Assembly: GCA_904066235.2 (NCBI GenBank)
Contig: CAJFCV020000006.1
Location: 10,106,001 to 10,170,000 of the forward strand
Source: Bursaphelenchus xylophilus
Lineage: Eukaryota > Nematoda > Chromadorea > Rhabditida > Aphelenchoididae
Length of the DNA: 64,000 bases
Direction of reading: 5' to 3'
A program made the translations under genes and the position numbers. This document shows, piece by piece, positions 1-64,000 of the stretch (position 1 is its first letter; each line of letters begins with the position of its first letter). The notes under the pieces are model-generated. The model did not search any database. It had not been told where the DNA came from and was given only the letters and a program-made list of their open reading frames with translations.

Positions 1-1775
1 AAATTTGAAAATTTTGGCTAAATTTGGACAAAAAATGAACGTGAAATAGACCACAATGGATGATAGGCTACTTTGTGGATCTTTTTAGACATTTACAAAT
101 CCGAAAAGGATTGATTTTTGATCTTATATTACACATGTGTCATCAACGGAACGACGCGAAATTTGACTCAAAAATTTTTTTCGAAATGGAGAATTTAAAC
201 GCCGTAAAAACCCCTTTGATTCGCCATCCATATGGAACGAAAATAGGCTTGTCGTCGCGGATTTTGGTATTCGAAATAAGCCGCTTTCTCCCGCCTGTTT
301 ACGCCGTTACTTTTCTTTATTTCGTTTTGTTTTTTTTCGGAGTTTCAAACAGAAAAACAAAAAAAAATCCCCGTCGATTCTTATCTAAGACCCTGACAAT
401 GCTGGCAGTGCGATTTAAATGTCACGCTTGTCGTATTGATAAGGGGTTTGGCTTGTTTTTTTTGATAGGACCAAGTTTTGAAACTTTTTTTGAGAAATAA
501 TGGATTTTTGGATATTTTAGTTGATAATATGGATGATTTTAGAGGGTTTATGAGGAAGTTGGGTTGTATTTGCCGGAAAATGGCTTGAAATTACTTTAAA
601 ATTGTTTTATTTGGGAGATTTTGATAGTTTTAGGTCAATTTTTGGGTAAATTTGTCTAAAATAAGGTAAGCTTACTAATTTTTGGTCGAAAAGGATAAAT
701 TTTTCGGTGTAGAAAGAAGGAATAAGGCTTGTTGTTGAAGAAAAATCTGTTTGAGACAGTGAAATGGCTAAATTTGCGGTCTGTGATTTTATTTTGTCCA
801 AAAATTGTCTAAAATAAGGTGGTTTTAATGATTTGAAGTTCAAAAAAGCTGTTATTTTATGTTTACTTGATATCTGTAAGCCTTTGGGTGAAAGACTAAC
901 CGGAACTACCTCATATCCCTCTCCATCAAAGACCGGAAATCCGTTGTTTTTCCCCTATATTGCACTAGACAACAAAGTCTAGTATAATATAGGAAATCCA
1001 CTCCGATTTCCTGTCAACTTGCACAAAGTTCATTGTGTTCATTGAGTAGGTAAATATGAGTTGAATTTCCGCCCGCCGAACACCCCATCCACAAGTCCGA
1101 AGGGGCTCCCCTCGGGGGATTTTTGGAATAAAAAGCAAAAATTTGCGTGTCGGAACCGATATTGAAAGTAAATAAAGAAGAGGAGTCGGTTTCAGCCTCG
1201 CAAATGGACTGGAAAGGCGGATAAACCAATTCACTTTCATTGCAGAGGCGTTCGGATATTAAGCTATATTATAGTAGGTAGATGAGGTAAGAAATGACGG
1301 ATTTTTGGTGGATTATTGGAGAGATTGTAGGGTAGCAAGATTGTAGAAGAGAGTTGATGAGTTGTAGAAAAATTTTCAAGGTGATAAGACAGTAATTGCA
1401 AAAATTTTCTCGTAATTTGCGCTGATTTTGTGGAATTTTTGCTGTTTATCAAGAATTTTTACAAGTTCCTTCAAAACTTTTGGATGGAAATGATAAGAAA
1501 TGATTGTTAATTAAATTTGGAAGCAGTAGTAAAAGTCATCTTAATTTATGATAATCAGAAATTTGGAATTTTTCTATTTTTATCAGAATTTTTGGGAAAT
1601 TTTGGAAAAAAATTTTTTATAGAGGTTTCTGGGTATTTCAGATTATGTGAGTTTAATTTTAGAGTAGTAAAAATACTTTTTGAAATGTTAAAATTGGGAC
1701 TTTTTGAAATTTTTTATCGAATTTTCTCGAATTTTCCCTATTTTTTTGGATTTTTCCGCAATTTTTCGTGATTTC
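1..1775. other. Spacer without a confident gene
   Basis: AT-rich sequence with long T and A runs. No open frame here is flanked by convincing splice sites and continues into a second exon. The one segment that reads like protein is the minus-strand stretch at 1014-1258, listed separately. The short word CTAGTATAATATAG occurs near 981 and a relative of it near 1264. I see no RNA gene. Confidence 0.5.
1014..1258 (-). CDS. Possible terminal exon of an unidentified gene
   Basis: On the minus strand an open frame of about 80 codons ends at a TGA at 1014-1016. Its composition is unlike the surrounding noise: it is GC-richer and encodes a balanced, Cys-containing sequence with stretches such as FNIGSDTQIFAFYSKN, DLWMGCSAGGN and IYLLNEHNELC. 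A possible acceptor (TATAATATAG) lies just upstream near 1260-1265. I found no convincing upstream exon on this strand before the MITE at 1778, so it could be an isolated gene remnant. I do not recognise the family. It may also be a chance open frame. Confidence 0.25.
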
Positions 1776-1777
1776 TA

Positions 1778-2473
1778 CAGGGTGCGGCAATTTTTCGGCC
1801 GGATTTGAATTGGCTATAACTTTTTTAGTTCTTATCCGAATGTTAAAATTCTTTTTTTCCCTGAATCCTCAGACAACCCCATTTTGTTTAATACCAAATA
1901 TGTTATATATACAGGGACCTAGTTCATAGTTATTGGCATTTTGGTCGTTTTCTCTGCTTTTTCGGAGTGTGTGAAAATCGCCAGAAAAAATGACTTTTTT
2001 TACGAATTTTGTCGTAAAAAGTTTCATGCCTGTTCATGCCATCGAGAATACCGTTTCCACAAAAAGTCAGCTATCTCCGCTCAAAACTAGCGAAGATATA
2101 GCCAAAAAGTTTGTCTGTGTGACCACTCATGTGCCCTCCTGACCGCAAAGAATCGTTGAATATCTTGGTCGCCCCTGCAAGGCGCGGGCTGAAACTTTCA
2201 GGAATTGATATGTGGCCTATGTCCGACCCATGTGCAAAATTTAAAGAAAATCTGAAAGTCGCACTGGGGGTAATTCCATTGTCAGCTATGAAAATTAGAG
2301 CTTTTTCTTTGTCTCGAATTTTTACTGTAGTCTAATGAACGGGTATAACATATTTGGTATTAAACAAAATGGGGTTGTCTGTGGATTCAGGGGAAAAAAG
2401 AATTTTAACATTTGCCCAGAAACTAAAAAAGTTATGGCCAATTAAAATCCGGCCGAAAAATTGCCGCACCCTG
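1778..2473. mobile_element. MITE, TA-flanked, family A copy 1
   Basis: The element begins CAGGGTGCGGCAATTTTTCG and ends with its inverse (...ATTGCCGCACCCTG), with TA on each side (1776-1777 and 2474-2475), the target duplication of the Tc1/mariner superfamily. The terminal inverted repeats run about 130 bp. The roughly 430 bp interior has no transposase but does contain a 68-codon open frame that is also present in copy 2 at 55831-56525. Copy 2 lies in the opposite internal orientation. The right end sits only 55 bp upstream of the start codon of the next gene, so it may overlap that gene's promoter or outron. Confidence 0.85.
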
Positions 2474-2515
2474 TAAAAAATTTTTAAATTTCATTGATGA
2501 TATTGTGATTAAGAG

Positions 2516-2533
2516 CTTACCGCAGACACTATG
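2516..2533 (+). promoter_or_regulatory. Candidate spliced-leader acceptor at the start of the 2.5 kb gene
   Basis: TTACCGCAG ends at 2525 and is followed after five bases by the ATG at 2531. An acceptor-like CAG with no matching upstream exon, a few bases before the start codon, is the usual arrangement at a nematode trans-splice site. It also supports the choice of 2531 as the start. Confidence 0.5.
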
Positions 2534-5500
2534 TCTTTCCTATTCGACACGTTTCGACCCTCGAATAAAAACTTTTTGGACTCATTTTACGAGTCCTCCA
2601 AGGAAAATCGCGCTTTTGACGGCTTCAAATGGGCTAGTTCGGCGTTGAAAAGCGTTGTAAATGGTTGGTCAAGTAATTTGATAAATAATAGAGATGATGA
2701 TTAGGATTTTTAGGGAGTTTTTGATTATGATTTTTTAGTGGAAAATGAAAATTTTGGTGATTTTTGGATTTTTTATGGAAATTTTTGATATTTTTGGATT
2801 TTTTTGTTATTTTTTCGAAGAGTTAGAGCAAAATTTTGATCAATAAAGAAGAATAAGATAATAATAGATAGTATTAGATAAAAATATTTTGAAATTTCAA
2901 CAATTTTTTTGCAATTTTTTGTAAATTTTTTCAATTTATAGCCGATAATTCGACCGGTTCCGCGAAAACACTCCGTCCCGCGGACTCGGACACCTCCTTC
3001 CACACTGCCAACACGTCCCCAGGATCTCAGAACAGCATCCAGAAGTCGTCGGGCTCCTCCTACGCATCTACCTCATCCTCACCGAAACAGGGTACCCCCA
3101 GGAAAAGTCTAACCGCCAAATATTTGGAAGCCAAGGCCAGCGAAAAGAAGGACACTTCGCTGGAAATCATCTCCGAGAGCGATGCCAGCCCACAACCGGT
3201 CAATGTGAATACGATTTTGCCGGATTTGAGGGAGCTGCCGGATACGGTAAGAGGGGGTTGGAATTTTTTGCATTTTTTTGGACATTTTGAGATGTTGAAG
3301 GTTGATAAAATGGATGAGAATAGAAGAATAGAGCATGTATTACGAGTTGGCAATGGAATTTTGATGATTTTGAGACTTTCCCTGATTTTCAACGTTTTCG
3401 TGACGGGACCCAAAAACTTCGAAATTTTGAGATTTTTGAATTTTTGATGAGGTTATTGTAATTAAAAGAGTTTAACAGCTATTTTATACAATTTAGGATG
3501 GTAGTTGCCGATGTTACAGTATGAAATTTGAAGGATTTTGAGATTTTTTGGGATTTTTTACCTAAAATTTGGTTTTTTATATCATTTTTTGGAAAATTAT
3601 TTGAATTTGGATGCTTTCAGTCGTATTTCAACCACACATTGTCCTTCTACAACAAGGACGACGCGGGTTCGACGACGTCGGAGGACTCTCTGGAGATAAT
3701 TAATGATCCTCAAGAGGTAAGGGTAGAATAATATAAAAAAGTCTTGTTTTATGTTTGTCTTGATTTTTTTCTGGGTTTTTTCTGACGATTATGCAATGAA
3801 AATTCCAGGAGAAGCTCCTTGCACCCATCAGACAGTCGCTTCTTCACCTAGTCGCCGAAGAAGATGTCCCCGAAATCCTCGAGGCAATGGCCGAAAATGT
3901 AAGTAAAGCCCAAAGATTTTTGGCATAAAAGACGTCAAAGCCCCGTATTAGGACCGTAAGCACATTGTTCTTGACGTCCGACTAATGTTTACGGACTTCT
4001 TACAGTTGTATTAGCCAAAAGATGGGGTTAGCGTTAAATTTAGTAGTTTTTTTGAAAGAAAGGTTTATCCGACAGGTCTAGAAGGAGTTATTTGGATGGT
4101 AACTTGATGACTCAAGTTGGTTGTGATGTACGGAAGGGATTGGGCTTAGTTTTAAGGAGATCTTTGAGTTTTTTCGAGAAGAAAATTATGTTGGAGTAGG
4201 TGGAGTTGAAGAATTTTTGGAAATCCGGGAAAATGGTAGGATTACTAAGAATTACTGCTTCGAAGCATTGTAAAATAACATTTTTTATTGTACAGATCAT
4301 AAATTTGCTGCAAGAGGCGTCGTTATGGATGTCATCGGCAATTCTTATATTGTTCATGAGGCCTGAAAAAATTGATAATTTTTGATGAAATTTTCGATGG
4401 AAATATGGGGCTTCTATGTAATATATACTGTAAATAGAATGATAGTGCTCCTCAAAGTGTTGATTCTTCATCATAAAAGGAATTGTGCTGATAGCGAACC
4501 TTTTTTTTATTATCCATGAGGTTTAAAAAAATTGGTGGTTTTTGGTAAAATCATTGAGATTTTGGATGCTTATTGTAACGAATATACTAGAGATAGACTA
4601 AGCATGCTATATTTGGACGGATATTTTAAGCAAGGAAAGAATTATGAGGTCAGTGAGCACTTTTTTTTATTATCCATGACATAGTCAGAGATCGCCGAAA
4701 AAGGTCTCCCAAAAATAAAGTGGAACGTGAATTTGTGAAGCATGAACTTTGTTTTGATTCACACATCGTTTCATCCGCATTTGGGTTTGCTTGAACTTTT
4801 ATACGAAGGTTCATTGTACCGTAAAAATACAAAAAACGTTTTGTCGAGTCCAATGTTTCTTTTTATAAAAGAGAAAAAAAAGAAAGGCCCGGTGAACTTT
4901 TGGCCACGGCCCAGCTACGATAGGAAGTGACTCGCGTTGTTGCGGCTATAAAAGTGACATGAAGTATGTGATTTTACGCTCTCTCGAACCGAATATTTTG
5001 AACTATATTCGGGCTTTTTTTTGAGATTTTTTGAAGACTACGGTGGATAAAACTGATGTTGTTGACATTAACATGACGAAAGAAACCCCTGGTCGATGAA
5101 TGAAGTCTATTTCGGAACAGTTAGCCTCAGGGGATTTGCAAAATTACGCGGAAATTGGAGAGAAACACCCAAAAATAGATGGAAATGGGGAAGAATTGTG
5201 TAATTGGAATGTTGACAATGGGCTTGGGTATAAAAGTAGGGAGAGTAGGGTTGGTGGGGTCAGACGGAGAAAGAATTAGGCATTTGTGGGGCAGTAGAAA
5301 GCTGGTTTTGGCATTTTTTGAACAAAAAATGACTAAAATGAGGTAAAAATTGGAAATTTTGGTAAAAAAAAGTTGTGTAAAGGACGTTTATTGGCTGTAT
5401 AAAAGATCAAACAGGGTCCTTTATAACAGAATAGGTCTTATTTTAGTGCATAAGACAGTTAGAATAGAAAAAATTTGGCCTTTTGGCCAAAAAATACTAA

Positions 5501-8500
5501 ATTAATATAAAAAAGTTAAATTTTTTGCTAAAATTTCGTTTTTATCTTGCTTTCTGTGACTGACAGACTCGAAGCAGGCCCTTTGCAGAATGCTCATTGA
5601 ATTACCCGAGCCTGCGGACCTTAATTTAGCCGAATTGACCCGTTATCTTTGGAGGTCGCTCCACTTTTCCGAGATGGGTGGCCTTTATTTGCTTTCTCGG
5701 AGCAGTTTCCCTCATAAATTGCACGCGGAAACAGATTTTCTTGTGATTACACCCCTCCTTTTACATCCAGTAAAAGATAATGGCCCATTGAAGGCACTGA
5801 GACCGTATTTTTTCGTATTTTTGTTCCGCTTCCGCCATGTCTGGCCTAAAATAAGGTGAAAAATGGCGATTCGAAGTTTTGTGGTGTGTTTGCGGAAAAT
5901 TGAGGGGTGTTTTGAGGAAGCTGATTGAATTTGACGCATATTACTTCCTTGTTTTGATAAGAAATGTTGAGTTTGACACAGTGAAAAGATGAAATTGTTT
6001 TCGCTTTGGGCAAATAAAGCGCAATTCCTCGAGGCGTTTTGGGATATTCCCAAGGCTCTCATTGTCGTCTAGACGGGAATTTGGTGCAGCTAGAGATTTG
6101 AGTTAGTCGTAGGGAATAATTGAGAGAAGGGATTTTTGGACCTTCCGGACCTAGTATAAGATAAAAAAATTGTCAATGGGGCAATTAAAGGTGAGCTAAA
6201 AGTAGAGTGGACCTCTGTTGAGGAAATTGGGATCGTTTTGGGTGAAATAATATTGTTTTGAGGGTAAAATACTTGTTATGGGATTCGAAAATTTTTTGTC
6301 AAGTACAGAGACCTGATGCAGTGGCAAAAAACGTACCATTTTGCATCCAGGAAGCATCAAAAAATGTGGCAAAATACCTCCCTCTCCTAGTGAAAAAACT
6401 CAGGCCGCTCTTTTTGTGAGGAAAAAGGGCGTGCCCTTCAAAACGAAATTTTTTTCACTTGGAGAGGGAAGTATTTTGCCACATTTTTTGATACTTCCCG
6501 GATGCAAAATGATACGTTTCTTGCCACTGGATCAGGTCCCCGCACTGTACAATATAAAAAATCGAATATTATTGTTGACGATTGATGTTATCTTGCTAAA
6601 AAAGATTTTCTAATAATAAAATAGACCTTTATCAGTCTGCTTGGAGATCTGCGAACTTTGAGCTTGATAAATATTTTTTTTATTTTTCGAAAAGTTCACT
6701 CCGACCAAGTGCAATGTGATGAAATTGGCTCGGATTAGGAGGGAAGTGCAGCTGAGCCTTGTTTACAGGTCATGATGTTTACTTAACAAGTTTCAAAAAG
6801 CTGTTGATAGCATTTGGAAACGTTGTCTTGAGACTTGGTTTTGCTTTTGTCTCAGTTACCCATTTTTTTTTTGATCTCCAGGAAGTTTTTGGCTGACTTT
6901 CAACCGGAAAACGCAAATTCCTCCTAGTTGTTTTTTGTTTTCCTGTCCTTTTGGGATGCTGTCATAGGGAATTGAGGTCAGAGATGTGTTGTGAATCAGT
7001 TTGGGCTCTTATTTTCGATGATAACACAACAATTAATCTCGCTTGCAGTCTTTTGTCTCACCACGAAAATGGAAAGGAGTTTGGCATTGTGCAAAATAAA
7101 GAATTTGCAAAGAAAATTTTTTTTATAAAAACCATTTTATCGCCTTCCAAGTCCCGTTTCCTAGCCGAAAGTTCCCTCAGACGTCAGCAAGTTGACAAAT
7201 GACATGGGTATGAGCCATCAAAGTCTAAATTTACACGTAAAGACACTATAATTGATAAAATATATAAATCTTCATGACTTTTTTATATTTATTTTTCCCA
7301 TTTGCAGAATGCCAAAAAGTGCCAAAAAGCCGGGAACTGACTTTTGTTATGGGGAAAAATTGATGTATAACTCGTCAGCCGAGTAGTAAATGTGCCGCGA
7401 TTTTTTGCATGCTGTTTGACAAGAATGTATCAATGTTGACTTCCAAGTTTCATGCGATTTTTCGTTATTATAAGTCGGTTAGACCGCGGGAAAGATTGCA
7501 ATTGTTGAATACTTAAGGTGGCTATATCTTGCAAACGGTAAAAACTGCAGAAATTATTTTAGGTGGTGCGGATAGAGTTCTATTCCCTCCTTCTTATTTA
7601 CTATTTATCCAATCACCCGATGTCCTCAAAAGTGAGAGGCGATAATATTTGTTGGACCGTCTTTTTGTAACGAAGTGTTCAAAAATTTCAATCAATAATT
7701 GCAACGATTAGCTAAAAAAGCGCTTTTCAATTGGGATTAATTGTTGTGTAAAGTCAATTCCCTCATCATTTGTGGAATGTAATTCAATTTTTGGAAAATT
7801 TTTGGAGATTTTGTTGATGTTTCAGCTCAAAAATGATGCACTTTAGTCGAAAATTGAATTAGAGAGGCGAGAAGGAGATGTAAAATATACGAAGTTGCCG
7901 AGAAATCCGAGAAAATTTGCCTGAAAACTGGATTTTGGACGAAAAAACTAAATTTTTGGATCTTTGCTGGGTTTTTGGCCAAATTTCGCGAAAATTCTAT
8001 GTTTTTTTTGTGAAAATGCAAAAAGAACATGTCCAGCAGGCTTGAAATTATCTCCATGTCGCGGGTCATATGGGAATTCCACTCGAGATTGATGGAATTT
8101 TAACTCAAAAACCAAAAAAGTCCGGCTCTTATGAAGAAACGGAAAAAAACATGGCCATTTCTGTGTATGGCCCGGCATTTGAACGCCCGAAGACATGTTC
8201 ATGGGCTTGCCGGACCCGTAGAGAGTGTTTATCCGTTATTTATGGACTAAAATACAGTACCTTTCTGGGAGAATTTTGAGGGAAAATAAAAAAATTGGGC
8301 GGAGAAACGGAAAACATAAAATAAACATGGAATTATGCGAAAATGATGGGGTATAAAGATGAAATATGGGATTCGAAGCTATGATTTTGAGGTATAACGG
8401 GGAGTTATGGGAAAAGGAACGGTTTGAAATGGGAAAAACATTCTTTTTTGAGGATTTGGACATTGTTTTAGACGAAAATTACAATATTTTGGGTAAAAGT

Positions 8501-11500
8501 ATGGGTTTAGGTGGATTTATAAGGGAGATTCGGATGTTTAAAGGTAGTATTGAGTAGATGGGATTGAATTTGAGGTATATTTTGTATATATACACCTATT
8601 TTTACTACATTTTTACCCAAAAAATGGGGTTTTTGCAAAAACTTTGCCGTAATTTCATTTTGAAAATTGCGTATGTTAAAAAATAAGCTTCGCTTATATC
8701 CCTCGACTATCCCCAACGTCCGCAGCCCCGTTTATTTGTGCGTGGGATGGCGGAACCGGAACATTGCCTCAGGCAAAATTAATTTATATCGGCCAAACTT
8801 GGAAATAAAAGTAATGTAAACTGTTCGACTTTCCCTCAGACGGGTTCAATTCGGGTTGCAGAAAATACGGCGGAATTTTTAATGGCGATTAGCGAACTTT
8901 AACTGTTGGAGTGGCCGTCCAGAAATATGTGAATTTTTTTGCAGAAGATTATGTTTGAATAGAAAATGTTGGTGCTTTTGGAGAGAATTCGCCTCTCTAG
9001 ACTTGACGAGAAGCAGGGATATTCTTAGAAGGGACTTGAAACCTTCTTTGGACAGTAATTTATGTTGTAGTAGGTCTGCTGATGGATTTTGTCGATTTTG
9101 GGCAGAAAATTGGGGGTTTGATTGGTAATTTTGGGTTTTTTGGAGACTAGAATCTTCGGAGAAGGCTGAAATTGGCGGTTTGATTAGCAGAGAGAAGTTT
9201 AGTTGGAGTTATGGGCATCTATTTATATTATACTAGACAAATAAGGAGTCATTTATGATGGATTCGTTTTTCGTATAATTTATAATTTTTAAGCCTATTG
9301 ACTCTTCTTATTTACGGATAGCTATAATATGACCTCACGGTTGGCTAGGAACGCCATTAGAACGTGTTTGGTACAGTCACACACACGTGTGTTATAGTGT
9401 TATCTTCGAAATGGTCATATGATCGGATAATGCCGTCGAGACAAACCAGTGGCTATATAAATTGCGTAGATTTTTCAATTTTTGCTTACTCCTTTGTTTT
9501 GCGAAGATATTTTCGCGGATCTTCAGCTACGATAAGCAAGATTCCATAAAATGCGTCATGATGACATGTTTTTAGGAGTGAGATATAGGGATGTTTTGTG
9601 GTTGAGCGAGTGTGTTATGAGCTGTCAGATATGAAAATAAATTTTTTTGTTTCTGGGAGACTGTAAACGGCATGTTATGCTCTTTGGGATGACGCATTTT
9701 CTGGAATGTTTTGTTTTTCCGTTATCAATTTTATGCCACGTTTCGCAACGACGTTGATAACCTGCAAAATTAATTGAGGAGGTTATAAACGTGTTGTTTT
9801 GAATGATCAGCCCTCATGATGTTTTCGCAGACGAAACTTTGTACTTGTCACGCTAATTTCATTGGGGAATAGAATAGTCTTTTCTTTCTCCACCACTGAT
9901 ATTCCTCCCACCATATTAGACGGCTTGAATAAGAACATTCTCGCCGAACACCCTTTTCACGCTCCCCTATTATCGAATGGAAAACGGTTTCCATTCAGAA
10001 TGTTATGTTATTCATGGTTTGGAGTGGGCGTCTGAAGAAACCCCCTCCCTCCTTCGGGGATCGGCGGTTGAGGTGCTGGAGTCCAGAATTGGCTTAGAAT
10101 GTTCGAGGAATAAGTCGGTGATCGGTTCTTCGTAACGGCACGGTGCGACGGGTAAATAAAGTCGGACTGCACTGTGCGGAGGAATTTATTTCGAAAGTTG
10201 AGCAGGGGAGAGAGGGTGGTTGGGGGAGATTGGTGGTTATAATGTGTGTTGTGGGTTACTGTAACGGATAAGGCATCAAATTTTTTCGTTTTTGAGGTTT
10301 GGACAGCACTGCGCGGCAAAATTTGGAGTTTGCACAGTGCAGTGAAAATTGAACTGTGTATTGTGAAGGTAATATTGGGTATGATGGTTGTGTTTTGTGG
10401 GTTTGAAGAACTTGTTGGGTTACTGTATCCACCGAAAAGATCAAATTTTTATTTTTGGCAGTTTGGACTGCACTGTGCGACAAAATTAAAATTCTGCACA
10501 GTGCAGTGGATAAAAAACTGGTTTATGTGCAAAAGAAGGACGAGACTGGGAATGTAGCGGCATTAGTAGTCCTGTCATGTCGTATTAGCCCTAAAGCAAA
10601 CCAATTCTCCTTCCAAAATTTTTAAAAGGAGCGAAAATTTTGCAAAAATTTCTCTAGCACGGTTCGATTACCATATTTTTTGTGGCACAGTGCAATATCA
10701 TCTCTATTTTGGATTTTGTTTTGTCGGTTGACCCTTGGGATTTCTTCTTATGACCTAAAGTCTCAATTTCCATCAAAACTCAATCCAGAAAACGGGTCTT
10801 GGCCTAGAGTTTCGCCCTCTGAAATTACAGAATAAGCCCTCGAAAACCGAAAAAGTGTGGGAATATTTGCGTCCAGTAACGCCCCGGCCTCTTCACATTG
10901 TCAAATATGGACTTTTGAGTTCGAGGTTTGGTATAAAAATTGAAATTTCTACGAAATTTTTTGTTTTTTTGAACTTTTTCGTGCGCAAATGAAATTAATC
11001 CGAAAATAGCTGCCAACGTCAGACAATGCCCATTATTGGGCTGTCATTTCGGCAGCAGAAAAAGTTGTGAAAGCACTCGTTATTCTCGGGTAGTTTTGGA
11101 AATTGGTTTTGGAAAGACAAAGAGGAAGAAAGGCTGTTTTTGGAGGGGAAATTCAAGTTGGTTTAGTTGGATTAGAATGTGGAATTGTAAAAAGTTGTAG
11201 AAAGTCATGTTTTAGAAGAGAAAATCTTCTGAAATACGATAAATATTTTGTAAAAAACGGAAAAGCTATTATGGTTAGCTGTTTTATAAATTTTTCACCA
11301 AGAAAACAGTGGTCATATTTACGTCGTTGGAGAGACCGTGAATCAACGCCCGAATGGCTAAATTTGGAATGTCGAAATGCGGTTTCAATTTTGAATATTG
11401 AAAAAAACTTCTGTAAAAAGTTCTAGAAAGTTGTATTTTAGAAGAGAAAATGGTTCTAAAATACGATAAATATTTTGTAAAATACGAATCTTGATTGTGT

Positions 11501-14125
11501 TGAGTTATTTTATAATTTTTCACCAAGAAAATCTAAAATAAAATCAAGAAATCTCTAAATTAATGCCCAAATAGAGAATTTGCAAGTTGAACTTGCAATT
11601 CGAAAGGAAAGTTTGTCAATTTGAGACGATTTTTGGGTAATTTGGACATTAATTTAAAGATTTTTTGATATTATTTTTGGTTTTCTTAATGAAAAATTTG
11701 TAAAAGAGCTAAACACAATCAAGTTCCTTATTTTACAAAATATTCATCGTATTTTAGAACCATTTTCTCTTCTAAAATACGACTTTCTGGAACTTTTTAC
11801 AGAAGTTTTTTTCAATATTCAAAATTGAAACCGCATTTCGTCACTCCAAATTTAGCCATTCGGGCGTTGATTCACGGTCTCTCTCCAACGACGTAAATAT
11901 GACCACTGTTATAAGCGCCTTAGGCAAAAGGATATTAATTTTTTTGGTTTTCGCAAAGTTTTATTCCGTTTTTAACTCCGAAAGAGGGTTAAATCTTTCA
12001 TTTAGAGGCAGTCGGGGAGTGGAAGGCTGGACTCTTTAGATGGTTGGGGTTTATAAACCAGAAAAATGGTTGTTGGAGTACTAGTCGCGGCAAAAAGTCC
12101 TTAGAATTTTTCGCGGCCCCCAAATCTCATCGCACCCCGAAATGTTGATTTGTCGCGGGAATCGCGCGCGACAATAAGGCAAAAACAAGAAAATTGCACT
12201 GTGCAAAAGCACTTTTCGGGTTCATGCACAGTGCGGAGTCGCAGAAAATTCTAAGGACTTTTTGCCGCGACTAGTACAGTAACGGAAGATTTTAGTAAAG
12301 ATTTTGGGATTTTTAGGGAATAATTTTAATTTTTTGAAGGATTTTTGCCTAAATTAATGTAAATTTTGGTATTTCGAATTTTTCTTATACATATTTTACA
12401 ATATTTTTTGACTTTTTACTTCGTATTTTAGCTTCAGAAATTGTGTTTTTTACCCGATTTTAAAAAGAATTTCTTATTGTTTCCCCAATTTTCCCCTCTT
12501 TTTTGACCAAAAATTTTAATTTCTCCCATTTTCAGCTGACCTTCCACATCATTCAAGACACTAGAATGGCCGCCACCACCTCCAGTTGCATCCAGAAACA
12601 GCAGCGAAGCAAGAGCGAGTCGCGCCGCATCTGTTTCACGGAAGAACCGCCACAAGTTTTCGCCTACCCCGACGAGAACTTTGCCATGGAGCTGGGCGAG
12701 TGGAAAGAGGGCCGCCCCATCACCTACAACGAATACCAAAACATTGTCCAAACCGCGAACGAAGAAACCCAACATCAAATGAATCAACTGGCCCGCTGGC
12801 GACACCAAATGCAGCTGAAATACTCCGAGCAGGAGCGAGCATTGGAAGGTAAATTTATTTCTTGCGACTTTTTGGGAAAGCTTGTTTTTGCACTGTGCGA
12901 AAAATTTTTTCCAAAGCACTGTGCAATTGATGGAATGCACAGTGCAAAAATTTTGAATATACGTTTTTGCACCGTGCGGATTCAGGAAGTTGTTGGATGC
13001 ACTGTGCATGGATTTGTCGCAAAGATTGCACAGTGCAAAATTTTTTTGAAAGATTTGGTTTGCACTGTGCGGGCGATTCTTCGAAAATGCACGGTGCGAA
13101 GTTTTGCGACAAACTTTTTGCACTGTGCGAAAGATTTTTTCCGACGCACAGTGCAATTGAATCTGTCGCACGAACGCACGGTGCAAAAATTTTTGCAAGA
13201 TTTGATTTGCACTGTGCGGGTCAGAAAATTGTTGGATGCACTGTGCAAAAAGACGTTTTTTATCGCACAGTGCTTCGATTTGTCGCAGAGATTGCACAGT
13301 GCAAAAAAATTTTTTTGAAAGATTTGGTTTGCACTGTGCGAATTCCGAAAATTGTTGGATGCACTGTGCAAAAAAGCATTTTTTTCTGTGGCACAGTGCA
13401 TGGATTTGTCGCGGAGATTGCACAGTGCAAAATTTTTTTGACTTAGTTTTGCACTGTGCGGGTCAGAAAATTGTTGGATGCACTGTGCAAAAAACATTTT
13501 TTTTTTTCTATCGCACAGTGCTTCGATTTGTCGCAGAGATTGCACAGTGCAAAAATTTTTTTGAAAGATTTGGTTTGCACTGTGCGAATTTTATAAAACT
13601 TTTTCTGCACTGTGAAAATCTTGCACGGTGCAAAAATCTTTTTGAAACGCACTGTGCATTTTTTTGTCGCAGGAATTGCACAGTGCAAGTTTTCTGAAAA
13701 TAAAAATTTTGCACGGTGCGGTTTTGAAATTTTTTTCCGCACAGTGCGAAAATCTTTTTGAAACGCACTGTGCAATTTTTTGTCGCAGGAATTGCACAGT
13801 GCAAGTTTTCTGAAGATAAAAATTTTGCACGGTGCGGTTTTGCAAAATTTTTCTGCACCGTGCAAAAACAAAAACGTATTTTTGCACAGTGCAAATTTGT
13901 TGCTAGATGTTGCCTGACGTTTGTATTTGACCTAAAATCTTACTAATTTCACCTCAACTTTCAGACGCCGTCCACCAAATGAACCAAGCGGCCATAAACT
14001 CGGTGGCCAGCACCCCTCCCGCACCCCCACCCCCACCTCCGCCATCTAAATGGCCCCCTCCGAAAAGCCGTGCCAAAGATCCCTTATTTTGCGGAAATAT
14101 TTATTCTCAATTATCATGTGATTAA
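2531..14125 (+). CDS. Unknown protein with coiled-coil and proline-rich tail (six-exon model)
   Basis: Exons are 2531-2672, 2942-3246, 3621-3716, 3809-3898, 12536-12848 and 13965-14125. All phases agree, giving 1,107 nt and 368 aa ending in TAA. The N-terminus is MSFLFDTFRPSNKNFLDSFY. Residues 48-110 are Ser/Thr-rich. Acidic LEII segments occur twice (SLEIISESD and SLEIINDPQE). A helical stretch follows (EKLLAPIRQSLLHLVAEED), then a basic part with RRICF at about 241-245, which resembles an RVxF protein-phosphatase-1 docking motif (inference). Residues around 275-330 are Gln/Glu-rich and likely coiled-coil, and the tail holds a run of prolines and PPPKSRAKD. I do not recognise the family. The intron of 8.6 kb between exons 4 and 5 is unusual. 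Phase 0 fits on both sides, but two separate genes are possible: exon 5 has its own ATG at 12566 only 30 nt after a TTTTCAG acceptor. Confidence 0.7.
3899..5090. other. Intronic or intergenic stretch without clear genes
   Basis: No exon with good splice sites is visible on either strand. A TATAAAAG sits at 4947-4954, preceded by a GC-richer stretch. Further TATAAAAG words occur at 5229 and 5398. They would suit promoters for the coding-like segments that follow, but the match is short and unproven. Confidence 0.4.
5100..6927 (+). pseudogene. Scattered coding-like segments: small gene or decayed gene
   Basis: Four plus-strand stretches look protein-coding. First, 5100 onward gives MKSISEQLASGDLQNYAEIG and continues to about 5233. 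Second, 5567-5770 gives SKQALCRMLIELPEPADLNL, then AELTRYLWRSLHF. Third, about 6000-6050 gives MKLFSLWANKAQFLEAFWDI. Fourth, about 6695-6768 gives FTPTKCNVMKLARIRREVQL, joined by a GT...CAG intron to KFLADFQPENANSS and a TAG at 6925-6927. Phases can be made to match, but two of the acceptors would be AAAAG rather than TTTCAG, and a stop codon sits immediately before the first ATG. The MITE at 6306 lies between segments three and four. It may be a degraded gene nested in the large intron. LIELPEP faintly recalls RhoGAP helices, which is not enough to name it. Confidence 0.3.
6306..6547. mobile_element. MITE, TA-flanked, family C copy 1
   Basis: A 242 bp hairpin element that begins CAGAGACCTGATGCAGTGGC and ends with the inverse (GCCACTGGATCAGGTCCCCG...CACTG), with TA on both sides. 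The two arms nearly meet, so the single strand would fold into one long stem. A diverged second copy lies at 23686-23931. There is no coding capacity. Confidence 0.8.
6930..11300. other. 4.4 kb stretch without a recognisable gene
   Basis: Either the interior of the large intron of the 2531-14125 gene or a spacer. Open frames are short and unsupported by splice sites. The least noise-like is a 69-codon plus-strand frame at 8070-8279. A small inverted pair of AAAATGCGTCAT...ATGACGCATTTT lies at about 9551 and 9690. GCAC-N-GTGC palindromes begin to appear near 10,170-10,510. A local duplication of the sequence around 11180-11290 recurs at 11407-11530. Confidence 0.45.
11305..11910. repeat. Inverted repeat, about 200 bp arms
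   Basis: The arm at 11305-11500 begins AACAGTGGTCATATTTACG, and its inverse ends at 11910 (CGTAAATATGACCACTGTT). The loop is about 210 bp. The arms match closely over their length and include the word GTAAAATACG. It is probably a non-autonomous transposon or fold-back element. I could not define a target duplication. Confidence 0.75.
12078..12277. mobile_element. 200 bp MITE-like element with perfect 33 bp terminal repeats
   Basis: Positions 12078-12110 (GTACTAGTCGCGGCAAAAAG...) and 12245-12277 are exact inverse copies over 33 bases. The interior is GC-rich and holds a run of CGCGCG-type sequence and two GCAC-N-GTGC palindromes. No coding capacity. The family is not recognised. Confidence 0.75.
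12890..13890. repeat. Palindrome array GCAC-N-GTGC in the last intron of the 2531-14125 gene
   Basis: The intron 12849-13964 is almost entirely made of the 9-bp palindrome GCAC-N-GTGC flanked by T or A runs. Start positions read consecutively are 13331, 13361, 13391, 13420, 13451, 13480, 13513, 13542 and 13577, so spacing is 29-35 bp. A higher-order unit of four sites repeats every 120 bp (13211, 13331, 13451), sharing spacers such as AGAAAATTGTTGGAT and GATTTGTCGCAGAGATT. The centre base is T/A or C/G. Long open frames across this array on both strands are artefacts of the repeat. Confidence 0.95.
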
Positions 14126-14496
14126 GTATGCCCTCTTTTTCTCCCACCGAAACGTAACTTAGTTCATCATTGTAAATATACAGAATTTTATGTTGTGTTT
14201 TTCCGACCGAAATATTCGCATTTTTACTTGCTCAAATATATAAATATTTCAAGACATTTTTACATTTTTTTTTGATTTTTGAACCTGTCATCAAGACGTT
14301 TGAATATTTTAAGGCGATTTTTTACAAATTTTCGATAATTTTTTTTGATAAATTTGAATATTCAAATTAAAAAAATTTTTTTATTTAAATTTTGTCATCC
14401 CAAAATTCGCAAAATTTTCGATATTTTGGTCAAATTTTACTCAAAAAAAAATTTTAAAAACAACTAAAAATTGTCAAAAAATCAAAAAAATTTGGT
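14126..14496. other. Short convergent intergenic region with both 3' ends
   Basis: The plus-strand gene stops at 14125 and the minus-strand carboxypeptidase gene stops at 14497, leaving about 370 bp for both 3' untranslated regions. AT-rich throughout; no hairpin or RNA gene seen. Confidence 0.6.
14380..14385 (-). terminator. Candidate polyadenylation signal of the carboxypeptidase gene
   Basis: AATAAA on the minus strand, about 112 nt downstream of the TAG stop at 14497-14499. Position and sequence fit a nematode poly(A) signal, but in AT-rich DNA the hexamer is also expected by chance. Confidence 0.4.
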
Positions 14497-17400
14497 CTAA
14501 AACAATAACCAAGCCGCGACCAATAACAAAATAGCGTTGTACTGGAGAGATAACGCGGACTTTGGAGCTGGTGTGGGAGTATTATCGCCACCATCACCAG
14601 TTGAGTCGGTCGTATCATCTTCTGGAGGCGTCGGCTCCGGAACCAATGGCCCAATCGTTGGCTCGAACGGTCGAGCCGGCTGATCCACCAATTCGGGCTC
14701 GTATTGACCTGAAAATAAAAGAATTAGAGGCAAAATAACAATTCTGCTTTTAAATTTTTTTTCTAATTTCCAAGCTTACTCAATAATCTCGCCGGTTCCG
14801 TGGAATACGGTATTTTCTCGCTGATATTCTTGTGGTTAATAAAGTTCTCCAGCAATTGCAACGAGGCCAGAGGTCGATCCAACGGGACGAAATGGCCACT
14901 TCCTTTGATTGTGACCAAATCCAAGGAAATTCCGTCGAATTTGAACTGTTTTCGGAAGCCGGCCACCGATTTTTTGCCATTTTTGGGGAGTTGGGCATAC
15001 CAGGGATGGCGGGGGATGGTCACCTGAAAATTTTGGGGGGATTTATGTTGTAGTAGGATAAAAAATTTGATTTTTTAATATTCAAATTTTTTAATTAATT
15101 TTTTAAAATATTTCAAATTTTTATTAATTTTTTGAATATTCAAATTTTTAAATTAATTTTTGAATATTCAAATTTTTAAATTAATTTTTTGAATATTAAA
15201 ATTTTTTAATTAATTTTTTTGAATATTCAAATTTTTTAATTAATTTTTTGAATATTCAAATTTTTTAATTAATTTTTTTTGAATATTCAAATTTTTCAAG
15301 CCAAAAATTGCAAATTCCTCACACTAGCCTCTCCTTTGTAATTCTGGCTCAATTTTTCCACAAAATATTCGGCTTCTTTGAAGCCGCACACCAGGTCCGT
15401 ATCTCCATTATAAATCATCATCTTGAAGACATCCTTGTTTTCTTTCGCGTATTTTGAATCCAAGATATCATAGAACACTTGCGACATATCTCCATCTGCA
15501 GTGTTGAATTGCATGGTGTAGTTGTCGCCAATTCCGCCGCTGAAAATTTTTCGAAAATCAAAAAAATTGTAAAATCAAGTGAAAATTGCGGAATAAAATT
15601 AATTTTACAGAGCCAAAAATTATTTCAAAATCATTGCACTGTGCTCTTTCCAAAGCAACAAATTTATTTTTTACTGCACAGTGCAAAAAATCCAAAAAAT
15701 CGATTTTTCACAGAATTAAACAGTAAAAATTAAAAAAAAATTTTTGAAACTTTTTAGACAGTGATGTCATTCGGTAAATCGCATTTCCAAATTTATTGCA
15801 CCGTGCAATTTCCGAGAGATTGCATTTCAAAATTTTCTGCACTGTGCGGACGCCAAAATAGGCTAAAAAACGCGCCGCACGGTGCGAAAATTTTAAACCT
15901 CTAAATTCTTTCAATTTTTGCGTTATGCAAGCTACAGAACTATACTAGAAGAAATACTTACTGTGCAATCAATCAAATTAAATTGATTTTTCGCTGAAAT
16001 TTCAACTATTCCCAGTCAAAATCGCTATTTACCTGCACATTTCCCAGTCCTGAACAAATTTTGGGACATGGATTGCTTCTCGGACGTGTTCTTGGTTCAA
16101 ATAGTCGGTCATCTTGTCGAACACATAGCATCGAAGGCCTCCATTTGCGTCCGATGAGGCATAATTGATCCGCGCCCTCAGGGAGTGATGCGAAGCGGTG
16201 GCCAAATCTCCATCGAGATAGTGTTTTTGGGCCAAGGAAAGCGATTCAATCGATGATAAAAGTGTTTGCTGGGAATAAAATAGCGAAATTACATCTAATT
16301 TTACTGATTTTTTAGCCAAAAATTCAAATTTCAATTTTCCCGCTAACAATTTCAATTCTTGGCATTGTGCATCAAGTACCGAAAAAGCTGAGAAAGTGAT
16401 TTTGCAGGTCCTAAAAACCCTTCTACTCGTTTTAGAGAGCATTAAAGGACCTTTCAAAAGCTTGCAACACAATGCCAAGGGTTTTGAAATCTGGCGGGAA
16501 ATTCAAATTTCAAATCAAATTTTCGACTAAAAAATAGTCAAAAATAAATTAAAATTTTCATGAATGCTTTCTAGGCAACTAAAACTAATTTTACCCCACC
16601 TAAAACAGAATGCCAAGGGCTTTGCGATTTGGCGGGAAATTCAAAATTTCAAATTTATTTTGCCGCAAAAACGATTTTCAAAATAAGATGATCCTAAAAT
16701 ATCATCTAAATCCATCAAGAACACAATTTTATTTTCCCTTGCAACACAATGCCAAAAAAATTCAAAATTTCTTTCCAAAACCAAACTTTTCGTATAAAAT
16801 GTCGCCTACCTTCACTCCATTATCGCGTTGCATGAGGACCGACTTGCCAGTGTGTTCGTAGCACTGTTGAATCAGATTGTACGGGTCGAAACTCTCGATG
16901 CTCCACAATTCTCTCATCTTTTTATCGCAAGTTTCGGTCAAATTCACGGGCATTGGGCAGAGTTCGGTTTTCGAGTCGGGACAACACTCCTTCCGGATCG
17001 AAAGGAACTCTCTGAAAGACAAAATCAGGTATTATAACAAAACTTGGAAAAGAATTTGGCATTTTTTCGGCTTACTTTTTACCAATGAGACCATGTGTGT
17101 AGCTGTAATCGACTCTAGTGGCGCGCTGAAAAGAAAAAAATAGTTTTTTTGTCCATAAACATTGATTTACGGTCCAATTGCACTGTGAAGAACCAAAATT
17201 TTGCAAAATTTTATACCTTTTTTGACAATATTTACCTACTACAATATAAATTGATGTCCAAAAATTCTTCAATACAAACAAAAATTCATTCAGAAGCCCA
17301 TATGTGACCTTAGCTTTCGATAATGTTCCGTTTCTCCTCATTTTTACTTACTATAATACAAAAAAATCGCAAAATTTTTGCCTACTACAATATAAATTAA

Positions 17401-20400
17401 TATCCAAAAGTGCAGAAAATGATCCTAAATAATAACCACAGTTGCCAAAGTTCCTAAAACTCCCTAAATTTTTCATCTTTACACTACTACAATATAAAAA
17501 AAGTAAAAAAATTATATCTACTACAATATAAATTAATGTCCAAAAGTGCAGAAAATGGTCCTAAATACTATCCACAGTTGCCCAAGGGCCTAAAACGCCC
17601 TAATTTTTTTACCCCTAGACTACTACAATATAAAAAAAATCAAAAATTTATGTCTACTACAATATAAATTAATCTCCCAACCCGCTCAAAACCCTTCCCA
17701 AGCCCATTCAATCCCCTCAAAATTGCCAAAACTCTCCAAAAAATTCATTCTTACCGCTCCTTCGACGCTCACATACGGATTTCCAACCAAAAATCCTTTA
17801 AAATCCAGTGGTACCCCATAAAAAATGCCTCGATTCTCCTTGTCCAGCTCCTGAAGAATCCTCCTCGTCAATGCGGGTACATAAACGCCCGCATAGCTCT
17901 CTCCAGTGATATAAAAATCATTTTTGATTTCGTAAATTTTCAAAAATTCCCTCAGGGCAAGGAGAACATCCTCCGTAGACTTTTCATCATTGAAATTGGT
18001 GTCCTTATTGTCCTCATGGTCCTGATACGAGAAGCCGACGCCTCGCGGAGACTCAATGTACAGCACATTGGCCACTTTGTTCCATGAGAACACGTTCTCG
18101 AACAGCGTCTGCCCGTCCGGATTCACGTAAAATGGGCCATTCTCGCCGAAGAGCGCGCCCAAAGACGAGCAGCCCGGTCCGCCGGTCAGCCACAGGAGCA
18201 GGGGGGCGTTTTTCTTTTGACTTTCGACAAACCTGAAAGAAAGAGGGGCACAAATGGGGAAAAAATAAAAAAATTTGGTTTCGGCACAGTGCAAAAAATA
18301 TCTTTTTTTTTAGCGTGCACAGTGCGTAGTAAAAAAATTTTTGTTCGCATTGTGCAAATAAAAATTCAAAAATTTTGCACCGTGCAAACAAAAATTCAAA
18401 AATTTTGCACCGTGCAAACAAAAATTCAAAAATTTTGCACTGTGCAAATAAAAATCAATACTAAAATTTTGCACAGTGCACAAAAATTCAATGCTAAAAT
18501 CTTGCACTGTGCAAAAATCCAGAAATTTCGCACTGTGCGAAAAAAATCAATCCTAAAATTTCGCACCGTGCGAAAAGAATGAGCACTAAAATCTCGCACA
18601 GTGCAAACAAAAATTCCGCACCGTGCGAAAAACATCTATACTTAAACTTCGCACGGTGCAAACAAAAATTTGGAAGATTTGCACTGTGCAAAAAAATCAA
18701 TACTAAAATTTCGCACTGTGCAAACAAAATTCGAAAATTTTGCACTGTGCGAAAAAAAATAAATACTAAAATTTTGCACCGTGCACAAAAATTCAACATT
18801 AAAATTTCGCACTGTGCAAAAAAAATTGAGAAATTTCCCACCGTGCACAAAAATTGAACATTAAAGTTTCGCACTATGCAACGACAAAAAATTTTAAAAA
18901 ATCACCATAAACAAATTTTACCCACTTCAACTACAATGTCTGCTTCTGCGTATTTTACCTTCAATTTTCCCCCAAAAATCTCATTTTTTTCTTACCAATA
19001 ATGAAGGTAATTTCCCTTGGAGACATTCAAATATCCAGAGTGTTGCTCGAATTTGGGCTGGAAAGTGAGGCCGGGCAGGTTGAAGATCTTGTCCATGGCT
19101 CGGCGCGGGGCTGAAATTTTGAGTATCGATCAGAAAATTGAAAAATTTAAAAAAAAAATTTGTCAAAAAAATTTTTAAATATGCTGGAAAATAGGAATAA
19201 AACATAAAAAAAAAATAATTTTTTTTTCCGAAAAATAAATAAGTTCTAAAATGCTGTAAAAAATACCTCAAAAACTTCTAATCTCAATTTTTTCCCTTAA
19301 ACATTTTTTTTTAAATAAAAGAATTCGTATTTTACGCAATAAATTCAAAAAAAAAATAAAAAAAAAAAAAAAAAAAAAAACTCAAAAATTCCCAAAAAAA
19401 CTCACGCTTTGGTATGTACGAAGCCGACGGCTTGGCCGGCAATAATTTCAGATCCTCCCAACTCAGCGGGGTACTGTAGTTAATGCGGGCGGAGTTTTGG
19501 CGAACAAAGTTTGCGATCATTTGCAGGGCGATGGGAGCGCGGTCCTGCGGGACGAAATGACCGCCTCCTTTGACGGTGAGAAAGTCCAGAGAGGTGCGAT
19601 TGTTGCGGAATTGGCGGACGGTGCCGGCCATTCGCGGGAAGTAGAGGCCGGAGGTCTTCTTGGGCTCGGAGAAGGTCCAGGGCTCGGCCGGCTTGGGCAG
19701 GAGGCCTCTTTCTGTGGCTAGTCTGAAACGAACGGCTCAGAAATTCATCGTATTTTACAATTATTAAAGATTTTTTTTACGATTTTTCAAATTTCCAAAA
19801 AATAAGTCATCATTACATGTTTTGTTTCTCATTTTTTCAACATTAAACTTCGCCATGGGACTTGTTATGGCACTCAGAACGTAACAAATTTTTATCCGCC
19901 CAATAGATGACCAAAATCCAGGAATTTTTTGGATATTCCAGAAAATGCGTCATAATGACTCATTTAATTACTATTGTTTTCGATGTATTCTCTATCAGCA
20001 AGAATTATCATGCGTTCAAAAAGCCGTTTTATTTTTATCGCTCTTTAAAATCGTCAAATTCCCTCAATTTTCCCAAATTTCCAGAAAATCCGTCATGATG
20101 ACATCTTCAATTACTCATTTTATCCCAAAACTTTTTACTAGCCTGTGTTCTACGTTCTAAAGCAGCCATATAAAAAATTTTCAAACGGTAACATCCCCAC
20201 TTTAGGTGACATAATTAATGTCATCATGACGGATTTTTTGGACTTTTATAAAAATCGAAGAAAACCAAAAATCAGCTCCAAAAATGAGCTTACCGATAAA
20301 GAAACCATTCATTTCCAAGGTATTCACAGGCCAAATCCGCGTCTCCATTGTAGACCAGCGACTTGAAATTGGTGATTTTCAGTTTTTCCAGCAAATCCAA

Positions 20401-23400
20401 GATCTCGTCCCAGACGGGGCGGGTGTCATGGTTCTGTTGGATGTAATTTTGGTTCATTTCATCACTAAATTGAATCAAAAAAATTTTATTTTCCACTCAC
20501 TTGCAGCCTTCCCATTTGATCTCTCGATTCACATGTATCAACTTCTTGATTGCGGCTTTGTTCAGGAATTTCTCGGTCACTTCGCTGTCGTAGCATTCGA
20601 ATCCGCCATGGGCGTCGGTCGAGTGTTTGTTGTAGAGTTTCTGAAGTCAAAAGTTTGATAAAAAATCGATAAAAAATTTGCACTGTGCAATAAAAAATAA
20701 ATCTTTTTTCTGCACAGTGCAATCGAAAAAAATTAAAAAATTTATTTCCTCGGGCATAAATAAGATCAAAGTTTTTCTTTTTTTCTACTGTGCCGAAAAT
20801 TCTCATACATTTTTGACATGAAAAAAAATTTTTTACTTTTAACCGCACGGTGCGATCCAAAATTAGAAAATCCTTTATCGCACCGTGCAAAAAAGAGAGA
20901 AAAATAAAAAATGCCCTGAGGCAATAGTGAAGACCAATATCCTCCTCTTCGGACACTATTCCAAAAATTTCTTCACAGCTCCACTGCACAGTGCAAAAAA
21001 GTTAAAAAAACCCTTGCACAGTGCAAAAAATAAATGAAAAACAGCTTGCACAGTGCATAAAAAAGTAACAAAATTTCGCTTTCCGGGCCAAACCAAACAT
21101 AAAATCTATCATATAGAAAACCCCAATAACTATTTCTTAAAAATCAAACCCAACTTCAACAAAAAACTCACTGCTTCATCAACAAAAGTGTAATCTTCGG
21201 AGAGGCCGAGTTCCTTGAATCCGGCTGACCTTTTCGTTCTGAACACTTTCTTTCCTGCTGCTGCATTCACTACTGACTTGAAGGATGAGGAAGCGTCGTC
21301 TTTGTAACAGTCTTGGTAGCTGTTGTACACCGATACTCTGAAATTTTTTAAATCGGAAATTTTTATTGAGGTACTACTAAATGTTGCTTAATTTTTACCT
21401 CGTGCTATATAGTACCACCTCGTACTATGCAGTACCAAGCGCTAAAAACATGTTTTTTGAGCAGTACTGTGCACCAAACCAACTGCATTAACAACTGAAG
21501 GCATCATTTTTAATTGTACTATCTATTATATTATAGTATCAAGGCCTAACCTTCAACATCGTATTTTACAATCAAAAATAACTAACTAAAATACGGTAGA
21601 ATGTAATAAAAACCATTTAGAAGCCAAATTCGATCATTTAAAATTCAAATTTTTGAATTCCCGCCAAATTTTAGAAATTTTGGCATTCCGTTGCAAGGCC
21701 GATTTTTGATGGAAATGGCTTAACAGCGATCCTACAAGTCTCTACAGTATCAAAGCAACAAATAAACTCTACCAAAGCACCTCTAAAACCTCAAAAAATC
21801 TCCAAATTTTGTCAAGTGTAATATAAAAAGTATTGCCCAAACGGTAGACAAACCAGTTCAAATTGGTTAAATAAAACCTACGTTGACTCCCAAATCTTCC
21901 AGAAGCCATACTGATCCACCAGCTCAGCACAACGCGCTGATTTAGGGTCTTCAAAGTGCCTTGGCTCCGAATCCCCGTTCTCCTTGAAGTGGACGTAACT
22001 GCTCAGATTACACTCTTCTGGACGTCTGGTATCGTTACAACATGAGAGAATCTCTTCGTAAGTCCTGTAAGGTCGAAATTAAACTTTTCTAATTTTGCAT
22101 GATTGCACAGTGCGAAAAAATTTAAAAAAAATGAAGTAAATACCAAAACATTGAATAAAAAAAGGAAAAAACATACTCTCTGTCGTAGAATCCTCGGTAA
22201 TACATCAGATGGACAGCGGAATTGACCTGGTCAAACCTGCTGAGCATTCCGTTTCCAATCGCAAATCCTTTCAGGTTGAGGTCTTTCATTGGGGAATTGG
22301 GGGTCTAAAACAGAAATATTTTAATTTTGAGACCCGTAAAAAAGCATGGGGACAAACAAAATTCAAAAAAAAAAAAAAAAAAATCAAAATTTCACTTTCG
22401 AAAAACTCGATTTTTTTTCATTTTTACCGCACTGTGCAAAAGATAAAAATGTTCAATGCACAGTGCAAAATAATAAAAGTCAGAAAAATTTAAATTTAAT
22501 CCCGAAATTTCCGTTCGGACGCATAATATTGCGTAAAAAATCATCAAAATTCGTTGCACACTGCAAAAGCCCCAAATATTTTAACCGCACAGTGCGAAAA
22601 TTAAAAATCTTTACTGCACAGTGCAGAATTGGAAAAATAAAAAATTTCAAACCAATTTCGCCTCAAAATTTCTTGTTAATCCATGACACAACAGCATGGC
22701 CATCATACTGCTCTGCACAGTGCGAAAATTTCAAGCGCTTGGCACCGCACAGTGCAGCGTCAAAAATCTTTACTGCACAGTGCAGAAATCAAAAAATCCA
22801 AAAATTTCAAAAAGATTTCGCTCCAAAATTTCTTGTTAATCCATGACACTACATCATGGCCATCACACTTCTCTGCACAGTGCAAAAATTTCAAAAGTTT
22901 TTGACCGCACTGTGCAAAACCAAAAAATTTCCGCAACGTGTCTAAAAACGTAAAAAACCAATAAAAAACCTTACCGTTTTCCTTCTCAAAATTTCCCTGA
23001 CCAAAGTTGGGACATAAATCCCGCCATAACTCTCGCCAGTAACATAAAACGGTCGTCCTTTGAACTCGGGAAATCGTTCCAAGAACTTCTCCAAGGCATT
23101 CGCGTTTTCCGCCGCGGTTCGATCATCATCATACGGCTCGGTTTTGTTCGGATTCGACGAATACGAGAAGCCGACGCCTTGCGGCGCCTCGAGGAACAAA
23201 ACATTCGCGACTTTGGTCCAGGAGAACCGATTCTGATCCAGTCTTTGGGCATCTCTCGTGGCATGGAAGAGGCCGAGCTCCTTGAAAAGCCCGCCCAACG
23301 ACGAACAGCCGGGTCCGCCGTTCAGCCAGAGGATTAGAGGCGCGCTGGGGTCGGTGTTGTGCCGACTCAGCCAGTAATGCAGATGCACGTCGTCGCGGGC

Positions 23401-26400
23401 GTTCAAATACCCCGACCATTGGGGAGGCGCGTCTTGGAAGGTGAATTCGGAGGTTGTGAAGCGAATAAGGTCCGCACTCGCACTTCCAGGCTTTGGAGGA
23501 GGGAGCACGGCACTTTTTTTGACGAGATTTTCTATTTTCTTGTCATCTCGAGGTCTCCGCCGTTTATAATATTCATTGGCGGCGGTGATGTGAAGATTAT
23601 CCCGAGAGAACAGGTCAAGCGGACTGACATTCCCAACAGCATCAGCAAACTGAAAAGAAATCAGTCTTTGATGTCTAAAGTAATACAGGGTGGGACTGGA
23701 TCCTATGGCAAAAACGTCCCATTTTGCATCCCGGAAGGGACCAAAATGTCTCCAAATACCTCCCTTGTTTAAGCTAAAAAACCCCGTTTTGAAAGGCCCG
23801 CCTTGAAGGAAATGGTGCGCTTTTCAAAACGGAGTTTTTTAGCTTAGAGAAGGGAAGGGTTTGGAGACATTTTGGTCCCTTCCTGGATGCAAAATGGGAC
23901 GTTTTTTGCCACTGGATCAGCTCCCTCACTGTAATACAGAGTAGACTTGGCTGCAGGGCTGGGCCGGCCCGGGCCGGTGTTCGGGCCGGGCCGGGCCGGG
24001 CCAAAGCAAAATTGAAACGGGCCGGGCCGGGCCGACCTCCTCAGGCCCGCGGGCCGGGCCGCAATTTTCGGCCCGGGCCGGCCCGGCAAAATTAAAGTTC
24101 TGAATTTCAAAGCGAAAAGTTGGGTTGCCAATAAAATTAGAACGCAAAGCCAATAATGGGGTCGACATTTTTCATACAGTAAGTATAATTTTATAAAAAT
24201 AAAGCAGGGAAGTATTCAAAAATCATTAATAATAAGTAATTTTACTATAGAAAAATCTATGAAGAAGTAAAGTATATCAGTGTTTGTAGTAATTGTTTGA
24301 GCAACTACCCAAAATAAACGTAATCGACATCTTTCTAAACACAATTAGGAAGTCGTCTGAAGTAACACTATCATCTGAAAGTTGGAAATCTGACGAAAAA
24401 TTTGATAAAATTGGTTCCACCTTTACTGAATCTATAAAATTCATCTTGGGACAATTTTTAATAGTCTGAAAAAGTACCTCGGTAAATTTTTGATTAATTT
24501 TAACAAGGCAATGCGATGGTTGGTTATTTTTTGCTTTAAAAAATTGATTGTTAGTTGCTTGAATAAAGAAAAGTATGTCTTTTCTAATAGCGTAGGAAGG
24601 TTTTTTATTTTTCCTTAATTTTCGGGCCGGCCCGGGCCGGGCCGCGGGCTGGGCCGGGCCGGGCCGAAGAAAAATTGAAACGGGCCGGGCCGGGCCGACC
24701 TCTTCCGGCCCGCGGGCCGGGCCGCGATTTTCGGCCCGGGCCGGCCCGAGAGCCATGTCTAATACAGAGTGGGGCATCTTTGTGGCCCGATTTGAATTGG
24801 CTATAACTTCTTCAGTTTTTTGCCAAATCTTAAAATTCTTTTTTCCCCTGAATCCCCAGACAACCCCATTTTGTTTGATACCAAATATGTTATACAGGGT
24901 GACCCAAAATAACGGAGACAAAAGATTTCCCGTTTTTTCTGCGACTTATTAAGATTCATGAGTGACTCCTTATTTAGATTACAGTATCACGTTAGGGTAG
25001 TTTTATTTACCGATAGTTTTGTTGTACGACGCTCGTCTGTCTAGAACGACATGAATATATCCGGTTGACTCGGACCCTTCTGCTCGTGGGGTCTTTTTAC
25101 AAGAAAGCTGCCTTACTCAAAAAAGAAAACTCGGAATAGTTTGAGATGTGCAGTGATTAATTATCGTAATAAGACCTTTAAAATGACATAGGCAAGTGTC
25201 ATCTGCAGTTATTGGATTTATTCTTGGAGTTCATTTTTTCGGGCGTTTCTCGGTTGTTTTTTCGGTCTTTCCCGGTGTGTCCAAAAATGGAGTATAACAA
25301 ATTTGGTATCAAACAAAATGGGGTTGTCTGAGGCTTCAGGGAAAAAAAGAATTTTAAGATTTCGCCAAAAACTAAAGAAGTTATAGCCAATCCAAATGGG
25401 GCCACAAAGACACCCCACCCTGTATAACTTTTGATTATTTTTTTTGATTTATAGATAAAATTGTAAAATAAGCATAATTTTTTAACATCTTTTTCGTTGT
25501 TCTTACACATTTTCTACCCCTAAATCAAAAAAAAATAATTTTTTATGTATTATACCAACTGACCTTCTCCTTGATCTGATAGGCTTCTCGAAGTGGTTTC
25601 TCCTTTGTTATGACAGTAATCTCATCGCTGTAGTCTTTTTCTCCAATAAAGTTGTTGATCATTTGCAAAGATGCCTCTGGGCGATCCAATGGGACCAAAT
25701 GCCCCGCCCCTTTCACTGTCAACAAGTCGATGCTGACTTTTTTGTTTGAGAATTGCTTCTCATATCCCGCGATTTGACCTTTGACGTTCCATGGATTGTA
25801 TGGCCGAGAGGTCTTGAGGCCGTGTTTTTTGGCCACTCGTTCCACTAGCCATTGGTCACCGAGGAAGTTACAGGCTGAAAAAGAAACTTTTTTTGGTGGG
25901 TTTATAGTATCTTTTCGTCACTTCATGCATAAAAATACTGCTTTTTGAGCGTTTAGAAACAATCCAATTTTTGCACGGTGCGAAAAAATCAGATCTTCCA
26001 TTGCACTGTGCACTGACAGGAATTTGGAAATTTTGCACTGTGCAAACAATGTTGGTGACAGATTGCACAGTGCAACCTCAAAAAATCTAATTGCACAGTG
26101 CAAATAGAAGATTTAGGATTTTTACTGCACTGTGCGGAAAAACTAGGTGTTTTGTTGCACTGCGCCATGAAAAAATTGTAACTTGAGGCACTGTGCATTA
26201 TAAAACGAAAAATTTTCGTGATTGCACAGTGGAATTTTTCCAAAAATTCAACTGCACAGTGCGAAAAGTAAAATTTTTCATTTTGCACCGTGCAACTCAA
26301 AAAAAAAGGTTTCACTGCACTGTGCCGCGAAAAAATCATGGATTGATGCACAGTGCATGATAAGATGAAAAATTTTTGTCTTCCAAAAATTCAACTGCAC

Positions 26401-29400
26401 AGTGCGAAAATAAAATTTTTTAATTTTGCACTGTGCAGTCGGTAAAAATACTTGAATTTGGAAAAATTTGTTGTAGAAGGATTAGAAACCCTCCATAAAA
26501 ACAGTCTTATCCACATACCCAGGTCAGTGTCTCCGTTATAAATCAAAACTCTCAACGGGTATTCGGACTCAATTATCTCGTCAAAAACTGGGCCTGTGTC
26601 ATTATGCTGTTGCTGATAGTTCTGATTGATGGTGTCGTTACAAGGATGCCATGGCTGGACGTAACTCGGGACATTAAGGGCCTTTCTCACATCTTTGGAT
26701 TCCAGCCATTTTTCGGCTGCGGCGTTTGCGTAGCAGGTGAATCCTCCTTGATTATCGGTGGAAAAGATGTTATTAATCGTGTTCACTCCGAACTGACCAT
26801 TGACAGGCGGTTCTGAGGACTAAAAGAATTGATTTTTTTGAGTTTAGGAACAGATGTCTAGTGTAATATAATTTTATATGAAAAAGTGAGTTTTTGGTGG
26901 AGATTTGGGTTGAACTAAACATATGATAAAGTCTGACACTCATTTTATTGTTTTTATTATTTTTAAATAACGTATTTTACCCTAACGCCATCAAAAATTC
27001 AGCTTAATTTTTTTGGTTTCGCAGAGAAACCCTGAAATTTGTGGCATTCTGTTTTAATAGCCAAAATGGTCATCTAAGGTGAATATTAAATCAGCACTAA
27101 AACTACTGTATTTTGATATGAAATAGGCCCCGCAGCAAAAACCTGAAGTTTGTGGCATTCTGTTTTCAGGGCCCAAATGATCGTCTAAGGTGAATACGCG
27201 CCCTATACTTTGTGAATCAGAAGTAAATCTGCCATATTTTAACATGAAATTGGTCCCGCAGCGAAAACCTGAAGTTTGTGGCATTCTGTTTTAATGGCTA
27301 AAATGGGCAAAAAATGACAGAAAATACTCGTTGAAAGTAAAATACTGCCTTCTAATATGAAACAACATGGCAGAGCACGTATTTTACCCAAAATCTTACC
27401 CTAGCCGTCATCCAGCCGGCATATTTGTTTTTCATCGTCTCCAAACTCCCGAACACCGCTTCCTTTTGTTGATAACAGTCCTGCAGAATGTTGTACACAT
27501 TGTTTCCCTTCAAAAACCACTGTCTTTGAGCCAGTTTTGTTACAGTAACCGAACACGCGTCACTCGAATTTCGCGGATTCGCATCGCCCGAGGAGTTCAC
27601 ATAAATAAATTTGGTGATATCGCATTCGGCGAGATGGTTGTAGTCGCCCTCACAGCACGAGAAGTACTGATCCCATTCGGATTTGTCGATCAGCGCCCGA
27701 TGGTAGAGTAATGGGGCGTTGGAGCGCATCTGCTCGATTGATGAGAGAATTCCGTTTCCGACCGCCATTCCGACGAGATTCACGTCCTTCATGTCACCAC
27801 TTTGAATGCCCTAAAAATATGCGGTAAAAAAAGATTTTTTATTTTTGCACTGTGCAGCAGATTTTGAATTGGTTTTCTGCACTGTGCGGTGGGAAAAGGG
27901 GGCAATGAATAATGTGAAATGAAAAAATTGGTCGATTTTTTTATTTGATTATGTTTTTTAAAGTAATTTTTATATGCTCAGTGCGAAAATTTCCAAGTTT
28001 TGTTTTTTGCACAGTGCAAAAATTTCCAACGTTTGTTTTTTGCACTGTGCAGCAGATTTTGAATTGGTCTTCTGCACAGTGCAGTGGGAATGGGTGACAC
28101 TGAGTAATGTGAAATGTAAAAATTGGTCGATTTTTTTTATTTTACACTATTTTGGCAATAATTTTTTCATGCACAGTGCGAAAATCTCCAACTTTTGTTT
28201 TTTGCACTGTGCAGCCAACTCTGAAGTGTTTTTCTGCACCGTGCGGTGGGAAAGGAGGATACTGAGTAATGTGAAATGTAAAAATTGGTTGATTTTTTAA
28301 TTGACACTGTTTTTGAAAGTAAATTTTCCCTGCGTAGTGCGAAAATTTCCAACTTTTGTTTTTTGCACTGTGCAGCAAACTTTGAGGCAATTTTTACACG
28401 GTGCAATGAAAAACATGGCTTAGAAACGGTCTAATATTGAGCAGACAATACCTAGTTGTATTTTCAATTTATTTTTAGGCCGATTTTTCCTCTGCACTGT
28501 GCAAAAAATCCAGACCTAAGCCTCCGCACTGTGCGTTTTTAAAAATCGGATTTTCTGCACTGTGCAAAAGAAAAATTGGTCAAATAAAATTGCACAGGGT
28601 ATAAACCGGCTATTTTGGGTTAGTACGCAAAAAGATTAGGGTATATTTGTTGCCACATCGAGCAAAAATTTGAAAAATTTCCATCGCACAGTGCAAACTT
28701 AAAAAATTCAATTTTTGCACCGTGCAAAGAGGAAAATCATTGAATTTTGTTTTGTAAAATACGCTCGTTAACCTTCATCCTTACTTTAATAGTTCTGGCA
28801 GTCAAAGTCGGGACATACACACCACCATAGGACTCTCCCATGATATAAAAATCTCTTCGTTTGAACTCCGGATATTCCTCGAAAAAGTCTTTCAGGGCTT
28901 GATAATTATCCTCAGCGGTCTTTTCATCGCTGTAAGTGTGATCTTCGTTTTCCGTGGCGTTCTGATATGAGAACCCAACATCTCGTGGGCCTTCGAGGAA
29001 AAGGACATTCGCCGCCTGAAAATGAGATTTTTTGACAGAAAAAAAAAATTTTTTTTTTAATTTTTGATTTTTTCAATTCAAAAATCTGTGAAAAAAATTT
29101 TTTTTTTTTTAAAAGAATCAAAAAATTTTATTTTGAATATTTTTTTCAAAATTTTTTTGGTTAAAAATCATAAAAATCTTTGATTTTATTCGAAATTTCA
29201 AAAATTTTTTTTTTATTTTCACAATCCAAAAAATCTGGAAAATTTTTTTTTTTCAAAAAAATCAAAAAATATCATTTTAAATATTTTTTTTCAAATTTCT
29301 TTTCCGTCAAAAAATCATAAAAAATTTTGAATTTTCTTTAAAATTTCCAAAAAATATCTTTTTTTTACTCTTTAAACCCCCTAATTTCCTCACCTTATTC

Positions 29401-32400
29401 CATCCAAACACATTTTCACTCAAAGTCAGACCATCCGGATTTGGTCGGAAAGGCCCCAATTCAACCAGTAGCCCCATCAAAGACGAACAGCCAGGCCCTC
29501 CATTCAGCCACAAGATCAGTGGATCATTTCTGGGGTTGTTTTGAGACTTCACCAGCCAATAATGCAAGTAATTTCCCTTGGTCGCCCTCAGATAGCCACT
29601 GTATTGCTCAAATTTGGGGTCGTAGGTGAGTCCGGGGAGGTAATGAATGCGATCCGCTTCTTTTCGAGAGACTGAAATTTAATTATTAATCAGTTTTTAG
29701 TCCAATTTTTTTCATTCCCTACGAAGTTTTTTTTTCAAAACTGCACAGTGCAAAATAAAAAAAAAATCAATTTTTGCACTGTGCGGTAAAGGAAATTTTG
29801 AAAAATTTTGTAAAATACGAAGGGGCATACTCTAGGAGAGTAGTAAATAAAAAAATTGTACAACTTTTGTTCCATTCTCTGTGTAAAAGTCCTATGTTTT
29901 TGACATGCACAGTGCAAAACAAAAAAATTCAATTTTTGCACGGTGCGGTAAAGGAAATTTTAAAAAGTTTTCAAAATATGAAAGGGTCTACTCTAGTCTA
30001 AAAGGTAATGCCAAAAAAATGCAAATTTTCTTCCATTCTCTATGGAAACGTTACATTTTTTTGAGTTGCACAGTGCAGAAAATCCCATTTTTTCAATTGC
30101 ACAGTGCGGTGAAGACAATTTTGAAAATTTTAGAAAATGCGAAAGAGTGTACCCTAATCGAAAAGGTAATGCAAAAAATATGCAAATTTTCTTCCATTCT
30201 CTATGGAAACGTTACGTTTTTTTGAGTCGCACAGTGCAGAAAGTCCGATTCTTTCAACCGCACAGTGCAAAATAAAAAAAAATAGATTTTTGCACGGTGC
30301 GGCGAAGGAAATTTTAAAAAGTTTTCAAAATATGAAAAGGTCGACTCTAGTCGAAGAGGTAATGCCAAAAATATGCAATTTTTGTTCCATTCTCTGTGTA
30401 AACGTTACATTTTTTTGGATTGCACAGTGCTGAAAACCGATTTTTTCAATTGCACAGTGCAAAACAAAAAATTTAATTTTTGCACGGTGCGATAAAGATA
30501 ATTTTGAAAAATTTTGCATAGTGCGAAAGAGTGTACTCTAATTGAATAGTAAATGCCAAAAATATGCAAATTGTTTTTGTTTCTTATGTAAAAATCCAAT
30601 GTTTTTGAGCTGCACAGTGCAGGAAATAAAAAATGAAATTTTCGCACCGTGCAAAAAAATTTTTTTTTAGTTTATGCTACAGGATTTTAATTAAGCTATA
30701 CACTAAATTACTCGTATTTTACAATCCATTTTTCTTACTTTTCTCCGGGACTTTTTCCAAATATTTGTTTCGAATTGGATATCCCGTTTCGTTGATGCTC
30801 ACAGCGTTTCCATAGTTATCCTCGGCCCTCAAAAAGTTCTCAAACAGCTGGAAAGCGGGTCCAGGCCGATCCAACGGGACCATGTGGCCAGCGCCGGCGA
30901 CTGTCACAACATCCAGCCGGATATTCTCCAAAGCCAAAGTTTTTTGGAAGCCCGCATAAGTTTTATTGAAGTCGTTTTTGGTGTACACCCATTCGGTTCG
31001 TTTGGATTTGGCGGTCCAGTTGAATGGAAGCTCGTCGACGAACCATTCCGTTCCCAAGAAGTTGCAAACTCCGTCAGCGTCACCGTTGTAAAACAAAATA
31101 TGCAAATTTTTGCTGGATGCGAAGATTTCTTTGAAAACTTCGGTCGTATCTTGGTAGGTTTGGAGGTAGACTTCGTTCACGTAGTCGCTGAAATATATTG
31201 GAATAAGTTTTTACAAGTTTTTAGGCCGAAAAAGATGAAAGAAAGACTTGGCTCAGTTCTGGGACAAGTGTTTCCCTCGGTAAAAAAATTAAAAATTGGG
31301 AAAATGTTTTTCGCATAGAAATAAAAATGCTTTTTCTTAGAAAACTTATTTTTAGAAAAAATGATTTTTTTCATAGAAAAAAACATTTTTATTTTACAAG
31401 GAAAGTACTTTTATGGGGGCTCCTACTTTTTGACGGGACATATCTCAAAAAATCAGAAAAAATGTGCTGATCAAGGATATATAAATCTTAGCTGCCCATT
31501 TTGGGCTTTTAGGGGTGAAAATGGCCAAAAACTGGCTCAATTTCCCTACAAAAGGCGCATGCATTCGAAACGATAAAAAGCGCAGTCGGTCTCTTCCTTC
31601 GGAAGAGAGCGGTGTGGCCGAGTGGTTAGTGCCGTAGTCTGGGAATCAAGAGGGGGAACGCCGCACGGGTTCGATTTCCCTTTTGGGCTGAATCAACTTT
31701 TTTGAAGATGAAGGTCGGAAAAATAAATTTTTGGGCCAAGACTGATTTATTACGTCTTAGAAACTCAATAAACATCATTTTAAGCCAAAAATAAAAATTG
31801 TAAACCCGTGAAAAATTAGGCGAAAAGGGGTTCATATAGGACTTTAAGTCAACTTCCGATTGAGTTTTCACCCCTAAAAACCTAAAATGGGCAGCTAAGA
31901 TTTATATATCCTTGATCAGCACATTTTTTCTGATTTTTTGAGATATGTCCCGTCAAAAAGTAGGAGCCCCCATAAAAGTACTTTCCTTGTTAGAAAAGAA
32001 TGGTTTTTCCTTAGAAAGTGCAACTTTTAGTAAATTTGTGTATAATAAATAACAAAAATTGATTTGAAACAGTAACTAGTAGTAAACTTTGTTAAGTAAT
32101 GGGGTAAAATAGTAAGAGTAGTAACTTTTTGAGTGGATATGAATTTGTTTGGAGTTATATAAGGGTAAACCCAAGTATGAGCAAGAAATCGATTTCAACC
32201 GACATTGAGGCATAAACAATACAAATTGTTACTAATTTACAGTACTACTTAAGAAAAAAGTCAAAATCACAAAAAACAAGCTATGTTTTCGAAATCAGCA
32301 CCATCGAATACCCCAGTCCCCAATATCCACTCAAAAAGTTACTACTCTTACTATTTTACCCCATTACTTAACAAAATTTACTACTAGTTACTGTTTAAAA

Positions 32401-35400
32401 TTTTTTTGCTATTATTATACACAAGTTTACTAAAAATTGCACTTTCTAAGGAAAACCCATTCTTTTCTAAAATAAAAATGTTTTTTTCTATGAAAAAAAT
32501 CATTTTTTCTAAAAATAAGTTTTCTAAGAAAAAGCATTTTTATTTCTATGCAAAAAACATAGACCCTTAAAAATTCGTTAAAAAATAATTTTTTTGGTAT
32601 GTTAACGGTCAATTTTTTTTAAAATACGTTCTTTTTGCGTCAGAGGAACACTTGACACGTTCCTGAGTCAAGTGTTCCTCTGACCCTTGAAAGCTCGAAT
32701 TAACAATTTCAATCTATTTTTTGGGCAAATTAGAATATTTTCAAGCACTTACTCGCAGTTCTGCCATGTGCCTTCCACATGAAGAGCTTTCTGAACTTTT
32801 GGGTCATTCAGATATTTGGAAATTGCTTCTCCTTTGTAACAAGTGAATCCACCACTGGCATCTGATGACAAGGGATTTATGAGGGCCTGAAAACATTATG
32901 TTTGACTCAAAAAAAACTTATTTTTTGATTGAAAAAAATTTGCCGAGTATCGGGTCAAGTCTTTCCATTGAATGAAACACTTGACTCAAAAAAAGAAGAG
33001 TTGACTCAGAATTCAAGGATAATTGGGAAGGGGCATTCAGCTTTAGTAATACATTGATTTTTGAAAAAATTTGGCCATATCCTAGAGGGCTTTGCCAAAA
33101 AATGGGTCAAGTCTTTCTCTGTGAGAAAAAGTTGACTCAAGAGGGGAAACACTTGCCCCAAAATAAATTTTGGGTTTCGGATTGGAATACATACTTTACT
33201 CAAAATGAATAGGGTTACCCCAAAATGCATAAATTACAGGTCAATTTTGCAAAGATTTGGGTCAAGTGTTCCACTCGAAGAAAAAAGAAAGACTTGACCC
33301 AAAATGAACAAAGTATTATTTTGCGAGGAGAACTTGGCCATAATGTGCACAGTTATTTTTTTTGAAATAAAGGCCAAAGACTGGTTTTTCCATAGAGAAA
33401 CACTTGACTCAAAACTAATTTCCTTACCCCCTGATCCACAAATCTGTTGATTCCATCACTAATCAGCGGCTGTTCTCCACTTTCTCTGGCCTCTTTCACC
33501 GCCAAAACATTTCTCAAAAACCTCTGAACCGTCGTCAAACTGTAGTCATTACTGTAACAATCCTCGGCAAAGTTATACGGCTCCCATCCCTCCAAATGCC
33601 AGAAATCGACGTCCGCAATCTTGAAGATCTTCTGCGAACATTCGCTCTTTGTGGGGTCAGCAAACTCGATTGGATCCATTTTTCCCGTCGCATTTATTCG
33701 AATGTATTGGAAGAAATCGCAGAATGCAAACAATTGGCCGCTGCAACAATTGTCGCGAAGAAAATTGACGTCCGTTTTGTCGACCATTCCGCGATTTACC
33801 GCCAGATTTATGAAGGAGTTGACGTTGGTTTTGTAGGAATAAATCCCATTTCCAATGGCAAACCCAGCAAATTCAGCAGGGATTTTTGAGGGCTGAAAAA
33901 ATGTAAGTCAAATTTTGAAGCTTAAAGTGCGAGGTTCCGTAAGCCAGCGCCCAAAGAAAGAGTGTTCCCGCTGCGGGACCCAACACGGCAGATCTCTCTT
34001 GCCAGAAAATAAAAAAATTGTTTTTTTGTTGTACAAAATGGATCAAACAATGTGAAAGATGGATGGAGATCAGTGAAGAAGGTATGTTTTATTGTGTTTT
34101 CTGATTTAGAGCAGCTCGACAAAAATTTTTACGAAATCTGGTCCAAGATTTTTTGTGTTTTGAGCGATTTTACGCAATTTTTGACATAACGAAGCATGAA
34201 AATAGGTGTAGTTTCCCAAAGAACCGTCCAGGAGCGCTGGTGATTGACTTTTGGTCAAGTTAGAGGCAAAACCTTCACCAAACTGCCTAGTATAATAAAT
34301 TTTTTTCCAGGAATTCGAATCCAGATGCAGCCAGACGGCTAGACTTCACCACGAGGACTCGTTGAAGCCAGAAGAATGCTCGATATCGTCCAAAGTCAAT
34401 GCTGCTTTGACCTTCCAACTTTTTCCGGGGCTGATGTCGCATCGAAAAGGTGAGAGTTTTGCTGTGCTTTCACGTTTTAGGCCTGGATGTCTTTGCTCCT
34501 TGAGCAAGGCAATGGGTGTTGCTTCGCAATGATGCTATCTGGAATGCGGTTGTTTCATCTTGCGTCACAGCAGACCTAATATATCCAGTGTAATACAATT
34601 TTTTTAGGCGATCACTCCCCCGACCGCGAAGTTTGGACTACGCGAAACATGTGGGACGTTATATGGACGATAAAGAAGGTCTTGCAGAGGACAAACACTG
34701 GAAAACATAATCAATTTATTGTAAAAATAGCAATAAATATTTTGATATTCGTATAAAGTATAATACCATTGATCTGGCTGTTGTTGAATCTGTAAGAGTG
34801 GGCTGCTAAGTCCTCCGGACCGGGCTGCCGACATGGTACTGAATGAGCTGGTACCCCTGAAAAAAATTGTATTACACTGGAATATTGGGTCTGATGTGGC
34901 GCAAGACGAAGCAACCGCATTCCAGATGGCATCATTGCGAAGAAACCCCATTGCCTTGCTCAAGGAGCAAAGACATCCAGGCCTAAAACGTGAAAGCAGA
35001 GCAAAACTCTCACCTTTTCGATGCGACATCAGCCTCGGAAACAGTTGGAAAGTCAAAGCAGCTTTGACTTTGGACGATATCGAGCATTCTTCTGGCTTCA
35101 ACGAGTCCTCGTGGTGAAGTCTAGCCGTCTGGCTGCATCTGGATTCGAATTCCTGGAAAAAAATTATATTATACTAGGCAGTTTGGTGAAGGTTTTGCCT
35201 CTAACTTGACCAAAAGTCAATCACCAGCGCTCCTGGACGGTTCTTTGGGAAACTACACCTATTTTCATGCTTCGTTATGTCAAAAATTGCGTAAAATCGC
35301 TCAAAACACAAAAAATCTTGGACCAGATTTCGTAAAAATTTTTGTCGAGCTGCTCTAAATCAGAAAACACAATAAAACATACCTTCTTCACTGATCTCCA

Positions 35401-38400
35401 TCCATCTTTCACATTGTTTGATCCATTTTGTACAACAAAAAAACAATTTTTTTATTTTCTGGCAAGAGAGATCTGCCGTGTTGGGTCCCGCAGCGGGAAC
35501 ACTCTTTCTTTGGGCGCTGGCTTACGGAACCTCGCACTTTAATGTTTGACAGTGCAAAATTTATGAAGTTTTTTTGCACTGTGCGCGGTTTTTTTCGAAT
35601 TTTGGTTTTGCACTGTGCGATGAAAAAAGTATTTATTTTTTGCACTGTGCAGATCTTAAAAGGGGTTTTTTGCACTGTGCAAAATTTTCCCAATTTCTTT
35701 GCACTGTGCGCGGTTTTTTTCGAATTTTCGTTTTGCACTGTGCGATGAAAAAAGTATTTTTTTTTTGCACTGTGCAGATCTTAAAACAGCTTTTTTGCAC
35801 TGTGCAAAATTTTCCCGATTTCTTTGCACTGTGCGCGGTTTTTTTCGAATTTTCGTTTTGCACTGTGCGATGAAAAAAGTATTTCTTTTTTGCACTGTGC
35901 AGATCTTAAAACAGCTTTTTTGCACTGTGCAAAATTTTCCCGATTTCTTTGCACTGTGCAATTCAAAAGAGTCTTTTTTGTCGTACAGTGCGGACTTTCA
36001 AAAAATTTTTCATAGTGCAAAATGTTCGAAAATTTTTGTTTTACACCGTGCAATCAAAAAAATCTTTTTATTTGCACAGTGCAGATCATCAAAATCCTGA
36101 ATTCTTGTGCACTGTGCAAAAAAGATATTTTTTTTTATTTCTGCACGGTGCATTTTATTTACTTCAACCTGGTTTGTCGCACCGTGCAAACAAAAAGTCA
36201 GCTCTTGCACTGTGCAAAATTTGCGACAAAATTTCGACTGCACAGTGCAAAAAGAATCGAAGAAAAGTCCTTCGCACTGTGCAAATTTTAAAAAGTTCCA
36301 ATTGCACTGTGCAAAACTTGCGACAAAATTTTGACTGCACAGTGCAAAAGAACCGAAGAAAAGCCTTTCGCACTGTGCAAATTTCACAAAATTCTTACTG
36401 CACAGTGCAAAAAAATATCTTTTATTTCTGCACTGTGCAGAAGTAAAAAAAATATTGCAAATATTGCACTGCTCTGAACAAATTATTTTGGGATAATTTT
36501 TCCATTCGCTCTCAGAAACAGTAAACTCACATTTTTCAAGATATTTCTGGCCAGGGTTGGGACATAAACTCCAGCATAAGACTGCCCAGCCAAGTACAAC
36601 TTTTTGCTCTGGAAGGCTGGGAATCGCTTGAACCATTCGGAAAGGGCTTCCAAATTGTCTTCAGCGGTCTGAAAATTTAAAATCAATGGAAAAAAATGCA
36701 AAAAAAAAATAAAAAATTATATTATCCATGGCAAAAATTTTACATTTTTTTGGGAAAATGCTGCAAAACTGTAAATTCAAGAAAAGTATAGGCAAAAAAT
36801 CACGTCATTTTGTTTTTGTGGCAACTCCTGCAAGATTTTTTTGCCAAAATCACAAAATTTTTGCTAGAAATTACAGAAAATTTACTTTTTTTTTTGCCGA
36901 AAAATTTATGAAATTTTAAATTTTGAGTTGTAAAATACGTATCGAGCTCGTTCTGTAATTACAATAACAATTTTTGCAAAAGAATCCATAAAAAATTAAA
37001 AAAATCAAAAAAAATCCATTTTTTCGTCGAAAAAACCTACTTCATCATCCGAATATGTATCATTGTTGCCAGTGGAGAACCCAACATTCTTTGGTGCTTC
37101 GAGAAACAGCACGTTCGCTAGCTGAAAATCGTTTTAAAAATAATTTTTATTCATAAAATGACCTTATTTTAGTTAAAAATTGATGATTCCCACCTTATTC
37201 CAGGCGTAGACGTTCTCGAAAAGCGTTTTCCCATCGGGATTCGGCCGGAATGGGCCGATCTCGGCCAAGGCTCCGCCCATGGAAGAGCATCCGGGACCGC
37301 CGTTCAGCCAGAGGACCACGGGATCCGTTGAGGGGCTGTGTTGGGACTCAAAGAACCTAAAAATTTTAATATTCCGATTTTTTAAATTAAATTTGATTTA
37401 ATTTTTTTGAAATTTTGTTTTTTTTTTGTTTTTAAAATACGTTTATTTTAAAAATTTATTTAATTTTATAAGTGAAAAGTGAGTTTTTTTTAAAGTAAAA
37501 GTTAAAAACAAAAACACTTTTTAAATACGACAAGCCCCGCTAACGCGGGCCTTGACGTCGCTGTGCGCGCAAAGGTTGCCCTACGTGAAGTTGACTTGAT
37601 CGCACAAAGGTTGCTGATCGCATGCACTACAGTTGATCGTCCAGGCCACGCTTCGCGTGGCCAACAACGCGCTGGCGCGCGTTATACTGCCTCAAGCCCG
37701 GCACTTCTGTTAGCTAAGGGCCGCGCGCCAGCGCTACCTTTCATAAGCTAACTTTGACCGATCAACTGTTTTTGGAACTTTGCCTCGGCCTTCGGCCTCG
37801 GCACAGTGCGCTGTAGCACTCTACAACAACATTCAGAAGGTTCCGTGACCGACGGCGGCCTTCGGCCGCCGAAGCTTCCAAAAAAAAGTCAGTTTGGCTC
37901 GGCCTTCGGCCTCGCACAAAGAAAGTTGCGTATAAGCAAAGAAATTTCCCAGCCTATCAATACTTTGGAGACGACTCTGTCAAAAAATCCAAAAGTTCCA
38001 ATTTCCCCGCGCTTTGTGGAGGCAGTGCTCGCCCAGTTCGAAAGCGATTGGGCTGAAATTTGGCACGATGGAAGCTTACCGAATTTGCCAAAAATTGACC
38101 CGAGCCGAATTTTGAATTTCGAACTTTACTTGGCCTCAGGGCCAAATTTGTGTGAAAAATGCCAAAAATCGGCCCTCTGGCAACTGCGCAGCTACAGTGG
38201 GGCGACATCAGCAGCTGAAAATGGTTATGGATCTACTCCAGGCAAATACAAAGGCACAGCGAAGCTCTTTTCTGAATTTCGTCCCCCATTACGCGAATGA
38301 GGACTTGATATTACACTTGACACCTGACCATGGGGAAAAAATTCCAATTTTGGTCCGGACGGTCGTATTTTAGGAAATGAAAATGCTATCCGGTCCGATA

Positions 38401-41400
38401 ATTCACGCTGATCACGATAGTCCAAGTCTCGATTCACGAAATTTGAATTTTGACGCCCTGAGGGGAAATGTCGAAATTTTCGAGATCCCGAAAATCGGGC
38501 TTTGTCCTTTACAATCTGACTTCCGGCACGATATCGGAATCTGAAAAAAATTGTGTAGCACGTCCATTCAATTGCTAACAGCAACACGCGGCCCTTTTTT
38601 TGAATTTCGACTACAGTTCCGAGAAAAAAAAATTTTCATGTTGTTCATGACACCTGCTCCACGGAAGAAAATTTTGAATACCTAAAATACGAAACGCTAC
38701 TGCGGCGAGTGATACACGTTCCTAGGTCAACTCGTACATGCTGAATACGATGGAATACGCATAAATCCGAAAAATTTGAAGTCTGAGCCCTCAGGGCCGA
38801 TTTAGTCAAAAAATCCGGGAAATCGGCCGTTGGCGGAAGACCTCGAGATTCAACGACGATCCCAGAATCCGAAAATAATGGAGAACATACTACAGTCTAT
38901 TGCTAAGAACTATATAAAGCCCGATTTTTGAATTTCGACTTCAGTTCCGAGAAAAAAAAATTTTAATATTGTACATCAGATCTGACCTCGGACGAAAATT
39001 TGGGGCATGTAAAATACGAAACGCTACCGAAGCCAGTGATACACGTTCCTAGGTCAAGTCACACATGTTGAATCGAATGCCATCTTCAGAATTCCGAAAT
39101 TCGGTCGATAACATGAAGTTTTGGTCGATTTTTCAAAATTCGAGTTTCGGTCGATTCTGCGCGGCCCTTTCGATCAGACTTCAGAAGCGATAACGGGACC
39201 TGAAAAAAATTCAGCGTGTAGCTGAATCGATTCCTAAGAACGACATTTTGCCCTTTTTTTGAATTTCGATCTAGTTTTCCCGGAAAAAATTCCGGAAAAT
39301 TAGGCCTATTTTGGGAAATTTCGAAAAATCTCGAATGGCTAAAATACGAAATACGACAGGAAGATACGAAAGGTGGTTCTAGGGCATGTCAGGCATGCTG
39401 ATTCAGAATCCGTTCTCAAAATCCAGAAATTCCGTCATCTTGACGGTGAAATCTGGAATATTCCGAAAAATCTCGAAAATCGGAAATAACTTTCGACCGG
39501 TCGATAATTGTAAATTATAAGTGGGCTTCAGAAGTCTTAGAAATTTGCGTAGAATAGGATGGAATCAAAAAAAAATCCGAAAATTCCATTATTTCGGGTA
39601 CATATCCGGAGGGCATAGATATGCAAATTTCGAAAAAACGCAAAGTTTGGGCCCCATTCGGTGATGACAATAACCAAAAAGCTAAGGGCTACTGCAACAG
39701 TGTCAAAAGTTACGACCAAAAATCGATCAAAAAATCTCACTTTCAACAGGGCGCAGCTCGCGCAAAAAGCAAAATTTCAACTATCCGCTGATGCCAAAAG
39801 TCTTAGAATTTTGTGTAGCAACTTCACTAAAAAAATTTTTAAAAAAAGTCAACGTTGAGTATTTTTCATATTATTATCTTTAGAGGCTGGCGGATTTTTT
39901 TTGTAAAATACGATAGGATTTGTTTACACTTTTTGGCCATGCCATTTCCGTAGGGGAAATTATTGATTTTTCGTTGAAAAAATGCTATCTAATCATAAAA
40001 TTTTTTATGGATAAGTTTGCAAAAAAAATGTGAAATTTGACCAACACATGGCTTAAAAATCTCAGTCGTTTATAATAACTAATAATCTCGAATATTTCTT
40101 TCAAAAAATCTATTTCAATTTGTGTCAAGTTTCATCGAAATTTCAGCTTCGCATTTCAAGCACTTCCACTGCAAATTTAAGCCCGATTTTGACAAATCTG
40201 AATGTGAGGGAAAATTTTTGCAAAGCTGTTAGTCTGTCGGGAAAATAATGAGCACAATGTTGTCATCATGTCGCTGAAGTGAAAAAAAAAATATTTATCT
40301 TTGACACAATTTATTTTCTCGGTGGCGATGCAATTTTCGATGTGACAGAATGCTCATTATTTTCCCGACAGAACGATATCCCCTTTATCTAATAGTAAAT
40401 TTTTTTAAATTCCCTTTTTACGTAGAGATATACTCAACTGCGATCGGACGTATTTTACAATTCAAAGTTTTACGTTCTACAGCCTCTTTCACCACAACCT
40501 TTCGAAATATAATGTTATTACAGGGTGACAAATAAAAAATGCAACTTTTTTTCATGGGTCCTGCCGCGAAAACTTTTAGGTTTAGGAAAATATTGTTCAT
40601 ACCATTAAATTCTCCGTGTTTTTTTGTCCTAGCCTCTCAATTTTCATACCCATATCGGTTGATTAACATGTTTGTTTCGAGTCTCAAACAGAGGGACCCC
40701 GATTTTAAACCTGTCACGGAAAGAAAATGGACAGTAAAAGATTGCTAAATTGGTCGGTGTAGGAAAACCTCACATACGAAAAGCATCAAACGACTCAACG
40801 AGCTTGGCCATGGAATTAGAAGGAAGCGCATCTTGAAGACTTCTGCCAACCTTGAGATCATCAGAAAGCGAGTGAAGCAAAATCTGGTGGTGTCCATGAA
40901 GAAAATTGCCCGGCAGACCGGCATCAAGGGAACAACGGATCGACGAATGGTGATCAATGTACCGTAGAGCAAGTCTTACAAGCTCCAAAAAGCTTAGCGC
41001 CTCACGGAACACTAAGAGCAAGTACGGCTCAAAAAATGTTGAAAACTAAACCGTCGCGCAGCAGCTCAGCGATGAGAGAAGGTCCTGTTCGCGGATGAGG
41101 GAGCCGCTAATTGATCTCTGCGGTAAGAACGGAACCGATTTCCCCAAAAAAGCTTCGGCGAATCGGCCAAAATTTAAAGTCACGTTTTGAGCTCTATCTC
41201 GGGGCGAAGAACAGCCACCTTAAAACTGGCCGAGCATACTATTTACAATGCTCTATGTTACTGATATTCACCGTTACTTTGGTTAAGTTTGGTGTTTTAG
41301 ACAAAATATGGCCATAAATATGAGTTGCGTTTTTTCTTTGTCACCCTGTATATCTATATATACATAACCTTGAATTATACGCATATTTCGTATTTTGCTC

Positions 41401-42735
41401 CCATTATTTGCCTTCTAGCCATCCTTCGAATTGAATGGAAGTTAATTGCCTTATCAGTCGGATGCGTTAATTTAAAGCAGCCTGTTAATTGAACAAATAC
41501 AAGAGGCCGATAAGAACTTCAAACAATCCGAGTCATCATTATGAAATTGGACATGACTGATAACAAGTTTGGAGGGCTTTTAATGACCAATAAGACGTTA
41601 ATAGGGAGTAACGGGGATTAGCGACGAACTGCAGGGTTCATTGCTGATTTATCAGCAAAAACTTGGCAGAGAAAAAGGAAAAAAACATTTTTTAATATTG
41701 TTTGAGCTCTGGTATTCAAAGACAAATTGCTCGAGGCACAGAGCTTGAATTTTCTTCAAAATTTCACCATATACTATACATGGGTCATAAAATAATCCCT
41801 CAAATTTTTAGCTTATGTTTTGCAATGGGAGCCGAGATATTCAACAAGCTTTGCAGACGAGAGACTACGGAAAATAAGGAGAGACGGCAGAGAAAAGAAA
41901 GAGATTTTAGCGGGATTTCTGAGGATTTTTTGAGGAAAAAATGATCTTTTTTGTTGGAAAAGAGAATTTCTTGTTGAATGTCAAATCGGCTGCCGACTTT
42001 TTGTTGGAAAAATTTCGAAAAATGCGAAATTTTCAAAATTTTTTACTGGAGAAGCCCTCGGATTTTACGTAGTGAAATTTGGCGACAATTGAAACAGGTT
42101 CTTTCTAAGACATATAGAGAAAAACCAGCTCGCGCTTAGCAGAAAAAACCGAGATTTTTTGTCCGAAAATTGGTCAAAATTTGGAAAAAATTTGGCGAAA
42201 CAATTTTGTACCGAAGAGGGTGATATTTCCACAAAAAAAAATATTTTTTTCGAGAGAGAACTGGCAAAAACTTGGCCAAAAAGCCGTTCTTTTTCTCTGA
42301 CGTGAGCTAGAATTTTCTGGAATCTATTTTTGCTCTATCCCCAAGGATAGATCAAAAATTGTAGCCTCGAATTTCAAACCCCTTTCGAAAATCGCATCGC
42401 CGCCGAGAAAATGAATTGCGTCGCGGCAAAAACAAATTCTTTCTTCCGCGACACGATCAGCTCAGCGACCTTGTGCCCATTATTTTCCCGACAGATCAAT
42501 ACAATGCATTAAAAACGATGACGTATTTTACCTCTTCTTTCTTTTTTTCAAGTTTTTTTACTCACCAATAATGCAATTTGCTTCCACTTGGAGTCGACAA
42601 ATACCCACTGAAATGCCGATGAAGGTAATCGAAAGTCACTCCGGGAAGATCAATCACCTGGTCCGTATACAAACTATCTCCGTTTACATTGCAAAGTAAG
42701 CCCACAAGGAGTGCCACAGCGAATTTTAGCCTCAT
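14497..42735 (-). CDS. Secreted or membrane-anchored protein with four tandem serine carboxypeptidase (S10) domains
   Basis: Twenty-seven exons (high to low): 42566-42735, 37194-37356, 37041-37121, 36531-36668, 33428-33892, 32762-32886, 30739-31187, 29394-29671, 28785-29015, 27400-27810, 26519-26819, 25564-25874, 22975-23649, 22177-22304, 21882-22064, 21172-21337, 20501-20640, 20294-20464, 19406-19722, 18996-19110, 17755-18232, 17076-17125, 16810-17011, 16033-16268, 15323-15539, 14780-15023, 14497-14708. Every junction has GT...AG and keeps phase; the total is 6,657 nt, 2,218 aa. Residues 1-19 are a signal peptide. Four cathepsin A/carboxypeptidase Y-like domains follow at about 20-530, 531-1041, 1042-1634 and 1635-2150, then a Pro/Thr/Asp linker and a hydrophobic C-terminal segment ending [12 protein letters not shown], suggesting a GPI or membrane anchor. 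Each domain has WLxGGPGCSS, G(E/Q)SY(A/G)G, YNGDxD and GxGHxVPxDR, so all four look catalytic: removal of C-terminal residues from peptides. Domains are joined in frame (exon 7 to 8, 12 to 13, 19 to 20), so this is one polypeptide rather than four genes. Introns reach 5.2 kb and are full of repeats. The weakest junction is the GTCAGT donor at 25563. Confidence 0.93.
15061..15299. repeat. AT-rich tandem repeat in intron 25 of the carboxypeptidase gene
   Basis: Repeated units of about 36-38 bp of the form TTAATTAATTTTTTGAATATTC plus an A/T run, at least five copies with slippage in the T tracts. It fills most of the intron between exons 25 and 26. Confidence 0.85.
15640..15980. repeat. Sparse GCAC-N-GTGC sites in intron 24
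   Basis: Several palindromes (about 15634, 15676, 15798, 15838, 15873) within the intron 15540-16032, in the same A/T-tract context as the dense arrays but without tight spacing. Confidence 0.8.
16480..16780. repeat. Dispersed GGCATT...GGCGGGAAATTC repeat, local copies in intron 23
   Basis: The stretch AATGCCAAGG...TTTGG-CGGGAAATTCAAA occurs twice here (about 16467 and 16608) and partly a third time near 16745. Relatives in inverse orientation are at about 21655-21700, 44400-44440 and 27040-27300 (TGTGGCATTCTGTTT). This is probably an old dispersed element. Confidence 0.6.
17230..17680. repeat. Tandem repeat of about 136 bp in intron 21
   Basis: The word CTACTACAATATAAATTAAT recurs at about 17382, 17519 and 17654, with a diverged copy near 17236. 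Intervening sequence (AAAAGTGCAGAAAATGATCC and CACAGTTGCC) is also repeated. The unit carries TACTACAATATAAA twice. Confidence 0.85.
18280..18880. repeat. Palindrome array GCAC-N-GTGC in intron 20
   Basis: About twenty sites in the intron between exons 20 and 21. Consecutive starts 18377, 18407, 18437, 18471, 18503, 18530, 18563 and 18595 give spacings of 27-34 bp. Spacers are AAAAATTCAAAAATTTT-like and both centre types (T/A and C/G) alternate irregularly. Confidence 0.95.
19120..19400. repeat. A/T-tract-rich intron 19
   Basis: Contains long uninterrupted A runs, including about 35 bases of A with one interruption at 19349-19380. No other structure seen. Confidence 0.7.
20081..20241. mobile_element. 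Small palindromic-ended repeat in intron 18
   Basis: CCAGAAAATCCGTCATGATG at 20081 has its inverse at 20219-20241, with about 115 bp between. A third related copy, CCAGAAAATGCGTCATAATG, lies near 19931, and a similar inverted pair occurs at about 9551 and 9690. A short non-autonomous element is likely. Confidence 0.55.
20680..21070. repeat. GCAC-N-GTGC sites in intron 16
   Basis: About seven palindromes between exons 16 and 17, spaced irregularly (20680-20720, 20844-20890, 20985-21058). Confidence 0.85.
22090..22930. repeat. GCAC-N-GTGC array with a larger duplication in intron 13
   Basis: A dozen palindromes. A roughly 175 bp segment (AATTTCTTGTTAATCCATGAC...CTCTGCACAGTGC) occurs twice, at about 22664 and 22827, with each copy carrying palindromes in the same places. 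The array therefore also expands by segmental duplication. Confidence 0.85.
23686..23931. mobile_element. MITE, TA-flanked, family C copy 2
   Basis: A 246 bp hairpin element beginning CAGGGTGGGACTGGATCC and ending GGATCAGCTCCCTCACTG with TA on each side. It is clearly related to 6306-6547 (shared GGCAAAAAACGT-CATTTTGCATCC and flanking arms). It lies 36 bp upstream of the exon 13 acceptor of the carboxypeptidase gene. Confidence 0.85.
23942..24761. mobile_element. hAT-like element with 8-bp target duplication and GGGCC repeats
   Basis: The ends are inverse and imperfect: TAGACTTGGCTG at the left and AGCCATGTCTA at the right. The 8 bases ATACAGAG flank both sides exactly (23934-23941 and 24762-24769), the target-duplication length of hAT transposons. 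Just inside each end lie about 130 bp of GGGCCGGGCCGG-type repeats in inverse orientation. The 520 bp AT-rich core has no intact transposase. The insertion point is the first bases of the MITE starting at 24765, so the hAT-like element is the younger of the two. Confidence 0.88.
24765..25422. mobile_element. MITE, TA-flanked, family B (relative of family A)
   Basis: Begins CAGAGTGGGGCATCTTTGTG and ends with CACAAAGACACCCCACCCTG, TA on each side, terminal repeats about 130 bp. The inner parts of the terminal repeats (GGCTATAACTTCTTCAGTTT, ACAACCCCATTTTGTTTGAT) match family A at 1778 and 55831, while the outermost 30 bases differ. A CAGGGTGACCCAAAATAACG sequence at about 24895 looks like the end of yet another mariner-type element nested inside. 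Confidence 0.8.
25970..26440. repeat. Palindrome array GCAC-N-GTGC in intron 11
   Basis: About fifteen sites, spacing mostly 28-40 bp. A segment around 26150-26270 is repeated with changes at 26325-26420. Some sites are decayed (GCACTGCGC, GCACAGTGG), showing that the motif can drift. Confidence 0.9.
27030..27310. repeat. Three diverged direct repeats in intron 10
   Basis: AAACCTGAAGTTTGTGGCAT followed by TCTGTTTT recurs at about 27020, 27140 and 27265, together with AAATGATCGTCTAAGGTGAA. The unit is about 100-130 bp. Confidence 0.7.
27845..28735. repeat. Palindrome array with about 170 bp higher-order unit in intron 9
   Basis: GCAC-N-GTGC sites recur in a larger unit that includes TTTGTTTTTTGCACTGTGCA and AATGTGAAATGTAAAAATTG. 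Copies start near 27860, 28045 and 28205 and a partial fourth near 28365. The sites remain while spacers diverge. Confidence 0.9.
29025..29370. repeat. Long A and T tracts in intron 8
   Basis: Alternating runs of A and T with repeated AAAAATCAAAAAAT-like words; three local copies of about 95 bp. No coding signal. Confidence 0.7.
29740..30660. repeat. Palindrome array with about 160 bp higher-order unit in intron 7
   Basis: Six diverged copies of a unit containing GGTAATGCCAAAAATATGCA, TCTTCCATTCTCTATGGAAA and three to four GCAC-N-GTGC sites. Copies start at roughly 29740, 29900, 30060, 30225, 30415 and 30600. The intron separates domain 1 from domain 2. Confidence 0.9.
31304..32560. repeat. 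Nested inverted repeats in intron 6
   Basis: Outer arms of about 90 bp lie at 31304-31395 and 32471-32560 (ATGTTTTT-GCATAGAAATAA). Inside sit two further hairpins. The first has arms 31396-31521 and 31865-31990 (ACAAGGAAAGTACTTTTATG) around a tRNA-like sequence. The second has arms of about 100 bp at roughly 32035-32145 and 32327-32430, with TACTACTCTTACTATTTTAC as a landmark. The whole would fold into a three-way cruciform. Confidence 0.85.
31611..31690 (+). repeat. tRNA(Ser)-like sequence, probably a SINE head
   Basis: TGTGGCCGAGTGGTTAGTGC matches a tRNA A box and D arm, and GGGTTCGATTTCCC matches a B box, about 40 nt apart. The long gap suits a type II tRNA such as Ser. Acceptor-stem halves do not pair well and the T stem has a mismatch, so I read it as a tRNA-derived RNA-polymerase-III promoter in a repeat rather than a working tRNA. 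It lies in the loop of the inverted repeat 31396-31990. A related A box is found near 54955 on the minus strand. Confidence 0.6.
32640..33420. repeat. Cluster of TTGACTCAA / GTCAAGTGTT words in introns 5 and 6
   Basis: At least ten occurrences of CACTTGACTC, GGTCAAGTCTTTC or their inverse, often as pairs with opposite orientation (for example 32648-32685). They flank exon 6. Similar words occur at 44935-44960 and in the tandem repeats near 38710 and 39050. Confidence 0.6.
33922..35542. mobile_element. 1.6 kb fold-back element with about 683 bp near-identical inverted arms
   Basis: Arms 33922-34605 and 34861-35542 are inverse copies over almost their whole length with a few indels, around a 255 bp loop. 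The extreme ends read TTAA-AGTGCGAGGTTCCG and the inverse followed by TTAA, so a TTAA target site (piggyBac-like) is possible. Within the arms lie splice-like signals (TTTTTTCCAG, a short GTGAGA...TTTTAG) and exon-like sequence, which suggests an ancestral gene fragment captured and duplicated in inverse orientation. It sits in intron 4 of the carboxypeptidase gene, and a transcript would form a long hairpin. Confidence 0.85.
35560..36480. repeat. Palindrome array with 125 bp higher-order unit in intron 4
   Basis: GCACTGTGC starts at 35576, 35610, 35642, 35672, 35701 and onward (29-34 bp). The four-site unit repeats exactly every 125 bp (35576, 35701, 35826) with near-identical spacers such as AGATCTTAAAACAGC. 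From 36180 a second unit of about 120 bp begins (TTTGCGACAAAATTTCGACT). The array starts immediately at the edge of the fold-back element. Confidence 0.95.
37535..37920. repeat. GC-rich hairpin cluster in intron 1
   Basis: About 385 bp much richer in GC than anything around it. It contains several perfect short stem-loops, many with a TTCG loop: CCCGCTAACGCGGG, GGCCACGCTTCGCGTGGCC, CTCGGCCTTCGGCCTCG (twice) and CGGCGGCCTTCGGCCGCCG. It also has GCGCTGGCGCGCGTT and its near-inverse. No open frame with splice support crosses it. Such TTCG hairpins are stable as RNA. Origin unknown; a non-autonomous element or a contamination-like insertion are both possible. Confidence 0.7.
38370..39470. repeat. 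Diverged tandem repeat of about 327 bp in intron 1
   Basis: At least three units. Landmarks TTTGAATTTCGACTTCAGTT-CCGAGAAAAAA and AAATACGAAACGCTAC recur at 38691 and 39018 and, more diverged, near 39345. CTAGGTCAAGTC-like words occur once per unit. Confidence 0.75.
40234..40371. mobile_element. MITE, CTGTCGGGAAAATAATGAGC family, copy 1
   Basis: Begins CTGTCGGGAAAATAATGAGC and ends with the exact inverse, 138 bp. The interior carries GTCGCTGA and its relatives. A second full copy is at 43378-43523 and end fragments are at 42494, 60900 and 61010. Confidence 0.85.
40521..41348 (+). pseudogene. Tc1/mariner transposon fossil with broken transposase
   Basis: Ends CAGGGTGACAAATAAAAAAT and inverse ATTTTTTCTTTGTCACCCTG-like, TA on each side, 828 bp. 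Across the interior, plus-strand frames resemble a Tc1/mariner transposase N-terminal part ([20 protein letters not shown] followed by [19 protein letters not shown], a helix-turn-helix) and then a LFADE segment resembling the first catalytic Asp block. Stops and frameshifts interrupt it several times, so it is inactive. Located in intron 1 of the carboxypeptidase gene. Confidence 0.8.
41700..42050. repeat. Dispersed repeat related to MITE family A interior, copy 1
   Basis: Contains GAGCCGAGATATTCAACAAG, then CAGACGAGAGACTACGGAAA. A close relative lies at 42944-43190 in the same orientation, and others at 56560-57360 and 61850-62180. The phrase GATATTCAACGATTCTTTGC also occurs inside the family A MITEs, so these look like decayed members of the same group. 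Confidence 0.6.
42383..42494. mobile_element. Truncated copy of the CTGTCGGG MITE
   Basis: The segment ends CCATTATTTTCCCGACAG and carries GCGACACGATCAGCTCAGCG upstream, matching the body of the element at 43378-43523 in inverse orientation. The other end is missing. Confidence 0.65.
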
Positions 42736-42760
42736 TTTGAGGGAGAAGTCCCTGAAAAAA
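42736..42760 (-). promoter_or_regulatory. Candidate spliced-leader acceptor of the carboxypeptidase gene
   Basis: On the minus strand AATTTTTTCAG ends at 42752, leaving a 16 nt leader before the ATG at 42735-42733. No upstream exon is needed to explain it. This supports the start choice together with the signal peptide that follows. Confidence 0.6.
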
Positions 42761-42943
42761 TTGTTTTGAAAAATCTCGTGTTAAGTCATCAATATTCCAA
42801 GTCAGATTGCTCGAGGCACAGAGCCCAGATGTTCCAAAAATGTGGCCCCACAGTCGACATACGCCACAAGTTAGTCTCTACAAAATTTAACTGATACTTC
42901 GCTGAAACAAAATAAAAAAAATGTCTTATGTAATAATAGTATA

Positions 42944-43190
42944 CTGTGCTAATTAATAGAAAATTCTCGAGGCGCTAAGCACGGATTTTCTTCAAAATTT
43001 GTCGATAAACTATACATAGACCATAAAGTAATCCCTGAAATTTTTAGCTTTTGCTTTGCAACAGAAGCCGAGATATTCAACCATCTTTGGAAATGAGAGA
43101 TTATGGAAAATGAGGAGAGACGGGAAGAGAAAAGAAAGCTTTTTGGCGATCTCATTGTGGATTTTTTTGAGAAAAAATTGATTTTTTTGC
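42944..43190. repeat. Dispersed repeat related to MITE family A interior, copy 2
   Basis: Shares CTCGAGGC-CTAAGCACGGATTTTCTTCA, AAAGTAATCCCTGAAATTTTT and GAAGCCGAGATATTCAACCA with 41710-41900. The same orientation suggests either a direct duplication or two insertions. It lies just upstream of the carboxypeptidase gene. Confidence 0.65.
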
Positions 43191-43377
43191 TGTAAAAGTG
43201 CACTAGCGATAATGATCAGTTTGAAATGTCGCTGGAGTGGTTTTGCGACATGCACTGTGCAAAAAAGTTAGGGAAACCCAAAAAGCCTATTGCACTGTGC
43301 AAAATGAAATTTTATTTTTTCTCACTGTAAATGTCGCCAAAATCACTCCAGCGACTACACAAACGTACCTTTTCAGT

Positions 43378-43523
43378 CTGTCGGGAAAATAATGAGCACA
43401 ATTTCGCTGCGCAGATCGTGTCGCTGAATTGAAAAATAAAATTGATTTTACAGCGACACAGTTTACTTTCTCAGCGACGATGCGATTTTTGATGCAACAG
43501 AGTGCTCATTATTTTCCCGACAG
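43378..43523. mobile_element. MITE, CTGTCGGGAAAATAATGAGC family, copy 2
   Basis: A 146 bp element with perfect 20 bp inverted ends; the symmetry extends outward to TCAGT/ACTGA. Interior contains GTCGCTGAATTG and CAGCGACACAG, making it nearly palindromic. Two GCAC-N-GTGC sites lie about 100 bp upstream. Confidence 0.85.
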
Positions 43524-43911
43524 ACTGATAATAAGTACAGAAATCGAAGAAAAAATATTTTTTTTATTCAAAATTTCAAAAATTTTTTAAATTTTCAAAA
43601 TTTGCGCCCTAAAAATCTCAATGATCTCTGCAAAGCAAAAGCTAAAAATTTCAAATATGTATCATATAGTCCTATTCTAAATTTGTTGCAAGTTGCAGCA
43701 GATTCCGAACATTCCTCTTTGAGCAATTCAACATCAATTTTAGTAGGGTCCACTGCTATAAAACAATACAAAAATCTTAATTAACGTCGCCCGAAAAGGA
43801 AGCCGTTTCGTCTCAAAAACAGTGGACGACAACTCTGAACAGGGACGGTCCAATTTGCTTCCTCCGATTATCAGTAATTTTTTTTTGATAAAAACTTTTT
43901 AATGGGGCAAA

Positions 43912-44268
43912 ATGAAGCCTATCCTCCTAAACAAACGTTTGATACGACACACAAATGTGACGGATCTGACGAACCTACCCGACCAAGCCTTTATCGTAGT
44001 TCTTAAAAAGGTTACAGAAATCGCCAGAGGCAGTTTTACGTCAATCCAAACAAGATATAATTGTTTTATGGAGGCTATTTCAACACAACACTTTTTTGTC
44101 GGCAAATTTGAATTAGTAAACTTTAATGACTCAAAACCAAATACTGAATTGAACAGAAAAGGTCAGAAACACTCTTGTAAATCCCAGGACATTTCCGGGA
44201 CGTTCCCTGCATTCAGTGCTTTATGTATTGTAATTGTTTACAAAGGTTTGGAAAAGTTCAAAAAATGA
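43912..44268 (+). CDS. Possible single-exon gene, 118 aa, faintly F-box-like
   Basis: An open frame starting MKPILLNKRLIRHTNVTDLT. Residues 18-55 (DLTNLPDQAFIVVLKKVTEI, then a segment ending TRYNCFMEAI) have the spacing of an F-box (LP near the start, hydrophobic helices), a very common nematode family. The rest is unremarkable and ends GLEKFKK. No signal peptide and no splice sites needed. A remnant of a larger F-box gene or a chance frame are both possible. Confidence 0.25.
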   Translation: MKPILLNKRLIRHTNVTDLTNLPDQAFIVVLKKVTEIARGSFTSIQTRYNCFMEAISTQHFFVGKFELVNFNDSKPNTELNRKGQKHSCKSQDISGTFPAFSALCIVIVYKGLEKFKK

Positions 44269-44517
44269 TCGTCATGAGTAATATTGTTGGTGATTTTAAA
44301 AGGATATGTTGAATCTTCAGATTTCGAAGAGGTTTATTTTTGTTGAAAAGTCGTTGAACACAATTGAGCGTAAATTTTTTCATAAAAATTCAAAAATCAA
44401 AAATTCCCGCCGTTTTTGGCATTCTGTTACAAGGGCCAAAAACAGCCTAAAAACCATTTTACATGCAAAATGAAACCAATGACGAAAAAAGAAACAATCG
44501 GACATTTTTTTTGAGAA

Positions 44518-44835
44518 AAATTGCGCTCGTACTGGGCCAAACAATCTGATATTATACTAGGCACCAATGATAAAAAAAGATAATTAGAGATGTCGGAGTG
44601 AACCGACAAGACCCATACCATTCGAAATGGCACCAAATGAAATTTTAATATCTCAAGTTTCAACTTTTTTGCAGCAAAATTGCGCTCGTACTGGGCCAAA
44701 CAATCTGATATTATACTAGGCACCAATGATAAAAAAAGATAATTAGAGATGTCGGAGTGAACCGACAAGACCCATACCATTCGAAATTGCACCAAATGAA
44801 ATTTTAATATCTCAAGTTTCAACTTTTTTTTTTGA
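44518..44835. repeat. Two tandem 159 bp copies
   Basis: The 159 bp segment starting TTGCGCTCGTACTGGGCCAA is repeated directly once with at most a few differences (TGGCACC against TTGCACC). Each copy contains GATATTATACTAGGCACCAA. The high identity implies a recent duplication, or an assembly duplication. Confidence 0.9.
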
Positions 44836-45455
44836 AAATTCCGTATAATCGTCGAAACTTACTGTTTAAATCCATCTTGCGCATTCTGAATCACTCTTCT
44901 GTCGTTCTTACATTACGTTGTGCCAGAGGGAAAGACTTGACGCATATGAGTCAAGTCTTTTGTTTGTCGGTTTGAATAAGATGAAAGATGTCATTTGAGG
45001 GAGAATGTCTGAAAAATTTGTTGAGAGAAGTTAGGGAGCTGAAATAAGAAATAATCGTTTACAATTGTGAATCTCATAGGAAATTTGGATAAAAATTTCA
45101 AAAAATTTTCTTTTTGAAAATTAAAAATCCTATTCTTTTGTTTTTGTTGAAAAATTCTGAGCCTCTGGTTGGCGTAGGATCTTCTGGTACTGTCAAAAAT
45201 ACGACACAGTCTGATTTTTTTCAAAGAATACGATATAACACAACGACTTGCAATCAAATTGCCTCAGGCAAATTGTCCATTTTTTTCAAATTTCGTCCTC
45301 TCTTGACCATACACAAACTCCTGAAAGTTTCACGCACAAATTTCTAAACATTTCTGCACATTTTTCTTCGTTGACATCAATTTTTCTCCGGAAGCACGCT
45401 TCAACCTGAACTCGGGTTCAATCCCCTCAAAATAGCCAATAACTCATAACATGAA

Positions 45456-46699
45456 TCAGTCCGGGGACATAATCCAATAAAATCTCGGGCTGAACGGCTG
45501 ACGGAAGTGGGGGTGGATGAGGTCAATGGCGAACAGCAGCTCTTCGGCGCCCTCAGGGCTTTTAATTTTTGCAGACTGCAAAGAAGCACTTTTTGACCCA
45601 AATAACTCAGTTTTCAGCTGATCCGAAAGTGTTGTCTGATTTTTTTATTTTTTTAAAAGTTTGCACTGTGCAAAAAAAAATAAATTTTATCGCACAGTGC
45701 AGAAAAAATTTTTTTGATTTCTGCACGGTGCGGTCCAATTTTTTGGTTTTTTGGTTAAAAGTTGTGTTTGTTTTTTAAAATTAGGTGCAAAATTAAGATT
45801 TTTAAAACATTTGCGATGCTCTAAATTGAGCTACAAAACGTTTTTTTTTTTTAAAACTGAAAAAAATCACTTAAAAAATTTTTTTTATTTTGGTCGTATA
45901 AAATGCCCCTGTAAAAAATGTATTACAGACTTTTTTTGAAGGTAAAATACGAGTTGGCGGTCCAATTCTTTCAGTGATAAAATTCCTTCGGCACAGTGCA
46001 GATGAAAATTTTCGAATTTTGCTCGATGCGCTTTAATTTTTTTCGAGATTTTTTTTATTTTGAAGATTTTGCTACGGATTTGCAATTTTTAAAATACTAG
46101 TAGTGCTGTAATTTAAATTTTAGATATATTTTTTATGCTAAAAATCCAAAAATACAAAAAAATTTTTTATCGTATAAAGTGTCTCCTATAAGAAAGTTCA
46201 GTAAAAAAAAATTTTTGAAGGTAAAATACGGAGTTGCAAGATGTTATATAAAGTTTTAGCTCACTCTTTGTTTTTTCCAAAAAATTTTTGCAATATTAAT
46301 TTAGGTTCACTCAACTTCAAAGCAAAGGCAATTCGACCGTTTGACGAGTAATTGGGAAAACTCGTACGGGTCAAACATTCTTCTCGGTTATACTTTTTGT
46401 CCCAAAACAACTGATCCCCACCCCCGACAGTTTCAGGTCCTCTCCGGCTGTTTCGTTCGGGCCAAATTAAAGTTTTGAGTTATTTTTTGGGGCGTGGGAG
46501 AAATTTGTGACTCGCTTTGTAATGCTTTATTGCCTTTGGAAAGGTCGGAGAGCCAAAAATTTTCGAAATTTTTGTTTGCACGGTGCAAAATTTTGAAATT
46601 GGTTTTGCACTGTGCGAAGAAAACAAAAAAATGTTTTCTTACACTTTTATGAACTCCCAGTGGCTCAAGGATAATATTTCTGGCGTTATAACCATCCAT
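45456..46699 (-). CDS. Candidate two-exon gene for a 58 aa protein
   Basis: Exon 1 46643-46699 (MDGYNARNIILEPLGVHKS) ends at a good GTAAGA donor. Exon 2 45456-45575 follows a TTTGCAG acceptor in the same phase (SAKIKSPEGAEELLFAIDLI, then HPHFRQPFSPRFYWIMSPD and TGA). Both parts are GC-richer than the surroundings and read like protein. The 1.07 kb intron carries GCAC-N-GTGC palindromes, as in the confident genes. I do not recognise the family. It lies on the same strand and 2.7 kb upstream of the carboxypeptidase gene. Further small exons could be missing, or this could be a remnant. Confidence 0.4.
45655..45745. repeat. Three GCAC-N-GTGC sites
   Basis: Sites at about 45662, 45692 and 45722, exactly 30 bp apart, in the intron of the candidate 58 aa gene. 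Confidence 0.9.
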
Positions 46700-47610
46700 G
46701 TTATCACAGGGAATTCAAATGTAACCCATTTCTTATATGCACAGTGCAAAATTTCAAAGTTTTTAAAATCCGCACTGTGCAGAAAAATTTTTGGAATTTC
46801 GAAAAATTTGGAAGCCCTTAGGGTCTAAGACATGGCTCGGTATCATTTTTATTCTTTTATACAACTTGCTTTTATAAAAATTTTCAGATCATTTTGACTG
46901 CACAGTGCAAAACAAAAAATCGCCTAAATTTCGCACTGTGCGGGGAAATTTTTGAAATTTCGAAAAATTTAGAAGCCCTTAGGGTCTAAGGCGTGGCTCG
47001 GTATCATTTTTATTCTTTTATACAACTTGCTTTCATCAGAATTTTCAACTCGTTTTGACTGCACCGTGCAAAAGAAATCATCTAATTTTCGCACTGTGCG
47101 GGGAAAATTTGTTGTTTTTTCTTGTTGAACAATAACTTCTCGTGATCACAAAATATATTTTTTTTGCAAGGAAACAATATTTTCCTTATAAAAAAATTTT
47201 TTGAATGGTAAAAACATTGCACTGTGCAAAATAAAAAAAATCGGTCAAAAGTCATTTTTTGCACAGTGCATTTTTTCCATTCCTTCTTTTTCTTAAAAAA
47301 TTTGGCCATATGAAAGTCTCGTTTGTCTCAGACTCTTGTCTCAGTCGTTTTTAATAAAAAGACACTAGGATTTTTCCAATTTACGTCTGGAATTTTTTAA
47401 ATTTTCATTTTCAAAATTTTTTCACAATGCAACCGAGAAAAAAGATATTTAGACATTTCGTATTTTACAAAATTAAATTTGTAAACCATTTTTAAAAACA
47501 CTTCGACGTATTTTACCCAATTTTAACTCTTCTATTTTCGATTTTTTTTTCTTTTTCCGCACCGTGCAAAATCCTTGATTTTTTGCACTGTGCAAAAAAA
47601 ATTTTTTCAA
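46575..47610. repeat. GCAC-N-GTGC sites with a local 180 bp duplication
   Basis: About a dozen sites. The segment GAAGCCCTTAGGGTCTAAG...ATACAACTTGCTTT at about 46810 recurs near 46971 with the neighbouring palindromes. Confidence 0.85.
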
Positions 47611-47639
47611 AAATTCCTTTGTAAAACCCCCTGTATAAA

Positions 47640-48150
47640 AGTGCAGTGGCTTTCAGAATGCTTCAGGAGTTTGAGACATTCTCGAAATGTCAAACCAAAG
47701 TGATGAAATGCCCCTCAAAGCGGTGGTTGGGAAGGGGAAAAGTCGAAAAGAATCGAAAAGAACTCGGATTTTAGAGTTCATAAAAACAAATACTACATCA
47801 TTTGGACGGCCTTTCTGACGTATTTTCGATTTTGGATTGTCTCAAAAAAATTTTGAAGATTTTTTTCAAAACGGGATTCTTTGGTTTTTGTCTACTACAA
47901 TATAAAAATTTCAACATTTTTTTGATTCCGAATCTTGTGACCTCATATTTATGTCTGAAGGCCAAGAATTTTTTTTGAGATTAAATCTGTGTGCCCTCAG
48001 GCAAGGAGAGAGGATTAAAAAGCAAAAAATCGGATCTCATGTCTAATTAAAAAGTCAAACGTCAAGACAAAAAGTGGCGGGGACTTCTCGTTTTGATTAT
48101 CAATCCCCTTTCTGTTCGATTTTCCTAGTGATTTTTCCAAGTGATTTTGC
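47640..48150. other. Stretch without recognisable features
   Basis: AT-rich with one TACTACAATATAAA word at about 47892. No splice-flanked open frame. Confidence 0.5.
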
Positions 48151-48735
48151 ACAGGGTGGTTTTTTTAACCGCACGGTGCGATTTTTTGGAAATTTTGCAC
48201 TGTGCAGGTAAAAATTATGGAAATTTTCGTGGCTTTCATGCAAAATTTTTTTTAATTTTACTGCGATCACACGTATTAGGGACTATTTTACCCCTTTCCC
48301 AAGAAGAAGCATGCTTTTTGCATTGCACTGTGCATTTTTTTGAGTCTTGATTTTTTGCACTGTGCGATAAAAAAATTTGTCAAAAATTACGTTATAACAT
48401 GCAAAAATTTTTGTCGATTCTTTGTTTATCGCATTTATCAGATCTTATTTTATCACCGAGTCCATAATAAATAATCGTTTTTTTGTTTTGCACAGTGCCG
48501 TTTTTTGGGTTTTGAAAAAATTGCACCGCGCAGTCAAAAAATCACTTTTTTAATGCATTTTTATTAAAATGTTGGCTCCAAATTTTGTGTACTTTTGGCC
48601 GTAAATCTTTTTTTTAACTTTCTTATCGCTATTTTTGTAAATTTTTCCTTTTGCACAGTGCAATTTCCATAAAAAATTTTCGCACTGTGCAGATTCATTT
48701 TTTTGATATTTCTTTGCACTGTGCAATCATAAATG
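48150..48735. repeat. GCAC-N-GTGC sites upstream of the membrane-protein gene
   Basis: Around ten sites at irregular distance between 48170 and 48727, some decayed (GCACCGCGC). They stop about 190 bp before the start codon of the gene at 48917. Confidence 0.85.
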
Positions 48736-48916
48736 AATTGGTTTTTTCAACCGTTTTCTAATTTCAGAACAGTCAACTCGGGTCCCAAAAAAATCTTCCC
48801 ACTGCCAACCTCTTCATCTTGGAGATCAAATTATATTACACTTGACATTAATTCTCATTTTCAACGAATGTGGAGGTGATCCCAGATTTGTCTCGGTGTT
48901 TTTTACTGTTAACACA

Positions 48917-51900
48917 ATGACAATTTCGTTGAAGTTGCCGAAACGTCGAGATCGCTCTCCTTCGATCGGAAGGAGACTCATTTTCGACGATCCATCTGGT
49001 CCGGGGTAAGTTCCGAAAAACTTTAAAAATTAGAAAGCCTTAGGGAAAATCATAAAAAAAACTTTATTGTAAAGAAGAACTGTTAGATACATGAACCGTA
49101 TTTTACAACCTTACCAAGTTTTTTCGCAAAAATCTTTGTTGAAATCTCCAAAAATCCCTCAAAACGCCTCATTTTTGAAGAAAATCATTTTTTTCCGACT
49201 TCAAATGAACTTTTAAAACTACACCCCTCAGGGAGGCAAGTAATCATTCCAAATTTTCAAAAAATCTAAAGAATCTAGGAAATGCCCTTAGGTGCTGACC
49301 ACTTAATCCTTCTTTTTCTTGTCATTGTCCATCAAAATCGGGGCTTTTGATGGCCTGCCCATTAAATCTTTGAGACAAAACTAGTACGATTTTTAACTGA
49401 TAGTTGAAGGGATCAGAGTTCGGAGACTGGTCAGTCCTGAAATTTCAAGTTTTTTCTGTGATTTCAGGGCATTTTTTAAAGAACTTTATTAACTCTAATT
49501 TTAACATTTTTTCCATAACTCACGTTTTTCGCCCATAAAATCAAAGATTTCTAAAAGAAAATTGTTGTTCATGCTCATGACTTATGCTCCAGAGCTAAGT
49601 TAAATAAAAAATTACGTTTTTCATCCATAATTATTAAATCCATAAAATTTAACGCTTTTCGTCCATAACTCACGTTTTTCGCACATAAAATAATGGATTT
49701 ATAGAAGAAATCTATTTTTCATGCTGATAACTTACGCTCCACACCAAGGTTGCATAAAAAAACTACGTTTTTCCTCCATAAATCGCATATTCATAAAAGT
49801 TGACGTTTTTTTCTCCATAACTCACGTTTTTCGTCCATAAAATCCAAATTTTTCTCATTTTCAAAACAATCATGGATGTTCAAGCCAACGCGAGTTTTTA
49901 CGTTTTTATTTGTAACTTCCGTTTTCATAAAACTTAACGCTCTTCTTCCATAAGCTTTGTCGTATTTTTGACCGAAATTTTTCGAAATTTTGCAAAACCC
50001 CCTCACGTAAAACACGTTCAAGTGGACAGCTGACCATCCCCGCTTGTTTTTGAGGCCCCAAGTCCATTAAATTTACGACCGAATCCAAAGAGGACTCTGC
50101 TTTGCATTAAACTTTTCGCGGACTTGTTTGTTATCCTGCAAACACTTGTATATTTATTTCAACGGCTTTACAGCGAAGATGCTGTGGCTTTTCCGGCGGC
50201 AAAAGGTTGGCTATGGCAGGCTGGACAAGACTTATTTACTGGGCGATACACAAAGGTAGACAAAAGTCATATATCTTATATCTACGGGTTCGGACGGGGT
50301 ATATACCCAAATACCCGAGAGGCCGGGAATTTTCGGGTATTTATGGGTATATTCAAAGTAATTCTGCATTCAAAAAGTGTAAAAAAAGTCGAGTTTTGTC
50401 ACAAAAAATCAATAAATGTTGACATTTTGCCATAATTTGTTTTTTGCCTCTCAAAGCTTGGTTCGAAGGTCGAAATTTACTTTGCCGGAGTAGTGAAATA
50501 AACGGGAAAAAATTCAAAATCTGACTGCCAAATATTGGATTGCTAAACTTTTTGCTTGTTGAAGTACTAATTTTGTTTGTAGTAGTTGGGAAAATAGAGA
50601 ATATCACTCCAAACATGATTAGGTTAATGAATAACTTGCGACTTATTCATTAACGACTTCATATTGGTACTATTAGGTTGTTCAAAATGCGATGTCGGAT
50701 TTTATCCTTTAACTTTAAAACACCATAACTTTTTTTATAATAAACTTTATTAATCGAAATAAGAACCATTGGAATCAACACACTTTTGCCAACGAGATAG
50801 AAGTTTATTTATGCCGGTAGCGTAAAAATCCCGAGTTCTGGAGGCGATAAAGTCGGCGAAGGCGGTTTTGGCGTCGTCTTGGTTTTTGAAGCATTTCTCC
50901 TGCAAGAAGTTGTCCAGATGCTTGAAAAAGTGGTAGTCGGTGGGCGAGAGGTCGGGCGAGTATGCTAATTTAGGATAATTTTATAAATACCCGAATATAC
51001 CCGAGATTTCGGGAATATACCCGGGTATATACCCGGTGGTGAATATACCCGAATATTCCGAACTCTACGTGCGACGTATTTTACAAAAAAAGAATTAACT
51101 ATTACAACTAGGCTTGGGGCTAAGGTAGTACAGCCCCCCAGTCCAGTTTAGCCCCCCATGACCCAGTACAACCCCCCTCGTCCATTCTGAACCTCAAAAT
51201 TTATTTCAAAAAATTAATCCAAGTTGTATGGTCCAGCACAAACCCCCCTCGTTTTAGATGCAGCCCCCTACGTTTTAGATCAAGCCCCCTACGTTTTAGA
51301 AAAAGCCCCCTACGTTTTATATCGAACCCCCAACGTAGTAGATCAAGCCCCCACTTACATTTTTTGTAATATTCTAATTTGTTCATTACTAATTATACCA
51401 CTGTTTTGCCCGGGTGTGAAACGGGCAAAACAGTGGGGGTTTGAACTACCTTTCGTGGGGGGCTGAACTACCGAAGCCCCCTAGGCTTTTCAAACTTTAT
51501 AGTACAAGTAGAGTATGTTTTTCACAAGAAAATACTTTTTAATTTACAGTAACCAGCTGGAATGGGCGCCGCCGGTCCGAGTGGTCGCCGTGATCACATT
51601 GTTCGCTTCAACCTTGGATTTATTCGCTGATTTCCTCCTCTGCAGTCGGTAAGTCGCTTCTCACTTTAGAGTAAAATACGAGGTACAACATTTTCATCAA
51701 AAATAGCTGATTTTTCCTCCGAAACTCCCCTCGGATTTTCCTCAATTTTTCGTTTGGAAAGATTGATGAATATCTCGGTGGAACTTGTAAAATACGGATG
51801 TGAATTTCTAGATAATAATTTATGGCTAATATAGAGGATGTTTGCCAAATTTCACAAAAATCGTCCTTTATTGCTTCGAGAAAAATAACTTTTAACGACG

Positions 51901-53809
51901 AAAAGATTTCACTTCAAAAAAATGTTTTGACGGAAGAATGACATAACAATAAAGTTTTAGGGTAAAATACGGAGTACCCTTTTATTATTTATCTTTTGGT
52001 AAGATTTTGATGTCTTTTTGTCACGAAAACCTTAGAAATTTTGTTACTAATCATCGATAGCAAAAAGAATTAATTTTTATTTATTTATTTTTTTGATAGA
52101 AAATAATGTATTTTATCAAAATATTTTCAAAAATGGATAAAGCCGCAAAAAAATGTGTAAAAAAATTGGTTTAAAATATATTAAAATATTTAGGTTACTT
52201 TATGATAAAGTTTGGTAACTTTTATAAGAATAGCATATATGCAGAAAAATTCCTCTTAAAATTTATTACTATATACTTTTTTCCATTTTTGAATTGGAAG
52301 CTATCTTATAAAAAATACGAATATATTTAAAAAACCGCAATTCTTTTTGCAGCAACCTAAGTGCAGCTCTTGCCCTAAAATTTTCACTATTTGATTTCTG
52401 GCCCACATAGAGCACATTTGCCAAATTTGAAGAAAATACAACGGTATTGCCTTGAGCAATTCACTTTTTTAAGCAAAAAAAGTTTTCATCGTATAAAATG
52501 TCTCCGTCCGAGACAAATCTGAAATCTGAACTTTTGGGGTAAAATACGGATTCGCGAAGCTATTTTATTTTTTCAAGCAATTTTACACATCAATTTTTGG
52601 CAGTATTATTTTACAGTATACTTAAAAAAAATGTTATTTTTTTCTCAAATTTAATTTTCAGCCTAGCCGAGTTCCTGGCCAACTTCCAGACCGAGACTGC
52701 CAAGAATTGCGCGTACGGTTACTTTTTCTTCACCGGCGTCTCCATGCTGGTCTACGTCTTCGAGATGGTTGATGTCTGTTTGACCCTAAAACATGACGAA
52801 GAAGATGTTTTCTTCGCTCGGCTCGCCAAATCGTTGGTTCTTTGTTGTGAGGAGGTCCCATTGCCTGCTCTGTTGTATGTATTGTTCACAACTGAGCCAA
52901 GATTATCGTTGGCAGACCCGGTTCACATTGCCTCGTGGATCAAACTGATTACTTTGAGCTGGGGAATTGTAAAGTTCAGCAAATTGAGGTTTTTCTGGCC
53001 ATTTTTGGTGTGCAATCCGAAACATGAGCGACGGTAAGTAGTCATTTTTAAGGATTGAAATTTTTATTTTTTCAAAAATTTGGAAAATTATTTTTTGCAC
53101 AGTGCAGATTTTCGAAGCCAATTTTTTTGCACGGTGCAAATTTTTTACAGCTGTTGCACCGTGCGCATATTTCAAAATATATTTTTTTTGCACTGTGCAA
53201 TTTTCTTTTTTTTCAATAACTCTTTTGCACAGTGCAGACCCAACAAAGATTTTTCTGCACAATGTAAATTTTTTTACAGCTTCCGCACAGTGATGTTTAA
53301 AAATATCTTCTTTGCACAGTGCAATTCTTTAATTTTTCTGCACAGTGCTGTTTTTTCACTCAAAAACTTTTTCGCACAGTGCAGATCAAAAATTTTTTGC
53401 ACAGTGCGTTTTTCGGAAATTTATTTTTGCACCGTGCAGATTTTTTATCAAAAAACTCTTTCGCACAGTGCGGATTTATCAAAAATTTTTTTGCACAGTG
53501 CAGTTTTCTTTATTTTTTCTTTGCACAGTGCAATTTTTTCGGACATTTCTTTGCACTGTGCAGATTTTTTACTAATGTGAAAAAAATTGTTTGCACTGTT
53601 CTGGAGATTAATTTTTATAACAAAAGTTAAAATCGCAACTTTTTTATCAAAATTTTTTTAGAGAAAACATCCGTCGGATGTTCAACTTCACCCTGTATCG
53701 ATGTGCCATGGTCTTCGTCAACATTTGTCACTTTCTAGCCATTTTCATCGTCATCAACAATTTGATTGCCTCGGGCAAAGGCGGCAAGCCAATCACTGCG
53801 CGGCATTGA
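48917..53809 (+). CDS. Multi-pass membrane protein of unknown family, 235 aa
   Basis: Exons 48917-49005, 51550-51648, 52662-53033 and 53662-53809; all junctions have GTAAG donors and (T)AG acceptors and keep phase, giving 708 nt and a TGA stop. The N-terminus is short and basic (MTISLKLPKRRDRSPSIGRR). Hydrophobic segments lie at about 41-60, 79-105, 117-140, 155-172 and 198-222, so four or five membrane passes. Notable residues are two Asp in the first segment (LDLFADF), a CCEEVPLPALL motif around 124-133 in the third, and a basic end PKHERR before the last. Arrangement vaguely recalls XK-related or similar small polytopic proteins, but I cannot name it. An acceptor CAG at about 48767 suggests a 5' untranslated exon or a trans-splice site. 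Introns contain transposon debris and a palindrome array. Confidence 0.85.
50280..51065. mobile_element. Probable element with CCCGAATATACCC-type subterminal repeats
   Basis: Clusters of GGGTATTT/ATACCCGAA words lie at 50285-50352 and, inverted, at 50985-51060. Outer ends are roughly inverse (CTACGGGTTCGG against CCGAACTCTA). This is reminiscent of hAT-type subterminal repeats, but I could not find a matching target duplication. The mariner fragment at 50750-50965 lies inside. Located in intron 1 of the membrane-protein gene. Confidence 0.5.
50750..50965 (-). pseudogene. Mariner transposase, C-terminal fragment
   Basis: On the minus strand an open frame ends at a TAA (50750-50752) and reads AYSPDLSPTDYHFFKHLDNF followed by LQEKCFKNQDDAKTAFADFI and a typical end WQKCVDSNGSYFD. 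YSPDLSPTDYHFF is the block holding the last catalytic Asp of mariner (DD34D) transposases. The frame is intact and GC-rich over 72 codons, but everything N-terminal is missing, so it is a 5'-truncated recent copy. Confidence 0.9.
51236..51360. repeat. Tandem repeat of about 20 bp (CCCCCTACGTTTTAGA)
   Basis: Five to six units of GCCCCCTACGTTTTAGATCA-type sequence with small changes, in an area rich in C runs (51130-51480). Open frames here come from the repeat. Confidence 0.85.
53095..53605. repeat. Palindrome array GCAC-N-GTGC in intron 3 of the membrane-protein gene
   Basis: About fifteen sites with 25-32 bp spacing; spacers are TTTTTTC-ACTCAAAAAC-like and related to each other. Confined to the intron and ending about 50 bp before the acceptor. 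Confidence 0.95.
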
Positions 53810-53949
53810 ACATCTCTGTTGAACTGTTATAATTTCCGTGCCATTTACTTATGGGTTTCGTTGCAAATCTTTCACGAATCGAAATGTAATTGTAATGTTG
53901 TTGTAAAAAATGTCGTTTAAAGTGCAAAGTGACTAAAATTGTGTGTTTT

Positions 53950-53955
53950 ATTAAA
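53950..53955 (+). terminator. Candidate polyadenylation signal of the membrane-protein gene
   Basis: ATTAAA, about 140 nt after the TGA stop. A common variant signal, but short. Confidence 0.35.
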
Positions 53956-54128
53956 CTTTTACTACATAGTTGGCGCAGGAATTCGTGAGACTTTTATGCA
54001 CCGTGCAAGTTGTTTCATTGCACCGTGCTTTTTCCATTTTTACGTGAAGAACTTTGTCGCGTCTTCAGATAGGCGAAATGCTTTGATTGCGACAAAAAAT
54101 GGAGGAAAGCGGCCCTGTGCTGAGTTTT

Positions 54129-54980
54129 TTTACAAGGAAAGTACTTCTATGGGGTATAGAGTTACAGATCGAGATATGTATCAAAAAAATTGCAAAGTTT
54201 TCCTGATTCACAATATATAAAAATGTTCTGCCTAATTTTGATTTGTAAGGGTGAAAATCCCCTCAGAACTTTTCCCGAAACACCAAATGCCCTTTTGACA
54301 ATGTTTTAGCCAATTCAAAAAATTTGTTTTGAGCTAAAATAAACCCTGGCGGCATGACAAGCCTTAAAATATCAAATTTGATTAAGACTACTCCTTAATA
54401 GTAGTTTCAATGCACGGCAACCCACAGAGTCTCCCTCCTCGTTTCGGCACATCGCACACCCAGTACTATATCGTTCAAATTCACGCGAAATGTCACAACA
54501 GAATTTTTCGTGTTGTTTTTGGATGGAAAAATATTTTTCTCGAAATTATTTTATTGCTTTTGTCAGTTGTGACACTTCGTTTGGACGAAACTCAAAAGTG
54601 GGCGGCAGACATTTTTGTTTTATTTCGGTTTGTCGTGCAATATAAAAAAAGAGTTCTGCGCCAAAAAGGACCGAACCCATGGGCAGCCTTTCCCATCCGA
54701 TTCTCAGTCTAGCGCACGTCAAACTGAGGTGTCGGGTGACCGGAATAGACTCTTCGCTATCGGTTTTTTACACTTCGTCTTGATTTCCAGAGAAAGAGAG
54801 AAAAAAGACACGCAAGAGCGTACTCTCTCGCCCCAAAAATTCCCCATTTCTTCCCCGAGAAAACGTTTTTTCGCGTCTTTTTTTGGCAAATTTCCAATCC
54901 ATTCACCGGACTGTTTTAGCTTATCTCAGTTTGACGTGTAGCGCTCTAACCACTCTGCCACATCGTTTCTTGTTGTTCCA
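54129..54980. repeat. Composite repeat with tRNA-like A box
   Basis: Starts TTTACAAGGAAAGTACTTCT, a diverged relative of the arm at 31396. On the minus strand near 54935-54965 GATGTGGCAGAGTGGTTAGA followed by GCGCTA matches a tRNA A box. The phrase GCGCACGTCAAACTGAG at about 54711 occurs inverted at 54926. No B box found, so a degraded SINE-like or composite element. Confidence 0.5.
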
Positions 54981-55830
54981 ATAACGATTGGAATAATTAG
55001 TGTAGTTTCGTACGCGTTTTGCAGAGACAACTAAGATTTCTAGTTCAAAAATTAGCAATTTTCACGCATTTCTTAGTTTAGGCATGCAAAATCCCTAGCG
55101 TTATTTCCATAATTTTTGGGTCCGTTGTACCCCTCCATTGCTTTTTTGGCCTTTTTTCTTGGCTTGGATTAATTCTCGCGCACCTCGCATGAAATATTAT
55201 AATTACGGGGTTTAATCCCACATTTTTCTCATGCTGACGCCCCACTCCGGCGTTTCATTTGGCAAATGCACTCGCATTATAATGTATGTTATGATAGGCC
55301 GTATTGCTTCGAAGGGTTGTTGAGTCTTGTCCATAATGAAGATAATGGAATGTATTTAGAGAATTTTATAAAGGGTTCAAGATTTAATTTTTGTAGTTTT
55401 CAAAAGAATGCGAGAGACTGTGAAAAGAGGGGAGGGCTGTCCGAAAAATGGTTTTTGGCTGTAATTTTTGTGAATTATTCGAGGGAAAAGGCTGATTTTT
55501 TTTGTAGGAGAGTTTCGCAAAGCCATGCTGAATCAAAGAATACCGATTTTTTGTCCGAAAAATTACAAAAGAAAATCAAATTTTCGAAATTTTTTTTGTA
55601 ACGCTAAAAATTTTACAGGTAATGGAGTATATTACCATCCAAATTTCGGCAAATTTTTATCAAAATCGACAGCAAAATTAACCATTTTTAGTATTTTTGT
55701 ATCACTTTTTTTGGCACAGTGCAGATTTTTCAATTTTTTTTTCTGCACTGTGCAAAAAAATTGGGTCAGAAAAATATGAAAAAATCTAATAGGGTAGAGT
55801 GTTTGAAGTACGACGCTCACATTTTTTATA
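54981..55830. other. Spacer without a confident gene
   Basis: Open frames at 55266-55601 and 55525-55779 have no splice support and AT-driven composition. Two GCAC-N-GTGC sites at 55715 and 55744. Confidence 0.45.
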
Positions 55831-56525
55831 CAGGGTGCGGCAATTTTTCGGCCGGATTTTAATTGGCCATAACTTTTTTAGTTTTTGGGCAAATGTTAAA
55901 ATTCTTTTTTCCCTGAATCCATAGACAACCCCATTTTGTTTAATACCAAATATGTTATACCCGTTCATTAGACTACAGTAAAAATTCGAGACAAAGAAAA
56001 AGCTCTAATTTTCATAGCTGACAATGGAATTACCCCTAGTGCGACTCTCAGATTTTCTTTAAATTTTGCACATGGGCCGCACATAGGCCACACATCAATT
56101 CCTGAAAGTTTCAGCCCGCACCTTTCAGGGGCGACCAAGATATTCAACGATTCTTTGCGGTCAGGAGGGCACATGAGTGGTCATACAGAAAAACTTTTTG
56201 GCTAGATCTTCGCTAGTTTTGTGCGGAGATAGCTGATTTTTTGTGGAAACGGTATTCTCCATGGCATGAACAGGCATGAAACTTTTTACGACAAAATTCG
56301 TAAAAAAAGTCATTTTTTCTGGCGATTTTCAGACACGCCGAAAAAGCAGAGAAAACGACCGAAATGCCAATAACTGTGAACTAGGTCCCTGTATATATAG
56401 CATATTTGGTATTAAACAAAATGGGGTTGTCTGAGGATTCAGGGAAAAAAAGAATTTTAACATTCGGATAAAAACTAAAAAAGTTATAGCCAATTCAAAT
56501 CCGGCCGAAAAATTGCCGCACCCTG
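55831..56525. mobile_element. MITE, TA-flanked, family A copy 2
   Basis: Same ends as 1778-2473 (CAGGGTGCGGCAATTTTTCG and inverse) with TA on each side, but the interior is in opposite orientation. The 68-codon frame seen in copy 1 is conserved here on the minus strand with few changes. The conservation could reflect recent amplification rather than coding. Confidence 0.85.
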
Positions 56526-56539
56526 TAAATTTTGCTCAT

Positions 56540-57360
56540 GCGTCAGTCATGGGTCGCATATTAAAGCCTGCAAATTTTAGCTCGCCTTAGAGAAGGGCGG
56601 CTGAGATATTCAATGATCTTTGAGAGGCCAGAGAGTACGCGAAAAGCGGAGTGCGGACAGAAAAATACTTTATTGGCCATATCTTGGCCTGCTAACAGTG
56701 GAAGTACTCCAAGTGCGACGCTCAGATTTTGATGAAACTTGGCACAAATTGAGAATAATTTTTTCTAAGATATATGCGAGAATCCTAGCTGGCGCTTTGC
56801 AGAAATAACCGAGATTTTTAGATCAAAAGTCGGCAAAAATTTAGGACTTTTTGCCGAATTTCGGCATGAAAAGTTTCATGCCTATTTCTACCGTAAAGGA
56901 TAATGTTTCTACAAAAACTAAAATTTTTCCGCACGAAACTGCCAAAGTTATGGCCAAAAAGCGCTTTTCTCTCTGACCGCTCTCCACGTTTAGCGTGCTC
57001 TCTCGGCGGCAAAAATCGTTCGATATCTCGGCGGCTCCCGTAAAGCGCAAGCTAAAACTTTCAGGAATTGATATTTAGTCCATGCCCGACGTGTGTGCAA
57101 AATTTAAAGAAAATCTGAGCGTCGCACTTGGAGTACTTCCCCTGTAAGTAAGAAAAAAATGTATATTTTTATGGTAATATTTCTCTCCACAGTAGAAATG
57201 GGTATGAAACTTTTTTTCCTAAACTTGGCTAAAAAGTGCTGTATTTTGGCCAAGTTTCGATAGTTAGAAGTCTCGCATATGTTTCTCAAAAAATTGCCGT
57301 AAATTTGCGCCAATTTTCATAAAAGTCTGAGCGCCGCACTTAGAGTACTTTCCCTGTAAA
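56540..57360. repeat. Inverted dispersed repeat related to MITE family A interior
   Basis: Two inverse halves: GGCTGAGATATTCAATGATC...GAAGTACTCCAAGTGCGACG on the left and the inverse on the right ending near 57130 (GTCGCACTTGGAGTACTT); a further partial copy ends at 57355. The AGTACTT...CCTGTAA ending is repeated at 57135 and 57340 and again at 58712. Confidence 0.6.
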
Positions 57361-57810
57361 TAAGATTTCTTTTCTTAATCTTTTCCAGTTTTTCCCTTTT
57401 CCACAATCTTCATATTACACTTGACACTCCGCTAATCCTCTTCCTCAAAAAATTTATAATTCCACAACCAGCCATAAAGTTGATCGATTTACGGCTTCGG
57501 GGATTTGAAACAGGAAGTCCGACGGGGATTACGCGCGGATATCGCTTCTAATCTGTTTGTTTATCCCGACTTTTATCCTTAATCGGAATTCCCCAGCCCA
57601 GAATCTCTCGCCGACTTTTCGGGTCATTGCGCTCGTCTCGCCGCGGCCCTTATTAGGCCAATATTTGGGTCGCGATCTTCGTTAATCTGCAACTGTTTCT
57701 TGCGCACTTCAAATTGGCGTTTTTAGGGGCCGAGAAGTGACGCTTTTATTTACGATATTATAATATTTTTGGGGATGTGAGGGGGTGAAAAGTTTATTTT
57801 TGAAATTTTT
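57361..57810. other. Relatively GC-rich spacer, possible promoter or untranslated exon
   Basis: Between 57470 and 57720 the sequence is less AT-rich and has no obvious repeat, with CGCGGATATCGCTTC and CTCGTCTCGCCGCGGCCC. No open frame with splice support. It contains CATATTACACTTGACACTCC at 57412. Confidence 0.35.
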
Positions 57811-57814
57811 TTTG

Positions 57815-58510
57815 TTGCACTGTGCAAAAAAGGAGAGAAAATCAGCTGCACTGTGCAAAAAAAAGAAGGGGAAATTGTTGCATTATGCAAAATTAGGAGT
57901 AAGAATAGACCTTGTGAGACAAAAAATCTCAATTTTCTAAATGAAAAAAAAATCAAAAAATCTCAAAAAAAAAATTTTTTTTCGCACTGTGCAAAAAAAG
58001 GAAAAATCTTTTGCACTGTGCGAAAAAAACGAAAAACTTTTGCACTGTGCAAAATTAAGGGTAAAAATTTGACATTATAAGACAAAAAATCTCAAATTTC
58101 TATGAGAAAAAAAAAAATAAAAAAAAAAAAAAAAAAAAAAAATTTTGGTCAAAAAAATTTGCACTGTGCAAAACACCGAAAAATCGTTCGCACAGTGCAT
58201 AAAAAAGCCTTTTCTTTCGTTTTTTCTCTCTGGAATTTTGCGACAAACAAATCGCAAAAAATTACGAACGATTTCTTCTTGCACCGTGCAAAAACAAGGC
58301 AAAATCTTATGCACAGTGCACATGGAAATCCATTTCTTTTTCTTTCTCATCGCCATTTTTGTGATAAAAAACTGCACTGTGCGGTTTTCACGGGCTTTTT
58401 CACAGGTTTCTTTGCACTGTGCAAAGTCTCAAACATTGATTTGAATTTTGATTTTTTTGTTGTGGCAAACTCCAAAGAAGAGTGAGAAATGTGTGCACAG
58501 TGCGAGTGAA
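57815..58510. repeat. GCAC-N-GTGC array with duplication
   Basis: About a dozen sites. The phrase GACAAAAAATCTCAA-TTTCTA recurs at 57917 and 58080 together with neighbouring palindromes. A run of 40-odd A interrupted by single T lies at 58107-58142. Confidence 0.85.
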
Positions 58511-58639
58511 GATAGATTTTTTGCACGCTGTAAAACTTTTCATGCAAAATTTGCAAAAAAATTGTTGCATTTTGCCAAATCTCCGACAAAAAATCTCGGT
58601 GGTTCATTTGATTGCAAAGCTGGGGGTGTCTCATATGTT

Positions 58640-58715
58640 TTAGAAAAGCTGATTCTAAATTTTTGGCAAGCTTTTATCAAAATCTGAGCGTCGCAATTCG
58701 GGTATCTTCCCTGTA
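58640..58715. repeat. Fragment of the MITE family A-related repeat
   Basis: CAAGCTTTTATCAAAATCTG AGCGTCGCA...TTCCCTGTAA matches the ends of the repeats at 57100-57140 and 57310-57360. Confidence 0.45.
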
Positions 58716-59210
58716 AATCTGACAAAAAACATTTTTGATTTTTTTGTCGCAAAACGGAATTTTTCGTTGAAACTTTTTTCCGTATTTTTTCTCCAACAAC
58801 ACCTCATTCTCCCAATTACCGCCAGTATCTTCCAAAATTTTCGTTTTTTTTCAATTCCAGTAATCTATCCCGCAGCCGTTCGCCCTCATTTTCCCTTTGT
58901 TTCCGCCCGTTCTTTGGCCGGTTTTAACTTAATTTCCTCGTTTCCAAAAGGAACGAAACATTTAGAGGACACTAAAGAACTAAAAGGAGACTGCGCAAGT
59001 TTTTTTGCTCGAAAGACTAGTAAAAGGGGTTCTGGAGGGATGATGGAACGGTCTGGAGACTTTGGGATTTTTTGTTTTTGCAGCCATTATAACTCCCTCA
59101 TTTCTCATGCAGCTTGCGTAATAGGCGTGCAATTGAGTATAAAATGGGATGGAGATAGGAGATGATATGCATATATTAGTATTTTCATAAAGTACATGGA
59201 CCTGTGGCAT
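58716..59210. other. Spacer without a confident gene
   Basis: A long open frame (58767-59165, plus) crosses it, but no splice sites or recognisable motif support it and codon composition is mixed. I do not call a gene. Confidence 0.4.
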
Positions 59211-59224
59211 CCCGCATCGTGCAC

Positions 59225-59945
59225 TAAAGACCATTTGTTGCACTGTGCATTTCACTTTTTTGGGGTTTTGCACTGTGCGGCGGAATATTTAGTATCGCTG
59301 CGATATAAACAAGATTCAAGTTTCAACTCCGTCGCTGCGACATCGCCAGGATGCGCACAGTGCAAATGACTTTTTTTTTTTGAGACTTGCAGGGTGCAAA
59401 AAGGGAAAAATTTAAATGCACTGTGCGTTGGCGACAAGCGTGGGAAAAGGGTCAAGATGCACTGTGCAATGGAACATTTCTGATTTTGCACAGTGCAACC
59501 GCTCTTTTTAAGGTTTGCACGGTGCAAAAAGGGAAAAATCCAAATGCACTGTGCAATGAGAATTTTCTGATTTCGCGCTGTGCAACGGCTTCTTTTGAGA
59601 CTTGCACGGTGCGAAAAGTGAAAAATCCAAATGCACTGTGCATTGGCGACAAGCGTGGGAGAAAGTTCGGGATGCACTGTGCAGTGGGAATTTTCTGATT
59701 TCGCACTGTGCAACGACTTTTTTGAGGTTTGCACGGTGCGAAAAGTGAAAAATCCAAATGCACCGTGCGTTGGCGACAAGCGTGGGAAAAGGGCCAAGAT
59801 GCACTGTGCAGTGGAACATTTCTGATTTCGCACTGTGCAACCGCTCTTTTTAAGGTTTGCACGGTGCAAAAAGGGAAAAATCCAAATGCACTGTGCGTTG
59901 GCGTCAAAGGTGGGAAAAGGGTCAAGATGCACTGTGCATTGGAAA
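59225..59945. repeat. Palindrome array with higher-order units (128 bp and multiples)
   Basis: Dense GCAC-N-GTGC sites with long conserved spacers, for example GGCGACAAGCGTGGGAAAAG at 59429, 59645 and 59773. Site types keep fixed places in the unit: GCACGGTGC before AAAAAGGGAAAAATCCAAA and GCACTGTGC after it. It is the most homogenised array of the window. Minus-strand open frames of up to 226 codons here are artefacts. Confidence 0.95.
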
Positions 59946-60824
59946 CAACTTTAAAAAAATGGTTTTTACGATATGATTCTGCGAATTTTTGGCAGAAAAA
60001 TTGATTTTTTGTTGGAAATTTTTGCAATCAAATTTTAATTTTTTAAACTTGAGAATCGCAAAAAATTTTTTGTTATTTATTTTTTAAATTGAAAATTTTG
60101 CTCGTTTTTTTGAAATGCCTTAGAAAATGATGATTTTTTCAAGTTTCTACAAAAAAAAATTTATTTTTAAAACTACATTTTTCGAATTTCAAAAAAAATT
60201 TTCAAACCGGAACCCACAAAATTCGCGGGTGCCGGAAGCGCTGTAAACCCGCCTTCTCTCTTCGAAACGAACACAATACAACGCAACGCATGGCCAACTT
60301 CCTTTTCGTCAACAATCCGTCTCTAATTCGCCGAATGGGATAAGGATAAAAATAAAAAATGAGAGAAAAAAGAGATAATCGCGGGCGTCGGGGCGGAACA
60401 TTCGTCGGCACTTTTGTTTTGCGGAATTAAAATTCGAAACAAATTTTTCAGGGAAGCTGAGTTGGGAAGGAAGTGTTTTAATCTATTTTTGGGATTTTTT
60501 GTTTTCGAAAAATGCAAAAAAAAGAAAATTTAAATTTGATTGAACTTGGTGTAGATTGAAAATAGAAATTTCCGTGGCATTGCTGATATTTTTAGCTGTA
60601 ACTTGTCGTTCCATAAAGTGCAACTTTTTCAGCCTTTTTTGCAGTTTCGTGCACAGTGCGACCCACGACAAAAAAGTCTGTGCACTCTATTTAGAGCTCT
60701 TTTTGCGAGTTTTAGGCCAAATGTTTCCAAACATTTTAAAAAAAATATATTTTTTAAATTTTACTGATTTCCAGCTCATTTGAAATGTCCAGAAAAATAT
60801 TTTTTCTAACAAAAAAATCTTTTA
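59946..60824. other. Spacer; short coding-like stretch only
   Basis: At 60290 a plus-strand ATG gives MANFLFVNNPSLIRRMG and stops after 17 codons in a GC-richer patch (60210-60420). It could be a first coding exon but no donor is obvious. One GCACAGTGC at 60651. Confidence 0.3.
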
Positions 60825-61010
60825 AAAAATTGATTTCGTCGCGACACAATTCATATTTTGAATGCGACAGAGTGCCATTATAGTATTATTTTCCCGACAG
60901 CCATGGATTTTAAGTTATATTTTTTGAGATTAAAAAATTTCTTTTAAAAAATCGAGATTTTTTGTCGTCTGTTTTTACATTTAATTTTTGGCTCATTATT
61001 TTCCCGACAG
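60825..61010. mobile_element. Two end fragments of the CTGTCGGG MITE
   Basis: ATTATTTTCCCGACAG at 60885-60900 with GTCGCGACACAATTC upstream, and a second CATTATTTTCCCGACAGACT ending at 61010-61013. Neither has its opposite end. Confidence 0.6.
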
Positions 61011-61850
61011 ACTGATAAAAACTCTCTAGAGCGAATCGCGAATGAAACAAAAAATTTGCTGGTTATAGAAGGGCTTTTTACGGATTTCCAGGCTTAAAAA
61101 ATTATTTGCAATAGACAGTTTTCGTTGTATGGGAGTTTGTCATGCAGAGGTTTTAATAATCCTCTTTTTCGAACTTGTGTTACTTCCTCTACTGCACAGT
61201 GCAGAAGGAAATTTTTAAAATCGTAGTTTATATAGTCATATTTTATCACAATCCGGCCATTTTTCTTTTGTTTGCTCAGCTTTTAAATTACATAATATAA
61301 AAAATGTTTGCCCTTCAAAATTTACATTATTAAATGTAAATTGTCTCAAAATCTCCTAATTATTCATAATTTTCCGTCCAATTTGCAATCATAAAGCGCA
61401 AAAAAAACTCTTTTGGACCACCGACGTTAACTTCGTTAAAAGTTCTTTTCATCCAAATTATCCTTTTTTTATTTTCTCTCATAATGAAATTGTAATTGAG
61501 AAGGCCCTCTTTCTCGTTGTAATCCCTTCCCTTCGAGGGGTAAAACAATATAAGTGATGCATAAATTTGGCCAAAGCAAAAGGTAGGGGGACTTTTCTTA
61601 CGCATTATGCGCCGACGCCCTGAGGGCAAATGCGCATTTTTGGAGAGGGGGAAATGCGAAACTTTTTGCATTTTTCGGAAGTTTCAAGATTTATTTTTAT
61701 TTTGTAATTGATTATTTTCAAATAAAAAACAATAATTTTTATGCTTTACAATGGCCTTCAACATCGTATTTTAAAAATATTTTTTTTCTTTTAATCTTTA
61801 AGACAAGTTTTTTAATTTATTTTTACTTTATACACACGATTTCAGACGTC
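61011..61850. other. Spacer without a confident gene
   Basis: A minus-strand frame at 61360-61671 ends GGPKEFFLRFMIANWTENYE, which looks somewhat protein-like, but no splice or start evidence supports it. CGTATTTTAAAA at 61763. Confidence 0.35.
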
Positions 61851-62180
61851 AATGAGCGACCTTCAAAACTGCTATAAATTTTGCGCATATTTCCGGCATA
61901 GGTCACAAATCAATCCCTAAAAGTCTTACTCCGCGCTTTGCAGGCACAGCCGAGATATTGAACGGTCTTTGCGGCCGAGAGAGTACGCAAAATGCGGAGA
62001 GCGTCAGAGTGGAAATTAAAGAAAACAATTTTTGGACATAGCCTTGTTATTTTCGCAACGGTAAATTTTGATTTTTTTGTGGAAGCATCACCCTCAATGG
62101 TAGAAATAGGTATTCATTTTTCATGCCAAAATTTACAAAAAGGAATCGCTTTTTTGCCGACTTTAGACCAAAAAATCCAA
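61850..62180. repeat. Dispersed repeat related to MITE family A interior, another copy
   Basis: CAGCCGAGATATTGAACGGT, GCGGCCGAGAGAGTACGCAA and AATGGTAGAAATAGGTATTC match 56590-56900 and 56860-57010. Confidence 0.55.
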
Positions 62181-62479
62181 TTTTTTTACTGTAAGTTTTT
62201 GACCTTATCTTTGTTAATCTGCCCACTCAAGTAACTTATCGTTCGATTTCCGTGACGCATTTTACAAAACAAAAGTAACTTTTTGGTCTCTAACAAAGAC
62301 ATGGCTGATGCCCCACAGGACCCTCAATTTTTCAATTTTTGCTATTTTTTATTTGCCTGAAATTACTCCCAAATGTCTGTGATTATTTCTCTTCGAAGAA
62401 ATGTCCAACAGTATGAATTTACCACCATAAATTACCATCTTTTCATGGATTTCTCTTTTTCCGACTCCTGAAAACATTT

Positions 62480-62645
62480 TTTTTTTTCTTAAAAAGGGCT
62501 GGCCCAAGGTCTGCGAAATTGCTTGGCCCTCAGCTAGGCCCCAAAAAAGTTGGCCCGGCTTTTTTTAAAGCTTCCAAAGCCCGGCCCAGACAAGTCTGCT
62601 CTAAACTAATGTCTCCCAAATCTTTTGGGAGGCATTAGACATTAA
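62480..62645. repeat. GGCCC-rich repeat fragment and hairpin
   Basis: GGGCTGGCCCAAGG and its inverse-like GGCCCGGCCCAGACAAG enclose about 90 bp with more GGCCC words, recalling the ends of the hAT-like element at 23942. Next to it AATGTCTCCCAAATC...TTTGGGAGGCATTAGACATT forms a perfect hairpin. Confidence 0.45.
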
Positions 62646-63530
62646 AAAAACGACTCTCTTTTCCCAATTTACCGCAGACAATCCACTCGCTCATTAATAT
62701 TAAACGTCCCCCCAAATTATGACGATGTGTTTTATCCGATATCATTCTCAAAATGTCAGCTGCGCTGTTTCTTCTCAAATTCATGGAGATTTAAAAATCT
62801 CCAATTATGATGCGAAAATTAATTAAAATAAAAGATTTTTTTATGAATAAATATTACAACTAGTACTTGTCCAAAATTTTTTAATCCCTAAAGTCGATAT
62901 TCGGTATTGCCACTCGCCCAAAAACCGTCTGCGGATGACAGATGGCTTCGAATTAAGCGGATTCGGGTCCAATATCGAATATTGTTGTGACGTTTTCTTG
63001 CTTCCGGTGGGGTTTTGGCTTAATTTTTTATGGCTTACAGGGGTGTTGACAGTGATAAACTAATTTTTAGAATGCGAAAAAAAATTTTTTTTTGGCTATT
63101 TTTATTAATTTTTTTTTTATTTATTAAACATAAAATTGATTTTTGATTCAAAAAAAATTTTTTTTTGCTGGTTTTAAAGCCCAAAACTTGGAAAAAAAAC
63201 TCGAATTTTTGGTATTTTTCGACCAATAAATCTTGGTCGATTTTTTCACTTAAAATTTTTGGGTCGAAAAATCTACCCAAAAAACCTAAAAAAATCTATT
63301 TTTGGTAAGTTTCGCGCACAAAAAAGTATGTTTTTGGTCAATAAAAGAGCTTGATGAGCCTGCTTGTCATGGCATTCTCTCTCTTGACATCAAAGATTAG
63401 TCCAATTTGCCCGTTCCCTTTCAGCTTTCCTTTTACAGTGTTTTGGCCAATTTCCGGCGGCTCTTTTGGCCGAAATTTGAATCAGCTTTTGATGGTTCGC
63501 GTTCTCACGAAATTCTCTGTAAAAACACAA
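62646..63530. other. Spacer without recognisable genes
   Basis: No splice-flanked frame. The stretch 62890-63020 is less AT-rich with an ATTCGATATTGG-type inverted pair, function unknown. Confidence 0.45.
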
Positions 63531-63534
63531 AAAA

Positions 63535-63880
63535 AGATTGATTTTTTTTATTTTTTTATGAATTTTATTTTATTTTTTATATTTTTTCACATTTTTAATA
63601 AATAGAAATTATAAAAATGTTTTTTTTGATTTTTTTTTATTTTTTTTATTAAATTTTTTGACGAATTTTATTTTATTTTTTCTATTTTTTCACATTTTTA
63701 ATAAATAAAGAATATAAAAATGTTTTCTTTTATTTTTTTCGAATTAAAAATTTTTTCTATCTTTTCTTTATTTTTTTTACTTTTTTTTGATGAATTTTAT
63801 TTTCTTTTTTATATTTTTTCACATTTTTAATAAATAAAAAATATAAAAATGCTTTTTTGTTGATTTTTTTTATTTCGAAT
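63535..63880. repeat. AT-only tandem repeat
   Basis: Three degenerate units carrying GAATTTTATTTTATTTTTT and TTTTTTCACATTTTTAATAA, with CACATTTTT at 63588, 63691 and 63820. Confidence 0.75.
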
Positions 63881-64000
63881 TAAAAATTTTTTCTATTTCT
63901 TATTTATTTTTTTACAAAAAAAAAATATTTTTTACAATTTTCTCTATTTTTCCAACTTTACCCAACAAAATTAACCCAAAAACAAGACGCCACTTGGCCG

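Follow-up and report, generated by a model that had tools for sequence, protein, structure and literature searches.

Why should one short palindrome, GCACNGTGC, recur so densely in the introns and spacers of a nematode locus, and what keeps it intact while the DNA between its copies changes? The question arises from a 64 kb stretch of the Bursaphelenchus xylophilus genome (C6:10106001-10170000, hereafter the window), for which the original prediction had claimed a very large number of sites. This is borne out: the window holds 225, or 3.5/kb, against a mean of 0.25 and a maximum of 2 in 100 dinucleotide shuffles, and 221 of the 225 start within 10170-59945. No array coordinate cited in the prediction is off by more than a single base (45663 and 45723 instead of 45662 and 45722). 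At the centre, T is found in 100 sites, A in 81, and G and C in 22 each. A genome-wide count against expectation had also been proposed; run over 78,253,340 bases in 8 contigs, it gave 41,616 matches, a mean of about 0.53/kb, against 178 for the reversed word used as a control.

The exact form of the word is sharply defined. With up to one mismatch allowed, the genome contains 60,270 matches and the reversed control 8,238; the surplus over the exact count is 60,270 - 41,616 = 18,654, of which the control predicts about 8,060, leaving each of the 24 one-mismatch variants with some 440 copies above control, against 41,616 for the exact word. This is simple arithmetic, independent of any alignment, and the rarity of one-mismatch forms indicates that there is no cloud of variants around a centre. 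The half-sites are separated by a single base in 443 cases within 224,104 bp of fetched DNA and by any other gap in 0-4 cases each (1, 443, 1, 1, 0, 4, 4, 4, 2, 3, 0, 4 and 1 for gaps of 0 to 12 in order), four of the fetched loci having been chosen because they bear the word. In the same DNA a pyrimidine precedes and a purine follows the palindrome in 396 of 418 array sites, and both edges are also present in 21 of 25 single sites, giving an extended site YGCACNGTGCR; the bases at the left and right edges are not significantly correlated (p 0.11). The T or A runs first described as bordering the sites are therefore only partly right: A is indeed the commonest base at symmetrised position +5 (A 71%, G 27%, 439 sites), but the flanks are more specific than that, being Y before and R after. 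Dyad symmetry and a fixed distance between half-sites, together with the constraint described below, are the properties of a site for a homodimer.

When sites were joined at a distance of 200 bp the window resolved into 26 clusters, 16 of which have at least three sites and together hold 210 of the 225. These are given below with one site pair, in window positions; no strand is assigned to any of them.

10138..10693: 6 sites
12196..12234: site pair; the 39-bp stretch is letter-identical at C1:261092-261130
12890..13892: 34 sites in tandem units of 122 and 116 bp, with TTTGTCGC words in the spacers
15636..15885: 5 sites, between two Peptidase_S10 exons (probably an intron, from exon order)
18284..18817: 17 sites in units of about 30-33 bp
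20680..21056: 7 sites
22429..22915: 9 sites in a 160-bp tandem unit, adjoining a Peptidase_S10 exon; genome match only at its own locus
25973..26436: 13 sites, between two exons of one Peptidase_S10 gene (a probable intron)
27847..28725: 14 sites in a 162-bp unit, between exons of the same Peptidase_S10 gene as 25973..26436 (a probable intron)
29743..30652: 14 sites in a 161-bp unit, apparently between two Peptidase_S10 genes, judging by exon order
35576..36438: 25 sites, in a young 125-bp array (96% matches) and then a 96-bp array
45663..45731: 3 sites
46578..47269: 10 sites in a 161-bp unit; genome match only at its own locus
48171..48724: 8 sites, the spacing of which gives a unit of about 154-165 bp
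53097..53561: 14 sites in units of 89 and 30 bp
57817..58503: 12 sites in units of 163 and 29 bp
59240..59937: 19 sites in units of 128 and 87 bp; 59720-59900 is one member of a minisatellite family on all six chromosomes

A unit length of 160-163 bp is common to the arrays at 22429-22915, 27847-28725, 29743-30652, 46578-47269 and 57817-58503 despite their dissimilar spacers, with two or three sites per unit and a single longer linker. A common 161-bp satellite behind these arrays was considered and rejected, since motif-masked profiles of six arrays of the type, all of which carry the palindrome, cross-match only weakly; their mutual hits have E values of at least 0.014, where the best reversed-sequence control reaches 0.016. 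The best profile hit outside the six was that of the A48 profile on 36041-36205 (E 0.00033).

The region 14835-33883 carries a cluster of serine carboxypeptidase (Peptidase_S10) exons belonging to several genes, with 13 of 13 supported exons on the minus strand. The 13 Pfam-supported exon spans add up to 3771 bp; with 80 sites in the region, 15.8 should fall on them by local density, and not one of the 225 does. The absence of sites from coding exons noted at the outset thus holds for these spans; judged by exon order, the arrays lie in the introns and intergenic DNA of the cluster. GH45 gave 17 exon-level matches in the genome, in keeping, like the telomere repeats mentioned below, with its attribution to B. 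xylophilus; a COX1 search gave no match.

The contrast between the palindrome and its spacers was measured on paralogous copies within one genome. Copies within arrays, aligned unmasked in 183 HSPs (window, L004, L009, L010 and L016), show differences of 0.7-3.3% at the eight positions of the motif, against 43.5% for the centre and 22% for the spacers. Divided by spacer identity across the window and five loci, spacer rates of 34, 24, 17, 13, 7 and 4% correspond to motif rates of 3.4, 2.1, 1.0, 0.4, 2.5 and 0%, the last two bins being small. Motif mismatches number 11/1075 in the 80-86% bin and 1/250 in the 86-91% bin; at 91-95% the figures are 4/162 for the motif and 58/814 for the spacers, a ratio of 0.35, which on such small numbers is the weakest evidence of the series. 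Since aligners may anchor on the word itself, exact motifs were masked and the copies re-aligned, which left 181 motif pairs, 161 of them exact, seven with one mismatch, one with two and 12 with eight. All 12 of the last are one-base register slips beside an exact motif, so that the motif is exact in 173 of 181 pairs, and they account for 96 of the 105 mismatches in the raw masked rate (105/1448, 7.3%), which is high in L004, L010 and A29. Without the slips, 9 of 1352 motif bases differ, against 39 of 169 centres and 1306 of 8261 spacer bases (15.8%), and anchor bias as the source of the constraint can be rejected.

The same contrast is seen between chromosomes. In 20 fetched copies of the unit 59720-59900 drawn from all six chromosomes, compared unmasked with the window copy as reference, 4 of 808 motif bases differ, compared with 389 of 1813 in the spacers, 36 of 191 at the edges and 59 of 101 at the centre; 97 of 102 motifs are intact, four have one change and one has a gap. 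The original claims that spacers diverge far more than the palindrome and that the centre base varies freely thus both stand, and the 9-mer is neither at its expected frequency nor changing as fast as its spacers. Relative to the spacers, the centre varies some three times as much in close pairs (16/55 against 220/2192), an excess that is smaller in the masked pairs and on which we do not rely.

How widely do the array units themselves travel? Three of the 16 multi-site clusters were represented in a genome-wide search for their units, which skips simple repeats and very common words. Unit 59720-59900 has at least 97 matches on all six chromosomes and in both orientations, among 40 of 461 candidates that were scored, and four of these matches are the window's own array. 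Units 46764-46925 and 22587-22746 each match only their own locus. The suggestion that the arrays are a spread minisatellite is accordingly supported for one unit of the three searched, and the same palindrome is present in repeats that travel and in repeats that are, within the reach of the search, home-grown. With two of three units private and cross-array profile hits weak, we find no single dispersed satellite or transposon from which the spacers descend.

Chromosomal position was sampled through rare sub-patterns whose listings span the genome, with matches collapsed to clusters and, for one sub-pattern, its seven C6 rows excluded from the position counts. The middle third of the chromosomes holds 9 of 56, 1 of 25 and 1 of 15 listed clusters (p 0.006, 0.001 and 0.03), and the 96 pooled clusters fall into deciles as 16, 15, 7, 9, 3, 0, 4, 6, 18 and 18. 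Listed clusters are found on both sides of the middle in all six chromosomes, with two only on the right side of C4 and seven in total on C6. A single site was present in a total of fourteen 2-kb samples, taken at 3 and 6 Mb and, on C1 and C2, also at 9 Mb. Ten 10-kb chromosomal stretches contained 0, 0, 2, 5, 18, 35, 0, 1, 2 and 0 sites, a range which shows that density on the arms is very uneven; the zeros include C4:12.0 Mb, C6:12.5 Mb, C1:14.9 Mb and the left end of C1, where TTAGGC-type telomere repeats mark the start. The first 10 kb of contig C7 has no sites and that of C8 has 60. C. elegans repeats are likewise described as rich on the arms and poor in the centre (PMC9071541).

Near the left end of C1, at 100392-107966, a unit of some 2.2-2.5 kb is present four times with palindromes at matching relative places, except that the third copy is without the middle palindrome. 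At locus L016 on contig C8, 17-bp tandem repeats of the TGGGGACAAAAACGTC type, in opposite orientations, occupy 6144-7351 and adjoin 58 palindrome sites at 1954-5967.

A second site starts 20-45 bp downstream in 25,113 matches genome-wide and in none for the reversed control. In a sample made up of 203 fetched spacers, left from 356 once near-identical ones were merged, and a further 93 spacings taken unmerged from listings, distances up to 45 bp form a single broad hump with a median of 30 bp and a 10-90% range of 25-38 bp, and the shortest distance is 17 bp. The 29-35 bp first reported for arrays contains this median but understates the range. The further proposal, that such spacing places sites on one face of the helix, finds no support: phase concentration among spacings up to 45 bp is low (R 0.16-0.19 for all the helical repeats tried between 10 and 11 bp), with no peak at 10.5 bp, where its nominal significance (p about 0.0003) is expected of any single hump, and autocorrelation over 7123 bp of window array gave no AA/TT peak near 10 bp. 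On these three grounds, broad spacings, unpeaked R and no AA/TT peak in arrays, helical phasing is rejected. An AA/TT periodicity of 10-10.5 bp is present in window DNA outside the arrays.

In proposing what these arrays are, we need to explain a word that is fixed in its half-sites and free at its centre. Our contention, to which we would give a probability of about one half, is that they are platforms of putative recognition sites YGCACNGTGCR for a symmetric DNA-binding protein, situated in minisatellites of introns and intergenic DNA, chiefly on the chromosome arms. A symmetric and most likely homodimeric protein would bind the site, selection on binding would keep sites intact, and arrays would grow through local tandem duplication; the role would lie in arm chromatin or chromosome behaviour, whether heterochromatin nucleation, anchoring to the envelope or a meiotic function of the arms. 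We infer all four of these components, binding, selection, growth and role, from sequence, and the last from the arm position of the sites. The free centre, symmetric half-sites, fixed gap, Y/R edges and 17-bp minimum make it likely that a protein reads the word, while copying from a template is disfavoured because a template would fix the centre base. Constraint on the palindrome with drift in spacers and centre is what a homodimer site, as first suggested, leads one to expect. The spacers look largely free, save for the 17-bp minimum distance in our sample and the weaker word GCGACA discussed below. Host selection probably keeps the palindrome intact, but a similar picture would arise if arrays could be copied only with an intact word; low motif rates in fairly close copies, together with private arrays, argue against pure copying. 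A role for which selection must act on each of tens of thousands of sites is a demanding proposition, and copying at the level of arrays could explain part of the pattern.

The main rival to a platform in arm chromatin is that the site is needed for the arrays to spread. The palindrome would then be the target of a nuclease, transposase or recombinase, and intact units alone would be copied, with no gain to the host. We consider this unlikely, though the dispersal of unit 59720-59900, with at least 97 matches spread over the six chromosomes in either orientation, the letter-identity of the pair at 12196..12234 with DNA on C1 and the enrichment on the arms, which fits repeat accumulation, all agree with it. 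It sits poorly with the two private units of the three searched, and the motif is kept in copies whose spacers are 9-20% apart (the 11/1075 and 1/250 above), which implies either constraint after copying or very frequent copying. Nor are spacers commonly inverted, as they should be if a recombinase acted on a symmetric site. Among 4316 comparisons, the 114 similar spacer pairs comprise 108 direct and 6 inverted, all six at the single locus L016, and recombinase inversion is rejected; the 86 direct pairs with a next spacer to compare are colinear in 63 cases, broken in 15 and unclear in 8. Very short non-allelic conversion among copies could maintain the word without selection on binding, and a centre more variable than the spacers (39/169 against 1306/8261; 59/101 against 389/1813) is what exchange in a mixed pool would look like; however, conversion would have to work in tracts only about 10 bp long and at non-homologous sites numbering in the thousands, we know of no machinery for this, and the idea is very improbable.

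Other explanations concern what the sites might do where they lie. They could be enhancers, silencers or insulators of genes on the arms, and several arrays do lie between exons of the Peptidase_S10 cluster, but array length and unit vary from intron to intron and 41,616 sites are very many for a single regulator, so that we regard gene regulation as improbable. Holocentromere units, as proposed for the satellite boxes of Meloidogyne, would have the closest precedent that we found, a conserved box in dissimilar repeats of a plant-parasitic nematode; sampled sites are, however, scarce in mid-chromosome, where a holocentromere should also occur, and we rate this as distinctly improbable. Hairpins formed in RNA between neighbouring sites, the alternative offered in the original prediction, have in their favour that the sites are self-complementary and that some lie between exons, and so probably in transcribed introns. 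Centres of 298 adjacent pairs nevertheless show no covariation (TA 36 against 35.9 expected, AT 40 against 43.9), the array at 35576-35959, in which every centre is T, is intact, and no Rfam family is found in the window at the gathering threshold; with neither covariation nor a family to support them hairpins are rejected, and we give them almost no credence.

A further word deserves mention. Of 169 distinct spacers, 21 contain GCGACA or its complement, where shuffling the spacers gives 4.0, and the density of the word is 4.22/kb in arrays against 0.66/kb elsewhere. Between copies it differs at 16.5% per base, where 13 control words range from 14.6 to 42.5%, a mild conservation. Either an additional site of lesser strength or a remnant of common descent may be involved. 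GCGACA/TGTCGC recurs in the spacers of dissimilar arrays, for example at 13015, 13281, 36223 and 59431. The word TTGCGACAA is about fourfold enriched genome-wide (1757 against 451).

Returning to the reading of the arrays as protein-binding platforms, a stronger version would be that a dedicated Bursaphelenchus protein, a putative DNA-binding factor, marks the arms of all six chromosomes by way of tens of thousands of YGCACNGTGCR sites, which selection would preserve within minisatellites arising repeatedly from unrelated sequence; this is possible but we hold it as doubtful. We know of no animal counterpart to an address system for arm chromatin or meiosis that is encoded in sequence. A word over-represented about 230-fold relative to its reversed form across an animal genome, and near-invariant amid turnover, points to a DNA-binding system not described before, and this in a forest pest of major importance. 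A search of the open literature of 2014-2026 for the whole word, as 9-mers and 11-mers, found no paper, and the titles and opening lines of abstracts on repeats, chromosome arms and satellite DNA in Bursaphelenchus hold nothing on the palindrome. If a role in arm chromatin or meiosis is true, the word would make it possible to approach, from sequence, what marks the arms of nematode chromosomes; should it instead be selfish, the arrays would show minisatellite drive, with its site defined, in an unusually clean form.

The features of the palindrome have partial analogues elsewhere. HIP1 of cyanobacteria is a short palindrome hugely over-represented genome-wide, and the likeness lies in the genome-wide excess of a single short palindrome; HIP1 is bacterial and, to our knowledge, does not occur in minisatellite arrays. 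The PATC of C. elegans introns are periodic A/T clusters, similarly intronic or intergenic and A/T-rich, but the palindrome arrays are without the 10-bp AA/TT peak, no such phasing being found in the 7123 bp of window array. The pairing centres of C. elegans consist of 12-base motifs at one end of particular chromosomes, bound by the HIM-8/ZIM zinc-finger proteins (PMC9071541). They resemble our arrays as short, repeated, clustered words, which in C. elegans are recognised by dedicated DNA-binding proteins; here, a single palindrome is found on both arms, with listed clusters on both sides of the middle in all six chromosomes and no concentration at one end. The nearest likeness is in Meloidogyne, where a CENP-B box-like motif of 17 bp is conserved in 11 divergent satellites, a separate 19-bp box is present in CenH3-associated repeats, and the satellites give FISH signal along the holocentric chromosomes (PMC9673304). 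The present palindrome differs in being a word of 9-11 bp with a free centre, in its 41,616 copies spread over many dissimilar minisatellites and in its bias to the arms, the middle third holding only 9 of 56, 1 of 25 and 1 of 15 listed clusters where a spread along whole chromosomes would be expected. Yet what the two share is the essential arrangement, in a plant-parasitic nematode, of a short box resembling a protein-binding site that is conserved within tandem repeats otherwise dissimilar to one another.
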